NCBI GenBank assembly: GCA_963920765.1
Contig: OY987243.1
Location: 32,363,060 to 32,427,059 of the forward strand
Length of the DNA: 64,000 nucleotides
Reading direction: 5' to 3'
From: Ulota crispa
Lineage: Eukaryota > Streptophyta > Bryopsida > Orthotrichales > Orthotrichaceae
Both the position numbers and the translations under genes were made by a program. Shown here piece by piece: positions 1 through 64,000 of this stretch (the first letter of the stretch is position 1; each line of letters opens with the position of its first letter). The notes under the pieces are model-generated. The model worked only from the letters and a program-made list of their open reading frames with translations, was not told the DNA's origin and did no database searches.

Positions 1-707
1 GTGAAAAACTTGGCAGCTACCCTTCTGAAGGTGAAATTCCTAAGGAAAAAAGGCCATGTGGGTGGTGCTTTTCTAAATTCCTTATCCCACCTAAGTAAAG
101 TACATGCCAAAAAAGTTTCAAATCATTTGGAGTTGTATAACATATGGAAAAAAATTAGTAAGAAAAAAGAAGTAGACGATGATTCAAAACACAAAATTGT
201 TAAGAATTTAATTATGGAAATGAAAAATGCCAATCCTAATGTTCATTATGTTGTCATAAACAATATTCATCCTTTAGTTTTGTTTTTTTTCCAAAATGTT
301 GAAAATTGAGTAAAATAAAGGACTTCAAAGTTTATTTTGGAGTACAGAATCCATAACTACCCACAAACAAAAAATCCTCATAACTTTCATCTTGTTGATC
401 TAGACAGAATGATTCCAAGCTTCCTACATTCACATAAATCTCCTAAACCCATCTTTATTTTTTATTTTTTGAAAAAAATGGTTTTTAAAAATCTGCCTAG
501 GCTGCCTGCCAAACGTAAAAAAACAACATATTAGGGCATAACTTTTTACTCATAATTCCAAATGTCATGAAATTTAGTGCATATGAAAGATAAATTTGGT
601 TCCCACATTTTCTTAAAATTTCAGCCTAAAATATGAAAAGCTCCAATCACAAGTACCTGCCTGAAATTGCTATGTTTCTTAAAAAAGGGGGTCTGGTCCT
701 TTAGGGG
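1..707. mobile_element. TTAA-flanked non-autonomous element, right part, cut by window edge
   Basis: The right end is GGTCCTTTAGGGG followed by TTAA at 708-711, the inverted form of the CCCCTAAAGGACC terminus seen across the window. The sequence matches the element at 57974-58889 in reverse orientation along almost its whole length, so about 200 bases of the left side lie outside the window. The short ORF at the window start is a by-product of this repeat and is not a gene. TTAA duplication with CCC termini is known from the piggyBac superfamily; the assignment is inference because no transposase is present. Confidence 0.75.
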
Positions 708-721
708 TTAACTTTGGTTGA

Positions 722-1644
722 CCTCTAAATCCCTGAGTGTCTCCTTGGGGGACAAATGGGATTCTAGGCAGGTACCTACAGCCTCAATTTTTGTCTTGAT
801 TTTCTGAAACTTTTTCTTGAAGATAGGAAAACACATTAGCTTTTGGGGAATATAATTTTTATTCCAATCAATGCCCAAAAGCAAAAGTTATGCCTAGAAA
901 CACAAAATTTTATGCAAATTGGGCAGCAAAAAAACATTACAAAAACTTGATTTTTTTTTATTTTTGTTATTTTCCTCATTGGCTATAGTTTTGTCTACAT
1001 CTGAAGCTTTGATCCATTCCATTTGGACTAGTTTTGAGAAAGTTATGGACAATCTTGTTTTTTGGGTAGTTCAAGCATCTTCTTGAAAAAATAACTTATA
1101 AGCTTCAATTTTTAACGCAATTTTAACATTTTTTCAAAAAAATTGTTGGAAAGGATGAAGTTTGCTTGCTAGAACAATCTCACCATTTGGATTATTGAGT
1201 TTCAATTCCATTGCAAGGTTATCAACAATTTAAGTTTTTGTTCAATCTCATACCTTCTTCTACCTAATGTTTTTCTTAAGAATGAAAATTAAGTATTTTT
1301 TGTATTGATTTTTTTCCAAAGATTCTCAACTCAATTTCCCACCTTAAAAGAATAAACCTCAGAACTTGGTGGTGCAAAAAAAATAAGTCAAAAAAGTTCA
1401 AAGTCAAATAGTCTAGTCATGCAAGGTGCAAAAAAGTCTGTTTTTTACATTGAATGCAAATATCTTGCAATCTATGTAGTCAAAGTTTTTGAATTTTTGT
1501 TTCCACATTCTTATACTAGTCTAGTACAAGATCCTATGGTTAGATATGCAAAAAGACCAATTTAAAAACAAAAAATACTCTTTACAATAGAAATGACAAT
1601 TTTGAGTGTCTTTTGACAAAATAAAGGCCCTAGGGATTTAGGGG
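722..1644. mobile_element. TTAA-type element, 923 bp
   Basis: The left end reads CCTCTAAATCCCTGAG after a TTGA that has probably decayed from TTAA (718-721). The right end is AGGGATTTAGGGG followed by TTAA at 1645-1648. The inverted ends agree over CCYCTAAATCCCT. A reverse-orientation copy occupies 1750-3671. Flanking sequence from 1649 to about 1745 recurs at 4507-4595, where this element is absent. No coding capacity is seen. Confidence 0.7.
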
Positions 1645-2100
1645 TTAAACTTGCACTCTACTCTATTTTAAGGTGGAAATCAAACTAAAAATGAATTCAT
1701 CAAACCAACACACATGCACTCATACACACTAAGCTAAATGAGTAATGGTGACAGACCAAGGCCTTTATATTGTCAAGAAACACTCAAAACCTGCCATTTC
1801 TATGGCAAAGAGTAAAAAGTTTGAAAATTGCTCTTCTTGCATATCTAACCACATGATCTTGTACTAGACTAGTATAAGAATGTAGAGAAAGAAATCAAAA
1901 ACTTTGACCGCATAGAATTGCAAGATAACTTTGTTTAACTGTGTAAAAAACAAACTTTTTTGTACCTTGCATGATTAGATTACTTGACTTTGAACTTTCT
2001 AAACTTAAAATTTTTGCACCAAAAAGTTTGAAAGTTTAATTTTTTATGATGGAAAATTGAGTTGAAAATCTTTGGAAAAAAATTGAAACAAAAAATATTT

Positions 2101-2574
2101 CATTAGCAAAAAAATTAACCCTCCACAAGGCCCTTAAAATTTGACACTCTTAACATTTATTGAGCCTAGACCGGGTACATTAGAAGCATGTGAGAACTCG
2201 TGTGAAGTGTCTCTACCTTGTATGACTTTCCTTTTGTACATCACAAAAAGTATGAATAGAAAATGGCAATCTAGTACTATGTCACAATTTTTTAATTATT
2301 CTCCTACTATTGTACACAATCATAACTAAATGTAACCCTCACAAGTACTAGGCTGAAGATTTTAATATAGAGAAAAAAGACCATGGTAATATGTACATGT
2401 AATTGTGACACGCAATGAAAATTGGACATGCCCAATGTGAGCCATGATTGTTGTCAAAGGCATAGTAGGGTATAAGGAAATTTTGTATTCCCAAAATATA
2501 AATTAAAATAATTAAGGAGACACCTTGAAAGGGGTTGTTAGGGGCCTTGTGGAGGGCTCATGTTTTTGCTAATG
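2101..2574. mobile_element. Unclassified inverted-repeat element, family C copy 1
   Basis: The termini are CATTAGCAAAAA plus a subterminal CCCTCCACAAGGCCC, inverted at the right end. It interrupts the TTAA element around it. A second copy at 8836-9928 shares both ends and the interior in reverse orientation. An inner TTAA before CCCTCC belongs to the terminus and is not a target duplication. No convincing target duplication is visible, so the superfamily is not assigned. Confidence 0.65.
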
Positions 2575-2626
2575 AATTTTTATTCTTAAAAAAAATATTA
2601 GGTCGTAGAAGAAGGTATGAGATTGA

Positions 2627-2800
2627 CACTAGAAGAAACCCGTGTTTTTTATAACAAATTTTTTTGGACGTCCACTTGTTTTCATGTTACAATTGATGTT
2701 CAAACTAACATTTTGATGTTATGTTTGATGTCATTATTAACATGAAAACAAGTGGATGTCTAAAAAAATCTTTTATAAAAAACAAGGGTTTCTTCTAGTG
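2627..2800. mobile_element. CACTA-type (EnSpm) MITE, 174 bp
   Basis: The ends are inverted repeats starting CACTAGAAGAAACCC, extending about 28 bp inward. The 3-bp duplication TGA lies at 2624-2626 and 2801-2803. CACTA termini with a 3-bp duplication are the hallmark of the EnSpm/CACTA superfamily. It sits inside the TTAA element at 1750-3671, so it is younger than that element. Confidence 0.85.
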
Positions 2801-3191
2801 TGAACAAAAACTTAAATTGTAAATAGCTTTGCCATGGAATTGAAACACAATAATGCCAATGGTGAGATTGTTTTAAAAGGCAATCTTCACCCTTTTCAAC
2901 AATTTTTTTGAAAAAATGTTCAAATTGCATTCAAAAATGAAGTTTATAAGTTATTTTTTTAAGAAGATGCTTAAACTGCCCAAAAAACAAGATTGTTCAT
3001 ACCTTTCTCATAACTAGTCCAAATGGAATGAATAAAAGCTTAAGATTTAGACAAAAACTATAACCTATGAGAAAAAACAAATTAAAAAAAAAATCAAGTT
3101 TTTGTAAAAAAAATGTACTATCCAATCTCCTCAAATTTTTCCTTATTTGGACATAACTTTTTCTCCCAAGCATAGATTGGAATAAAAATTA

Positions 3192-3533
3192 GGGGAAATT
3201 ACAATTAGGGGCACAAAAATGAGAAATATTACAAATAGGGGCACAATTTCAAAATAATTATTAATAGGGGCACAATTTCAAAATAATTATTAATAGGGAC
3301 ACAATTTCAAGTCCCCTTTACTAAAATTTCCTTATTCAGGCTTGATTTGGAGAGGCCTTTTAAGTTTTTTGAAGGTTAGCTAACATTTAATGTGATATTA
3401 ACTAATGCCCAAACCAAAGTCTTACAAAAATTTACAAAAAAATTTGAAATTGTGCCCCTATTTGTAATTATTTTGAAATTATATCCCTATTTGTGATTGT
3501 TTTCATTTTTGTGCCCCTATTTGTAATTTCCCC
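3192..3533. mobile_element. Fold-back MITE family A copy 1 (GGGGAAATTAC ends, TA target)
   Basis: The ends GGGGAAATTAC and GTAATTTCCCC are flanked by TA on both sides. The arms contain repeats of AATAGGGGCACAA. The central part is a palindrome with GGCTTGATTTGGAGAGG that recurs, with other outer ends, at about 40113-40367 and 42900-43180. A second copy with these outer ends lies at 31421-31848. The TA duplication suggests a Tc1/mariner-like origin, but the termini match no family I know. Confidence 0.75.
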
Positions 3534-3675
3534 TAAAAAACATGTTCTCCAAAAGCTGATGTGTTTTTCTTTCTTTCAAAAAAGTTTCAAAAAATGAAAA
3601 CAAATATTGAGGCCATAGGTACTTGTGCAAAATCCCATTTGTCCTCCAAAGAGACAATTGTCCTTTAGGGGTTAA

Positions 3676-4209
3676 CCCCTAAGCACCCAATCGACCATTT
3701 TCTTATCACTTGCTGCCCAATTTTTTCAAGCTACTTGAGACAATTTTTTTATTTTAAAACCATTTTTCTATAATAGAAAATCAAGTCTACTTTCCCACTT
3801 AACTTGAATCATGTCAATCCAGGTTAAACTCCACCAAGGAAAACTTTTCAAAGACAAACACTTCAATATTTGCTAGTGTTGTAAAATTTACTATTTTGGG
3901 AAACAAATGATGTTTTCTCCTTTCAAGAAATTGTATTTTTGAAGTTTAGGATAGATTTTCAATTTTTGATCAATCGTACCAGATTTTGAAATCTATGAGT
4001 AAAATTTTTGGTGAATATGAAATGGTAAATGCTTCTAAATTCATTACATAAAAATCCAAAAAATTTATGAGTGTTTGACTGTATGGATAATTACTAAACA
4101 TTATGATTCTTATTTTCTCTTTTGAAAAAAACTTCATCAAAGTTACAGAAGTACCATTTTATAACACATCTATGTTTTGCCCTTACCCCCTGGCTTGGGC
4201 CTTTAGGGG
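3676..4209. mobile_element. Short TTAA-type element, 534 bp
   Basis: The left end is CCCCTAAGCACCC after TTAA at 3672-3675, and the right end is GGGCCTTTAGGGG before TTAA at 4210-4213. It shares its left TTAA with the right TTAA of the preceding element, so the two abut without a spacer. No coding region is seen. Confidence 0.7.
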
Positions 4210-4255
4210 TTAACATAGGTTAGGACTTGTATAAAAACTTTCAAACAATTCAATT

Positions 4256-4384
4256 AGCATCCATTTAGCATAAGTAAATTTATATATTATCCATTTAGCA
4301 TCCATTTAGCATCCATTTAGAATAAGCAAATCCATTTAGCAATCATTTAGTACCCATTTAGAATAGGTAAATCCATTTAGCATA
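4256..4384. repeat. Tandem repeat of CATTTAGCATC units
   Basis: An imperfect array of 10-18 bp units built on CATTTAGCATC and CATTTAGAATAAG. There is no coding potential. The following stretch to about 4850 is AT-rich with no gene that I can support. Within it, 4507-4595 duplicates sequence found at 1649-1745. Confidence 0.75.
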
Positions 4385-4849
4385 GTTTGAGATTTATTTT
4401 TAAAAAAGTCATTTTTTACTTTTTCACTTTTGCTTTTGTTCAAATTTTACTTTTACTAAAAACTTGTATTGTACTCTATTTCTAAATCTTTTTACTTTAA
4501 TGAAACTTGCACTCCACTCTATTTTTAAGTGGGAGTTGAACTAATGGATTTGTCAAACCGACACACACAGACGTGTACACGCACCCAAATCTTTTTGTAT
4601 AATAAGAAGAGTAAGATAAGATACTCTCCACTATAGTTAACTAGAGTTCATGATTAGGGTTTACTTTGATGAAGTAAACTCATGGACCAATAGTAGACTA
4701 GGACTTTTACTATATATCCTCTCTCCTAAATTGTATATGGTTGGAAACCTCCTTAAAATAAGATAACTTATGCCTTCTTTCTTTTTGCATACTTTGGTTA
4801 TATATCTCTTTCTAGCTTAATTTGTTGTGCTTTCTATTCCTAACACCTC

Positions 4850-5185
4850 CTTCATTCAATGCTTGGTGCAATGCTCATGCTAGATTGCTAGGTGACTCTG
4901 CTTAGTTCTATGCATAGTCACTGGTTCTCAAGCTTGTGGTGATACTTGAAGGTCAAACAAAATAGCATACAAGTATCAAGTGTATAGTATATGCAACTTG
5001 CACTTTCATGTCTTCAATCTGCATGGACTCGTCGCTTCTTACTTTGGAAATCTATTGGCTGAGCTCTAGCTTAAACATTGGTAAATGTTTTTTAGCACTA
5101 TCTCATGTTGGTAACTTTGCACTTTGCAGATTGTGTAGTATATTCTTCACAACCTTGATCTTAGACAAAAACCTCCACTGCGGCA
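4850..5185 (+). promoter_or_regulatory. Upstream region of IRG-like copy 1, conserved in paralogues
   Basis: This sequence is shared with 14430-14751 and 30790-31183, directly upstream of the other two IRG-like copies. A shared landmark is CAATGCTTGGTGCAATGCT. All three contain a TTGTGYAG (or close) acceptor-like site about 50-60 bases before the start region, which could end a 5' leader intron (inference). The conservation may reflect only duplication of the whole unit. Confidence 0.5.
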
Positions 5186-6290
5186 ATGGATAAGTTACCA
5201 TTGGCTTTATCAATTGGAACTGCCTTGATTGACGGTGTTGCAAAAGTGCTTGGTGAAGTGAGCTAGCAATGGCAACGAGAGCTTCATGATGGAGAAAGCA
5301 AAGTCGGCAAGCAATGTGAAGAAGCTGTTGTCTCTGCCGCTCGGGTTGCCGCTAGAGGGATTTTTGAACATGTCTTTAGACAGAATAACAAAGCCGCTCA
5401 GGAGCGTGAAGATGCTGCTGTGCAAAGTGAGGCCGCTACCAAATTGAGTGAAGGAATTGTTCTTCCGGAGGCTAATAAAGCAAAGATGGAGGTCGCTGCC
5501 AATTTGCGTGACAAAGCTATTCTTGCAAAGGCTAAGAAAGCCAAGGTAGCTCTTTGGCCCGGCATTAGTCCTGGCATGAGGCCAACTCCAGAGCAAATTC
5601 TTGCTGCAAAGGAGTGGATCCAGTACAACCCCAAGAAGATCCATTTTGCTATTTGTGGTGTTTCCTAAAGCGGAAAATCTACCCTCATCAACGCCTTCAG
5701 GGAATTGAACAGCAATAGCAACGGCATAGCACACGTTGGGGAACACAAGTGCGCACCTAAAATCACTTGCTACCCTGATCTTTGCAACGATATGCCGTTT
5801 TTGCGGTTCGTGTAGTACAACATCCCAATGCTGAACCCATTGCAATCTCTAGCACGCAAAATTTCAATGACCAGGGACTCTTTCTGTTTGATGTTATCAT
5901 TCTGGTATACGACCTGTGTTTCACAACAATTGACGTGGCTGTTGTTAAAAACTGCTTACGCTTCAACATCTACAAAATGTATGGTCCTCGTGAGTACAAT
6001 ACTGATGTCCACAAGCGTCATTGCGACATGGCCAAGAAATATGTGAAGGCCACATGCTTGGACTTCAACAAGCACATGCAAATCATGGCTGAAGAACCAA
6101 AACTTGATGCACGGGATCAACAGATGCTGTTGGGCCAATGCGTTTACATTGTGGAAGCCGAGATGCTATGATGTTTGTCAGAGATGACAAGTTATACAAG
6201 ATGGCTCAACAAAGCAATATTATTGGCAAGAAATTGTTGTTAGTTGATGGTATGAAAGCGGCAATCAGATTCCTTTGTGATAAGGATTAG
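5186..6290 (+). pseudogene. IRG-like GTPase, copy 1, broken
   Basis: The gene would encode a protein of about 375 residues: a charged Ala/Lys/Glu-rich N-terminal coiled coil (about residues 20-130), then a dynamin-like GTPase of the IRG (IIGP) type. This is the only copy that keeps an ATG (5186-5188). The phosphate-binding loop still encodes SGKSTLINA, but a stop codon stands just before it at 5666-5668. Other in-frame stops follow GEVS and replace the Trp of WYN. At least two frame changes occur downstream, and the segment with the G4 motif (VRSKAD in copy 2) is deleted. IRG GTPases act at membranes in innate immunity in animals; the role of plant relatives is not clear to me. The copy is dead as read. 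Confidence 0.75.
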
Positions 6291-6309
6291 GAGAGATCTT
6301 GGCATAATA

Positions 6310-6629
6310 AGGTAGTGTGCTTGAATACCACCCATGCATTAAAAACGGTCACCTCCCCAAGTGTACTCTGCTAGTACATGTTGTTAAGCTTTTCAACAAT
6401 TTACAGATAACATGCATTTGAGGAAGTGGATGATTTTATAGCCTTATGGCTTTTCCACTTCAAAATTTGATAGCTAATTCCACAAAGCTCCAAAAATTAT
6501 GAAAAAAGCTGGATAGATATCAATTCCTCTTGTCCTTTAAGGAGAGTTTACTGAAAAATATTTCAAGAAGAGTGACTCTCCAAAATTCAATTTCAGCCCT
6601 TAGGTGGACAATTTATGAGCACACTACCT
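6310..6629. mobile_element. AGGTAG family F MITE copy 1, 320 bp, TA target
   Basis: The ends AGGTAGTGTGCT and AGCACACTACCT are flanked by TA at 6308-6309 and 6630-6631. The paralogous site after IRG copy 2 (around 15915-15935) lacks the insertion, which confirms the boundaries. Other copies are at 44815-45141 and 60071-60396. Confidence 0.85.
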
Positions 6630-7100
6630 TATAGGATTTCTCTAATGCTTTCAAAACCCGCACATGGAGAATTGGAGACCCTTGATCTTTGCTTGTGGAT
6701 TCACTTTAGGACCTCACAAACATGGTCAAATTTGGCACATGTCATTGCATTCATACTTGTGCCATTCAATTGCTTACTTGTACCAAAGTTGCCACCCCGG
6801 TTGCCACATTGCATTGGAATCAAAACCAAGGATCAAGCAATTTTGTTGGTGGAATCAATGGAGAGCTAAGAATCAATTCTAGAACTTGTGGATTGAATTA
6901 TGTCAAAATGATGTAAAAATGTTAGAGGGGATATGAATATAGTATCAAATGCACTACTCTAATAAATTACATTGTTTCAATTTGATATCAATGACTTAAT
7001 TGTGACATGATATTTTTGAAGCATTCCATTTGTCAACTACTTCTCTTCATCTTCTCTTCTTCTCTTTCTCAACTCTTCTCTACTCATAAGGTAGGAACGC
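6630..7100. other. IRG-unit 3' flank
   Basis: This sequence is shared with the flank downstream of IRG copy 2 (15920-16030 and 16989-17280), so it belongs to the duplicated unit and not to a separate gene. Short ORFs here are not preserved in the paralogue. A lone AGGTAG start at about 7089 has no partner that I can find. Confidence 0.5.
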
Positions 7101-7433
7101 CCCTCAGGCCCGCTTTACATATGGAAGCCGGGCCATCTAATTGCGTCAAAGGTCACTAATCTAGTCCTCTGATTGGATAAAAAGCTGAAATCAGCCCCAA
7201 GGCCCTTACACCTAGTGACAAGGCCAATTTGGTGGAATTAATTTTTTATTCAACAAAGACAAGATCTGACATGGCCCAAGCTCTCTGAATTGGGTGCACC
7301 AAAAATGGGAGGCCAATTCTTGGCCTTGGGGCCAATGTCAAGTTTCATTATAAAAAAAAAATCATAAAATATTAAATTTTCTCCAATAGAATCCATTATA
7401 TCAAAAGCCCGGGGGCACAAGAGAGAAGCTAAG

Positions 7434-7515
7434 GGGATGGGGGATGAGGGGGATGAGGGGAATGAGAGGGATGAGAGGGATGGAGGGGGATGGAGGGGAT
7501 GGCATGGGGGGCATG
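7434..7515 (+). repeat. G-rich GGGGAT/GGGAT tract
   Basis: About 80 bases of imperfect GGGGATGAG repeats with many runs of three or more G, unusual in this AT-rich region. It could form G-quadruplexes on the + strand (inference from base composition). Confidence 0.75.
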
Positions 7516-7574
7516 GGGCATTTAGCTTGCTAAATGAGTTTACTAATTACTTGTGTAGGCTTGTATATTTTGTA

Positions 7575-7992
7575 CTCCCTCCATCCCAATATAAAGCTCC
7601 AAATGAGGCATAGTTCTTGTCCCACTAGAAAGCTCCATTTTGCTAATTTCAATTGTTGAGAAAGCGTTTGTCATGTCCAATGATCTCATGGGGGTAAGTT
7701 AAGCAAGTACAAAGCATTCCTCTCCTAACAAGCTTGGCCTTGCCCATATGAGGTACCATTGTTGCTACTAATTTTCAAATCATCAATCATGAGGAGCTAG
7801 CAACATGTACAAATATGGTATTTTTTGCATGGAATTTGGGTGTCAACAGCAATATAAAAATTGGAGATTTTTCAAGCATTTGGTAGGTGGAATATTGATT
7901 CTAGAATGCATTTGTTACTAGCATAATGACTAAAACTACAGTTAATCCCTCATGGAGAAGTTTTTTGGAGCTTTATAATAGGACAGAGGGAG
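7575..7992. mobile_element. Stowaway-like MITE, 418 bp
   Basis: The left end CTCCCTCCATCCCAATATAA and right end TATAATAGGACAGAGGGAG are inverted, flanked by TA at 7573-7574 and 7993-7994. The match continues to about 30 bp. CTCCCTCC(G/A)TCCCA termini with a TA target are diagnostic of Stowaway elements (mariner-like superfamily) in plants. The ORF near 7950-8285 overlaps its end and is not a gene. Confidence 0.92.
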
Positions 7993-9171
7993 TATCTATT
8001 TGCAAACCATTTTTTTCCTTCTATGCTTCTCATGAAGTTTTCAACCTTGCATATGTTGATATTTTGATTTTTTTTTCTATGATCTTTTATGCAAGATACT
8101 CTTGATGATCCATAACTCAAAGTATATATTCTGCTAGATACTATCTGCATAAAACTTGATTTATGGAAGAACAAATCAATATGCAAAAATATTATAAATG
8201 CTTTGTGGTTGATAAAAAGAAAATAATAAAGGCAATTGGTATAATATACTTTGATAAGGTAAACAAAGATAAGAGTTTGTTTCAAACTTCATGTTTAGGG
8301 TTCATGCACATTTTGGCAACGCCCCCCTTTGTCCAACTCTAGTTCTTGGTATCTATCATCATGTCATTGTTTCAAAATAAAAAATAAAAAATTTAATTAA
8401 TTAAAAAAAATTGTGACCTATTCTCTCTTTACATTGCAACAAGAAGCCACTATCCCCAAATGCTAGCTTTTTGAAAACAAGCCATGGCCCATAAGAGATT
8501 TTTGTCACAACTTCTCACCTCTAGTGTAAAGATGGGTAAACTTTATTGAATTGGCCTAACTCCTTGGCCTCAAGGCCTTTACATATGAGACAATTGGCCC
8601 CTACTATAATCTTATTTTAATTAGGAGTGGAGGCCAGCCTTAAGCAAAATAAGGGCTGAAATTTGAGGCAATCGGCCCCTAGCCAAATTGGCCCGGCCTC
8701 CATATGTAAAGCAGCCCTCAGTCTCCACAAGTGTCTCCATCCCCAAGACCTACTTGTGTCAGTGCTATTGTCAGAGATGTCAGTGATTGACTTTTAAAAC
8801 AAACAAGTTATGGGTGACAAAGGGATGATTTTGGGCATTAGAAAAGATATGAGCTCTTGGGAAGGCCGCTAAGAACCCCTCTCAAGGGGTCTCCTTAATT
8901 TTTTTAGTTTGTACTTTGGAGTAATAAAAATTCCTTACACCCTATTATGCCTTTGACTACAATCATGGCTCACATTGGTATGTCCAATTTTCATTGGGCG
9001 TCACAATTACATGTACATATTACCATGGTCCTTTTTCTCTATATTAAAATCTTTAACTTAGTAATTGTGAGGGTAACACTAGTTATGATTGTGTACAATA
9101 GTATGAGAATAATTAAGAAATTGTGACATAGTACTAGATTGCCATTTTCTATTCATGGTTTTTGTGATGTA

Positions 9172-9800
9172 CAATTGGGTACAGTGATCCTACAAAAAAA
9201 TTTGCAGTGAAATTTCAGCCAATAGTTCAGCAACTATAAGAAGTCATATCTTCCTCAAAAATTGTTCAATTTTGAAACCGCAAATTGCATTGGAGTCACA
9301 TAGAAGAGTACTACATGATTTGATAAAAAAAAACTGAAATTTTCCAAATGATAAAAAAAGTTTGGCCACTTCACATATTGTATCTCCCATCTAGTACCTC
9401 CACCTCTTGCAAAAATCATCGCTTGAATTGATTGGGCATACTTGTAATAAGAGTTTTTAGTTGCTCCATGGATACCTCATCCCATACTCTTTGAATGGTG
9501 TGTGTCATTTCTTGCTTGTTCTGTGACCATTGGTGGTGGCGTAGCTCAATCAAATTCAAGCGGTGATTTTGGCAAGAGGTGGAAGTACACTATATAGGAA
9601 GTAGCCCAATTTTTTTTTATCACTTATGAAATTTCAGATTTTTTTTAATATCAAATCATGTAGTACCCTTTAGTAGTATTCCAACACAATTTTTGGTTTC
9701 AAAAATGGACAATTTTTGAGGAAGTTATGGCCTTCAGAAGGTCCTGAAGTTGGTTGAAATTTCACTGCAAAAAAATTCGTAAGATTATTGTACCTGACTG
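9172..9800. mobile_element. Fold-back relic of a Tc1/mariner transposon, 629 bp
   Basis: TA flanks it at 9170-9171 and 9801-9802. The ends start CARTYRGGTACARTRATC and run into an inverted GCAGTGAAATTTC block. Both arms carry the 3' end of a transposase gene pointing inward. The minus arm (about 9380-9562) and the plus arm (about 9560-9600) each encode a version of the Tc1 C-terminal ARGGGTRW motif. Two 3' ends have thus been joined, and the rest of the element is gone. Comparison with 2101-2574 shows the empty site. Confidence 0.8.
9380..9562 (-). pseudogene. Tc1/mariner transposase C-terminal fragment
   Basis: The minus strand from 9562 reads RLNLIELRHHQWSQ, then IQRVWDEVSMEQLKTLI, then MPNQFKR. 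After a frame change it continues ARGGGTRWEIQ. This matches the C-terminus of Tc1-like transposases: the DLNPIE block with its catalytic acidic residue, the conserved Trp helix, the MPxR stretch and the GGHTxY motif. About 60 residues survive of an expected 340 or so. It cannot be functional. Confidence 0.8.
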
Positions 9801-10009
9801 TACAATAGGAAAGTCATACAAGGTAGAGACACTTCACACACGCTTTTAATGTACCTGGCCTAGGCTCAATAAACGTTAAGAGTGTTAGCTCTTAAGGGCC
9901 TTGTGGAGAGTTCATATTTTTTCTAATGGTGACTGGCATGACAATTCTGAGTGCCACATCTCAATATTTAAGAACTCATTTAGTTAGTATAATAAGCATA
10001 TGAGCACAC

Positions 10010-10432
10010 TAAAGACTTCACTAAGTGTCTACTTTGGCATCTCTACATGCATCTATTCATTTTCAATGATTTTGGATTTTGAAAAATATTTGTGAACAAA
10101 TTGTTAGACTACTTAGCAAACGTAATTAGGGTTACATAACTTACATCCATTAGACAAAGTCCATCCATGGAGGCTCATTAGATTAAGCAGTTTAGTATAT
10201 ATATACGTTTCTAAAACTTCTTATATCTTAGTCTATATTCTACTCATTTATCACATATTGCAAGATTACAGCACTTCTTCTTACACAAATGCTTACAATT
10301 GGAACTTCCAATTTCATGTTAATATTTTTAATTTCCTCTTCTTTATTTAACACCATTTTTTTCAAAGTTCATCAACTGGTTTTCCTACTCCAAAACCCTT
10401 AGTTTCATGCTTATGGGTGTTGCTACCTTGGT
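10010..10432. mobile_element. AGGTAG family H, diverged reverse copy
   Basis: The right end GGTGTTGCTACCT and the preceding CCAAAACCCTTAGTTTCATG match, in reverse, the left end of the element at 28390-28965. Patches such as ATTTGTGAACAAA also match. The interior is diverged and the left boundary is not clear. Confidence 0.4.
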
Positions 10433-10466
10433 GTAAGACCCTACGCCGGAAGACCCTACACCGGTT

Positions 10467-10543
10467 AGATTTCTGAAGAACAGAAAAGATTTCTGAAGAA
10501 CAGAAAAGATATCTGAAGAACAGAAAAGATTTCTGAAGAACAA
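10467..10543. repeat. 20-bp tandem repeat
   Basis: Nearly four copies of AGATTTCTGAAGAACAGAAA, abutting the remnant of a TTAA-type right end (about 10550-10622: GGTCCTTGAGGGG followed by TCAA). The ORF that spans it is a repeat artefact. Confidence 0.85.
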
Positions 10544-10631
10544 AAAAAACTTGTTCCAGGGATCAAATGACCCGAAATGTCAATTTGGAATGTCTTTGAG
10601 AAAAAAACGGGTTTGGTCCTTGAGGGGTCAA

Positions 10632-10842
10632 TGAGTTGAGTTATGACCAAGTTAAAGCTCACTTGCTTGTTTTCCACGCAAAGTTTGCAATAAATCAAAA
10701 TTTCATTGATAATGTTTCCTTTCGTGACAAATTAAGGCACTGTATTTGGTCGAAACCGTAATTAACTTTTATCTTGCTTATAGACGGCTTTCGCATACTT
10801 TTTTTGTACCTGTTACGCAATCAGCTCGAAAGTGAGATTTAA
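10632..10842 (+). repeat. IRG-unit 5' block L, copy 1 (split; continues 11797 to about 11990)
   Basis: Block L recurs at 19512, 46057, 58894 and 63437. Landmarks are TTTCCACGCAAAGTTTGC, GGTCGAAACCG, and, after the insertion, ACGGCCCTCTTTCATC. Block L lies upstream of IRG-like copies in the better preserved units. Here the TTAA element at 10843-11796 splits it, and the uninterrupted site is visible at 46253-46256. Confidence 0.7.
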
Positions 10843-11796
10843 CCCCTCAATGTCCGAGGGTGTTTTTCTGGTTTTTAGAAGGTAGTTTTGAAGTTTTTGA
10901 ATTGCCTTTATAAGATCATTATTAAACATCAAAACAAAATTGTAACTGTTGAATCTCAAATTTCAAAGTTTCTAGATGGCACTACCCAAAAAAAACCCAA
11001 AATGGTCGCACAGATTTCAAAATATTTGTGATTGAATGATGATGAGTATGGAATTTTTTGCTTTTTTTGGAACTGCCCAAAACTATTAATGTAAATTGGT
11101 GACTTTTGGATACAAAATTGGGAAACAATCACTTAGGATGTTTTAGTGTTTATTATTGTTACTTCAAAACCAATGGCCCCTCTTCCAAATCCATGACCAC
11201 AATTTCACAAATGAGCCTGCAATGCAACTGTCAAAATGCAACCGTCTAATACATAAAAAATTTTCAGCTTCAATTACTGACCACAAATCATTATGAATGA
11301 AAGAATTTTCAATGGTGAATAGATTCTAATTAGTATAACAAAGACATTCCAAGTGAAATTAGTCCAAAAGCACTTTTAGATTTTGTTAGATGTCAAAATT
11401 TCAGAAAAAAAGCCCTTATTGCCCAAGGGAGTGCCCAAGAGAAATCTTCACCTTCTGCTCAACTTGATGGCTGTCTTTTCAATGTGGCAACTTCTCATAG
11501 GCTTTGTGACACTATTCACAACACTATTCATGACACTATTCACAACACTATTCATGATACTATTCACAACAGTCACTATTCATGTTAAAAATGTATGCTT
11601 GTAGTTAACCTTCCACCAAAAACAAATGGAATAAGATATGGAGGAAGTTGAATTTGAATGGTGAAGCTAACTTTAGCATGCAACTTTTCCATAAAAAAAC
11701 CACAAAAAAATGAAATCTGTGCCTTCAACAAGGTTTCAAAGTTTTTTGAAATTTTTTGGACAGTCACCAAATTCTGGTGCCTTGGGCATTTAGGGG
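10843..11796. mobile_element. TTAA-type element, 954 bp, with empty site at 46253
   Basis: TTAA at 10839-10842 and 11797-11800 flanks CCCCTCAATGTCC and GGGCATTTAGGGG. Block L at 46057-46345 has the same flanks joined by a single TTAA (46253-46256). This shows a clean insertion with TTAA duplication. An internal 24-bp array of ACACTATTCAC/ACACTATTCAT units lies at about 11508-11590. Confidence 0.85.
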
Positions 11797-12273
11797 TTAA
11801 ATAGGCAAACGGCCCTCTTTCATCTTTTCCAAAATCCTCCTTTTTCCCATAGTCCTAGACCCAAGGATGGAAAACTCCAGACTTTTCACTTGCTATAAAA
11901 TGTTGGAATCTAGTCTCTGGATGCACCTGGTTTTTCCCCTCAAGAAGTTTTTCCAAAACTCTGGTTCAAAAATTTAGAAGTAAAAATTTGGATGTTTAAA
12001 ATTTGTTTTTGGGTTTGGGGACTCCTAAATAGAAGAAAGTCAATACTTCACAAGTCACTTCATTTATTGCGCCATGCACTAACAATGCTAACTTGCACTA
12101 ATACTCAAGAAATAGGTGAATTTGTAAAGCATATCAATAATCTATTCAATAGCAATTTAGGTTAATTCACTATAGTGTGGGTTGCAAAATATAATTAGTA
12201 TCTCAAGTAGTGTGATTCAAGTAGCCAAATTTGTAAAGAGATTTTACAAGTTTGTAATTCGACTTGAGAGTGT

Positions 12274-12604
12274 GTGAAGAAGGGAAAACTTCATGGATAC
12301 CCCTGAAGTTTGTAGTATTTGCATAGGTACCCTTGCTTTTTCAAAAATTGCACAAAATATCCTTGGACCAAAAATTTCAAGCCTTTGTTTTGTTGTGCAT
12401 GCCACTTCCCTTTTTCTTGTGTGCGCATGTTGCTTCTTTTGTGTTTCATTACATTCCCTTCTTCAACATTGATCATGAAGGAAGTACAAGCACAACAAAC
12501 AAATGCATGAAAATAATGGTCCATGGGAATTTTGTGCAATTTCTGAAAAAGCTAGGTTATCTATGAAAATATTGCAAACTTTAGGGATATCCATGAAATT
12601 TTCC
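12274..12604. mobile_element. Fold-back MITE family N copy 1
   Basis: The ends GGGAAAACTTCATGGATA and CCATGAAATTTTCCC are inverted, and nearly the whole 331 bp folds on itself through GTGCATGCCACTTCC. Copies lie at 31849-32182 and 40637-40950. The paired ORFs on both strands arise from this palindrome. The target duplication is unclear. Confidence 0.75.
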
Positions 12605-13401
12605 CTACAAAAAATGCCATAATATGGTAACTATGCCACCAAATTGCTATTTGAGGATACTAAAAGGTTGTGACCAAAATCCCACTTGAAGAATAAAAAC
12701 AAAATGCATGCCAAATCATGGGTTGTCATATTAGGTAAATTACTATTTGTTAAATGAATAGTAAGTTGCCCAACATAACAATCATGCCCCACATCTTCAT
12801 ACTAACTAGACATAATTCATCCAAATTGGTGTGAAGTTAAGGGGTTTTACATTATAAAATCTAGCACTATGTAAATCAATTTATGTAATGTATGGTTTTC
12901 ACATTGGACTGCTTGTCTATCCACTTGCCCATTTGCCCAAACTTGATGGAGCTCATGTCTATTTGATCAATAAACAACTCATAGTTCACTCCAAAAGATG
13001 ATAAAATTTATTAAAAAAGCTTGATTTGTACATGATGGTGATACTCATTGTTGCCAACATGAAGTCAAAATGTGACTTCAAAACCATATCACGTAGTAAA
13101 AATGAAAAATGGTAATTTGATTCTTCCCTTTTTAGGTCAAAAATCCTAAAAAAAATTCCCTAAATGCAAGAGTGGATGAACACATCTGTCCATGCCATTT
13201 ATTTTGTGCTTCACATTGTGCGTACAGTTGTGCTGTCCAAAAGCCAAATCTTGCCCAAAGTAATAACCATGGTAAACTGATTAAGGAAATAAAATTTGAG
13301 GAAGCAAAATTTGATCAATAACAAAATATGGGCAAATTTACATGCTTATTCTTCTTTGTAGGAAAATTGTTGTTGTGTAGCTTCCTCACCCTAGGTCCAC
13401 T
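12605..13401. other. AT-rich stretch, partly remnant of IRG unit
   Basis: No gene is supported. 13261-13400 matches the block before the GGTCCAC landmark in the IRG unit at 63800-63930 (AAATAAAATTT, TGATCAATAACAAAA, CACCCTAGGTCCAC). It is therefore the continuation of the unit that ends in IRG copy 2. The rest is unassigned. Confidence 0.45.
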
Positions 13402-14194
13402 AGTAGTGGGTGTTAAACTTGGCATTTTTTAAGGTTTTGGGATAACTCTATCAAGTGTTTTTTTTTTTTTTAAGTTATAGGGTGGTGAGCCGATGGCTAA
13501 ACAAATTTCTGCAAAGTTATCACCCTTGCAAAGCTTCACAAACTATAGTTTGTTAAAAATTTCAGTTTGTCTTCATAACGTATGTATGGGATAATGTCAC
13601 AAAGATTGATGTGTGATATTAAAGAGGTTGGGGTGTGATATTACAAAGGGAGGGTGTGATAATAAAAAGGTTAGGATGTGATATTACAAAGGTAATTGAG
13701 TTTTAGTAGTATGATTAGTAGCAACACTAACCTTTTTGATATCACACTCTCCCTCTTTAATATCACAGCTTACCTCTTTAATATCACACCCTGCCTCTTT
13801 AATATCACACCCTCTCTCTTTAATATCACACCCTCTCTCTTTAATATCACACCCTCTCTTTTTAATATCACACCCTCTCTTTTTAATATCACACCTTCCC
13901 TCTTTAATATTACATCCTACCTCTTTCATATCACAAAATTGTGTAAAGTAGAATTTAGGAATTAGTAGTGAGTGGAGGTTAACGTGCTACAAGAGAGCTA
14001 CAAGATCACTTGATAACTTTTATAAAGAGAGGCCATAACTAGTTAGAGTTGTCAACCACCTCTAGAGGTGGTTGATAAAGTTATCATACATGATAACTAG
14101 CAAAAGTGGTTGAGTTATGGGGTGGTCTGAGACTCAAAGCCAAAGTTATGGGGTGCGGAAAACTGAAATATGGCGAGGTTTGACACCCACTACT
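13402..14194. mobile_element. Foldback-like element with inverted minisatellite arms
   Basis: The ends AGTAGTGGGTGTTAAAC and GTTTGACACCCACTACT are inverted and interrupt the IRG unit, whose halves rejoin in the copy at 63890-63960. Inside, TGTGATATTAAAGAGG units point one way at 13605-13690 and the other way at 13733-13937. This layout resembles Foldback-type elements with terminal arrays. No transposase is present. The superfamily is open. Confidence 0.65.
13733..13937. repeat. Minisatellite of TCTTTAATATCACACCC units
   Basis: About ten tandem units of 18-20 bp. The inverted partner array lies at 13605-13690. It produces repetitive ORFs on both strands (DIKERGC and LFNITPS type) that are not real proteins. 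Confidence 0.9.
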
Positions 14195-14751
14195 GGGGTG
14201 AAAGAGGGTTCTACAAAAGATGAAGATGGGCCATGCGCCTATAAGTTACAAATGTCAATATGTCACCTCCAAATTCACTTGGAATGCACAGTCCCTCAGT
14301 AGTGACACTGCAGCTTTGGTCAATCCACAAGGTGTTTTCTTGACAATTTTGACTTGTGTCTTTACTGTCACTTTGTTTGGAGCATTTTGCTTTGTTTCTC
14401 AAATGTGTGCTATCTACTGTTCCTACTTTGTTCAATGCTTGGTGCAATGCTTATTTTAGGTGCGTACAATTATTTGCATGGTCATTGAATCTCAAGCTTG
14501 TGGTGATACCTCAAGGTCAAACAAAGTAGCATACATTTATTAGAAGAATATTATGTGCAACTAGCACTTTCATATCTTTGATTTGTATGAACTTGTTGCT
14601 TCTTACTTGAGAGATAAACTAGCTAAGCTCTAGCTTGCCGATAAACTTAGATGTATATTTTGAGCACACTCTCTTGATGATAACTTTGCACTTTGGTGAT
14701 TGTGCAGTAGATTATTCTTCACAACTCTAATCTTGGGCGAGAACCTCAACT
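14195..14751 (+). promoter_or_regulatory. Upstream region of IRG-like copy 2
   Basis: This follows the same order as 30290-31183 and the end of the window at 63930-64000: AGAGGGTTCT, then ACAAGGTGTTTTCTTGAC, then the GCTTGGTGCAATGCTT block, then GATTGTGCAG shortly before the coding region. The conservation suggests that promoter and leader were duplicated with the gene. No TATA box can be assigned with confidence. Confidence 0.5.
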
Positions 14752-15888
14752 GTGGCAATAGGTTATTTATCATTGGCTTTGGCAATTGGAACCATCTTGA
14801 TCAACAATATTGCAACTTTGTTTCATGAGGAGAGCGAGCGATGGCGGCAAGAGCTTCAAGATAGAGAAAGTGATATTGACAGGCAACGTGAAGAAGTTGT
14901 CGTCTCTGCCGCTAGACAGATTATTGAACATGTCTTTAGACAGAACAAAGAAGCCGCTCTTGAGCGTGAAGATGCTGCTCTGCAAATGAAGGCCTCTGCC
15001 AAATTGCGTGAAGGAATTATTCTTGCAAAGGCTAAAAAAGCAAAGATGGAGGCGGCTACCAAATAGCGTGAAGAAGCTGCTCTTGCAAAGGCTGAGAGAT
15101 CCAAGGAAGCTCTTTGGCAAGGCCGCATCAGTCTTGTCGTGATGCCAACTCTGGAGCAGATTATTGCTGCAAAGGAGCAGATCCAGTACAACCCCAAGAA
15201 GCTCCATTTTGTTGTTTGTGGTGTTTCTGGTAGCGGAAATCCTACCCTCATCAATGCCATCAAGGGATTGGGAAACTATGGCTGCAATGTAGTACACATC
15301 AGGGTAATTGTGTGCACATCCAAAATTGCTTGCTACCCTGACCCCCTCAAGCCTAAATCTTATTTGCTGTTTGTGTGGTACAACATCCTCAGTATTGAAG
15401 CCAAGGTAGTCTCTGGTCGGCAGTATTTCAATGACCAGGAACTCTTTGTGTTTGATGTCATCATCCTAGAGTACAACGTTTGTTTCACGGCAATCGACGT
15501 GGGTGTAATTCAAAACTGCTTACGCTTCGACATCCCGGTGTTTATTGTGCGAAGCAAGGCCGACCAACACACTTTGGGAATGATGCGTCCTATTGTGAAT
15601 AATAATGGTTTTGGTGAGTGTTATGGCGAGGCTGTCAAGAAACACATTGAGGCCACATGCTCAGACTTCAACATGCACATGCAAGCTGCCATGTCGGAAG
15701 GGCCAAAATATGATGCACAGGATCGACAGATGCTGTTGCATCAATGCATTTACATTGTTACAGCAGGGACACTACGACATATGTTGGAGACGTCAACATC
15801 AGGCTATAAACCTCTCGGATGGTTCGACAAGAGTTTATTGTTAGATGACGTCAAGAAAGCGGCAATTAGACTGCGGCGCCTTTGGTGA
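14752..15888 (+). pseudogene. IRG-like GTPase, copy 2, most complete
   Basis: About 378 codons in a single frame. Residues 1-20 are hydrophobic (LSLALAIGTILINNIATLF). Residues 25-125 are a charged coiled coil with LAKAKKAKMEAA repeats. The GTPase domain follows: P-loop GVSGSGNPTLINAI at 15220-15261, FVFDVIILEYN before switch II, and the G4-like VRSKAD at 15547-15564. The IRG assignment rests on the spacing of the P-loop and VRSKAD, as in the animal IRG motif VRTKxD. Faults: the ATG of copy 1 is ATA here, one TAG stands in frame at 15064-15066 (probably from CAG), and the P-loop Lys-Ser is replaced by Asn-Pro, which should abolish nucleotide binding. The copy decayed recently. Expression cannot be judged. 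Confidence 0.75.
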
Positions 15889-16034
15889 TGGGGATTAGGA
15901 GAGATCCTGGCAAACAATAAGATCTCTTTGCAATACTTTCAAAACCATAAGCTTAGAGATCCATGATCTTTGCTTGAAGATTCACTTTAGGACCTCACAA
16001 ACATGGTCAAATTTGGCACATGTCATTGCATTAA

Positions 16035-16988
16035 AACCCCTAAAAGACGACGGGTGTTTTTTGAGAAAAAATCTCAGAAACTGTCAACTTTTAGTGCATT
16101 GCCCAAAATTTAAAATTTAAACCTTTTTTCTCAACTACAACCATACAAAAGTGTGTCAAATAGATAAATTAATGTGTGCAAAAAAATTCAGCCCATTTGA
16201 CCACGCAGATTGTAAGATTTTAACATTTGAAATATAAAAAAAAGCTATTTTTCATTCCTGCAAAATAAGGTCAGCAGACTTTGACCCTTCCTAGAGTAAA
16301 ATTTTTGCTCTACACAAACTTGAGCTTTTTGACCATTCACAAGTATATGATGTTAGGTTCACTGCTGAAAATTTTCAGATGCAAATATAGAGTCTAGCTT
16401 ATTCTAAATCATCCTCCAATGCAAGGAGGTTTAGCAAATTGGCAATACATTAGTCATTCTTTCATGATTTCTTATGCAATGTGGAAGTCTTTTATTTGAA
16501 ATCTGATAGGTGAAAAGTTGGAGACAAACATTTGGAATATGTGAAAAAAGTTTCAAGAGCTTTAGATTTATAGATTGAAAGATGATAGGGCTTGAAGTTA
16601 GAGGATTTTTTTTTTTCTTGAAGCTACCCAAACATAGTTAACAAAGTTTGACTCCCTTTAGAATGTGATGTGAGTCCCCAATTAGTTTATTTTTTTAACA
16701 ATTGTACACCATGTTTTTATAGTTACATACTTGCCAAATTTCAAAAGTTAATGAGAGTTTTAGCATAAGATTCTCCAAAGATGCTCAAATTGCCCAAATT
16801 GCCCGATTTCTTTTGGGCAACATAACTTCTAAACCGAGCATCTCATTGGGAAAAATTAGATTTCCACTTGGAAGATACATATTTGTACCTTGTGTAACAA
16901 TTTTGAGAACATTCAATAAAAATTAACTCCATATGACCCTACCCAAGTTCTCAAGTGGCTGTTGAACAGCCACTTGGTCCTTTAGGGT
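16035..16988. mobile_element. TTAA-type element, 954 bp, with empty site in IRG copy 1 flank
   Basis: TTAA at 16031-16034 and 16989-16992. The ends are AACCCCTAAAAGACG and CTTGGTCCTTTAGGGT. The sequence on either side is contiguous at 6741-6760 in the paralogous flank of IRG copy 1, so this is a clean insertion after the IRG duplication. The ORF at 16431-16631 is not a gene. Confidence 0.85.
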
Positions 16989-17279
16989 TTAATATTGTGC
17001 CATTCAATTGCTTGGTTGTACCAAAGTTGCCACCCCGGTTGCCACATTGCATTGGAGGAAAAACGAGGATTAGGCAATTTTGTTGGTGGAATCGGTGGAG
17101 AGCCAAGAATTGGTCCTAGGACTTAGAGGTTGGAGAACTTGGAGTATGTCAAAAAGATGTTATGTTAGTGGGGGTATGAATATAGTATTAAATGCACCAC
17201 TCTAATAAATTAAGTTGTTCCTTTTGATGTCGAGGACTTAATTACAACATAATTTTTCTGAAGCATTCCCACTTCTCTT

Positions 17280-18760
17280 TGAATTCATTTTCAACAAAAT
17301 TCACTTCACGATTATCAATATTTTATTTATTATCAAATCAAAAATGAATTATGAAATTTTCATACAAGTTGAACAACCACGTGGATGTAATACTAACTTC
17401 AAAATCTCTCAGGCCAAATCTACGACATTCATAATTCACACATCAACTCCAAAACATATCCCATGTTACCTTTTGTATTATAATGGGATCCTAAGATCTT
17501 TGAAAATGGTGAGACCCTCTGCCTGGGTTAAGAAATTACAAAAAAAAAGGTTCCCAAAGCGGTTAAAGTGACTAATCTTCTAGATGTTTCAATATAGTAG
17601 GAGCCTCAATGGTTAAGCAAAGACCTATGTTTTGTTTTGTGAAATGAGTTTTTTTTCACATAGACATCTACCTATAGGGGTAATTGACAAGTTTTTTGGT
17701 ATGTTTTATTTGCCATATTGATTGTGTAAGCATGTAGAAATATCATTTGACCAACATGTAATTATTTAATGTACACAATTACACATTACTAATCTCTTAT
17801 TTGCATCATTTGCAAAAGTTAAAGTGGATAGTTTTATAGTAAAACTAAGTAAACTAGAGTCAGCCTAGGTTGAGCATGGAGGCCAATATATTCATGATGA
17901 CAATGATTTCAAATATTAAAATGTCCCTAGCTCTACTTCCAATAGAAGTCAAATCCATTTGTTTTCTTATGACAAATCATTTACATGAACAATGTTATTA
18001 TCTTACATCAAAAAGTTCATGAAATTTGCAAAGACTTCAAGTATTTAAGTATTGAATTCTAATTTGTATTGGAAAAAATGAGAACATTTTTGTAGGAGAT
18101 GTAAAACAAACTTTGAAATTGTTTAACTAGTCATCTTGAGACAATTGTGCATAATATTTTTAACCTTCACTGGGGGGTTCCCTTTTGCTTTCTCAATATG
18201 AGGATTCCCCAGCAAATGCCATTCACTAGATGTAGCCCTCTCTAATGAGCTTTGAGGATTTATAATTAGGTTCTCCCCCCATGTATATAGGGGGAATATC
18301 CCTCCATGGCTAGGGGGAGGAATATAATCATGTGAACAATGTTATGTGAAGTTGTATTCTCAAATGGGGTTTCTTTGACCCCTTAACAATAAAGGGGACA
18401 AAAATTGACCTCTTTTTGATGTATTTGGAGAGACATTGGACATTGAGGGGTTAAGCTCACACATGTGCAACATGCTTCCCCAATCTCAAAAGATTGCAGT
18501 GTGACATATATAATATTGTCAATATGTAATGTGATGCAATTTTGTAACATTTTGTGCTGCTATTCCTTGCAAGTTTTTAGGCGATTGCAAGGTTTTAGAC
18601 ATTTAGACATTGTATGAAATCTCATGCAAGGTTGGAGACATTGTTTGATATTAAAACATAATTTCTTTTTCATGTTGCACTATTGCGCAAGATATAACAA
18701 ATCTATTACAACATAATTTTTTTATTTGAAGACTTTTTTAGTGTGATCCCATACTCTACA
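17280..18760. repeat. Dispersed repeat D, copy 1
   Basis: This aligns in pieces with 51530-51843, 53870-54700, 54780-54955 and 55877-56235. Shared phrases are CTTTGAAAATGGTGAGACCC, TCTTATTTGCATCATTTGCA and GGCCAATATATTCATGATGA. Copy 1 lacks the insertions found in copy 2 and so gives their empty sites, for example TTAA at 18383-18386. A TTAA-type right end without a partner is at 18451-18454. No coding function is recognised. Confidence 0.65.
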
Positions 18761-19278
18761 ACTTTGATTTTTGAAGTTTTGTACTAAGTGAAGAACCATT
18801 TCTTCCCTTCATTATAAACAGCTAAGTTAACATCTTGTTGCAAGCTTTGCTGTTGGAAGTCATTGAGTGAGTAGTAAGTTAAATGCTTTAGATTTTGATA
18901 TGTTATGCAAGCTGTTACATAGTTTGGTACTTTGGACTACTATGCTTGTAAGCTTGTTCTCATAAATGACTCGTGCATATTTGCAATTTCAAGAAGGTTA
19001 CATATCTGCCCAAACTTTGTTCAAGCATAGTCAATTAGCAGTTACTTTCACAATTTTGTGCTTGTAGTAAGATCTTTTAGTGGCTTAAGAATCTTATTTG
19101 ATGTAAATATTAAATATTGCCCAACACCAAGCTTTTGGAACCTGACACGTGGCCACTTCATATCCTCTATCAAGGTAGAGTTGTAGCCTCATTTCCACAT
19201 TATATTTTCTTGATGAGCTGAATATTGAACTCCAAAACCAATCAGTTGAAGAAGGCTAACAATCTGTCTAAGACTCCA
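18761..19278. other. Unassigned AT-rich stretch
   Basis: I see no gene, repeat family or structured feature here that I can support. Confidence 0.4.
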
Positions 19279-19496
19279 AGGTAGACAAACCCAATCTCGT
19301 TCGTCTCCCAATCCCGCTCAAATCTACACAAGTGGTTCTTTTTTGGAGTAAAATTTAGGCAGCTCCAATAGATGTCCTATTTTTTAGGTCCTAAAAATAG
19401 GGCATTTATGAAATGCCTAGATTTCAACCCTAAAAAGAACCACCCGTGTAGATTTGAGCGGGATTGGGAGACAAATGGGATTGGATTTGTCTACCT
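19279..19496. mobile_element. AGGTAG fold-back MITE, 218 bp
   Basis: The ends AGGTAGACAAA and TTTGTCTACCT, and long arms (TCTCCCAATCCCGCTCAAAT and its inverse), make this almost a complete hairpin. It shares the AGGTAG terminus with families F, G and H. The right side reads CTACCT-TA-A, leaving an unused TTAA. Confidence 0.75.
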
Positions 19497-19511
19497 TAAC
19501 TAAGTTTGTGG

Positions 19512-19856
19512 AGTTTTCCTTTGAAGCCAATCATCCTAATTACTCAAAGGAGGCGAAGAGATTATCGGTTCACATTCTGATAATTTTGATGTTCCCAAAA
19601 GAAAAAAGAATGAAAGAGAAATAAGAGCAAGGCGTGCAGAAGTTCAATAAGATGTGTTGAAATAAAGCGCACCTGGTAACTTTTCAAGCACAACTTGCAG
19701 TAATCATTTTTTCATTCATAAGTGTTCCATTTATGGTAAAGTAACCAAGGCGCTGCTTTTTTTTTGTCGATACCGTAAATACATTCCTAAATAACCTTTT
19801 GCCGGCTTTTGTAACTTTCACACCCGCCGCACAGGAAATTTGGCAGAAGAACCTAA
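19512..19856 (+). repeat. IRG-unit 5' block L, copy 2 (split; continues after 20089)
   Basis: It aligns with 58894-59260. The first part may be an old exon: DVPKRKKNEREIRARRAEVQ is readable at about 19588-19647, and the corresponding FDVPIEKRGERK at about 58957. Both are followed by GCGCACCTG|GTAAC, which looks like a splice donor. Neither frame is open for long. The block is split by the 233-bp TTAA element. Confidence 0.6.
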
Positions 19857-20089
19857 CCCTTAAAGGATTGAGCTACTATAATACATACTATGTAGCCTGT
19901 TGTATAACTGACATTTTCTACCAAGAAAAAGTTTTAATTTGGGATCTTAACTACCTCACTAGAACATCATTGATCTATATTCTAACTTTTTTGTCAATCT
20001 TAAATGTAATAAAGGTGTGGATGCACTCCAAATACAAGAAAAATACTCTGTATTGTATTGGTTGCAAAAGGCTACTCGGTTGTTCAAGG
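19857..20089. mobile_element. Short TTAA-type element, 233 bp, copy 1
   Basis: The ends are CCCTTAAAGGATTG and TGTTCAAGG, with CTAA (decayed TTAA) at 19853-19856 and TTAA at 20090-20093. It has exactly the length of its relative at 43274-43506. The empty site is ACTTAATAAGGCGCACGG at 63602-63619. The ORF at 19799-20143 spans the junction and is not a gene. Confidence 0.8.
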
Positions 20090-20093
20090 TTAA

Positions 20094-21375
20094 TAAGGTG
20101 CACTGCCCAATTTCTTTGTTTGCAAAACCTATATCTTTCCTAATAATGTTAAGGTAGGAGGCTCTAATTTAGACCATGCATTTTTGAACCTACCATGTAG
20201 GGTCACTAGAATAGTGCACATAGGTTTTTAAATAAGTCACATTTTTTTTGTGTTCAAAAATTGTACTTGTGTATGCACCATTTTAGGAACTTGAGAGAGT
20301 GACATGAGCCATTGTTGAGTGTGCTTATTGGTCAAAATTGCATTCAGATTTGTCTTTTACAAAAAAAAATTGAAATGTCATACTAAAATTAATGAAAACA
20401 TGTTCTCAATCATGATTTGAGTGTTAAAATATGGAATGGGTGCTTGCATGCTTTAAAAGCCTTATTGGAGCATTCTTGATTTTGTAGTGGTTGCTTTTGG
20501 GACCCATGTGCTCCATTTAGAAGTTGCCTTTGTATCATGAATGCTACCACCTATGATCAAAAAGAGCTATCCTATGCACTTTTGCTTTGATAAATTACAA
20601 CTAATTCATACTAACTCACAAAATTTCAAATTAAATTGCCACAGAACTATCTCTTCTTTGGCTTTCTACCAAAAATATTGCCTTGGTTTTTCCATAGAAG
20701 CGCACAAACCCTTCATAACATTCAATTGTTTGAAGAGAGGTTGCCTTTCCCTCTCTTCAGGTATCATCCACGAACTTCAACTTGACTTTTTTTTTTTTTT
20801 TTTTTTAATTGTCTAACTTGTCTGGCCCCTTCAACATGTGTGCATTGAACTAAGCCTCCCTTTCATAAACTCTGACAAATTCACCCAAATGTAGCCATAG
20901 CTAAAGAAAGGTGTGGAATATTCCACACCATTTCATCCTTGTGGATGGAATGGTGTGAAATATTCTACACCATTTTCATTAGCAAAATTCTGAGCAATCC
21001 AGAGCAGCGTTTTCAAGGTCTCTTAAGGGGTTTTTGCTGGAAAGCTACACTCGACCCTGTAAATAGTCATTCTTGCTAAAATTGAAACCAAACAGTAAAA
21101 ACAAAGTTATACATTCGTAGAAAAAAGGGTGGATTCTGGTGATTTTTTGCATTGCCAATTTAGCTTAAGGTGCTAATTTTTTATTTTTTGGGGGGTTCAA
21201 AATTGCTACTTTTGCTTTTTCCCAATGGTGCAGGTGCTAATTGATATAAGGGGGTGTCAAGTTTTTTGGTAAATTTGGGGTTCTAGAGTGCAACTTCTTA
21301 AGATAAATGTTAACAAATACAATGGAGTGTCAAATGTGAATCCAAGACTAGGGTGCATGCATTGAAAGTTAACAT
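20094..21375. other. Unassigned stretch with small palindromes and poly-T
   Basis: No supportable gene. About 20910-20978 holds two neighbouring palindromes, GTGTGGAATATTCCACAC and GGTGTGAAATATTCTACACC. A run of about 20 T ends near 20807. The ORF at 20541-20816 ends in that poly-T and has no recognisable domain. Confidence 0.4.
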
Positions 21376-21480
21376 GAACAACACATAGAATTCTATGGCA
21401 CTAATTTAATATGAACAACACATAGAATTTTGTGGCACTAACTTAATATGAACAACACATAAATTTCTGTGGCACTAACT
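21376..21480. repeat. 37-bp tandem repeat, three units
   Basis: Three imperfect copies of a 37-bp unit beginning GAACAACACATAGAATT and ending near GGCACTAACTTAATAT. Confidence 0.85.
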
Positions 21481-21838
21481 TGGAGATTAAACCCAACTTG
21501 CTTTCAAAGCAAGACTGCCCATATTTGCAGAATTAGTGTCCTGTACACAAACATACAAACAACCCACCCCTCTATACCCTAAAGGTTAGAACCAAAATAA
21601 GTCATGGCAAATTGCAGTTGCAGTTGCATGCGCGTGAAGCTCCTTCCTCCATTAGGCTTCTTCCTCCATCTCCCTCATGTCTAAGTCAGCTCCAATGTAG
21701 CTCCAATGCAGCTCCAAGTATGTGGCCAATGTTAAGGATACTCTTTCAAACTCCAAAGCTTCTTCAGAACTCCAAAGCTTGCTTGACCTCATGTAAACTA
21801 AGGAAGAGGAAATAAATTGGGGAGGATACTAAAATTAT

Positions 21839-24800
21839 GAGTTATGCATCTCCATGTCTACCACCCTTAACAGCGCTTTTCCAAGAATTGATAGCTTTCT
21901 TATAAGGAAAAGACTCTAGGGTGTAGTACTCCTGTCCAAACGTGCGGACCACAAGTGGGAGGTGTTTTCCCAATCTGTTTCTTTGGCATGATTTGAGAAA
22001 CTTCAAATTGGAAAAGCACCGCTCATCCTCAACAGACTCTAGTACAAGGGTGCATCCAATTTGTGCCAACTTAAAGTATTTTGAGATAAGCTTAGACAGA
22101 TGCTTTGATTGGGACAATCTCCTCCAGAGCTTCACCAATGGATTGACATCATGAAGTGGTCCGCAAGCAAATTTTGAGTTTGCCTTCATGGTGACTTTAA
22201 AAAGCCCTTGTTGGTTATCCAACAATGATGAAGAAAGCATTTTAGAGGCAGTAAAGGGAAAGAATCCCGGCGCCCCCCCACCAAGGGCAACGGCCCTACA
22301 GTAGAACTGTTTTAGCACCTCCAAATGTTTGGCAAAACTCTCCTCAGCTCTGGGCTGCCTCCAGTATTGGGGGTATACAATGCCAAAGGCATCCAAAGAT
22401 GTTGTTGAGGAAATCTCCTGTCAAGCTCGTCTGAGAGATTTTGAGCTATCTCTGTGTACAGCAAGTAGACAATGATGCATGTAGCTTCCATTAGGGTATA
22501 ACCAGCATGTATGCAAGCACCAAAGCACCGGGTATCAAAGAGATAAAAGTAGTTGTATAAAATAGAGAGCAACTTCTACCGCTTATCAAAGAGATAAAAG
22601 TGATTGCATAAAAGACATAACAACTTTAGCTGCTTATCAAAGAGATTAAAGTGATTGCATAATACAGAAGACACCTTTTACCGCTTATTAAAGAGATAAA
22701 AGTGATTGCACAAAAGATAAAAGAACTTTTATTCCTAAAAAATAGAGAAACCGTAACCAGCATGTATGCAAGCATCCAATCACTGGTATCAAAGAGATAA
22801 AGGTAGTTTTGTCACATAGAAAACAAAGTTACTCTTCCTAAACAACTAAAGTCTCAACCAGCCACCCTGAACCCAATGCATACCATGAGAAGAAGTAAAC
22901 AAGCAAGCTTTACAAGACATCAGCAACACAACCAACCACGGCAAACCGCCACAAACCAATCCCAAATAAAAAGCAAACTTGGACTTATTGGATCCAAGCA
23001 AAACCATAGACAACACAACCTCCTACCTGCAAAACCAGCAACCAACATCAGTAACATAACCAAAATGAACAGCAAAAATTACAGATACTTTAATAAATAG
23101 ACTTTTGATCAGCAGCTTGTTCTCATGAGTTCGGCCTCTACCAAAACCAGCGTATGCAAACCATCAGCCACTCTGAAATACCAGAGAAGACAAAAGTAGA
23201 AAAATAAACAAACCTGTAAATTGCCGTTCCACGTTTTCTTGCACTAGGTGGAATTGGTTCAGGTTCACAAACAGGTGCTTCCTAGTCACCCTATCATGGC
23301 AGCATGCAAATACGTTAGTGACCCGGAAATTGAAAAGTAGGTGTGCTTGTCCTCCTTCATTTGGCAGCTCCTTCCACTCAATTGAAATATCATTTGACTT
23401 CATGTTAACCAAATCACTATACACTCTAAAATCACCTTTGTTGTAAGAGGTAGATTTATCAATGAAAAGGCGTGCAAGCTCACTTTGGCAAACCTTGATG
23501 GCTTCCATGAAATCACAAATAAAGACATCTTGTGATTGGGATAGCTTAATCAAGCAATGCACAGCATTCAGAAGAGGAACAAAACAAGCCAATGACAGCA
23601 AAATCTCTATGTCACTTAGGATGTCAAAATTGTCTGCTGCAGCACTATTTGGCTTCTACCCTGGACCAACTACCATATCCATGTCCATCTTTGCTATCAA
23701 GGTCTTGTACTTTGCAAGAACTCTTTGGACAGGACTTCTCATGGAAATCCAACGGGTTTCCACATTTCTAAGCATCTTATTTCCCTTAGTTTGCATGAGA
23801 TCAGCAAGCTTTTGGAGCTCAACATGGCGCTTGTGGCTACGACAAAAATAAGAACACACATACTAAAACAAGCCCTCTTAGCAAGAAATAAGAGGATATC
23901 TGGATAAAGTCTCAACAACCAAATTAATCCTATGAGAGGCACAACTTGCCCCCAAAGAGAAGGGGGCCCACTTCTCCTTGATCTGAATAGTAACTCCATT
24001 TTAGGGCCTCTAGAATGTGCTTACTCCATCTGCACCAAAACAAACAAGTTTAGAGGCTATCTCCTCACGAGTTAGTCCTTCTTCACCAAGCAAAGAGTTC
24101 ATAATCACATTGGTTAAGTGATTTGCCGTTCCACTCCCAGAAATGCATGACAAGTGCAGCAAGTGGGGGATTCGTTGCCAATCATCCACAGCATATACAT
24201 GCACTCCAATCCAAAAAGTATTATCCACAGCAGTGACTTCGTCAGTACTTATAGATATGAAACAAGCACTTTGAACAACCAACTTCAAAGCAAATAGAAT
24301 TGAAGCATGCATATGTTCACTCATTTCCCACTCCAAAGTCTCTGACCAGTGCTTTTTAGGCACATGTTTTACTTGCAAGTGCCTTAGGAGATATTATTCA
24401 CGTTCAAAATCGCACATTGGACGACTATGACACAAAACTTGGGAAAGACTCAAAAACTATACTCCCTTCTTTTGTGCGTTGCCCTCCAAGCAAATACTAA
24501 GCTACTCCAAAATAGTGCTTGGCTGCTTCCGACCAGCCCACAACTTACACATCTTTAGATGCTTGCACTGGAGATTTGTGAACACATCGACCTTCTTCAC
24601 ATGGGGCTGCGGAATCCCTTCCACTCGGCAAATTTTTTTTCCCTTGTGCTTCTCCACGTTGTCAGCGTTGGAGACCATGACTGTCTTCCGCCCAGTGATA
24701 CTAGTACAACTACGGCAAATCACTCCCACCAAGTCACTAGCACAATCAAACTCCCCCTCCGCCCATGCAAAACGGTAGGACTAGATTTCCTACCAGCGTC

Positions 24801-25302
24801 TGTTGGTGGTCCTAGCAGAGATCTTCCAACGTTTTTGACATGAACTTGGGCCTTCTAGTTTCTCTTCCTCTTTGGCAGACTTGCCCTCGTGAACATCATA
24901 GTCATCTACTGTTCCTTCCGGCCCAAGGATAGCACCCTTGGCATTGTGCAATGCTTCTTCTGGCGACACGATGGTCGTCTTTGAAATTGGAGAGAGACGC
25001 TTCATAGGCTGTGAGCAAGATTCCAAAAGTCGAGTTTCCGAAACACAAGCGCCCACAAGAACAGGCGGGAGGTATTTGCCTAAAAAGTTAAAATTACAGC
25101 TGGACCAAAACAACTTCACCCAAAAGTTTTTGGGCAATTTCAACAGTGGACCCATGAATGCTAAGTTACGGCACCTCCACAAACCAGGCAAACCCACACT
25201 ATAGGACCTCCAAATGACTCTAAAACTACACAGGCGCATCCCCTTGCAATCTTGCAACTCTAAACCCAAGAAACACCGGCAGTACACAAATCGCAAAAGC
25301 AA
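21839..25302 (-). pseudogene. hAT-superfamily transposase, decayed
   Basis: The minus strand reads through one frame from about 25302 to 23164. In order: an acidic linker (VDDYDVHEGKSAKEEEKLEG); a BED-like zinc finger region (VICRSC...SNADNVEKH, about 24730-24640); the catalytic core with SISTDEVTAVDNTFWIGVHV and LVCFGADGVSTF (24010-24378); RNVETRWISMRSPVQRV (23656-23859); and DVFICDFMEAIKVCQ (23164-23601). A donor-like CAG|GTTTG at about 23213 is followed by an intron with tandem repeats. The C-terminal hAT dimerisation segment (SVEDERCFSNLKFLKS, RNRLG) lies at 21842-22396, with a frame change near 22396. About nine stops interrupt the long frame, mostly TAG or TAA where CAG, CAA or AAG is expected, which suggests decay of methylated DNA. 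Terminal inverted repeats and an 8-bp duplication were not found. Confidence 0.88.
22496..22805. repeat. Tandem repeats in the hAT intron region
   Basis: About four units of 45-60 bp containing CTTATCAAAGAGATAAAAGT are bounded by two copies of CCAGCATGTATGCAAGCA. They lie between the C-terminal and central coding blocks of the hAT element, probably within its intron. The + strand ORF at 22876-23100 is a low-complexity shadow in the same gap. Confidence 0.75.
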
Positions 25303-26259
25303 TTGCCAAAAAACTCAAAGAGCACAAAGCAAATAAAATTTGTTTGCACAAGTAAGAGATAGTAAAAGGGGCTTATTTTTAAGTAAACTGCTCGTAGCAG
25401 GGCTACATCCTAACACTCTAAACCCCAAGCAATAACAGAATTGGAACTTGCAGATCTCGACGTCACCAAAATTTCAAATTGAGCCGTCTCATTTCTAGAT
25501 CCTAGTGAATGCCGGAGGCACAATCTGAGCCTTGAGATTTTCAAAACGACCAAGAAGCGGCGCAGCTGCCAAAATTGACAATGTGGAATGGAATAACGCT
25601 TTCCTCAAGCAATTTTCCATTTCCTCATAAAATTTTAAGTTTCTAGAATTCTAAACAGTAGCACACAGAACTACAATAAAAAAAAGAACACCCAAGTGAC
25701 GGCTGCAACAGCAAAGAGAAACAACGCTATGGCAAAGCAGTAACAGTAGCTCTCAAGCTTACAATCTTATACGGCGTCTATGGAAGTGAAGGCAAGGCGC
25801 ACATTGCAAAGCGCAGGCAAGGATGTTATTGAGCTGCGCTCAAAGCATCAAAGTGGCGGGCACAAAGATCGCCGAATGCAAGAGGTAACCTAAATAAATT
25901 AAGATTGTAAACCTTGTCTACTAACATCTGGTAGTTGTGATTTTGTAAGTAGAAACCCTAGACAAAATGGAAGGCTGCAATGTAGCAACCAGAGCTACAC
26001 GCTATCTTGATGGAGATCTCTTTATCATGTAGATACTTGTTATTTATTTATGTTTGTGTTGGTTTCAATAATTCAACAGTTGAGGCAAAAGAGGTGGTCG
26101 TGGTGAGGACCACGGTTTGATGACAGCGCAGCAGCCATAGATTTTAATGCACTGCGCCGTCTTGTCACATGCACAGCTCAAGAGGATAGGTAGCAAGTTG
26201 GCTGGGCTAATTTCATGTCTTGCAAACTGCCAAGCCGTGAGCCGCCATCACCGCTTGAC
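25303..26259. other. Region upstream of the hAT gene, less AT-rich, no gene recognised
   Basis: Base composition is closer to coding or untranslated sequence than the surroundings, and this may hold the leader of the hAT element. No ORF of note and no known motif is visible. Confidence 0.35.
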
Positions 26260-26345
26260 GAGTCCAATGGGATTCGAACCCGGACCGGCGGACGGCCAAA
26301 GACAACTACTTCTCTAGTCAACCAAGTCCACGACTTGGAGACTGA
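26260..26345 (-). repeat. tRNA-like (SINE-type) promoter fragment
   Basis: The minus strand carries an A-box-like TGGTTGACTAGAG about 45 bases ahead of a B-box GGGTTCGAATCCC. This is the layout of tRNA genes and tRNA-derived SINE heads. No full cloverleaf or 3' poly-A tail was found, so it is more likely a SINE head or tRNA relic than a working tRNA. Confidence 0.5.
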
Positions 26346-27773
26346 AGACAAGCGTTTGATGCTATTGTATGCTCGCAAGAACACGTAGCCATTTTACGAT
26401 GTTGTTTATTTTGTAATTTAATCATTTTTATATGTTTATCTAGATGTTTTAAAAAGCTCATATATTTTGTCTTTGCTTGAATAAAAAATACTAAGGATTT
26501 AGAAGTCAATGGAAAAGGTGTAAAAGGAAAAGGGGTTTGGCATCTATGGTGAGATTATGATAGAGAGGGGCGTGAGCTGATGTGCCCCACCTCCTTACCC
26601 TAGATAGGGTCGAAATTATGGAGGAAAGATTCTTTAGTTGTTGAAAGTTAGTGTTTGAGTGTAAGTAAGAAGAAGGGAGAAAATCTCAAAACTTTGAAGT
26701 AAGAGAATTTTTCTGTGTATACATGATTTTGAACTAAAATTTAAAAAAGTTGTTTCTTGTGTGATTACCTTTTTAAAATGAGTTTGCAAGTTGAATTTGG
26801 AATTGTGATGCAAAAGTTATGAGTGTTTGAATTTTAGAGTTAAAAAGTCAAACTATGAAGAAAGGCTGAGACTTTGACAAGCCATAGCTTATGATTTGCA
26901 TATTATTTTGCAACAAGATTTGAAAGGAGTGTTCATCTTAGTCTTAGCTCTTTAGAAAGTCTTTAAACTTGAGATTTAGAGCTTAGAGAAGAAAATTATG
27001 GAGGTGTGAAGGATTGGAGGTGGCTGCGCATTTGTTATGAGAAGGCCGTAACTTTGAAGAGCTACAACTTTTGAACAATATGAAATTTTCTTTTGAAAGT
27101 TTTAGAAGTGATAGTTTGTTGTCAAAGCTTTTTGTGTTGTCTTTAATCATTTCATTTGGAATCTTATTGAAGAAGTTATAGTGTGTAGGAGTTGAGGGTT
27201 TGGGTGCTCTCTAAAAATTTGAGATCCACACTTTGATTGATTAGAACTTTCGGACAGAGTTTTATTTTGAAGTAAAAATTTTAGGAGTTGTAGCCAGTGC
27301 TATCATCTTTTCAAATTAATATCACATTTCTATGAGTGATGTGTAGAACAAAAGTTATAAAAGTTTATAGAGGCTATTTTTAATTTGCAAGGAAGAAGAA
27401 GAGCCTTTATTTTGAACCCGCATAACTTTTGGACAATAGCTTAGATTAAGTTGAAATTTAGAGGGATGTTAGAAGCTTAAAAGAGCTTTCCAAATTGCTA
27501 TTACACTTAGCATTTGAATCTTTGAACCATCCGTGACACTAGAAAAAAGGTTGCAGTCTTTCTAGAATTTGTTATTTGTGATTTTCCTCATTGTTTTTAT
27601 TAAAATATGAAGACTTCAAGACATGAAGATTGAAGATCTGAAGTGTGAAGATCAAGACCAAAAACAATTTTAATTAGCAACGTACAATCGCAGCGAGACA
27701 CTCTGCGTGTTTCCAAGACGCGCTCTTCTCAATCCGACAACGCGGTTGCAGGGGGGAGCGCAACTGCGATATG
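26346..27773. other. Unassigned AT-rich stretch with degenerate internal repetition
   Basis: Loose repetition of phrases such as AACTTTTGAACAATATG and AACTTTTGGACAATAGC suggests an old, diverged repeat. No gene or known element is supported. Confidence 0.4.
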
Positions 27774-27850
27774 GAGGATCGACTAATTGAAGCAATCTGC
27801 GAAAAAGCAATCTTATATCTCTACAGCAAATGGCGATTGCGTATCTGGCT
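27774..27850 (+). CDS. Possible first exon with MADF-like start (fragment)
   Basis: ATG at 27770-27780 begins MEDRLIEAICEKAILYLYSK and continues WRLRIWL before CTG|GTAAGA, a strong splice donor. The pattern L-I-E-x-(I/V)-x-x-x-x-x-(I/L)-Y resembles the first helix of MADF or Myb/SANT-like domains, including the accessory proteins of PIF/Harbinger transposons. The segment lies in an unusually GC-rich patch. No second exon was identified, so this is a weak call. Confidence 0.3.
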
Positions 27851-27964
27851 GGTAAGATTTCTGACTATTTAATCTATTTTTTCTTTGATTTCTATAATGT
27901 GTTTTTTGCGTACATTCTTGAAATGTCAAAAACGAGCTAAATTTAGCCAATTCAAAGATCACTG

Positions 27965-28170
27965 CTCCAGAGGGCCTTTATAAATGCGTGCTTGCTACAT
28001 AATGGAGGTAAAAAAAAGCAGTAAATCTTTTTTTTTTTTTTTTTTTTTTAGTGGTTCATACATTTTGTCATATGATCTGACTGCATGACAGAGGTCGAAT
28101 CTGACCTCTGAAATTTTCACTATATGCACATTGAGCACGCATTCATAAGAGCCTTCTAAAGGTCTTATAT
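27965..28170. mobile_element. Small inverted-repeat element
   Basis: AGGGCCTTTATAAATGCGTG and, inverted, CACGCATTCATAAGAGCCTT bracket a poly-T and the small inverted repeat AGAGGTCGAATCTGACCTCT. Target duplication not resolved. Confidence 0.45.
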
Positions 28171-28239
28171 TTTTCCTAATGCTTGGAAGGAGGGCAGCCT
28201 TTACCAGTGGTACTGAACGTTATGTTGGCTACTCTATTT

Positions 28240-28389
28240 ACAAGCCTCCTGCCTTACATGGACCCAACGTGAAAAAACTGCAGATTTCTCATCTGAAAGA
28301 AAACGTTGACTAGTTGATCAAAGTTGAATATTTTAAATTCAATATTGGATTCATAGACGCCCAAAAAGCAGAAAAATTGAATGCTCGGA
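28240..28389 (+). repeat. IRG-unit 5' block fragment (copy 3), continuing in pieces to 31183
   Basis: It matches 63655-63800 (ACATGGACCC, GTGAAAAAACTGCAGATTTC, CATAGACGCCCAAA). After the insertions at 28390-28965, 29013-29333 and 29337-30267 the unit resumes at 28968-29012 and at 30268. It is one disrupted unit leading to the IRG fragment at 31184. Confidence 0.6.
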
Positions 28390-28965
28390 AGGTAGCAACA
28401 CTCACAAGCTTGAAACTAAGGATTTTGGAGTAGAAAAATCAATTGATGAAAAAAAACATTTTAAGTAAAGCAAGGAGAAACCAAAAATATAGGCGTCATT
28501 TTTAAAGTTTTAATTGCAATCATTTGTTCACAAAGATTTTTCATAGTCCAAAATCATTGAAAATGTATAGTTGTGTGTAGGAGATGTTAAAAGAGACGCT
28601 TACTGAAATTTTCATTGTGTTCTTACGCTCATAATACTAGCTTGAATAGTCACTCAAATAGTTAAATGGGGCACCCAAACCCGTCATGAAAGTTGACAAA
28701 ATACCATTCTTAGGGTACTTGAATGGTGTTTTCACCTCCTTTGGTTATTTACTCATGGTTTTGCAAGACTATTTAACACCGTTCATTGAGCTTATTTCCA
28801 TACCCATTGACACTCAAAGGGATGCACTTGTCATTCATAACCATTACTTTGTCATCCATAATCAACTTTTTTTGTATTAGTAAATCAGAGGACCAAAAAA
28901 CATAGATATGGATGCAAATGTAGGTCACGCCCATGGTGACTTCACATTTATGGGTGTTGCTACTT
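28390..28965. mobile_element. AGGTAG family H element, copy 1, 576 bp
   Basis: The ends AGGTAGCAACACTCAC and ATGGGTGTTGCTACTT are inverted, with TA on the right (28966-28967). It shares TTGTTCACAAAGATTTTTCA and GATGGGTACTCAAAAC-type blocks with 39586-39979 and 50340-50517. The ORF at 28686-28880 has no support. Confidence 0.7.
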
Positions 28966-29012
28966 TATTCAATGAAAAAATATTTGACCAACAACAAAAA
29001 TGGGGCAAATTA

Positions 29013-29333
29013 AGGTAGCATCACCCATAACCGTCAAATTAAGCGTTAAAAATATGATGATTATTAATAAACATCTAGCAAACTATAGGATCCTATTAGC
29101 AAGAGAGAAATGATGAGTTTGCAGTCTTTGCACTTTTGAATGTATCATTTGGATATTGTGAGAATTATTTGTGAATTTTTAAAGAGTCAATTGCAATTGC
29201 ACCTAATACCAACACAGGTTTCATGTTCACATGTTGTACATCCTTGTAATTACATCTATTCACTTCTACATATTTTCCAAGATCTTAGAAGTGATGCTTA
29301 TGGATACAGTGATGGTTATGGGTGTTGCTACCT
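29013..29333. mobile_element. AGGTAG family G element, copy 1, 321 bp
   Basis: The ends AGGTAGCATCACCCATAAC and GGTTATGGGTGTTGCTACCT are flanked by TA at 29011-29012 and 29334-29335. A second copy is at 44515-44810. The target site is seen as an unbroken paralogue near 63853-63875. Its right TA is part of the TTAA used by the next element. Confidence 0.8.
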
Positions 29334-29336
29334 TAA

Positions 29337-30267
29337 CCCCTAAAGGCCCAAGTGGGGTTTTGGGCATGAACTTACAACTAAACTACTTTGTATGATATTC
29401 TAAAACTTTATGGAAGATGGGGAATACAAATATCTGCGTAGGCATCTAATCTTTCTTCATTTTGACATTTATTGAAGAAGTTATGCATGAATAACTAAAA
29501 AACACGGGAGAATTGAGCAACCCAAAAAGAAAAAAATTGCACTTTTTTAAAATAAAAATTTGAAATTGGTTCTTTAGATTTATATATATGTTAGAAGCTT
29601 TGAATCATTCAATTTTGATTGATGAGATGAAAGTTATGAGAAGTTTTAGTTTGCAGGTAGGTGTAGGATCCCCAAACCTCCATTCTTTTGCCCCTTGTAA
29701 AATTTGTTGCTTTACTATTTTGAGCTCTGTTTGTATTTGTTTTTTTACTCTATTTTTTTCCCACTTGTAGTCGACTAAGATTCCTTGGTTTTTTACCATT
29801 TGGATCAAATTAATTCAATTTTTTGAATGTTATGTAAATCCTCCAAATTTTCCTAGTGTATATGCAAATTTTGCGGCCTTAGCGCATTGCAAGATTTTAC
29901 AAAGTATGATTCACACCTCTAATTCATTTGAAAATTCTCCCACACTTACCTAACTTGGTCTTCTACATGGAAAAAATAAACCTCAACTTTGCGTAGAGTA
30001 ATTTTTTTTATAAAAGAGAGGTCAAAGGCTTCTAAAATTTTTGGGTAGCAAGGAAAAAGCTTCTTTTTTTCACTTCAGATGTCAATATCTCACTCCTCTA
30101 CATTTAGAATAAAATGATTTTTTTCCCACAAATACCTCCCATAGTTTAGGACAAGATTTTTTGATTGAATTTCCAAAAAAACTTTTTTTCCTACTATTCT
30201 ACTCATTCCACAAAAAATGACAGTTTTCAGTGACTTTCATAGAAAAAATGGCCTGGGCCTTTAGGGG
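29337..30267. mobile_element. TTAA-type element, 931 bp
   Basis: TTAA at 29333-29336 and 30268-30271. The ends are CCCCTAAAGGCCCA and TGGGCCTTTAGGGG, a 14-bp perfect match. Sequence similarity to 60718-61671 runs along its whole length. No ORF above 75 codons. Confidence 0.88.
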
Positions 30268-30271
30268 TTAA

Positions 30272-31183
30272 CACTTATTCTTTTTTGTAAAAGATTTGGA
30301 GCTTTCCCACCCGGGGTCCACGTACTGGGAAAGAAGAGGGCTCTATAGAAGATACAGGCAGGTCCTGCACCAATTTAAATCTCACCTACGGATTAGCTTT
30401 GGCAACGAGAGTGTTCCATTGGTCAGATCACAAGGTATTTTTGGCGTTGTCGATTTGTGTCCTTTTAAGTTACTTTGTTTCCACGGGTTTCTCTACGTTT
30501 CTCGAATGTGTGTTATCTAAGTTAATGATCCTAACGCCATATTAGGTAAACTGGGAAATCCAGTACATTTTGGAACTTCTGAAGGATTAAGTGATTTACT
30601 TAACCTGAGTTTCAGCATTTTTTTGGTACATATGTCCTCACTTGAGAGGAGGAATTTGGGAGGGAAATAATCTTAGTGGCTCAGTCTGAATTCGATACCT
30701 TTGAATATGGTTTAAGATAATTTTTTGGATTTAAGGTGGAATGCAAAATGGTACCTCTGTTTTTCCCAATTTACCTAATTATATGGCGTTTCCTACTTCA
30801 TTCAATGCTTACCGCTTGGTGCAATGCTTATTCTAGGTGTGCATAGTTCCATGCATGGCCAATCACTGAATCTCAAGCTTGTAATGATACCTCAAAATCA
30901 AACAAAATATCACAAAAATATCAGGTGGATAAGAGGTGCAACTAGCACTTACAAAGTATGTATCTTTGATTCTCTTGTATTTAGCAAGAAATCGTTAGTG
31001 TGAGCTTGGGTGCATGGACGTGTCGCTTCATACTTGAGAGATCTATTGGCTGAGCGCTTGCCGATGAACTTTGGTATATATTTTACCCGATATTGTTGGC
31101 ACTACCTCTAGCTGATACCCTTACACTTTGCATATTGTGCAGTAGATTCTTCACAACCCTGATCTTTGAAGAGAACTTCAACT
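30272..31183 (+). promoter_or_regulatory. Upstream region of IRG-like copy 3
   Basis: It carries the CCGGGGTCCACGTACTG, AAGAGGGCTCT and CTTGGTGCAATGCTT landmarks in the same order as upstream of copy 2 and at the window end. An acceptor-like TTGTGCAG lies at about 31135-31142. Confidence 0.5.
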
Positions 31184-31384
31184 GCGGCCAGGGATTTTTT
31201 ATCATCGGCTTTGGCAATTGGAGCCATCTTGCACAACAATGTTGCAACTTTGATTGGTCAGAGAGCAAGCAAAGGTGGTGAGAGATTCAACACCAAGAAG
31301 GCATAGCCCACAGGCAACGTGAAGAAGCTGTCTTCTCTGCCGGTAGACATAACGAAGAAGCCGCTAAGAAACAAATTTTCTCCT
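31184..31384 (+). pseudogene. IRG-like GTPase, copy 3, N-terminal fragment only
   Basis: About 65 codons match the N-termini of copies 1 and 2: the SALAIGAI-type hydrophobic stretch, then QRQREEAVFSAGRHNEEAAK. No ATG is present at the expected place. Similarity stops just before the MITE at 31421, so the GTPase domain is lost. Confidence 0.7.
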
Positions 31385-31420
31385 CTAGCCATTTATGTTA
31401 AACACTTGGGGTTTTTTTTA

Positions 31421-31848
31421 TGGTGAAATTGCAAATAGGGGCACAAAAATGAAAAATATTACAGAAGTTTCAAAATAATTACAAATAGGGCACAATCTCA
31501 AAGTGATTTATAACTGTTTGTAATTTTCTTGGTTTAGACATTGGTTGATTTACTTACATCACATTAAATGTTAGCTAACTTTCAAAAAACTTATTTAAGG
31601 TTTTTCCAAATCAAGCCTAAATAAAGAAATTTCAATAAAAGGGATGGCACTTTTTGGAGAGACTTTTAAATTTTTTGAAAGTTAATTAACTTTTAGTGTG
31701 ATGTATCTAAATCAACCAATGTTTAAACAAAAAAGATTACTGAACTTTACAAATTATTTTGAAATTGTGCCCCTATTTGTAATTATTTTGAAACTATGCC
31801 TCTACATGTAATGTTTTTCATTTTCATGCCCCTATTTGTAATTTCCCC
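31421..31848. mobile_element. Fold-back MITE family A, copy 2
   Basis: The ends GTGAAATTGCAAATAGGGG and CCCCTATTTGTAATTTCCCC match 3192-3533, as does the central palindrome. It is somewhat longer and more diverged, with TA on the left only. Confidence 0.7.
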
Positions 31849-32182
31849 TTTTTTTGGGGGAAGGTTTCATAGATGCCCCTAAAGTTTGCAATATTTACAT
31901 AGATACCCTTGGTTTTTCAGAAATTACACAAATACTCTTAGACCAAAAAAACTTAGGTATTTATTTTCTGTACTTGTACTTTTCTTCATGACTCATGTTG
32001 AAAAAAGGAATGTCATGAAACAAAAAAGAAACAACATGCACACAAAAGAAGGAAAGTGGCATGCATGATAAAACAAATGCCTCAAAATTTTGATCCTAAG
32101 ATATTTGTGCAATTTCTGAAAAAGCAAGGATATCTGTGTAAATATTGCAAACTTCAGGGGCATCTATGAAATTCTCCCGTTT
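31849..32182. mobile_element. Fold-back MITE family N, copy 2
   Basis: The arms CATAGATGCCCCTAAAGTTT and AACTTCAGGGGCATCTATG are nearly exact inverses. It abuts the family A element at 31848. The ORF at 31886-32068 is part of the hairpin. Confidence 0.7.
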
Positions 32183-32555
32183 TTTTTAATACTCCTACAT
32201 ACATGTGCTGTTAGCAAAAGTATATCTACAAACAACAAACAATGTCTAAAGCATTAATGCAACTCGGGTATGATGACAGATTTTCCAACCATCAAAATTA
32301 ATATGTAAACTAGAGATAAAGTTAGGTTGCCTTTATTTCTTTACATGAGGTTAAAAATGCTACCACCTCTCTTCAAATAGAAACGTATACGGTATGCATA
32401 CTAAACTTTAAAAAAATACATGCATGTCTCTTGTTGTATAACCATAGAGTGATTGACTTAAGTGAAGATTTGAGTTTTTTTTTTTTTTTTTTTGCCATTT
32501 AGTGGATTCCAATGGGTTTTGAAAATATTGGCTGGTTTTAATTAGGGAATAACTA

Positions 32556-32933
32556 GGGGATACCCCAATTGCTATGTGGACACCCTTATAGCCCAACCTA
32601 TTACATTTGAGATTATTATTACGTTGAAATATGAAATAAAATCAAAACCATACTTTAGTGAACATTTGCGTAGCATTGCAAACATACAACAAATATATCT
32701 CATTTGTGACATGCCGTTAAGAGTTAAAGTAGTCACTCTCTTCACTTATAAGTTTTACTCTTGACCATATCACAAATAAGTCATATTTGTTGTATGTTTG
32801 CAACGCTTGTAGACACAAATGTGCGCTAAAATATTGTTTTGATTTTGTTTCATATTTCAACCTAATAAAAATCTCAAATTTAATAGGTTGGGCTACAAGA
32901 GGTGTCCTTGTAGCAATTGGGAGGTGTGCACCC
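32556..32933. mobile_element. Inverted-repeat MITE K, 378 bp, TA target
   Basis: The ends GGGGATACCCCAATTGCT and AGCAATTGGGAGGTGTGCACCC are inverted and flanked by TA at 32554-32555 and 32934-32935. The arms extend about 90 bp (ATAGCCCAACCTATTA and its inverse). No other copy is in the window. A poly-T run of about 20 precedes it near 32477. Confidence 0.7.
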
Positions 32934-33333
32934 TATGTCATTTCCTTTAATAATAATCCTCTCAGTTGTTTTCTTTTTACATCATTTCAAACCAATTGAT
33001 TTCCTTTGTCTTAGATCAATCACAAGCCAAAATTCATGAGTGTCATAGAACATTTATTTTGTATTCTTGGTAAAGAATTGAGTTTGAAACAATCCTTTAT
33101 CATAAAAAAAAAATGAGATTATCATAAAAAAAAAAATGAGATTGACTACACACATAGCAATTTCTAAAGTTGTGATAATCATGCAATAATTTGGTATTTG
33201 TTTAATGTTCTTTTGCACAAAGAGAGCCATTTCATACGTACTTGTATTCACCTATTGACATTTAGCAATTTTAGAATAAATACGCAAATTTGAATACTTC
33301 CATTTCTAGCCATTGTTATTAGCCAATTGTGTG

Positions 33334-33334
<1 letters not shown>

Positions 33335-33372
<38 letters not shown>
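33335..33372. repeat. (TA)n microsatellite
   Basis: About 19 consecutive TA dinucleotides. Surrounding sequence 32936-33770 is AT-rich with no supportable gene. Confidence 0.95.
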
Positions 33373-33377
<5 letters not shown>

Positions 33378-33774
33378 CTTCAAAAAATGTGCAAACAAAC
33401 TCCACCTAGTCACAATATTAGCAAAGTGAATTTTTTTTCTTTTAACAATTGATTTCCAATCCAGTTTTTGAATGTTTTTCTCCAGTTTACAACCTACAAG
33501 TACAAATGACATCTTCTCGTATTAATAAGGTGAATTTACATCTACAACTCTACTGCAGATCACATGTGCAGCATTCAAAAATTCTCTGTAAATCAACTAA
33601 TGTAAACATCTACAACAACCTTAAACTGGTGGTTTTCAACAAGAACAAAATCATCTACAAATACTGAAGGAACCAATAGTCAAGCTCACAAAAAAAAACA
33701 AAAAAACAAAACAACAAATAAACAAACCAACGAGGAATCTTTGCATCACCGTTCACACAGACAACTGCAGAAAG

Positions 33775-34056
33775 TTAGAAACGTCGCCAATATTTTGTTG
33801 GATGTAACCAAGAGAGCCGTTGCTGCACCACATGTCTTCCTCTTTCTTTAATCATAAAAGTCAGTTGATGGTTTGCTTTACACAAAGTCTTGGAGAAGTA
33901 CCGACACTTGCTCTTTGAAATTTCCACTTCTGAGATTTTGAAACTTGGATAACATTTCTCAAATTGACCCTTCTTGCAAGAGCTCACGTCCCACACCTGT
34001 TGAGATTGTTGTAAGTCTCCTCGCTTGCGTGTTTGGTTGCACTTTTTCACTCTCAC
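33775..34056 (-). CDS. Possible terminal exon of unknown protein
   Basis: A 90-codon open stretch on the minus strand, rich in Lys, Cys and Ser (QVWDVSSCKKGQFEKCYPSF, SKSKCRYFSKTLCKANHQ), ends at a natural stop. Composition looks coding. It lies about 850 bases downstream of the F-box/LRR stop on the same strand, so it could be part of a separate gene. I recognise no family and found no upstream exon. Confidence 0.35.
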   Translation of the reverse strand: MRVKKCNQTRKRGDLQQSQQVWDVSSCKKGQFEKCYPSFKISEVEISKSKCRYFSKTLCKANHQLTFMIKERGRHVVQQRLSWLHPTKYWRRF

Positions 34057-34910
34057 CTGGCCTTGCCTCCACTAAACATACCATAAGAAGTCCAATTTAA
34101 GCATCAGTCGGAATGATCTCTAATGTTTGCTACAATGTATGTACCCATGTATGCAACAAAAAGTTTTCATGCAGGAAAACGGCCAATTTCAGCTTCAAAC
34201 CATAAACAACAATATAAATAGGCTATCATTGTTGCCATAGACCAATACAAACTAAAACAAACAGAGAAAACTAACGAGAGGAAGGAAAATAAAATCGATC
34301 TTTTTGTTAGAAAGGCAAGTGAATCTTTCAATAGTACCACCCAAAGGCCGATGCGTGACACTTTTGCAGAAGTTTGGGCATGAGCAAGAGGTAAAACCCA
34401 AAGCATCTCTTCCCTCACAAAAACAACATTTAGTTGAACTGACAAAAGAAGCAATGTATTCGCCTTGAAAAACAAGATAAGAGGTCCTTTACATTTTCAG
34501 AAACAATTATGACCTAAATAGAGTATACTTCACGGTTTGCACTTAGTGGAATTTTTGGTGTTTTTAGAATCTCGTCACCTACATTATTCAACAATGGAAT
34601 GTAATGTGGACTCAAAAATTACAAATTAATAAAAGTGGTACAGCTTCTTCAGGATGCTATAACACTAAAATCTGCACATTACAACACTATATGCGGCAAC
34701 ATTCACGAGTATATGCAGTACAAAAACAGTGTAGGATGATTTGAAAGAAAATCAATGGTATTTGATATTCACATTTGAAAAGAACAATTTTGATACCAAA
34801 AAAAAGTTTTGTCAAGAATCAAACCATATTCAACTACTTGCATAAATGATACACCTCCGCAGGTTCATACTTCAGCATATGAGTAGATTTTAGATTTTGC
34901 TAACCAACGT
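34057..34910. other. Downstream flank of the F-box/LRR gene
   Basis: It probably includes the 3' untranslated region and terminator, but no clear polyadenylation signal could be chosen in such AT-rich sequence. The minus ORF at 34167-34475 has no recognisable domain. Confidence 0.35.
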
Positions 34911-37900
34911 TTAGAACAAGTCGTCCAGCCAGCGCAAATCGGTTCCGCGATCCTCCACACGCAAAATCACCTCGGAAGGTAAAGTCAGACGCAACTCTGA
35001 GGGGAGCTTCAAATATTTCAAGTTGTTGCATGTCAAGAGAGCCTTGGCAAGACAATCAATTGAAACCTTCATATGACTCAGCTCCATATCTTGCAGACAT
35101 GGCATACTTGCCACCGCTATCATCCCCACGTCTGTCACTCCCGTATCTGAAATGCTGATCTGCAAGGCTCACCATACAACAAGTATAATTACAACTCTGC
35201 TATTGTCATCACCAACTAGACCTTGGTGCACGGTCTTTTTCTCTTTCTTAACAGACCAGCCAAGGAGTGATGTTATTCTAAGCGTCAACATTTGAAAGAG
35301 AAGTTGATTTACAAACAAAAATCTTCTGAAAATGCTTTACTATACCTTCCGCAGATCTTGACATCCGTGAAAAAGAGCCAATATGCCAGCATCTCCAACA
35401 AAACTACAATACTTGACATCCGACTCTTGCAAATGTTTGCACGATGCAGCAATGTGGCAAACTCCTACCGATGTCACCTGCTTGCAAGCCCGTAATTGCA
35501 GCGTTTGAAGATCTCTCAATGATGCAATGGATTGCAAGCTTACATCTGTGACAGATTCACAATATGATACAACTACTGTCTTCAAACGCTTGCAACCACT
35601 TGCCATTGCTATGACGCCTTCATCACCGACTTCTACTGACCTGAATATGCTCATACACGTCAGGTGTTTGAAAAGCTGAACACAGACTTGGGAGCACAAG
35701 ATTGCTACAACTACTCAGGCTTCTTTAGCCAAGCTACAATATTTGTTATAAGATTCCAAAAAAGTGCTGTACAAGGACTAAATTCCTAGAAAGAGAAAGG
35801 AATAGTGCACACTGCTCAGTTACAGATCTTGTTGCAAACAAAACCAACAGAAAACCATACAATAGGCACTATGCTTTAACTGCGAGGATCCTAAAATTGT
35901 AGACCATTCTGGCCCCAATGCAAGACAAACCTGGAACAATCAAACCCCAGCAGGTTCTTGCAAGTCGCACCAATATACACAAGTCCGGCATTTGTGATAT
36001 CCATGCAGTTGCCAATTGTCAAGAATGTAAGCTTAGTACACCTTGCAATGGACTTCAGCCCGGCCACATAAACAACCATTTCGAATCTTAGTCCTCCAAT
36101 AAGCGTTTCAAGTACAATACAATGAAAAGAATTTACAAAGAATGTTACACTAGAATCCAAAAATAAAGGTAAGAATTTTTTCAGTTACAGAAGACCTCTA
36201 GGTGAAAACTTAGCACAATCGTACTTTCCTTATCCGCCCCTCCATCAAACAACACAATTATGTGCACAATGCTTCAGCAAAAGTTATAAAAGAAAGGCAA
36301 ACTCTTACCATCATCGTTTAACATGCAGTATGTAAATTCAAGATTCTCCAAAGAAAGACAAAATTTTCCTATTGTAATCAAGCCCTTAGCTGTGACTAAG
36401 AAACAATGATTCATGTTCAAGCTCAGTAGGCCCCTGCAATTTGTTGCAATAGCTTCCAAAGCTACATCTCTGATACTGTAGCAACAGGAAAGATCTAGTC
36501 TTTGCAGACCAGTGTGGACTGTTACAACGCCCACAACACCAAATTCAGCCACACCCTCACACTTGCTCAAGCTGAGCTCCTTCAACTCTCTACATCCTTT
36601 GCCAACTAGTCTCAAATCGGCCTTGTAAAGAGAACAGTGATCCAGCTTGATCACTTGCAGCATCTTCAATTTTTGGAGACTACTAAAGAGCATGTTGTTG
36701 GTCTGCCAACCATCAAAAAGGAAATATCCACAAGTGTTAAATAATCTCCTCAAGAGAGTAAGTCACAGACAACTTTTCAACACGCTTTGAAAACTTCCAG
36801 AAACCATTAATAATATCGCAAACTTTATGCCCATTTCGTAAAATCAGAAAACCACATACCAGCTTGCAATACAAGAGTTCAAGCTCTTGAAGCTGCACTA
36901 AACTCTCGGTCAAGGCAGCTAGGCCATGGCTACTGATATTTGAGCACCATGATACATCCAACTTCTGTAAGGGTGCAAGTACCATACCAACTCAAAGGTC
37001 AACAGAGCCCATGATCAAATGCACTGCTGAAGTCACAAGAAAGTTAGCAGATCCGCATTACAACATGAGAATCACCGTTTTGGGATGTTTGAAAGTATTT
37101 TTGTGCAACTTTGAAAAACATCAACATGCCAATCCTACCTTAAATTCAGGCTCTATTCATTTTTCACAACTTTCTACTCTATAGCCTTCTCCCCCATGAG
37201 ATCCAACATCCACTATGCAATGGATGGTTAAAAATCATGGCATGCATTGTATTGGATGGTGATTACAAATTTGGGACTCATGGGCATGAAAGGGGTGCTG
37301 CACCTGTAAAGTTGCACATCCGCTCTTGAGAAGTTCGAGTCCCTTGTCAGTCACATTCTCACATGCCTGGAGAACAAGACACTCCAAAGTCCGCAAAAGG
37401 GCTAGGAAGGCTAGTCCTTTGTCTGAGACCTATATCAAAAACAGAAACACAATCTATCTTACAATACAAAACAAGCCATAAAATAACTTCCATGCACCAA
37501 AATCTAAAACAAGCCAATGCCAAACTAGACATCGAATATCCCTTGTGAAAGCTATCAATCAATTATGATGACTTCCAAAACATAAATAAATAAAATGAAG
37601 GATAAGACTTCATCTCCATATTTTGTTGGTATATTTTAACTAACTTCTTAAAGACATCCTAAGGGGAATATTTCAACTTGGATAGGTAAGGAAGCAATCC
37701 CTTTTGGCATTTGGGCACTCAAGGGCAATTTTGAACAGCAGAAATATATTCTAGAAGGTAATGTAGTCAACTATTAGCTCCAAAAGGAGACTTACTGGCC
37801 ACTTGGAGTGCCCCTGAATCCTAGACAGTCCAGAAATAACCATATATCAAACCTTACGTATACTGCATTTTGATTCCAAAATGAAGGATCTTAAGGTATA

Positions 37901-38569
37901 CGACCAAGGTGTAGGCAACACAAACTACCTTGGTACTTGAAAGGTCAATATTGCGAAGCTGCAAGCAGCCGGTTGCAACGTTCTGAATGCCGACATCGCC
38001 GATACCAGAACAGAAACTCAGTCCTACAGTTTCGAGCTCTTTACAATTGCTCACAGCCAACATCCCCACATCTGTGACACACTCGCATCCGTTGAGTTGC
38101 AGCTTCTGCAAATGCTGAAGCTTGCTCACCAAAATCACCTCACCAAAATCACCTCCTTGTCTCTTACTTGCTTACAAAAGGACAGGTCCACCTCTTGGAG
38201 AGAGGTGCATTCCACTAGACTCCTCATTCCCACAGCCCCAAACCCCACGGCCCCATTGAACGTGATCGACAGGAGCTGCTGGCTTGTGAACTTGGCCACG
38301 GTCGCCAGGCACACGTCCTTCACTTCCAAGCACGAGGACAAGTCTAGACGCTCCACTTGGTGGTAGCGTCGCAGCACAGGCTCTAGAATCTCAGCTTGCA
38401 TCAAACCAATGCACTTTCGACTCACGGCCTCCAAGTCCCGGAACTTTTTGCACACCACGCACCATGACTGGCGATCCCACTTAGCCGTCAGGTTCTCCAA
38501 CACCGCCAGCAACATCTCATCGGAAAGCATCCATACCAGTGCTCCGTCACATTCCTGCTCTTTTGCCAT
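34911..38569 (-). CDS. F-box/LRR-repeat protein, FBL3/FBL4-like, seven exons, exon 1 frame broken
   Basis: Exons (minus strand, in order): 37929-38569, 37304-37429, 36860-36964, 36309-36702, 35931-36093, 35346-35640, 34911-35159, all with GT-AG introns. The acceptor of exon 5 is the least certain. An F-box lies at about residues 12-55 (MLSDEMLLAVLENLTAKW, CVVCKKF). Then come about 18 leucine-rich repeats of the Cys-containing type (LxxLxLxxC..VTDxGL), ending LRWLDDLF. Such proteins are substrate receptors of SCF ubiquitin ligases. The 14-base unit TCACCAAAATCACC stands twice at 38126-38153; without one unit the CDS is 1959 bases (653 codons including stop), the size of the family, and all phases agree. 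As written, the frame stops at VRDKEVILVR. This may be a recent null allele, a pseudogene in the making, or an assembly error. Confidence 0.87.
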
Positions 38570-39289
38570 GGCAGGAGAGTTTTCCTACATAAAACCCTAA
38601 TACCACAACACATGAATACTAAACCTGTACCTCCTAATCAAAACATAAAAACCATGGCACTATCGCTACCGTGGCCTCAAACAGCCAGTATGTTTCCAAA
38701 TTCCAATCCTACATCCAATTATCCAATTATAAACCCTAAATTCAAACCCTACATCCAATTATCCAATCGCAAAACCTAATTTCAAACCATTCGCGGGTTT
38801 TAGACTAGTATGGCGGTAAAAAATGCTCAACACAGGGCGCTTCCAATGTAAGAATGGGCACTTCAAAATGCTCACCTTCATGTTAATCAGTTCTCAGTCT
38901 TAAGGATGCGGGTAACAACTTCCAACATCGAAAGCGTCAATAAGAAATAATGCGTTTCACACATTTCTATTCAACAACTTCAACAAAGTTTGTTGAACAG
39001 AAATCTCTACTGTGGGAGCACAAGTTTAACTTCAAGAGGTCATTGACTTGATAAGCACAAGATACACTAATAAAGCCAGTGCACTCTACACGGCAGGTTG
39101 CGTCTAACAATGAGACAAATGGAAATGGACTCACTACCTTACAGTTAAGTAGCGATTGTTGAGTCCTCGATGAAACAACGCACTTGAAGACGATCGCTCC
39201 ATTAGTCGATCAAGAAACGAAGCCAGCGATCAAACCCCAAAGATCTCCGCCAGCTAAGATCCATGGCCAACAAATAGGGTGCTCAGCAA
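38570..39289. promoter_or_regulatory. Likely promoter side of the F-box/LRR gene
   Basis: Intergenic between the minus-strand gene and a GC-rich fragment on the other side. It contains a tandem duplication around CCAATTATCCAAT (about 38712-38770). No specific promoter element can be assigned. Confidence 0.35.
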
Positions 39290-39356
39290 ATGAAGTCGGA
39301 GGTTCTCCCTGCCTTGCGTGAGCTCCGCGGAGCTTGCCGTAGATGCAACCTAATCT

Positions 39357-39583
39357 CAGCGTGGTTTGCCCGACTCCGAAGCAAGCACATCGGAGGACGG
39401 TGTTGTTGTAATCCTCCCAAACGAAAATGGGGAGAAAAAATCACATGTAAGGCCAATGCCATACGGGCAGGCATCACGTAAAGCTCCTTGCTCCAGAATG
39501 TGCGAGGGCGATGTTGATACAACAAATTCAATTCTCCCGCCACTCGCGATCTTCCAAGCAGAAGCTTTTTCCAAAGAATCATG
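39357..39583 (+). CDS. Exon-like fragment truncated by an AGGTAG element
   Basis: Open reading of about 75 codons in a GC-rich island: PDSEASTSEDGVVVILPNEN, RPMPYGQASRKAPCSRMCEG, then LPPLAIFQAEAFSKESC. It begins after an acceptor-like TAATCTCAG. It is cut within ATG-TA where the element at 39586 inserted. Composition suggests real coding sequence, but I know no family for it. The overlapping + ORF at 39290 and the minus ORF at 39283-39597 are alternatives in other frames. Confidence 0.4.
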
Positions 39584-39585
39584 TA

Positions 39586-39979
39586 AGGTAGGCGCACCCG
39601 TAAGCGTGGAAATAAGGGTTTTGGAGTAGGTAAAACAATTGACTCACTTTGAATAATACTGTAAGTTAGGAAATGGAAACCAAAAATATTGGCATCAATT
39701 TCAAGGTTTCAACTGCAAGTATTTGTTCACAAAGATTTTTCAAAGTCCAAAATCATTGAAATTGTAAGAACCATGTGTAAGAGATGCTAAAAACAAGGCT
39801 TGTTGGTTCTTAAATAGTGAGATGGGTACTCAAAACTTCATGCTAGTCATACACAAACCATCACTTCATCACACATAATCATCACTTAGTCACCCACAAC
39901 CATTTGTTTTTTTATTGATTAGCCCTGCCACTGTCAAGTGACAGGCATGGGGACACAACGCTTATGGATGCTGCTACCT
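39586..39979. mobile_element. AGGTAG family H element, copy 2, 394 bp
   Basis: The ends AGGTAGGCGCACCCG and GGATGCTGCTACCT are flanked by TA at 39584-39585 and 39980-39981. It aligns with 28390-28965 except for an internal gap. It leaves an unoccupied TTAA at its right edge. Confidence 0.8.
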
Positions 39980-39990
39980 TAACAAGCTTA

Positions 39991-40494
39991 GAGCATCCTC
40001 ATTCCACACCGGCATAATGCCGTTATATCAATCTTGATTTATTAATAACATATAGTTAATCATACAAAAATCATATGATTTGAAGAGCATGAAATTTTTC
40101 ATTATAAGAGTGCAATTAATTTTGGTTTGGACATTGCATGATTTAGATATATCACATCAAATGTTAGCTAAATTTCAAAAAAACTAGAGGCCTCTCCAAA
40201 TCAAGCCTAAATAAGGAAATTTTAGTAGAGGGGTTGGTACATTTGCTGTCCACTTTACTAAAATTTCCTTATTTAGGTTTGATTTGGAGAGGACTTTAAG
40301 TTTTTTGGAAGTTAGCTAATATTTGATGTGATATATCTAAATCATGCAATGTCCAAACCAAAATCTTATTACGTTTTTAGAATGAAAATTTTCATGCCCT
40401 TCAAACCATATAATATTTTTGTGATTAACTGTATGCTATTAATAGATCAAGATTGATATAGCAGCCTTTATGCCTGGGTGGACTAAGGATGCCC
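39991..40494. mobile_element. PIF/Harbinger-like (Tourist) MITE, 504 bp
   Basis: Inverted ends GAGCATCCTCATTCCAC and GGGCATCCTTAGTCCAC (the latter on the reverse strand) extend over about 100 bp. TTA flanks it at 39988-39990 and 40495-40497, the 3-bp target typical of PIF/Harbinger. Its centre (about 40113-40367) is the palindrome also present in family A. Confidence 0.85.
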
Positions 40495-40636
40495 TTACCC
40501 TTTTTGGCCTTCCAAAGCAAAGGCAATCTCTTGCTTGTGAATACTTCCTAGAATCTTACATTGTTTTGACACATGTATGTTAGGATTTTGTAGATTGAAA
40601 GATGTGGGGCAAATTGACAGATATAGTCTAAGTTAG

Positions 40637-40950
40637 GGAAGATTTTATGGATACCCCTAAAGTTTGCAATATTTTCATAGACACCCCTACTTTTTCAGAA
40701 ATACCACAAATACTCTTGCACCAAAAAAATTAGGCATTTGTTTTGTTATGCATGCCACTTTCCTTCTTCCTTTATGCGAACGCACAACACAAAAGAAATA
40801 ATGTACGCACAAAGGGAGAAGGAAGTGACATGCGTAACAAAACAAACGCCTAAAAATTTTAGCCCAAGGGTGCTTGTGATATTTCTGAAAAAGCAAGGAT
40901 ATCTATGAAAATATTACAAGCTTCAGGGGCCTCCATGAAATTTTCCTTAT
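40637..40950. mobile_element. Fold-back MITE family N, copy 3
   Basis: The ends GGGAAGATTTTATGGATA and CCATGAAATTTTCC are inverted, and the arms meet near TTTATGCGAACGCAC. The minus ORFs at 40687 and 40859 are shadows of the hairpin. Confidence 0.75.
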
Positions 40951-42899
40951 ATGTTGGAGGTGGCCTCGAAGGAATGTTAGATTCTAAGTCCACAAATGAT
41001 GTTTGAGATTGATAGAGATCTACAATGCATTGCATTAAAGAGTCAATAAGTATCATAGCCTCCAGTAAACTATTCAAATAATGATTTCTTTTAAATTTGT
41101 ACAAAAGCAACAACATCCATTTTATAGATTTTTCATGTATATAATTACATTGTTTGACTTCATATCTATGACAATATGACCTATGCATCATGGATGTAAA
41201 AAACATGCGCCAAAAATATTATTTGTACATATTATAAAATAGAATAGTTATCAAATATCTAATTGAGTTACACCCAAAAATTAGATGATCAATACATATA
41301 ACCAAAAAATACCAACTTAACCCCAGACATTGATTTACCTACCTGAAGTTATGCGATTTAAGGATACAAGCAATTGGTAATATTTACAAGGGTTACGACT
41401 TTTTGGTCCAAAAAGAGCCAATTTAGTAAGACATTTAGACAATGGGCAATGTACTTGGACTTGACATGATCAAGTTGCATGATTGTAATAGGATTTAAGC
41501 ATTTGGTTTTTCATTTGGATGTTGGCTAGTATAGGTCAGTGTGTAAGCTAATCATAATGCAAAAGTTTGCAATTGTGAGCACTCATCTTCTTATCCTTGC
41601 TCAAGCAAATTTATATGATTTGTGGATTGCCATTTATTGTTGGAGTTTTTCTCCCTAGCATCAAAAATGATAATAAATCATGATTTTGTCATTTATCTTC
41701 TATTGCTTTGCTCCACTTGAGATACAAAAACAAAAAAGTTTGCAAAGTGGCCTCGTAGCATTTGTAGAAGGTTCAGCAAATGGCCATGATATGATTAGGC
41801 AAGTGCAAAGCTCGGAGGAATTTGTATTGAACCAATTGTTAACCAGTGGGCACCCAAGCCGTTTTCACCAAAATCAAGGTTTTCTGAAACCTACAATTTT
41901 GATGCGTTGTATTTTAGTTAATCGAATGATCCACAAAAAGTGACCATTGAAAAAAATGAAACACTCCCTTAGAAAATGGCTTGCAAATTTTGGGAACAAT
42001 TGACTATGGGAGATGGGAGATTATAACATTTGATCAAATAACATGTGATGGCAAAATCTCATTTTTTGGTAAGTAGTTGCTATTTGATGATTTTTAAAAA
42101 ATTCTATAAGCCCTTGATTCATCTTAAATTTTGTGAGCAGCAAGATCAAATGTGAATGCACACACTTGTAAATTATTGAAAATTGCACTTCTTTTTATGG
42201 CAAAATTTGGAGCTTCAAATTGCTACTGCATGGAAAAAAGTGCTTAGCACAATCGGTGACAGTTGCCATAATAAGGGTCTAGAACATGCTTTAATCCCTG
42301 CCAACAAATTTCCTACTACAACAAAGCACAAACAAGGAAGCTTGTTAGGGATATTGATTGGTTACAGCCTCAAAAACACTACTTGCTACCACGCCACGTA
42401 TGGTGTTTCACCCAATCAAATCTCTTGGAGCACTTGTACAACATTTGACTTTCCTTGCCATTAGTCCATTGGCATGGACAACTTGAATACTTTCAAAATT
42501 GTAATTTATAGCAAGATCAAAAAAATAGATTTGGTTCCTCAAACAAGCATTTGAAATCACCAACAACAAGATCTTGTCACTAGAGAGCTCATGGATTAAG
42601 ACACTTAAGTGACTTAAAAGCAAGATGGATGGACAAAATAGAATTATTGGTTAACATTTTGTTTTCTTGTGAAAATTACATTAATCTTTATAGACAAAAA
42701 CTATTGGTATTGATAGCATTACCTTTTTTTTCCAAGTATGTGCAATCTTCTTTGTCCACTAAAAAATTGCTTATCATTTGTTTAGTTGTTTGCTATCTTT
42801 GTTAACACTCAATTTGAGGGATCCGAAGACATTATTATGACCTAAACATATATACTCATGAAGGCCCATTATGAAGGCCATTGAAATTTTTATTATGAA
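40951..42899. other. Unassigned AT-rich stretch, about 1.9 kb
   Basis: No supported gene, repeat family or inverted repeat. The ORFs at 41680-41943 and 42183-42464 (+) are open for under 100 codons with no recognisable domain and no codon signal I trust. Confidence 0.4.
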
Positions 42900-43180
42900 A
42901 ATACAAGAGGATTTGGGTTTAAACATTGTTTAGTTTAAATTGATCTTAAATGTTAGCTAACTTCCAAAAAAAATCAAGAACTTTACAAATCAAGCCTAAA
43001 CAATGAAAATTCAGCCAAAAGGACAAATTAATTTGTTATACTTTGCCATGTTCTTGGCTGAATTTTTGTTTTAGGCTTCATTTGGAGAGCCCTCTACACT
43101 TGGAAGTTGACTAACATGACAAAGTCACGTATCTAAGCCAACCAATGCCCAATCCAAAAGTTCCTTATATTTCCACAAAA
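42900..43180. mobile_element. Copy of the family A central palindrome with unclear ends
   Basis: GTTAGCTAACTTCCAAAA and AATCAAGCCTAAACAATGAA are answered in inverted form by TTTTAGGCTTCATTTGGAG and GAAGTTGACTAAC. It matches the cores of 3192-3533 and 39991-40494, but I could not identify its outer termini. Confidence 0.55.
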
Positions 43181-43273
43181 GGATTTTTTGTATCCTATAA
43201 ACTTAATTTTTTGCACTGTCTATTAAAATTTAGCATGCATAGCATATTTACTGGATGCATTGAGGTTGCTTAA

Positions 43274-43506
43274 CCCTTAAATGACCGTAGGGCATAGTGC
43301 ATAATATATAATTTGTCTTATAGTTGGCATTTGTTACCAACAAGAAGTTTTAATTTGGGTACTCAAGTAGCTCACTTGAATCATTTTTATCTATTTTTCA
43401 ACTTCTTTGTTGATTTCAAATGTAGTAAAGGTGTGAATCTATCCTAAATACAAGAAAAAGACCTTGTATTGCACTAGTCACATTGGTAGGCTTAGACGTT
43501 TAGGGG
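43274..43506. mobile_element. Short TTAA-type element, 233 bp, copy 2
   Basis: TTAA at 43270-43273 and 43507-43510. The ends are CCCTTAAATGACCG and GACGTTTAGGGG. Same length as 19857-20089 and similar in sequence (CAAGAAAAAGACCTTGTATT). Confidence 0.8.
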
Positions 43507-43602
43507 TTAAAACATGCAAGGGCTACAAAAAGTTTATAATGTTCCAACACTATAGATTTGATTTTAGAAAAGAAAGAAAAGAGAAAGTTGTTGGAAGTTT
43601 AA

Positions 43603-44498
43603 CCCTCAAAGGACCATCATCCCTATCAGAGACATAGTAGATTTTCTTCAAGCTTATTTGATTGAGATTTTTTATCAATTTTCTTGAAATTCTTTGAGAT
43701 AGGATTTTGCAAGGGCTACATGGATATATAATTTTAATTGAAATTGAGTTTGCAATTTAAGAGTTATGACATGAGAGTTTTATGGATATTTTTTGAACTA
43801 GGGCAACTCAAGCATGCCATTTTCCATTAACTTCTCTCAAGGGCAACCAACAAAGGCATGATCCTTCATTGGAGTATATCCAAAGCAATAATGTACTAAT
43901 TATATACTTATTTGTATTAGATAAATACATTAGCTTTTGAAATGCAATATAGCTATTAGAGATTTGGCTTTTTTTCAAATTTGTTATAATTTTCAATAAA
44001 GGTAAAGTATTTCAATTCATTGTTTAGATTTCTATCTTTCAAAATTAGCCCTCAAAATTGTAATTTGCAAAAAAACCCAAACTTTATGTGAATTTCAAGC
44101 ACATATGTGCAACCCAAGGCCATGTAGGGTGTATTTTATGTCTTTTTTGGCGGCTTGAAAATTTGTGATCCGGAGATATGTCAAACATGATTTGAAGCAT
44201 GTTGAACAAATGTTTATAATACCTATGTTGCAAAAAGTATTCCCAACATGCGGTCAAAGGGATATTAAAAATTTGGGTAGAAATCAAATAAATTTTAATA
44301 TTAACATTTGACCGTACTTCTCAATCCATCCAATCAAACCTCACAAAAATTTCACCATATCTTCTTGCGTAAATCTAGTGTAGAATTCTATGGTTAGGTT
44401 TGTGCACAATAGAAAAAACTTATCCTTGGGATCAAATGATTAGAAATGTCAATTTTGAGTGTTTTTGAGACAAGAATGGGCTTGGTCAGTTTAGGGGG
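43603..44498. mobile_element. TTAA-type element, 896 bp
   Basis: The left end is CCCTCAAAGGACCATC after TTAA (43599-43602). The right end is CTTGGTCAGTTTAGGGGG before TCAA (44499-44502, decayed TTAA). The right part resembles the remnant at 10550-10622 (GGGATCAAATGA, AATGTCAATTT). Confidence 0.7.
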
Positions 44499-44514
44499 TC
44501 AATGAGTTGAGTTA

Positions 44515-44810
44515 GGGTAGCAGCACCCATAACCCTCAAATTAAGGGTTTTGAACATGATGATTATTAATAAACATCTAGCAAATTATAGGATCCTATTA
44601 GTAAGAGAAAAATGATGAGTTTGCACTTTTGAATGTATTATTTGGATACTATGAGAGTAAGTTGTGAATTTTTAAAGAGCCAATTGCAATTGCACCTAAT
44701 ACCAACACTAAGGTTTCATGTCCACATGTTGTACATCCTTGTAATTACACCTATTCACTTCCACAGATTTTCCAAGATTTTAGAAATGATGGTTGTGGAT
44801 GTTGCTACCT
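44515..44810. mobile_element. AGGTAG family G element, copy 2, 296 bp
   Basis: The ends GGGTAGCAGCACCCATAAC and TGTGGATGTTGCTACCT. TA is on the left (44513-44514) and right (44811-44812). It aligns throughout with 29013-29333. A family F element starts two bases after its right TA. Confidence 0.78.
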
Positions 44811-44814
44811 TATA

Positions 44815-45141
44815 AGGTAAGAGGCTTGAATTCTGTTAGGGCAATAATAACGTTCACCTCCCCAAATGAACTCCACTAGTACATGCCCTTATTCATAACC
44901 TTTCAAAAATGTATAGTGGGTGTACACTTGAGGAAGTGATCCATTTTAGAGCACTATGACCTTTCCACTTCAAAATTTTGTAACTAATTCCACATTGCTC
45001 TAAAAATTACTAAATAACTTGAGTTAGATGCCAATTCCTCTTGTCTTTCAAGGAAAATTTACTGAAAAATATTTCAAGAACTTCCACCTCCCCAAAATTT
45101 AGTTTTAGCTCTTAGATGGTCGGTTTACGAGCCTCTTCCCT
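44815..45141. mobile_element. AGGTAG family F MITE, copy 2, 327 bp
   Basis: The ends AGGTAAGAGGC and GCCTCTTCCCT. TA at 44813-44814 and 45142-45143. It aligns with 6310-6629 (TTCACCTCCCCAAATG, AATTCCTCTTGTCTTTC). Its right TA lies in the TTAA of the following element. Confidence 0.8.
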
Positions 45142-45144
45142 TAA

Positions 45145-46052
45145 TCCTTTAAAGACCACACACATTTTCCCAAAATCCACTAGAAACCGGGGCAGTAAGA
45201 TTAGATGTGCATTTGAAACAAATATGGACCCAATTTGAATAATCCAACCTTACAAATGTGAAGGACACCTTGTTTGCTGCAATGCATCAAAATTTCAGCT
45301 AGATCTACCATTGGAGGTGAAATATGATAATGATTGAGTGAGCCGTATATGGGAAATCTCTAGTGTTTCATGCTTGTGTGGTTTTGAATGGTAGCGCTTC
45401 ATGCAAGCTTTGATTGAGAAGAGTCCTACATTTCTAGAAAGTAGGGTTTCCCACCTTTCCAACAAGACTAGTTTCATTCAAAATAGACAAAAATAGCAAT
45501 CACAAGGTGTAGCTAAGTGGACAAAAAGGGTCAAAAATCCCGTTTTCTTTGCTACCCTAAAACAATTCTACAAGAGATTTGAAATTTTTTATTGAAAATC
45601 CAATAGGTGAAAGCAATCAAGAGTTGGCCTTAAATGTAGGATAAATTTTTTTATAAATAAATTGATAGCATCATTTCAATGGATTCTCAAATAGTAGAAT
45701 TGTACTACTACTATATAGAGAAACAATACAAGCGTATTTCTTGAGTAATTTGAACTTTTTTTAAGATTGCACAATTGAAATGTGGCATTCTTCTTGGATG
45801 TTTGATGTATTGTGTTGTTACTTTGATCCATCTTTGACCAAATATGGATACGTATTTTGAGGCCATGATGTATAAACACCTTTATTTATCAACTCTCATA
45901 TACAATTCTATTGTTGTTTTTTGGGTTGGATGCAAAATTCTTGTAATCACAAGCGTTCTTCAAGATCATTTTCCAAATTATTGAGTGATTTTACTGTAAA
46001 GGCCAAAAACTACTCTCCCAAACCAAAATATGGTTCGGTGGTCTGTAAAGGG
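45145..46052. mobile_element. TTAA-type element, GACCACAC subfamily, 908 bp
   Basis: TTAA at 45141-45144 and 46053-46056. The ends are TCCTTTAAAGACCACAC and GTGGTCTGTAAAGGG. It aligns in reverse with 62315-63432 (AAACTAGT/CTAGTTTC block, AAAACCACACAAGCATG). The minus ORF at 45295-45477 is not a gene. Confidence 0.82.
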
Positions 46053-46056
46053 TTAA

Positions 46057-46345
46057 CTCATGCTCGCTTGCTTGTATTCCACGCAGAGCTTGTAGGCTTA
46101 TTGCATCAAAAAATTCCGTCATAATGTTGTTTCCTTCCGTGAGACCTTCAGGCGCTGTACTTGGTGGAAACCGAAATTAACTTTTAAATTGCTTATTGAC
46201 GGTTTACATACTTTTTTTAATATCTGCCGGGCAATCAACTCGGAAGTGGGTTTTAAATAGGCGCACGGCCCTCTTTCATCTCTTCCAAAATCCTCCTATA
46301 TCACAGTACCTTGAGTCTAGGTATATTTTTGTACTTCGATGGTAG
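46057..46345 (+). repeat. IRG-unit 5' block L, copy 3 (isolated)
   Basis: TTCCACGCAGAGCTTG, GGTGGAAACCG and ACGGCCCTCTTTCATC match the other L blocks. It is uninterrupted at the TTAA (46253-46256) and so serves as the empty site for 10843-11796. No IRG coding region follows. Confidence 0.7.
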
Positions 46346-46794
46346 AGCGACACGCACCTCAGGATGGCAGGTAAGGAAAATTTGGATAGAACTAGACAGA
46401 ATTTAGGATGCATGCATGTTCATCCATAAAGTCTACTTACATTAGTAAATTTCATTCAAATTTTGGAAAGAATTTGGCAATATCATCCTTTTTTTTTACC
46501 AAAATCTTCTAGTGTTACACTAGTAGAAAATTTGATAGAAAATCAATAGAATTTCAACTCAAAACGGTTGATTTCATCTCTTGATTTGGTCAAGTTGATT
46601 TGGGTACTTTTCAATAAGAGTTTGTTGATTTTCTGTTGATTTTTTGTTATTTCTTTGTTGTTTTTTGTTAAATTTTACTTATTTTTTTGTTAATTTTTGT
46701 TGTTAAATATTGTTTTTTATCAATCATTTTTTACATATTTTTTATTTTTTAAACATAAATACTAAAAAATGAATTTCGGACCAACCGGCAATGC

Positions 46795-46925
46795 AGCACT
46801 ACTGGCCACTAGCAACAAGCGCCAAGGCTGGGGTCAAACCCCAGACCTCCGGCCTTCCACTCCAAGCCCTTAGCTCCACTCTCATGGCCACTACACCACG
46901 CTCACATGTGTGTGCATGTAAAGAT
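46795..46925 (-). repeat. tRNA-like SINE head
   Basis: The minus strand has an A-box-like TGTAGTGGCCATGAG and a B-box-like GGGGTTTGACCCC about 45 bases later. Composition is GC-rich in an AT-rich element. A complete SINE with a poly-A tail is not visible. Confidence 0.5.
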
Positions 46926-48799
46926 ACAAAAACTGTATTTGTACACTACATATTAATTACTTTGCTAAGTCAATGGACTTTGAGCCCTATTTCGGCCTAG
47001 TACAAGACTTTTTTTGAAAAGTTCAAAATTACAAAAAGTTGGCTGATGTAGTCTACTTTCACCTCCAACAAAAAATTTCAGATTTGAGATCTTTAATCAA
47101 AAGTTACAAGCAAAAATCAAAGAAGGTGTTCAGAAATTTTAAAAAATTATTTATTTCCACCCCTTTGACTTTTGTCTATAACTTTTGATTGAAACACATA
47201 AATCTCAAAATAATTGTTGCAAGTGAGAGCTGGCTTCATTTCTTTAAAAAAAAAATTTTTTTTGAAAACAAAACTTTTATTAGGTTAAAGTAGCCTCCGG
47301 AGTTTGCTAGCTTCAAAAAACATCAATTTAAATAGTTATGGAATTAAAAAGTTGGAATCATATAATCAAAATTTTAAAGTATCCAAAAGATTAATAATAT
47401 TTTGAAGCCTTCTGAATATTTTTAAAAAATTCCAAACATATTTCACAAGATTTTAATCCTCTTGTTGATCTGATTCATAAAAGAAGGGAAAATATTAAAA
47501 ATGCTCTTAGATTGTTTCAGAATATTAAATTTACCCCTTAATGATTTAAAATATCAAAAATACTATTTTTTTTTGTCAAAGTATCAACTCTACCCCTATT
47601 ATTTTGAGATAATATCAAAAATGCTCTTTTATTTTGAAATAGCAAATAAACTCTTGTATTATCTATATATCTATAAAAGAATCCCATGGATTCATTTTGG
47701 ATGAAAAGTAAAGAGTTTGAGTGCAAATATGAGTTGTAAGTTGCGCCTTACCCTTAGTTATTTTTTGGGCTATTGCAAGGTCTCATAATTCACTTTTTTA
47801 ATTATAAGTTTTTATAAGTACTAGAACAACAATGGAAATTACTAAAATCATAGGCAAGTTAATTGCAAACTCAATCTTATAATCTTATAGTGAAGTTGTT
47901 CAAATTCTTTGTAGGATTTTTGCATATAGATTTATTATTGCAAAAACTATTGCATCAATTGCATAGTGATTTTTATTTAAAAATAACATTTAAAATAGAA
48001 CTTCACTAAAAAGGCACAAAAAATCTAGAGGTATTTATAGTGTTTTCAAAATCTAAGAATAAAGATTAATTGGCATTTTTACACAAAACCAAAGATAGTT
48101 TTTTCTTTCAAATTACACAAGGATTTATTTGATAATTTAAAATAGTTGAGGAGCATTATTAATACTTTCCTAGTAGATTAGAGGCATTGTTGATATTTTT
48201 GCAAAAAGCCAAGGGTATTTTTGATACTTTTAATCCTTGAGGGACATATATGATTTTATGAAATAATTGAGGGGCATCTTCTATATTTTTTCATAGAAAA
48301 TTTGATATTTAAAATAACAAATGTTGTACTTTTTATATAAAACTTTGTTGAGTTAATGAAGTTGTGTCCAAAAGTGTCCAGATCAACAGAAAACTGTTGA
48401 TTTTTTGTTGTTTTGTTCAGTTCAAAAGTGTCTAGATTAACAAAAAATTGTTGAATTTTTGTTGTTTTGGTCATGTTTTTAGTAGAATTTAAAAGCTACT
48501 AATGTTACACCATTCCAAATTGTGGAAAATGAAGAAAAAAGCCATACTAATAATTCTAAAAGATTCTAATTTTCTTAAAAACTTCTTGTATTTTTCATAA
48601 ATTCAAAACATTTTCATGTAGTCCAAAAAGATTCTAGAAAGATTTCAAAACAACCCAAACTATTCTAATAGTTTTTTATGAAAAAATATTTTAAAGTATT
48701 CTAATGAATTGAAAAAAGATTCTAAAACAACTCTAATTCAGTCTAAGAGATTCTATTTTTATAAAGATTTTGAAGTCTTTAAACAAATTTCATAATCAA

Positions 48800-49030
48800 T
48801 AAAGATTTCAAAAAGATTATCAAAGATTCCAAAATAGATTCTCAAAGATTCTTAAAGGTTCCCAAAGATTCTTAAAAATTTTGAAAATATTCTCAAAGAT
48901 TTTCAAAGATTCTTAAAGGTTCTCAAAGGTTCTTAAAGATTTTGAAAATATTCTCAAAGATTCTCAAAGATTCTCAAAAGATCTCAAAGATTCTCAAAAG
49001 ATTTCCTAAAGATTCTCAAAGATTCCTAAA
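48800..49030. repeat. 10-11 bp tandem repeat, CAAAGATTCT type
   Basis: About 20 imperfect units of AAAGATTCTC and AAAGGTTCTT inside the CACTA-like element. No coding potential. Confidence 0.85.
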
Positions 49031-49248
49031 TTTTTGTTGATTTATATAATGGTATCCAAATGAACAAAACGTATTTAGTTTTTTTTATAGAATTCTGTTA
49101 AATTAGTTAATTAGCGTGGGCAAGTGCCCAAAACAACAAGAAACTATTGATTTTCTGTTGTTTTGGACAAAGTTTTTTACTATTACAATTGCCAGTCAAA
49201 GATTCAAGTAAAATTTAGGCAAATTTTTGCTAAGAAATATTTCCTTAA

Positions 49249-49976
49249 CCCCTAAATCTCTGAGTGTCCCCTTGGGGGACAAATGAGATTCCGGGCAGGT
49301 ACTTCTGACTAAACTACTTTGTGTGATTTTTTGAAACTTTTATGGAAGATGGGGAATTCAAAGATTTGAGTGCACATCTAATTTTTTTTTCATTCTGACA
49401 TTTTTTGAAGAAGTAAAAAATGAATTTCTGATTTTTTTTGGAGACGGGGCAGCCTGGGCAGCCCAAAAACTTTTTTAAAATTTACATTTTTTTGAAATAA
49501 AAATCTGAAATTGGTGCTTTGAGTTTACATATACATGGGAAGCTTTGAATCACTCATTTCCAGTAAATAAAATGAAAGTTATGAGGAGTTTTAGTTAACT
49601 GGTAGATATGGCTCCATATCTACTAGTTAACTAAAACTCCTCATAACTTTCATTTTATTTACTAGAAACGAGTGATTCAAAGCTTCCCATGTATATGTAA
49701 ACTCAAAGCACCAATTTCAGATTTTTATTTCAAAAAAATGTAAATTTTAAAAAAGTTTTTGGGCTGCCCAGGCTGCCCCGTCTCCAAAAAAAATCAGAAA
49801 TTCATTTTTTACTTCTTCAAAAAATGTCAGAATGAAAAAAAAATTAGATGGGCACACAAATCTTTGAATTCCCCATCTTCCATAAAAGTTTCAAAAAATC
49901 ACACAAAGGAGTTTAGTCAAAAGTACCTGCCCAAAATCTCATTTGTCCCCCAAGGGGACACTCAGGGATTTAGGGG
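49249..49976. mobile_element. Fold-back TTAA-type element, 728 bp, near-perfect palindrome
   Basis: TTAA at 49245-49248 and 49977-49980. Each arm of about 362 bp begins CCCCTAAAT(C/T)YCTGAGTG and differs from the other at only about nine or ten positions. The centre is near 49612 (TAGATATGGCTCCATATCTA). The arm corresponds to the left part of elements such as 29337-30267. It looks young, since the arms have barely diverged. Confidence 0.9.
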
Positions 49977-50339
49977 TTAATTTTGAAAGGTTTTATTGCA
50001 ATTTAACTCGACTTGAGCTAAATGGCAATGCAACCTTTCAATTTTAGGTCAAGTCTGAAAGGTGTTATGTCCATTTAGCTGGTCTCAAGCTAAATTGCAA
50101 TGAAACCTTTTGTCAATTTTTTTAAATTTATCTCTCATTTCAATGGAAAACCCTCATTTTAGTGAATATGGTGTTATAAGTGATATTGTTGTGTTTTCTT
50201 TTCCTATGTGATCTTTAACATATCTAGTTTGAATTTGTACGGTTACTTTTTTTTAAAATGATGCAACTTATCAAATTGCTGCCATTATGTTCATTCAAGA
50301 GCAGATTCTGAGATACTTGGGAACGTTTGTGGGTGGTGA

Positions 50340-50517
50340 GGAGTTAAATAGTGAGATGGGTACTCAAAACCGTCATGCAAGTCACCCACAACCATCACTT
50401 TCTCACCCATAACTATCACTTAATTACCCATAACCATTTGATTTATATTTGTTAGTTACCTGACAATGTCAGGTAATGCCCATGGGGATGTGACGGGGAT
50501 GGGTGTGCCTACCTTAT
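50340..50517. mobile_element. AGGTAG family H, right-end fragment
   Basis: GTGAGATGGGTACTCAAAAC through ATGGGTGTGCCTACCT matches the right part of 39586-39979, with TA following. The left half is missing. Confidence 0.6.
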
Positions 50518-51529
50518 GTGATATGGCTTTGAATCCACATTATGACTCCATGTTAGCAATTATGAGTATCACAAGCATGTACAAGTATTTTATCATTTTG
50601 TACCATTTTATAAAGTCAACTATGAGTTGACTTCATTGACTTGACCATGACCTCAATTGGATACTTTGGACATACAAGCAAGCAAACGGATAGACTGTCC
50701 AATGTGACAACCATGATTCATGGTCTTGTAATGTAAAATAGCTTTAGGACCAACGTACATTGTATCTCCTAAATAGTACATGGAATAATGCAAAATGCAA
50801 ATCTCTTGGAGTTTTCTTTTTCTAATGAACCTAACGGAAAGCCTTTGGAGATGATGCAAGTTAAAATGTTGATAAGGCCACTCCTTAGACACTTGATCAA
50901 AATTATTAAAGAGAAGGGAAATTTTGGAGTAGCATGCTCTATCTGACTTGAACTCAAAAGTTTCAAAACAACTTGTAACACTCACTAAAACAAAAGACAC
51001 AACAAAGAAAAATTCTCTCAAAATACATAAGAGAAGGGCAAATAAAACTTGCTCTTCATTTGACATCTAACTTACGTTGTCTCTGGACGAACCAGTTTTT
51101 TCCTTACAAGGGGCTTTTTCATTTGGCGTCTAACTAGAGAGTGCATGAATGTCATTTTTTAAAGCTAATATTAATTCTAAAACACCAAGGTGACTTGTTT
51201 TAGGTCAATGTATAAATTTTCACTTTCATTACAGGCAATAAAAAAATTGTTTTCATGTGATTGTACTTATGGTTTAGATTATTATGTGGTTTATTAATAG
51301 CAATCAATCCTTTTTAGATGCTTTAACTCTTCCCTTTTTCTAAATAAAATAAATAAAATATAATTTATAGAAGTACTTTGATGAAATAATTGTATTATGT
51401 TGCAACATGATCAAACATAGTTAATATGGGCATATAACTTTTTGCTCAAAGAGAGTCTTTGAAATAATGAGTAAGTAGATTGTAGAAAAAAAAAAAAAAT
51501 TCAAGGTCACTATTTTCAGAGCATCACAA
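50518..51529. other. Unassigned stretch with one longer minus ORF
   Basis: A 137-codon minus-strand ORF at 50653-51066 starts with a hydrophobic stretch (LFALLLCILREFFFVVSFVL). It then reads YYLGDTMYVGPKAILHYKTM. I recognise no domain and see no supporting exon structure, so I do not call it a gene. Confidence 0.3.
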
Positions 51530-51847
51530 TTCAAATTCATTTCAAGCTTCAACATATTTCACTTCAAGATTATCGATATTTTGTTTATAATTAAATAAAA
51601 AAAGAACTATGAATTTTGAATACTTGATACAAGTCAAACATCCATATGGATGTAGTACCTAATTCAAAATCTATAACATCCATAATTTACATATCAACTC
51701 CAAAATTTATCTTCATATTACCCTTTTCTTCCATAATGGGATCCATACAGATCTTTGAAAATGGTGAGACCCTGTGACCGGATTAAGAAATTACAAAAAA
51801 GAAGGTTCCCCAAGTGGTTGAAATGACTGGCCTTCCGGATTTATTAA

Positions 51848-52250
51848 CCCCTAAACAACCCAGCATGCCGCTGCGGCTAAAATATGGTATTTTTCCCATA
51901 TTTAGAGGTGTTGTTGTTTTGGATTTCGCTTGGATTTTTGAGGGTTGTGTACTGCTATTTGTCTCCACCTTTTGCAATGTTCGGCATGTTTCTGCAATCG
52001 TTTTTCCAATTTTGCGAAGCGTTTGTATTGGAGGTGGGCTACAAATACGTAGCTAGAGCGTATCTGTGACTTACGGATCCCTGTGGTGGATCCCCAAAAT
52101 GAACACGCTGCCGGAGCGCTAAGCGCAAGCGCTCTCGTCTAAACACTCGGATTCACAATCCGCGTCAAGAAAAGAACAAAAATCAGATCTGTATCATCGT
52201 AGAATTATGATACAGCCACAAATTTACGGTTCCCTGTGGTTGTTTAAGGG
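51848..52250. mobile_element. TTAA-type element, GC-rich, 403 bp
   Basis: TTAA at 51844-51847 and 52251-52254. The ends are CCCCTAAACAACCCAGC and GGTTGTTTAAGGG. The interior is unlike other TTAA elements: GC-rich, with the near-palindrome GCGCTAAGCGCAAGCGC. The + ORFs at 51814 and 51884 are open across it but have no recognised domain. Confidence 0.75.
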
Positions 52251-54151
52251 TTAACTGAAGGATCCAAGAGCCCAATATGGCCACAAGGGGTGCTTGGAGG
52301 TGTGAAAGTATACAAAAAAGGCATTTTTAGCTCAAACTTTGGTCTGCCACTCAAGTCCAAATGGAGTTGTTAGTTCAAGAAACTTTTTGATTGGCTTGTT
52401 GTTCCTTGAAGCACCTCCTTTGCTCTAGATTCTACTTAGAATATGGAAAATATTCTATTTTCAACAATTAGGAGGAGAATGTTTTTGGGCAAACAAAGGG
52501 TGCGGCTTAGAGAGCGGATAGGATGGGTGCTCTCATGTCTTGTATTGTATAAGGGAGAAGTTTGGTGATGTGTCACTTTTTTTTCTTCTTGATTTAGGCA
52601 AGGTTTTTACAGCTCTAAAGTAAGGAGTAGTGGAATCTAGCTACTTTGAGTGACCATATCTTTTGGAGTTTTTATCCATTTGTGGAGTTTTTTTTCCATC
52701 AAGTATAGCAAGACACAATCTCATGGGATCAACCATTAGGTAAATCTTTTTTTTGAGAAAATATTACAGGGAAGTCCAAAATCCATATTTTGAATTGTTG
52801 CCCAAATTGGAAAACATGAGATTCTCAATGGTGGGAATTTTGCAAATTTACTTGGATTTGAAATCAAATCAGTTTTAGACATTTGATTTATAGTTAGGTA
52901 TAGAATGATTGGTTTGGATTATGTAATTACTTGTTCAACTTTCCAAAAACTTAGGGAATGTGTTGAAGGTTTCATGTTGGAGGTATGCTGAATTTTCTTA
53001 GCAAGACACTTAGGGGTTAATACAATATGGACCCAATGCCTAACCCAAAGCGCTGAGGGTCACTGCAAATACATGGATCCTGCGTATTTGCAAGGACAAT
53101 TTTCATCCCTTTTGGCATTTAAGAAATTATGACACTTGCTACAAGTTTGACGCAAATTGTAACATTAACCCCTCAACGCCCAAGGGGTTTAAACCATGCC
53201 CCTCTAAATTTTATTTAGAAATGCTCAAAGTTTCTTCAAGATCCTTTTTTAGTGGTTATTATTATTATTTTTAAATTTTGATTGAAGTCTCATTCTAGCA
53301 TCAAAAGTCTGATTTTGAAAATGAAATAACATAATTTGTCTATTCAAGATTTTGTGCACTAAGGGTGTCCAGTGCAAATCTTCACTTTCTAGTGTTGAGA
53401 CTTTAGAGCTCTTGAAAATGAGCCTCAAGTACATTAGAACTTGAGAAAAAATTGCATTAGAAATTCAATTTAAAAAATGGTAGAATAGGTTTTTAGAAGC
53501 CATAAATTGATTGAGGTTATGCATGTTATACTTTACATACTTGTTTTTTTTTGTACCCTCAGTTTTAGATTGAGTTGCAAAAGAGGATTGAAAGTGACTT
53601 CAAATCACTTTCATAGTTTTAACACCCTTATGATCAAATTTTATAATCTCATAATTCACAAGTGATATTGTTATGTTATATTTTCCCATGTAATCTCCAA
53701 CATATCTACCTTGACTTTGTACAATCACCTATAAAACAAAGCAATCCAATGGATCACAAAATGCTGGCCTTTTGTTCACTTTCAAGCAAATTCTGAGATA
53801 CTCAAAAATATCATGGGCATTGAGGAATGAAGCTTCTAACATCCATGTGATATGAAAAGAAGACATGGATGCGTTTTCATTTAAGCCAAGCATGAGGATC
53901 TTGAGCAAAGACTTATACTTTTGATTTGAGATAAAAGCATTTTAAGTTAATTTTGTTTCTTTTTATAAAAACATCTACCTCTATAGAGGTGGTTGGCAAT
54001 CTTAGGATGTTTTATCTGCCATGATAGTTGTGCAGGCATGTAAAGATATCATATGATCAACTTGTCGTTATTTTATGAACACTTGTTTATTCTCTTATTT
54101 GCATCATTTGCAAAAATAAAGTAGAGAAGCTTATAATAATGCCAAGTGTTA

Positions 54152-54614
54152 ATGGCTGGGACTAGATGGCATGTTGTTTTGGTTAGGGCCCGTGCCTGAC
54201 ACCCTGCCCATCCCCTGCCTGAACCATTTTTTCTCTTCTCTTGCACTCTTAACTCTAACTTTCACTTTTCCAAACTTGCGTTTGAGCCCCTTCATTTGCT
54301 ATTGTGCTTCTTGAAACTTGGTTAGTAACTAGTTCATGAGCACATCACTGAAAGAACTAGTTACTAACCAAGTTTCAAGGAGCACAATAGCAAGTGAAGG
54401 GGCTCAAACGCAAGTTTGGAAAAGTGAAGGTTAGAGTTAAGAGTTCAAGAGGAGAAAAAAATGGTTCAAATAGGAGTTAGGCAGGGTGTCAGGCGTGGGC
54501 CTCAGCCAAAACGACATGCCATCTAGCCCCAACCAAAACGACATGCCATCTAGTCCCATCCAAAACGACATGCCATCTGGCCACAGCCAAAACGACATGC
54601 CATCTAACCCCAGT
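54152..54614. mobile_element. Fold-back element with subterminal tandem repeats, 463 bp
   Basis: The 6-bp duplication GTGTTA lies at 54146-54151 and 54615-54620. The long arms include GGTTAGTAACTAGTTC and its inverse around a short loop near 54335. The right arm has four units of AAAACGACATGCCATCTAG at 54525-54607, while the left arm has one. Copy 1 of repeat D lacks the insertion. The minus ORF with repeated GMSFW motifs is an artefact of these units. Confidence 0.75.
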
Positions 54615-54959
54615 GTGTTACTAACCAAGATCGAGCATTGAGGCCAATATATTGCCAATATATTCATGATGACATGATTGTAAATATATCAAAGTGACCA
54701 TGATTCTCTCAATGAAAGTCAACCCTTTCACCAGTGCCTTCGACAAATCATTCACTTGAACTCCATGCTGTCATTTCATATCAAAGAGTCTAGTTTTTTG
54801 GCAAAAGCTGTTAAAGTTCAAGAGTACTGGATTCTAAATTATATTGTAAAAAATGATAATATTTCATAGGAGACAAAGTTTATAATAAAGCAAAATTTGA
54901 AGTGTCTAAATAATCAACTTGAGACTATTGTGAAGGCGTATTCTTCTTTTAGCCCTTAA

Positions 54960-55876
54960 TCCCTAAAGCACTAACTAAGCTCAATTTTTTAGCAAAACCG
55001 CTTCAATACTATCATTTTTAGTACAATTATCAAATTTTAGAAAAAAACTTTTTTTGACAAACTTAGTTATAAGATCTTGTACTACACTAGTATAAAAAGA
55101 TGTGAAAAAAAATTCAAGAGTTTCCACCATGCAGATTGTTAGATGTATGAGTTTGAATTGACAAAAAGTCATTTTTTGTCTTTGCAAAAATTTGAGCAGC
55201 TGCACTTCACAAGGTCATAGAAAAGAAATTCCAAAATGGTTATAAATTTTTGGATTTGCTCTTCAAAGCAAGTTGGGTACACACTTGGAAATTTTCAAAT
55301 CATTTGGAATTGTAAAACACATGGAAAAAAATAGTAAATACAAATAAGTGAAGGATAATTCAAACCATTGATTGTTAAGAACTTAACTATAGAAATGAAA
55401 AATTCAATCCCAATTGTTGTAATTTAGTAATAAAAAATCTACATATTTAGTTTAGTTTAGTTTTTAATATTGAAAATTGAGTAAATCAATGGACTTCAAA
55501 GTTTATTTTAGAGTAGAGAATCCATAATTGCCCGCAAACAAAATCTCCTCATAACTTTCATCTCATTGTTGAAAATGGAATGATTTAAAGCTTCCCAAGT
55601 ATATATAAATCTAAAGAACCAATTTAAAATAATAATAAATCAAAAAATGTGATTTAAAAAAAAGTTGAATCGCTTCCTGCCTAGTAAAGAAAACTACATA
55701 TCATGCAATAATTTTTGAACCATGAAGCCAAAAGTTATGGAAAATGATGGGCCTGAAAGCTACTCCTTGGACACATCATGTGTGAAAATTTCAATGAAAA
55801 AAAAATGAAAACCCCATTAGTAATGAGCTGCCCAAAATTGCTATGTTGCCAAAAAAGATGTTTAGTGATTTAGGGG
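54960..55876. mobile_element. TTAA-type element, 917 bp, with empty site at 18383
   Basis: TTAA at 54956-54959 and 55877-55880. The ends are TCCCTAAAGCACTAA and TTAGTGATTTAGGGG. Repeat D copy 1 has the flanks joined at one TTAA (18383-18386). The right half resembles 1-707, while the left half resembles the family of 722-1644, so it may be a chimera. Confidence 0.88.
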
Positions 55877-56241
55877 TTAACAATCAAGGGGCTAAAACTT
55901 GACCTTTTTTTTAGTGTATGTGGTTGTGAGATATACTGAACATTGAGGGGTTAATTGTTAAGTGCACATTTTTGCAACATGCTTTCTTATGCACAAAAAT
56001 TTGCAATGCAGCATACCTAACATTGTCAATATGCAACATGATGCCTTTTGATGACATTTTGAACATCAATTCCATGCAATGTTTTAGACGATTGCAAGGT
56101 TTCAGACATTCAGACGTTGTTTGTTGTAATTTCAGGCAAGGTTGGAGATATTGTTTGATAATGAAACATAATCTTTTTCATTTGGCACTACTGTGAGTGA
56201 TGAATGATCTAATGCTATATACTATAAACACCATATTCGGA

Positions 56242-57162
56242 CCCGTAAAGGACCAAGTCATTTTTTCTGTGAAAATTACAGAAAACTGTCACTTTTGGAG
56301 AAGCAAGTACAATAGTAAGAAAAAAAGTTTTTTATAAGAATTCAACCGTAAGATCTTATAGTAGACTATAAGAGGTACACATGATAAAAAATTCAGCTCA
56401 ATCTACAAAAAAATGAGTGAGATATTTACATCTGAATTGTGGAAAAAAGTTTTTTTTGTTACTGCCCAGAAATTTTAGAACGCTTTGACCACTCTTAGAT
56501 CAAAAAAATTACTTTACACAAAGTTGCGGTTTATTTTTCCCATGTAGGAGATCAAGTTAGGTATGTGTGGGAGAATTTTCAAATCAATTGGAACTATACA
56601 ACACATGGAAAAAAATAGTAAGTAAAATGAAGTAGAGAATGAGTCAAAACACTAAATTGTTAAGAATTTAATTATAAAATTGAAAAAGAAAAATCCCAAT
56701 GGTCATAATGTTGTGATAAACAATCTACATTGTTTGGTTTTGATTTTTTTCCAAAATAATGAAAATTGAGTAAAATAAAGGACTTCAAAGTTTATTTTAG
56801 AGTAGAGAATCTAAAACTGCCCGCAAACAAAAATTCCGCATAACTTTCATCTCATTTATCAAAATTGAATGATTCAACGCTCCCCACGTCTATACAAGTC
56901 TAAAGAACCTATTTCAGATTTTGATTTGAAAAAAATGAAAAATTTGAAGAACTTTTTGGCTGCCTGGGGAGCAGCTTTTTCCAGATTTTCATGCATAACT
57001 TCTTCGTCAAATGTCAGAATGAAGAAAAAATTACATTCCCATGTAGATTTTTGAATTCCTCACTTTCAATAAAAATTTCAAAAAATCACGCAAAGTAGTT
57101 TAGCCATAGGTACATGCCCAAAATCCCAATTGTCCCCTAAGGGGACAATGGTCCTTTAGGGG
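56242..57162. mobile_element. TTAA-type element, about 921 bp
   Basis: The right end is GGTCCTTTAGGGG before TTAA (57163-57166). The left end is degenerate (CCCGTAAAGGACCAAG after TTCG). The interior carries the GAATGATTCAACGCTCCCC block shared with relatives. Sequence from 57167 to 57969 holds no gene; a lone right-end-like TTTAGGGGTTTAA stands near 57850. Confidence 0.75.
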
Positions 57163-57973
57163 TTAAATTGGGAATTTTGTAAAATTTTGGGATTAAGTTT
57201 ACCAACTTAAACTGACCAGTAGGGTTCAACTTGGGAACCTTGTTTTCCCAATTTAATGAATATGATGTTTATAGCATTAGTTTGTGATTTGAAGATTTTA
57301 CAGTGAAATTTGTTCCTTTAAAAGTTAAAACTTAATTTTTAAATTTTATAGTATAACTAAAGAATTGGTTCTTCACTTCATTTTAGAGCCCCACTTGACC
57401 TACTTCACACTATGGCTCACCAAGTCAAGAGGTTGCGGAGTTGTGTGGCCAAACTTTCTTCAGAGGCCAAAAACATGGTCTAAATATAGACAATATAATA
57501 TTGTTCTAAAAATCTTTGATTGCCCTTAATATGAAGCCTCCAAAGGCCAAGACGCCAATTCCAAAGTCCAAACTTTTGGCAACAAACTTTTACAGCCTCT
57601 CAACTTGAATAGTCATAATATAAACTATAAAGCCTCCAAAGGTCATATGGGACACTTCTAAAGTCCAAGATCATAACATTTATCAAGCCTTCCAAATATA
57701 GTGGCTGAGATCTTGTCAGATTATGATTATTTTATGACAAAAATTTGATGGCCTCTCAATCATAGTTTGGGTTTTCATATTTGCTTGACCCAAACTTCTT
57801 TGAGAGGCCATTGTTTTGGATGAAAAATGATGTCATTGAGAGTGAGGAATTTAGGGGTTTAACCTATAGGAAGACCAAAGTCTTGGTTTCTTGGAATCTC
57901 ATTGGTTGAAATTGACCGCCTCTTGATTTTTGGCCGTAATGTGAAGTGATCCTAAGTTTGGATTTTTCCTTAA

Positions 57974-58889
57974 CCCCCAAAGGACCAGACCCCCTTTTTC
58001 AGAAACATAGCAATTTTGGGCAGGTACTTGTGATTGGAGCTTTTCATATTTTAGGCTGAAATTTTAATACAATGTAGGGACAAGGTTTATCTTTCATATG
58101 CACTAAATTTCATGACATTTGGAATTATGATTAAAAAGTTATGCCCTAATATGTTGTTTTTTACTTTTGAGGGGTAGCTTGGGCATATTTTTAAAAATCA
58201 CTTTTTTCAAAATTAAAAAAAAAAATGGTTTAGGAAGTTTACGTGAATGTAGTAGGAAGCTTTGAATCATTCCGTTTGGATCAACAAGATGAAAGTTATG
58301 AGGATTTTCTGTTTGCAGTCAATTATGGATTCTCTACTCCAAAATAAACTTTGAAGTCCTTTATTTTACTCAATTTTCAGCATTTTGGAAAAAAAACAAA
58401 ACCAAAGGATGAATATTGTTTATGACAACGTCATGACCATTGGGATTGGCATTTTTCATTTCCATACTTAAATTCTTAACAATTTGGTGTTTTGAATCAT
58501 TCTCTACTTCTTTTTACTTATTAATTTATTTTCATATGTTATGCAACTCCAAATGATTTGAAACTTTTTTGACATGTACATTACTGAAGCGGAATAGGGA
58601 ATTTAGAGAAGCACCACCCACATGGCCTTTTTTTTGTTACAAATTTCACCTTTTGAAGGGTAGCTGCCCAGTTTTTCACAAGACGTTTTTGAATATTCAA
58701 ACCATTCTGACTTCCAATCCACGTGGTGGAAAACTCTGAATTTTTTTCCGCATCTTCTATAACCATTCTTTTACAAGATCCTACGGTCACATATGCATAA
58801 AAATGTTTTTGTTTTCAAATTTGATTGATGCTCTAAAAATGACAGTTTTGAAGAGTTTTTGGTGAAAACTTTGCTTGGTCCTTTAGAAG
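57974..58889. mobile_element. TTAA-type element, 916 bp
   Basis: TTAA at 57970-57973 and 58890-58893. The ends are CCCCCAAAGGACCAGACC and TTGGTCCTTTAGAAG. It is the reverse-orientation relative of 1-707. The minus ORF at 58581-58790 matches the ORF at the window start because both are the same repeat. Confidence 0.85.
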
Positions 58890-59356
58890 TTAAAATCTAA
58901 TCAGTCCAATTACTCGACGAAGATGAAAAGTTTGGCGCTACAGATTCTGCTATTCCAACTACGAAGGCTACAAATTTCGATGTTCCAATAGAAAAAAGAG
59001 GAGAGAGAAAATAAGAGAAAGCTGAGCGGAAATTCAATGAGTTACGTCAAAATAAAGCGCACCTGGTAACTTTCCACGCACAGTTTGCAGAGATTATTAT
59101 TTCATTCATATTGTATCTATTTATGATAAACCAAGGCGTTACTTTAGGTCGATACCGTAAAGAAATTCCTAAATAACTTCTTGACGGCTTACGTACTTTC
59201 AAACCGACCCGACGCGCAGTTAATTTGGCGGTGAAACTTAATAAGGTGCACGGCCCGCTTTCATATTTTGCAGAACCGCCTTGTCTTTCTCAGTACACGA
59301 ACCCAGGGTGAAAAACTCCAGATCTCTCACTTGAGGTAAAACCCTGACTCGAAGTA

Positions 59357-59765
59357 AGGTAGTCTGCTCTAATTGCGACCCTCACATTTAAAGAGTTCCA
59401 TAAAGAGTTCCATAGCCAGTCCAAGAATGGATCTGAGATGGTTCTTGAATGGACTCTGCTTAGTTTTAAAAAAAAAGGTGTATTTTATCACAAGAGCCAA
59501 TCATACTCCTCTACTCACTTGATCTCTTTACAAGTTGCAAGGGGACGCTTTATGGGAGACCTAGGGTCACATATAGGTGTCTACTACAAAAAACTTTAAA
59601 AACTCATCAACAATTCAATAATGCTTCAAAAAATATGAAAAAAATTGGGTTACATATAGCATCCATTTCTCTTTGACAAAAAATTACACAGAAAAGCTTC
59701 ATGCCTTGAAAAGCCCATGAAAATCCAGAACAGCCCTTAAAGTGATAGTTTTAGAGCGACTACCT
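59357..59765. mobile_element. AGGTAG element, 409 bp, TA target
   Basis: The ends AGGTAGTCTGCTCTAA and TTAGAGCGACTACCT are flanked by TA at 59355-59356 and 59766-59767. The interior is not close to families F, G or H. Confidence 0.75.
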
Positions 59766-60070
59766 TAGGATTCCGGAAATATTTGAGAATTTTTGGAAGA
59801 TTTCCTTCAATTCCTGCATTGAACCGGTTTATCAACCAGTTTATCAAGGAGCTCTTTTGGTTAATTTCTCTATTTCATACTATAAATTTAAAAAAAACTA
59901 AATTTTTTTTATTGGTTTTTAGCCGATGCTTATGAATTGCAAACATTTTTCTCATTTCAATTGGCTAGCTTTGAACTAGCGGTCGGTTCTTCCTAGACCT
60001 TGACTCAAAGACCAAATTTGGGTATTTTATTTCAATTTGTAAGTTAGTTTGATTTACAGTCCCCCAAATA

Positions 60071-60396
60071 AGGTAATCTGCTCATATTCTGCTCATGCTC
60101 TAAAATTGCTCACCTCCCCAAATGTACCCTACAAGTACATGTCTTATTCATAGCCTTTTAACAATGTACATAGGACAAACATTTAAGAGGTGGGCAATTT
60201 TAGAGCACCTATGACCTTTCCACTTCAAAATTTCATAACTAATTTCACAAAGCTCCATAAAATATGAAAACACTTGGGATAGATGCCAATTCCTCTTGTC
60301 TTTGAAGGAAAATTTACTGAAAATTATTTCAAAAAGTTTCACCTCCTCAAATTTTGATTTCAACCCTTAGATGAATGATTTATGAGCACACTACCT
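60071..60396. mobile_element. AGGTAG family F MITE, copy 3, 326 bp
   Basis: The ends AGGTAATCTGCTC and GAGCACACTACCT. TA at 60069-60070 and 60397-60398. The uninterrupted paralogous site lies at about 63770-63785. The minus ORF at 60148-60363 is within it. Confidence 0.82.
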
Positions 60397-60717
60397 TAGA
60401 AGAACTTGAATGCTAAGCTTGGTGATCAAGGAAACAAAATTTAATCAGCTATAAAAATGGGGGCAGATTTACACTTATATTATATTTTGTAAAATATTTG
60501 GGGCTTTCCCACGGCTCAGTTTATTGCACAGAAGTTACATCAATGTGAGGCCAAGGCCGAAAAGCTCAGACGTTTATCCCAACAAGGGTAATAGTGATAA
60601 TTTGCCCCCTATTATTTTTGTTATTCAATTGTATTTTATTCTAGGATCTTAGATTAGGATCTTAGATTAAAACAAGGTCTTTGAATCCAAATATGAATTC
60701 AAAATTTTCAAATTTAA

Positions 60718-61671
60718 CCCCTAAAGGACCATTGTCCCTTTGGGGGACAAATGGAATTTTGGGCATGTACTTATAGTTAAATTACTTTTTGTGAGTTTTT
60801 GAAACTTTTATTGAAGATGTGGGATTCAAAGATTTACGTGGGCATCTAATTTTTTCTTCATTTTGACATTTATTGAAGAAGTTATGCATGAATAACTCAA
60901 TCATATGGGACAATTGGGCAGCCAAAAAAAATACTTTAAAAAAAAAAAAATATTGAAACTGGTTCTTTAGATTTTTATATATGTGGGAAGCTTTGAATCA
61001 TTGAATTCTAATAGATGAGATGAAAGTTATGAAAAGTTTTAGTTTGCAAGTAGGTATGGGACTCCCAAACCTCCATTCCTTTTCCCCCTCGTAGAACTTG
61101 TTGCTTTACTTTTTTGAGATCTTTGTGTATTATTTTGTTTTTTTATTCTTTTTTTTCCAAGTTGTAGTAGACTAAGATTCCTTAATTTTCACCATTTGGA
61201 TCAAAGAAAATTCAAATTTCTAAATTTTACATAAATCCTCCAATTTTGCCTAGTGTATTTGTAAAATTCTAGACCTTCCGGCATTGCAGGATTTTATAAA
61301 CTAAGTATGATCCACATGTCCAATTCATTTGAAAATTCTCCCACAGATACCTAACTTGGTTTCAGACATGAGAAAAAAAATCCTCAACTTTGCATAGAGT
61401 AATTTTTTTGACACATCAATGGTCAAAAGTTTCTAAAAATTTTGGGCAGTAAAGAAAAAAACTTTTTTCTTCACTTTGGATGTAAATATCTCACTCCTCA
61501 ACATTTAGATTGAGCTGATTTTTTCCCAAGAAGTACCTCCCATAGTCTAGGCCAAGATCCTATGGTTGGATTTTTGAAAAAAAAAAAAAATCTTTTTCTA
61601 TTCTACTCACTCCCCCAAAAGTGGCAATTTTCACTGAAATTCACAAAAAAAAGGCCGCGGTCCTTTAGGGG
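60718..61671. mobile_element. TTAA-type element, 954 bp
   Basis: TTAA at 60714-60717 and 61672-61675. The ends are CCCCTAAAGGACC and its exact inverse. It aligns along its length with 29337-30267. It contains the internal box AAGATCCTATGGTTGGAT. Confidence 0.9.
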
Positions 61672-62034
61672 TTAAATGTAATGTCATTTTTCAAATAAAA
61701 GGAGACTAATCCCCTATACCCGCTTACAACTACTGCATGAGAATAATTTCTTTTTACAATATCATATGCTTTTTGTTTGATGAGTGTCCTTGTTTGATTG
61801 GAAACTTCTAGTCATGATTTATTCTTGTGTCCCACTAAAGGTCCTTGCATTTGTCATTGTTATGTTATAATATTGTTTTCCATCATCAATCCTTTTTGTT
61901 ATGTACATACCATGGTCCATGGTGCACTTGAGTAGTTCACACAAAGTAGAGACACTTGTGTAGGTACTTTAGCTATGCTTCTCCTACCTAAACAAATAGG
62001 GTGGTTTGTCAAGGTTGGGAGGCCTTCTCTTGAG

Positions 62035-62310
62035 CTCATTTTTCCTCTAATGTTGGAAAGGTGAGAAACCCAACTTTCTAGAAACATAAGGCTCTTCTCA
62101 AGCAAAGCTTGCATAAAACATTAACATTCAAAACCACACAAGCATGGAAAACTAAAGGTTTTCCACGTATGACTCATTCAATCATTATAATATGTCACCT
62201 CCAACGGTAAATCTAGTGAAAGCTTTGATACATTCAAACAAACAAAATATCCTTTGCATTTGTACGGTTAGATTATTCAAATTGAGTCTGTATTTGATTG
62301 AACAACACAA
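62035..62310. mobile_element. Fragment of a GACCACAC-type TTAA element
   Basis: TTTCTAGAAACATAAGGCTC, AAAACCACACAAGCATG and CACCTCCAACGGTA match 63085-63300. The outer ends are missing. The full element at 62315 follows directly. 61676-62034 holds nothing that I can assign. Confidence 0.6.
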
Positions 62311-62314
62311 TTAA

Positions 62315-63432
62315 CCTTTTAAGGACCACGTGACCATATTTTGGTTGCTGGGAGTGGTTTTTGGCCTGTAGGTTGATATTGCTCAATAATTTTGGAATTT
62401 GGGTTGGAAGAACGCATGTGATCACAAGAATTTTGCATCCATCCAAAAAAATAACAATGCAATCAGGTATGTGAGTTGATAAATAATGGTGTTTATACGG
62501 CGTGGCATCAAAATACATATCCAATTTTTGTCAAAGACAGATCAAAGCAACAACACAATACATCAAGTATGCAAGAAGAATGTCAAAAACGCGTTATTCA
62601 TTAAATTGGGAAAAAGTGACATTTTGGGACTTTTAGATTTTATGTTTTTTGAAGAGTATTCATTGAATACTCTTCAAAAAACATAAAATCTAAAAGTCCC
62701 AAAATGTCACTTTTTCCCAATTTAATGAATAACGCGTTCAAATTTCAATTGCACAATTCTAAAAAAAATCAAATTGCTTAAAAGATACTCTTGTATTGTT
62801 TTCCTATACAGTAGTAGTATAATTGTAGTATTTGAAGATCTACCAAAACGGTGTTGTTATTTTGGTTTTAAAATTCATCATTCAACATGTAAGGCCTATT
62901 CTTGATTGTTTTCACCAATTGGATTTTTCAGAATAAGTATCAAAGTTCTTGTAGAACTATTTTAGGGTAGCAAAGAAAGTGGGTTTTTTGACCCTTTTTG
63001 TCCACTTAGCTACACCTTGTGATTGCAATTTTTGTCTATTTTGTGTGAAACTAGTCTTATTGTAAAAGGTGGAAAACCCTGCTTTCTAGAAATGTAAGTC
63101 TCTTTTCAATCAAAGCTTGCATGAAGCATTAACATTCAAAACCACACAAGCATGAAACACTATAGATTTTCCGCATACGATTCACTCAATTATTATAGTG
63201 TTTCACCTTCAACGGTAGATCTAGTTGAAATTTTGGTGCTTTATAGTAAACAAGGTGTACTTCCCATTCATACGATTGGATTATGAAAATGGGTCCATAT
63301 TTGAGTCAATTGCACATCTAAGCTTACATCTCATTTTGTGAAAATGGGTGTGGTCCTTAAAGGGTTAAACTTACTGCCCTTGCTTTTAGTGGGTTTCATG
63401 AAAATATGTGTGGTCCAGTGGTCCTTAAAGGG
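62315..63432. mobile_element. TTAA-type element, GACCACAC subfamily, with palindrome insertion and duplicated end
   Basis: TTAA at 62311-62314 and 63433-63436. The ends are CCTTTTAAGGACCACG and GTGGTCCTTAAAGGG. It aligns in reverse with 45145-46052. A second right-end copy (TGGTCCTTAAAGGG, then TTAA at 63365-63368) lies 68 bases before the true end. Subtracting this and the 151-bp palindrome leaves about 900 bp. Confidence 0.78.
62588..62738. repeat. Perfect 151-bp palindrome
   Basis: Two 75-bp arms, AACGCGTTATTCATTAAATT inward to GAAGAGTATTCA, are exact inverses around one central T (62663). It is absent from the related element at 45145-46052. TCAAA stands on both sides and may be a target duplication. 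Confidence 0.95.
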
Positions 63433-63436
63433 TTAA

Positions 63437-64000
63437 TAACTTTCATGCACAACCTCCAATGATATTTTTTTCATTCATAACGCTTCCATTTACGGTAGTC
63501 CAAGGCGCTGGTTTAGGTCGGTACAGTAAATAAGTTCCTAAATAACCTTCTGCCGGCTTACTTACTTTCACACCCGCCGTGCAGTTAATTTGGCGGTGGA
63601 ACTTAATAAGGCGCACGGCCCGCTTTCATCTTTTGCAGAGCCGCTTTCTTTCCCAGTGCATGGACCCAGGGTCCAGGGTGAAAAACTCTAGATTTCTTAC
63701 TTGAGGGAAAAGGCTGACAAGAAGACCAAATTTGGATATTTTAAATTTATATTTGGATTCACAGACCCCCAAACAGAATAACTTGAAGAAGTGCTCAGTA
63801 ACCTCAGTTATGATCAACTGAATGAAATAAAATTTTGACCAGCAACAAAAAAGGGGGCAGATCTACAATATTACTCTTTTATGTAAAATACATATGGAGG
63901 CTATGGAGCTTTCTTACCCCGGGTCCACGTACTGAGAAAGAAGAGGGTTCTGCAAAAGATGAGCGCAGGTCCTGCACCTATTAACTCTCATTCCGGATAG
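63437..64000 (+). repeat. IRG-unit 5' block, copy 5, running off the window
   Basis: The best uninterrupted example of the unit's 5' part: TTACGGTAGTCCAAGG, ACTTAATAAGGCGCACGG, ATGGACCCAGGGTCCAGG, AGGGGGCAGATCTAC, CCCGGGTCCACGTACTG, and AGAAGAGGGTTCTG at the end. By comparison with 14195-14752 an IRG-like coding region may lie 0.5-1 kb beyond the window. Confidence 0.65.

Follow-up and report, generated by a model that had tools for sequence, protein, structure and literature searches.

A dense set of TTAA-flanked, non-coding elements with piggyBac-like ends in Ulota crispa

The stretch of Ulota crispa DNA analysed here (64,000 nucleotides, hereafter the window) carries a dense set of short elements with paired ends and TTAA flanks. 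For some of them an uninterrupted paralogous site exists, and none shows a coding domain. We propose that these elements are non-autonomous and MITE-like and that a piggyBac-type transposase, encoded at another place in the genome, probably moves them in trans. Such an enzyme would recognise the roughly 13-base ends and cut the element out in a cut-and-paste manner, and the excised element would be joined to both strands of a TTAA target, four bases apart, so that TTAA would stand on each side. The observations support the view that the set works like piggyBac, and its membership of that superfamily is putative. piggyBac is well known in animals and has seldom been described in detail in plants.

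The typical element end is CCCCTAAAGGACC-like and has a TTAA flank. When TTAACCCCTAAAGGACC, a 17-base end motif, was used for counting, 26 matches with up to three mismatches were found in the 64-kb window, whereas 100 shuffles gave 0.19 on average and never more than 2; the exact end motif had no match in viral contigs. In a search with the core CCCTAAAGGACC, allowing at most one mismatch, ends were picked without TTAA, so that TTAA is not built into the result. TTAA precedes 10 of the 12 core matches (one of these with an extra A), and the remaining two are preceded by TTGA and by TTCGGA. Among the 13 two-ended elements, TTAA occupies 25 of 26 flanks, the exception being the CTAA left of 19857; TTAA had been used in part to build the list from which these elements come, so the TTAA rate is more fairly given by 10 of 12. 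Direct CC starts are present at 21 of the 26 ends (22 if the left end of 16035 is read after its two extra A) and absent from five. These counts support both the TTAA specificity and the CC-type short inverted ends, in agreement with the original prediction of TTAA flanks with CCC-type ends. The same features bear on whether transposition is involved at all, as a TTAACC-rich spacer or chance similarity might be held responsible instead. In favour of that explanation, TTAACC alone is not enriched (50 in the window against 46.3 expected), and TTAAGG alone shows no enrichment in the window either. Against it speak the complete end motif, the fact that ends come in pairs, and the uninterrupted paralogous sites described below, which already contradict it; its probability appears negligible.

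TTAA is palindromic, so duplications of TA or TTA would give the same string. Consequently, the elements might instead be Tc1/mariner or PIF/Harbinger MITEs that use a two- or three-base target within a preferred TTAA; a TA duplication with ends ACCCC...GGGGT produces the observed string, and TA and TAA/TTA duplications are given for these superfamilies (PMC10004981). The outer T of TTAA is informative here, because the next outer base is mixed at AGGTAG motifs preceded by TA and is a constant T before 10 of the 12 ends picked without TTAA. Of 40 AGGTAG motifs in the window, which serve as a rough control since some are surely chance, 16 have TA before them, followed outwards by T in six cases, A in five, G in three and C in two. 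A TA or TAA/TTA duplication with no fixed outer base is thus not what the ends display; a four-base target is favoured over one of two or three bases, and Tc1/mariner or PIF/Harbinger MITEs are a very improbable source of the set. Self-alignment boundaries point to the same tetranucleotide, with 44 of 270 lying at TTAA against a mean of 20.1 and a largest value of 37 in 500 shifts. When all 256 tetramers were scanned at these boundaries, GGGA (5.94) scored slightly above TTAA (5.40), and the GGGA score may stem from other repeats.

Pairing of ends yielded 13 two-ended elements of 233-1050 bp within the window. Three more are decayed or cut, which brings the number to 16; together with further single ends in the window, this makes the predicted figure of about 17 elements a fair one. 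Candidate rows at 53169 and 43603 have no real right end and were left out of the count. No strand is assigned to any of the features, and ranges with flanks are given in brackets. The three incomplete elements belong to family A, whose members are about 930 bp long. One (1-707; 1-711 with its right TTAA at 708-711) is cut by the window start and has 89% identity to 58679-57970 through the TTAA inclusive; a second, decayed element at 722-1644 (923 bp; 718-1648) has TTGA on the left and TTAA on the right, with the ends CCTCTAAATCCCT and CCCCTAAATCCCT; and the third, at 56242-57162 (921 bp; 56242-57166), has lost its left TTAA. A two-ended member at 29337-30267 (931 bp; 29333-30271) is defined by the end motif, self-alignment and end pairing. 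Family A has two kinds of end: in X the end motif is followed inwards by a small palindrome (GTCCCCTTAGGGGAC type), and Y carries a T tract. The element at 49249-49976 (49245-49980) uses the X end twice and is palindromic, with 97% self-complementarity. Within family A, identity reaches 89% in the closest pair and is about 69-84% in the other long alignments; most copies are therefore old.

Several unrelated interiors occur among the remaining elements. In the self-alignment of the window, those at 3676-4209 (534 bp; 3672-4213), 10843-11796 (954 bp; 10839-11800), 16035-16988 (954 bp; 16031-16992) and 51848-52250 (403 bp, with paired ends; 51844-52254) do not align internally with any of the others. 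Internal alignments do join the two 233-bp elements, 19857-20089 (19853-20093) and 43274-43506 (43270-43510), the latter being 73.8% identical over 206 columns to 19854-20055, and they also join 45145-46052 (family B, 908 bp; 45141-46056) with 62315-63364 (1050 bp; 62311-63368). Two further elements are 54960-55876 (917 bp; 54956-55880) and 57974-58889 (916 bp; 57970-58893), and that at 60718-61671 (954 bp; 60714-61675) has perfect 13-base ends. Adjacent elements can use one common TTAA, as at 3672-3675, which flanks both the element at 3676 and a family-A end at 3671.

Four of the elements had been predicted to possess an uninterrupted paralogous site with a single TTAA. When the flanks of each element were joined with one TTAA and aligned to the named paralogue, all four pairs aligned through the junction. 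A single TTAA stands today at the sites for 10843-11796 (46253-46256), 19857-20089 (63603-63606) and 54960-55876 (18383-18386), as predicted; the site paired with 16035-16988, at 6750, has TTCA instead, so that this part of the claim does not hold, and in the element itself extra A bases separate TTAA from CCC on both sides. Similarity in the 54960/18383 pair spans several hundred bases on each side, and the paralogue carries one unrelated insert. Under a strict rule, by which the joined flanks must match across the junction elsewhere, four of the 13 elements passed and nine failed; as a control, 7 of 400 TTAA pairs passed, and for six of these seven the match given was the pair's own flank. 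The 54960 pair fails this spanning rule and rests on the direct paralogue alignments. A single TTAA at a paralogous site fits a never-occupied site and a precisely excised one alike.

The elements at 10843 and 19857 (954 and 233 bp) occupy matching positions in two aligned copies of one repeat, and a third, unoccupied copy carries its TTAA at 59238-59241, as seen in the joined-flank alignment. Because their interiors show no mutual alignment in the self-alignment of the window, 10843 and 19857 seem to have inserted separately at one favoured site. In addition, 62315-63364 is a nested insertion into an older member of the same family: when its flanks are joined, they align to the 45154-45342 portion of the family-B element (as 45342-45154), and this partner reads CTAA. 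For 57974 there is a weak partner at 19500-19579 (80 bp, 72.5%), which does not read TTAA.

No transposase or transposase relic was found over the elements in six-frame Pfam scans in which stops were read as X. The six-frame scans covered 1-15000, 16001-21003, 28001-33000 and 39501-63999, and single-strand scans covered 21001-25502 (minus) and 25501-28502 (plus); within 33001-39500 the scan took in three open reading frames, and within 15001-16000 one. The original prediction that the window lacks a transposase agrees with this result for the stretches scanned. No coding domain is seen in the elements, and they would need to be moved in trans. Sub-threshold Pfam hits to Nlp36 and CBM_4_9 were taken as chance, and the window contains no Rfam match at the gathering threshold and no tRNA. 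Other genes are present in the window. At about 34-38.6 kb the minus strand carries an F-box/LRR gene; one exon has an F-box_5 match of 21.1 bits, under the cutoff of 25.5, and another matches solved F-box/LRR proteins, the best being F-box/LRR-repeat protein 2. We take this gene to resemble plant FBL3, and it makes the plant-like character proposed for the DNA plausible. An IIGP-type GTPase at 15067-15885 passes the Pfam cutoff, and a related copy at 4846-6304 falls below it (match at about 5.6-5.8 kb).

The closest likeness of the set is to piggyBac. The superfamily has been defined by ends of 12-19 bp with CC[C/T]T and by TTAA duplications (PMC2872659), and a 4-bp duplication with CC..GG termini has also been given for it (PMC10045372). 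The window elements agree in both respects, with TTAA duplication at the core ends and single TTAA at uninterrupted sites, and with short inverted ends in the 12-19 bp range of that definition, starting CC[C/T] (direct CC at 21 of 26). In particular, the left end of 10843 agrees with the end of coral CMITE III at 13 of 14 positions, and the right end at 63364 agrees with the right end of coral AmiPB2 at 12 of 13 (both PMC2872659). This comparison set 33 window ends against 14 coral ends from that single paper, which our own literature search had brought up, leaving out CMITE family I, whose ends contain ambiguous letters, any right end that is a repeat of its left, and AmiPB6, for which no ends are listed; joint column shuffles did as well in 2 of 5,000 cases on the best match and in 1 of 5,000 on the mean. 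The piggyBac-like reading that had been put forward therefore gains from the TTAA specificity, the CC ends and the resemblance of two end types to published piggyBac-type ends, and stands as a putative assignment.

Two other kinds of enzyme have to be weighed against this likeness. Kolobok is another superfamily with a TTAA target, in keeping with the flanks observed here, and it has been listed in a chlorophyte and in rhodophytes; unlike those of piggyBac, its termini are 5'-RR and YY-3' (PMC9587614), a rule that the direct CC at 21 of 26 window ends contradicts, and Kolobok-type elements are accordingly an extremely unlikely identity for the set. Alternatively, CC ends and TTAA targeting may have been reached independently by some other, perhaps unnamed, enzyme specific for TTAA, such as one of Sola or PIF-like ancestry. 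That no enzyme was seen in the scanned stretches of the window fits this explanation, as does the fact that elements of 233, 403, 534, about 930 and 954 bp have common ends and no internal alignment. Two end types are, however, nearer to coral piggyBac-type ends than shuffles are. No new enzyme is required, and we consider one unlikely. A piggyBac-type transposase acting in trans is the reading that we prefer.

Wuneng and Microuli are presumably rice elements. Cited as TTAA MITEs in PMC2872659, they are non-coding with TTAA duplications, as are the elements here, to which they are likened by description rather than by end sequence. The window elements share a TTAA target and CC-type short inverted ends with coral AmiPB (PMC2872659) and with the piggyBac of T. 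ni, for which hairpin ends, TTAA overhangs and seamless repair have been described (PMC7351741); they differ from that superfamily in having no transposase gene, in measuring at most 1050 bp and in their plant host. The coral CMITE families (piggyBac/TTAA MITEs) are similarly non-coding with TTAA flanks and likewise show insertion of one element in another, whereas CMITEs are about 100 bp long and have a conserved interior (PMC2872659), and the window elements measure 233-1050 bp and have interiors of several unrelated kinds. More generally, the set has the traits of MITEs, being short (233-1050 bp), non-coding and present in several copies with inverted ends and a target duplication, and several of its elements are longer than the 50-800 bp bound used in PMC12550479. 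Among land plants, 1230 PiggyBac copies comprising 122,417 bp are reported for the fern Ceratopteris, where they carry a class label, with neither ends nor TTAA described in the text available to us (PMC6890710).

The novelty of a plant piggyBac is weakened by earlier listings and annotations of PiggyBac in plants and by the TTAA MITEs that have already been named. PiggyBac is given among the MITE superfamilies of angiosperms (PMC10004981), the class II superfamilies of plants (PMC10794571) and the superfamilies found in every group studied (PMC4438587). Six TIR superfamilies are counted in a review of land plants (PMC9033089), and a MITE survey of 207 plant genomes recognises five superfamilies and one special group, with neither 'TTAA' nor 'piggyBac' occurring in its main text as available to us (PMC12550479). 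A search of the literature for five end sequences of this set, as letters, returned no paper. The kind of element is therefore known; what is new is this set, which is dense and has several unrelated interiors.

A broader possibility, which we consider rather unlikely at present, is that this land-plant lineage harbours a long-lived TTAA-specific system in which one end signal moves several unrelated cargo sequences and which five-superfamily surveys of plant MITEs have missed. The enzyme behind it would be either a plant piggyBac that has escaped recognition or one that is independent of piggyBac and specific for TTAA. The piggyBac tools are of insect origin. They have already been tried in plants (PMC10794571). 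Our results indicate that a plant chromosome can be densely populated by TTAA-type transposons, which could be misfiled by pipelines like that of PMC12550479. An autonomous partner of these elements, if one exists, would give a plant-derived counterpart to the piggyBac tools.

The TTAA elements (MITE-like, probably piggyBac-type elements with CC-type inverted ends) at 10843-11796 (954 bp) and 19857-20089 (233 bp), flanked at 10839-10842 and 19853-19856, respectively, occupy the same aligned position in two copies of one repeat. Their interiors are unrelated, and the flank at 19853-19856 reads CTAA. Across the window, TTAA is depleted overall, with 444 occurrences versus the 713.6 expected from dinucleotide content.

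Two groups of other MITE-like repeats, the first at 6306-6631, 44812-45132 and 60068-60398 and the second at 29010-29333 and 44512-44810, carry AGGTAG-type ends and TA flanks and are probably Tc1/mariner-like. The TTAA element at 29337-30267 is directly adjoined by one AGGTAG-ended repeat.

Among the genes and gene-like regions, two diverged copies of an IIGP-domain (interferon-inducible-type GTPase) region, 4846-6304 and 14422-15912, share 72% DNA identity, the domain match lying below the Pfam cutoff in the former and above it in the latter (15067-15885). A multi-exon F-box/LRR gene occupies about 33900-38600 on the minus strand. The open stretches at 21842-25314, also on the minus strand, gave no Pfam match; we take them to resemble a hAT-derived gene.

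A fold-back family of ~320 bp, with inverted arms spanning its length, is present in three copies (12281-12606, 31858-32177 and 40634-40949). Within the TTAA element 62315-63364 lies a 151-bp palindrome (62588-62738, 99% symmetric). Judging from the alignment, this palindrome looks like an insertion into the element, because the related element 45145-46052 aligns on either side of it yet lacks the palindrome itself.
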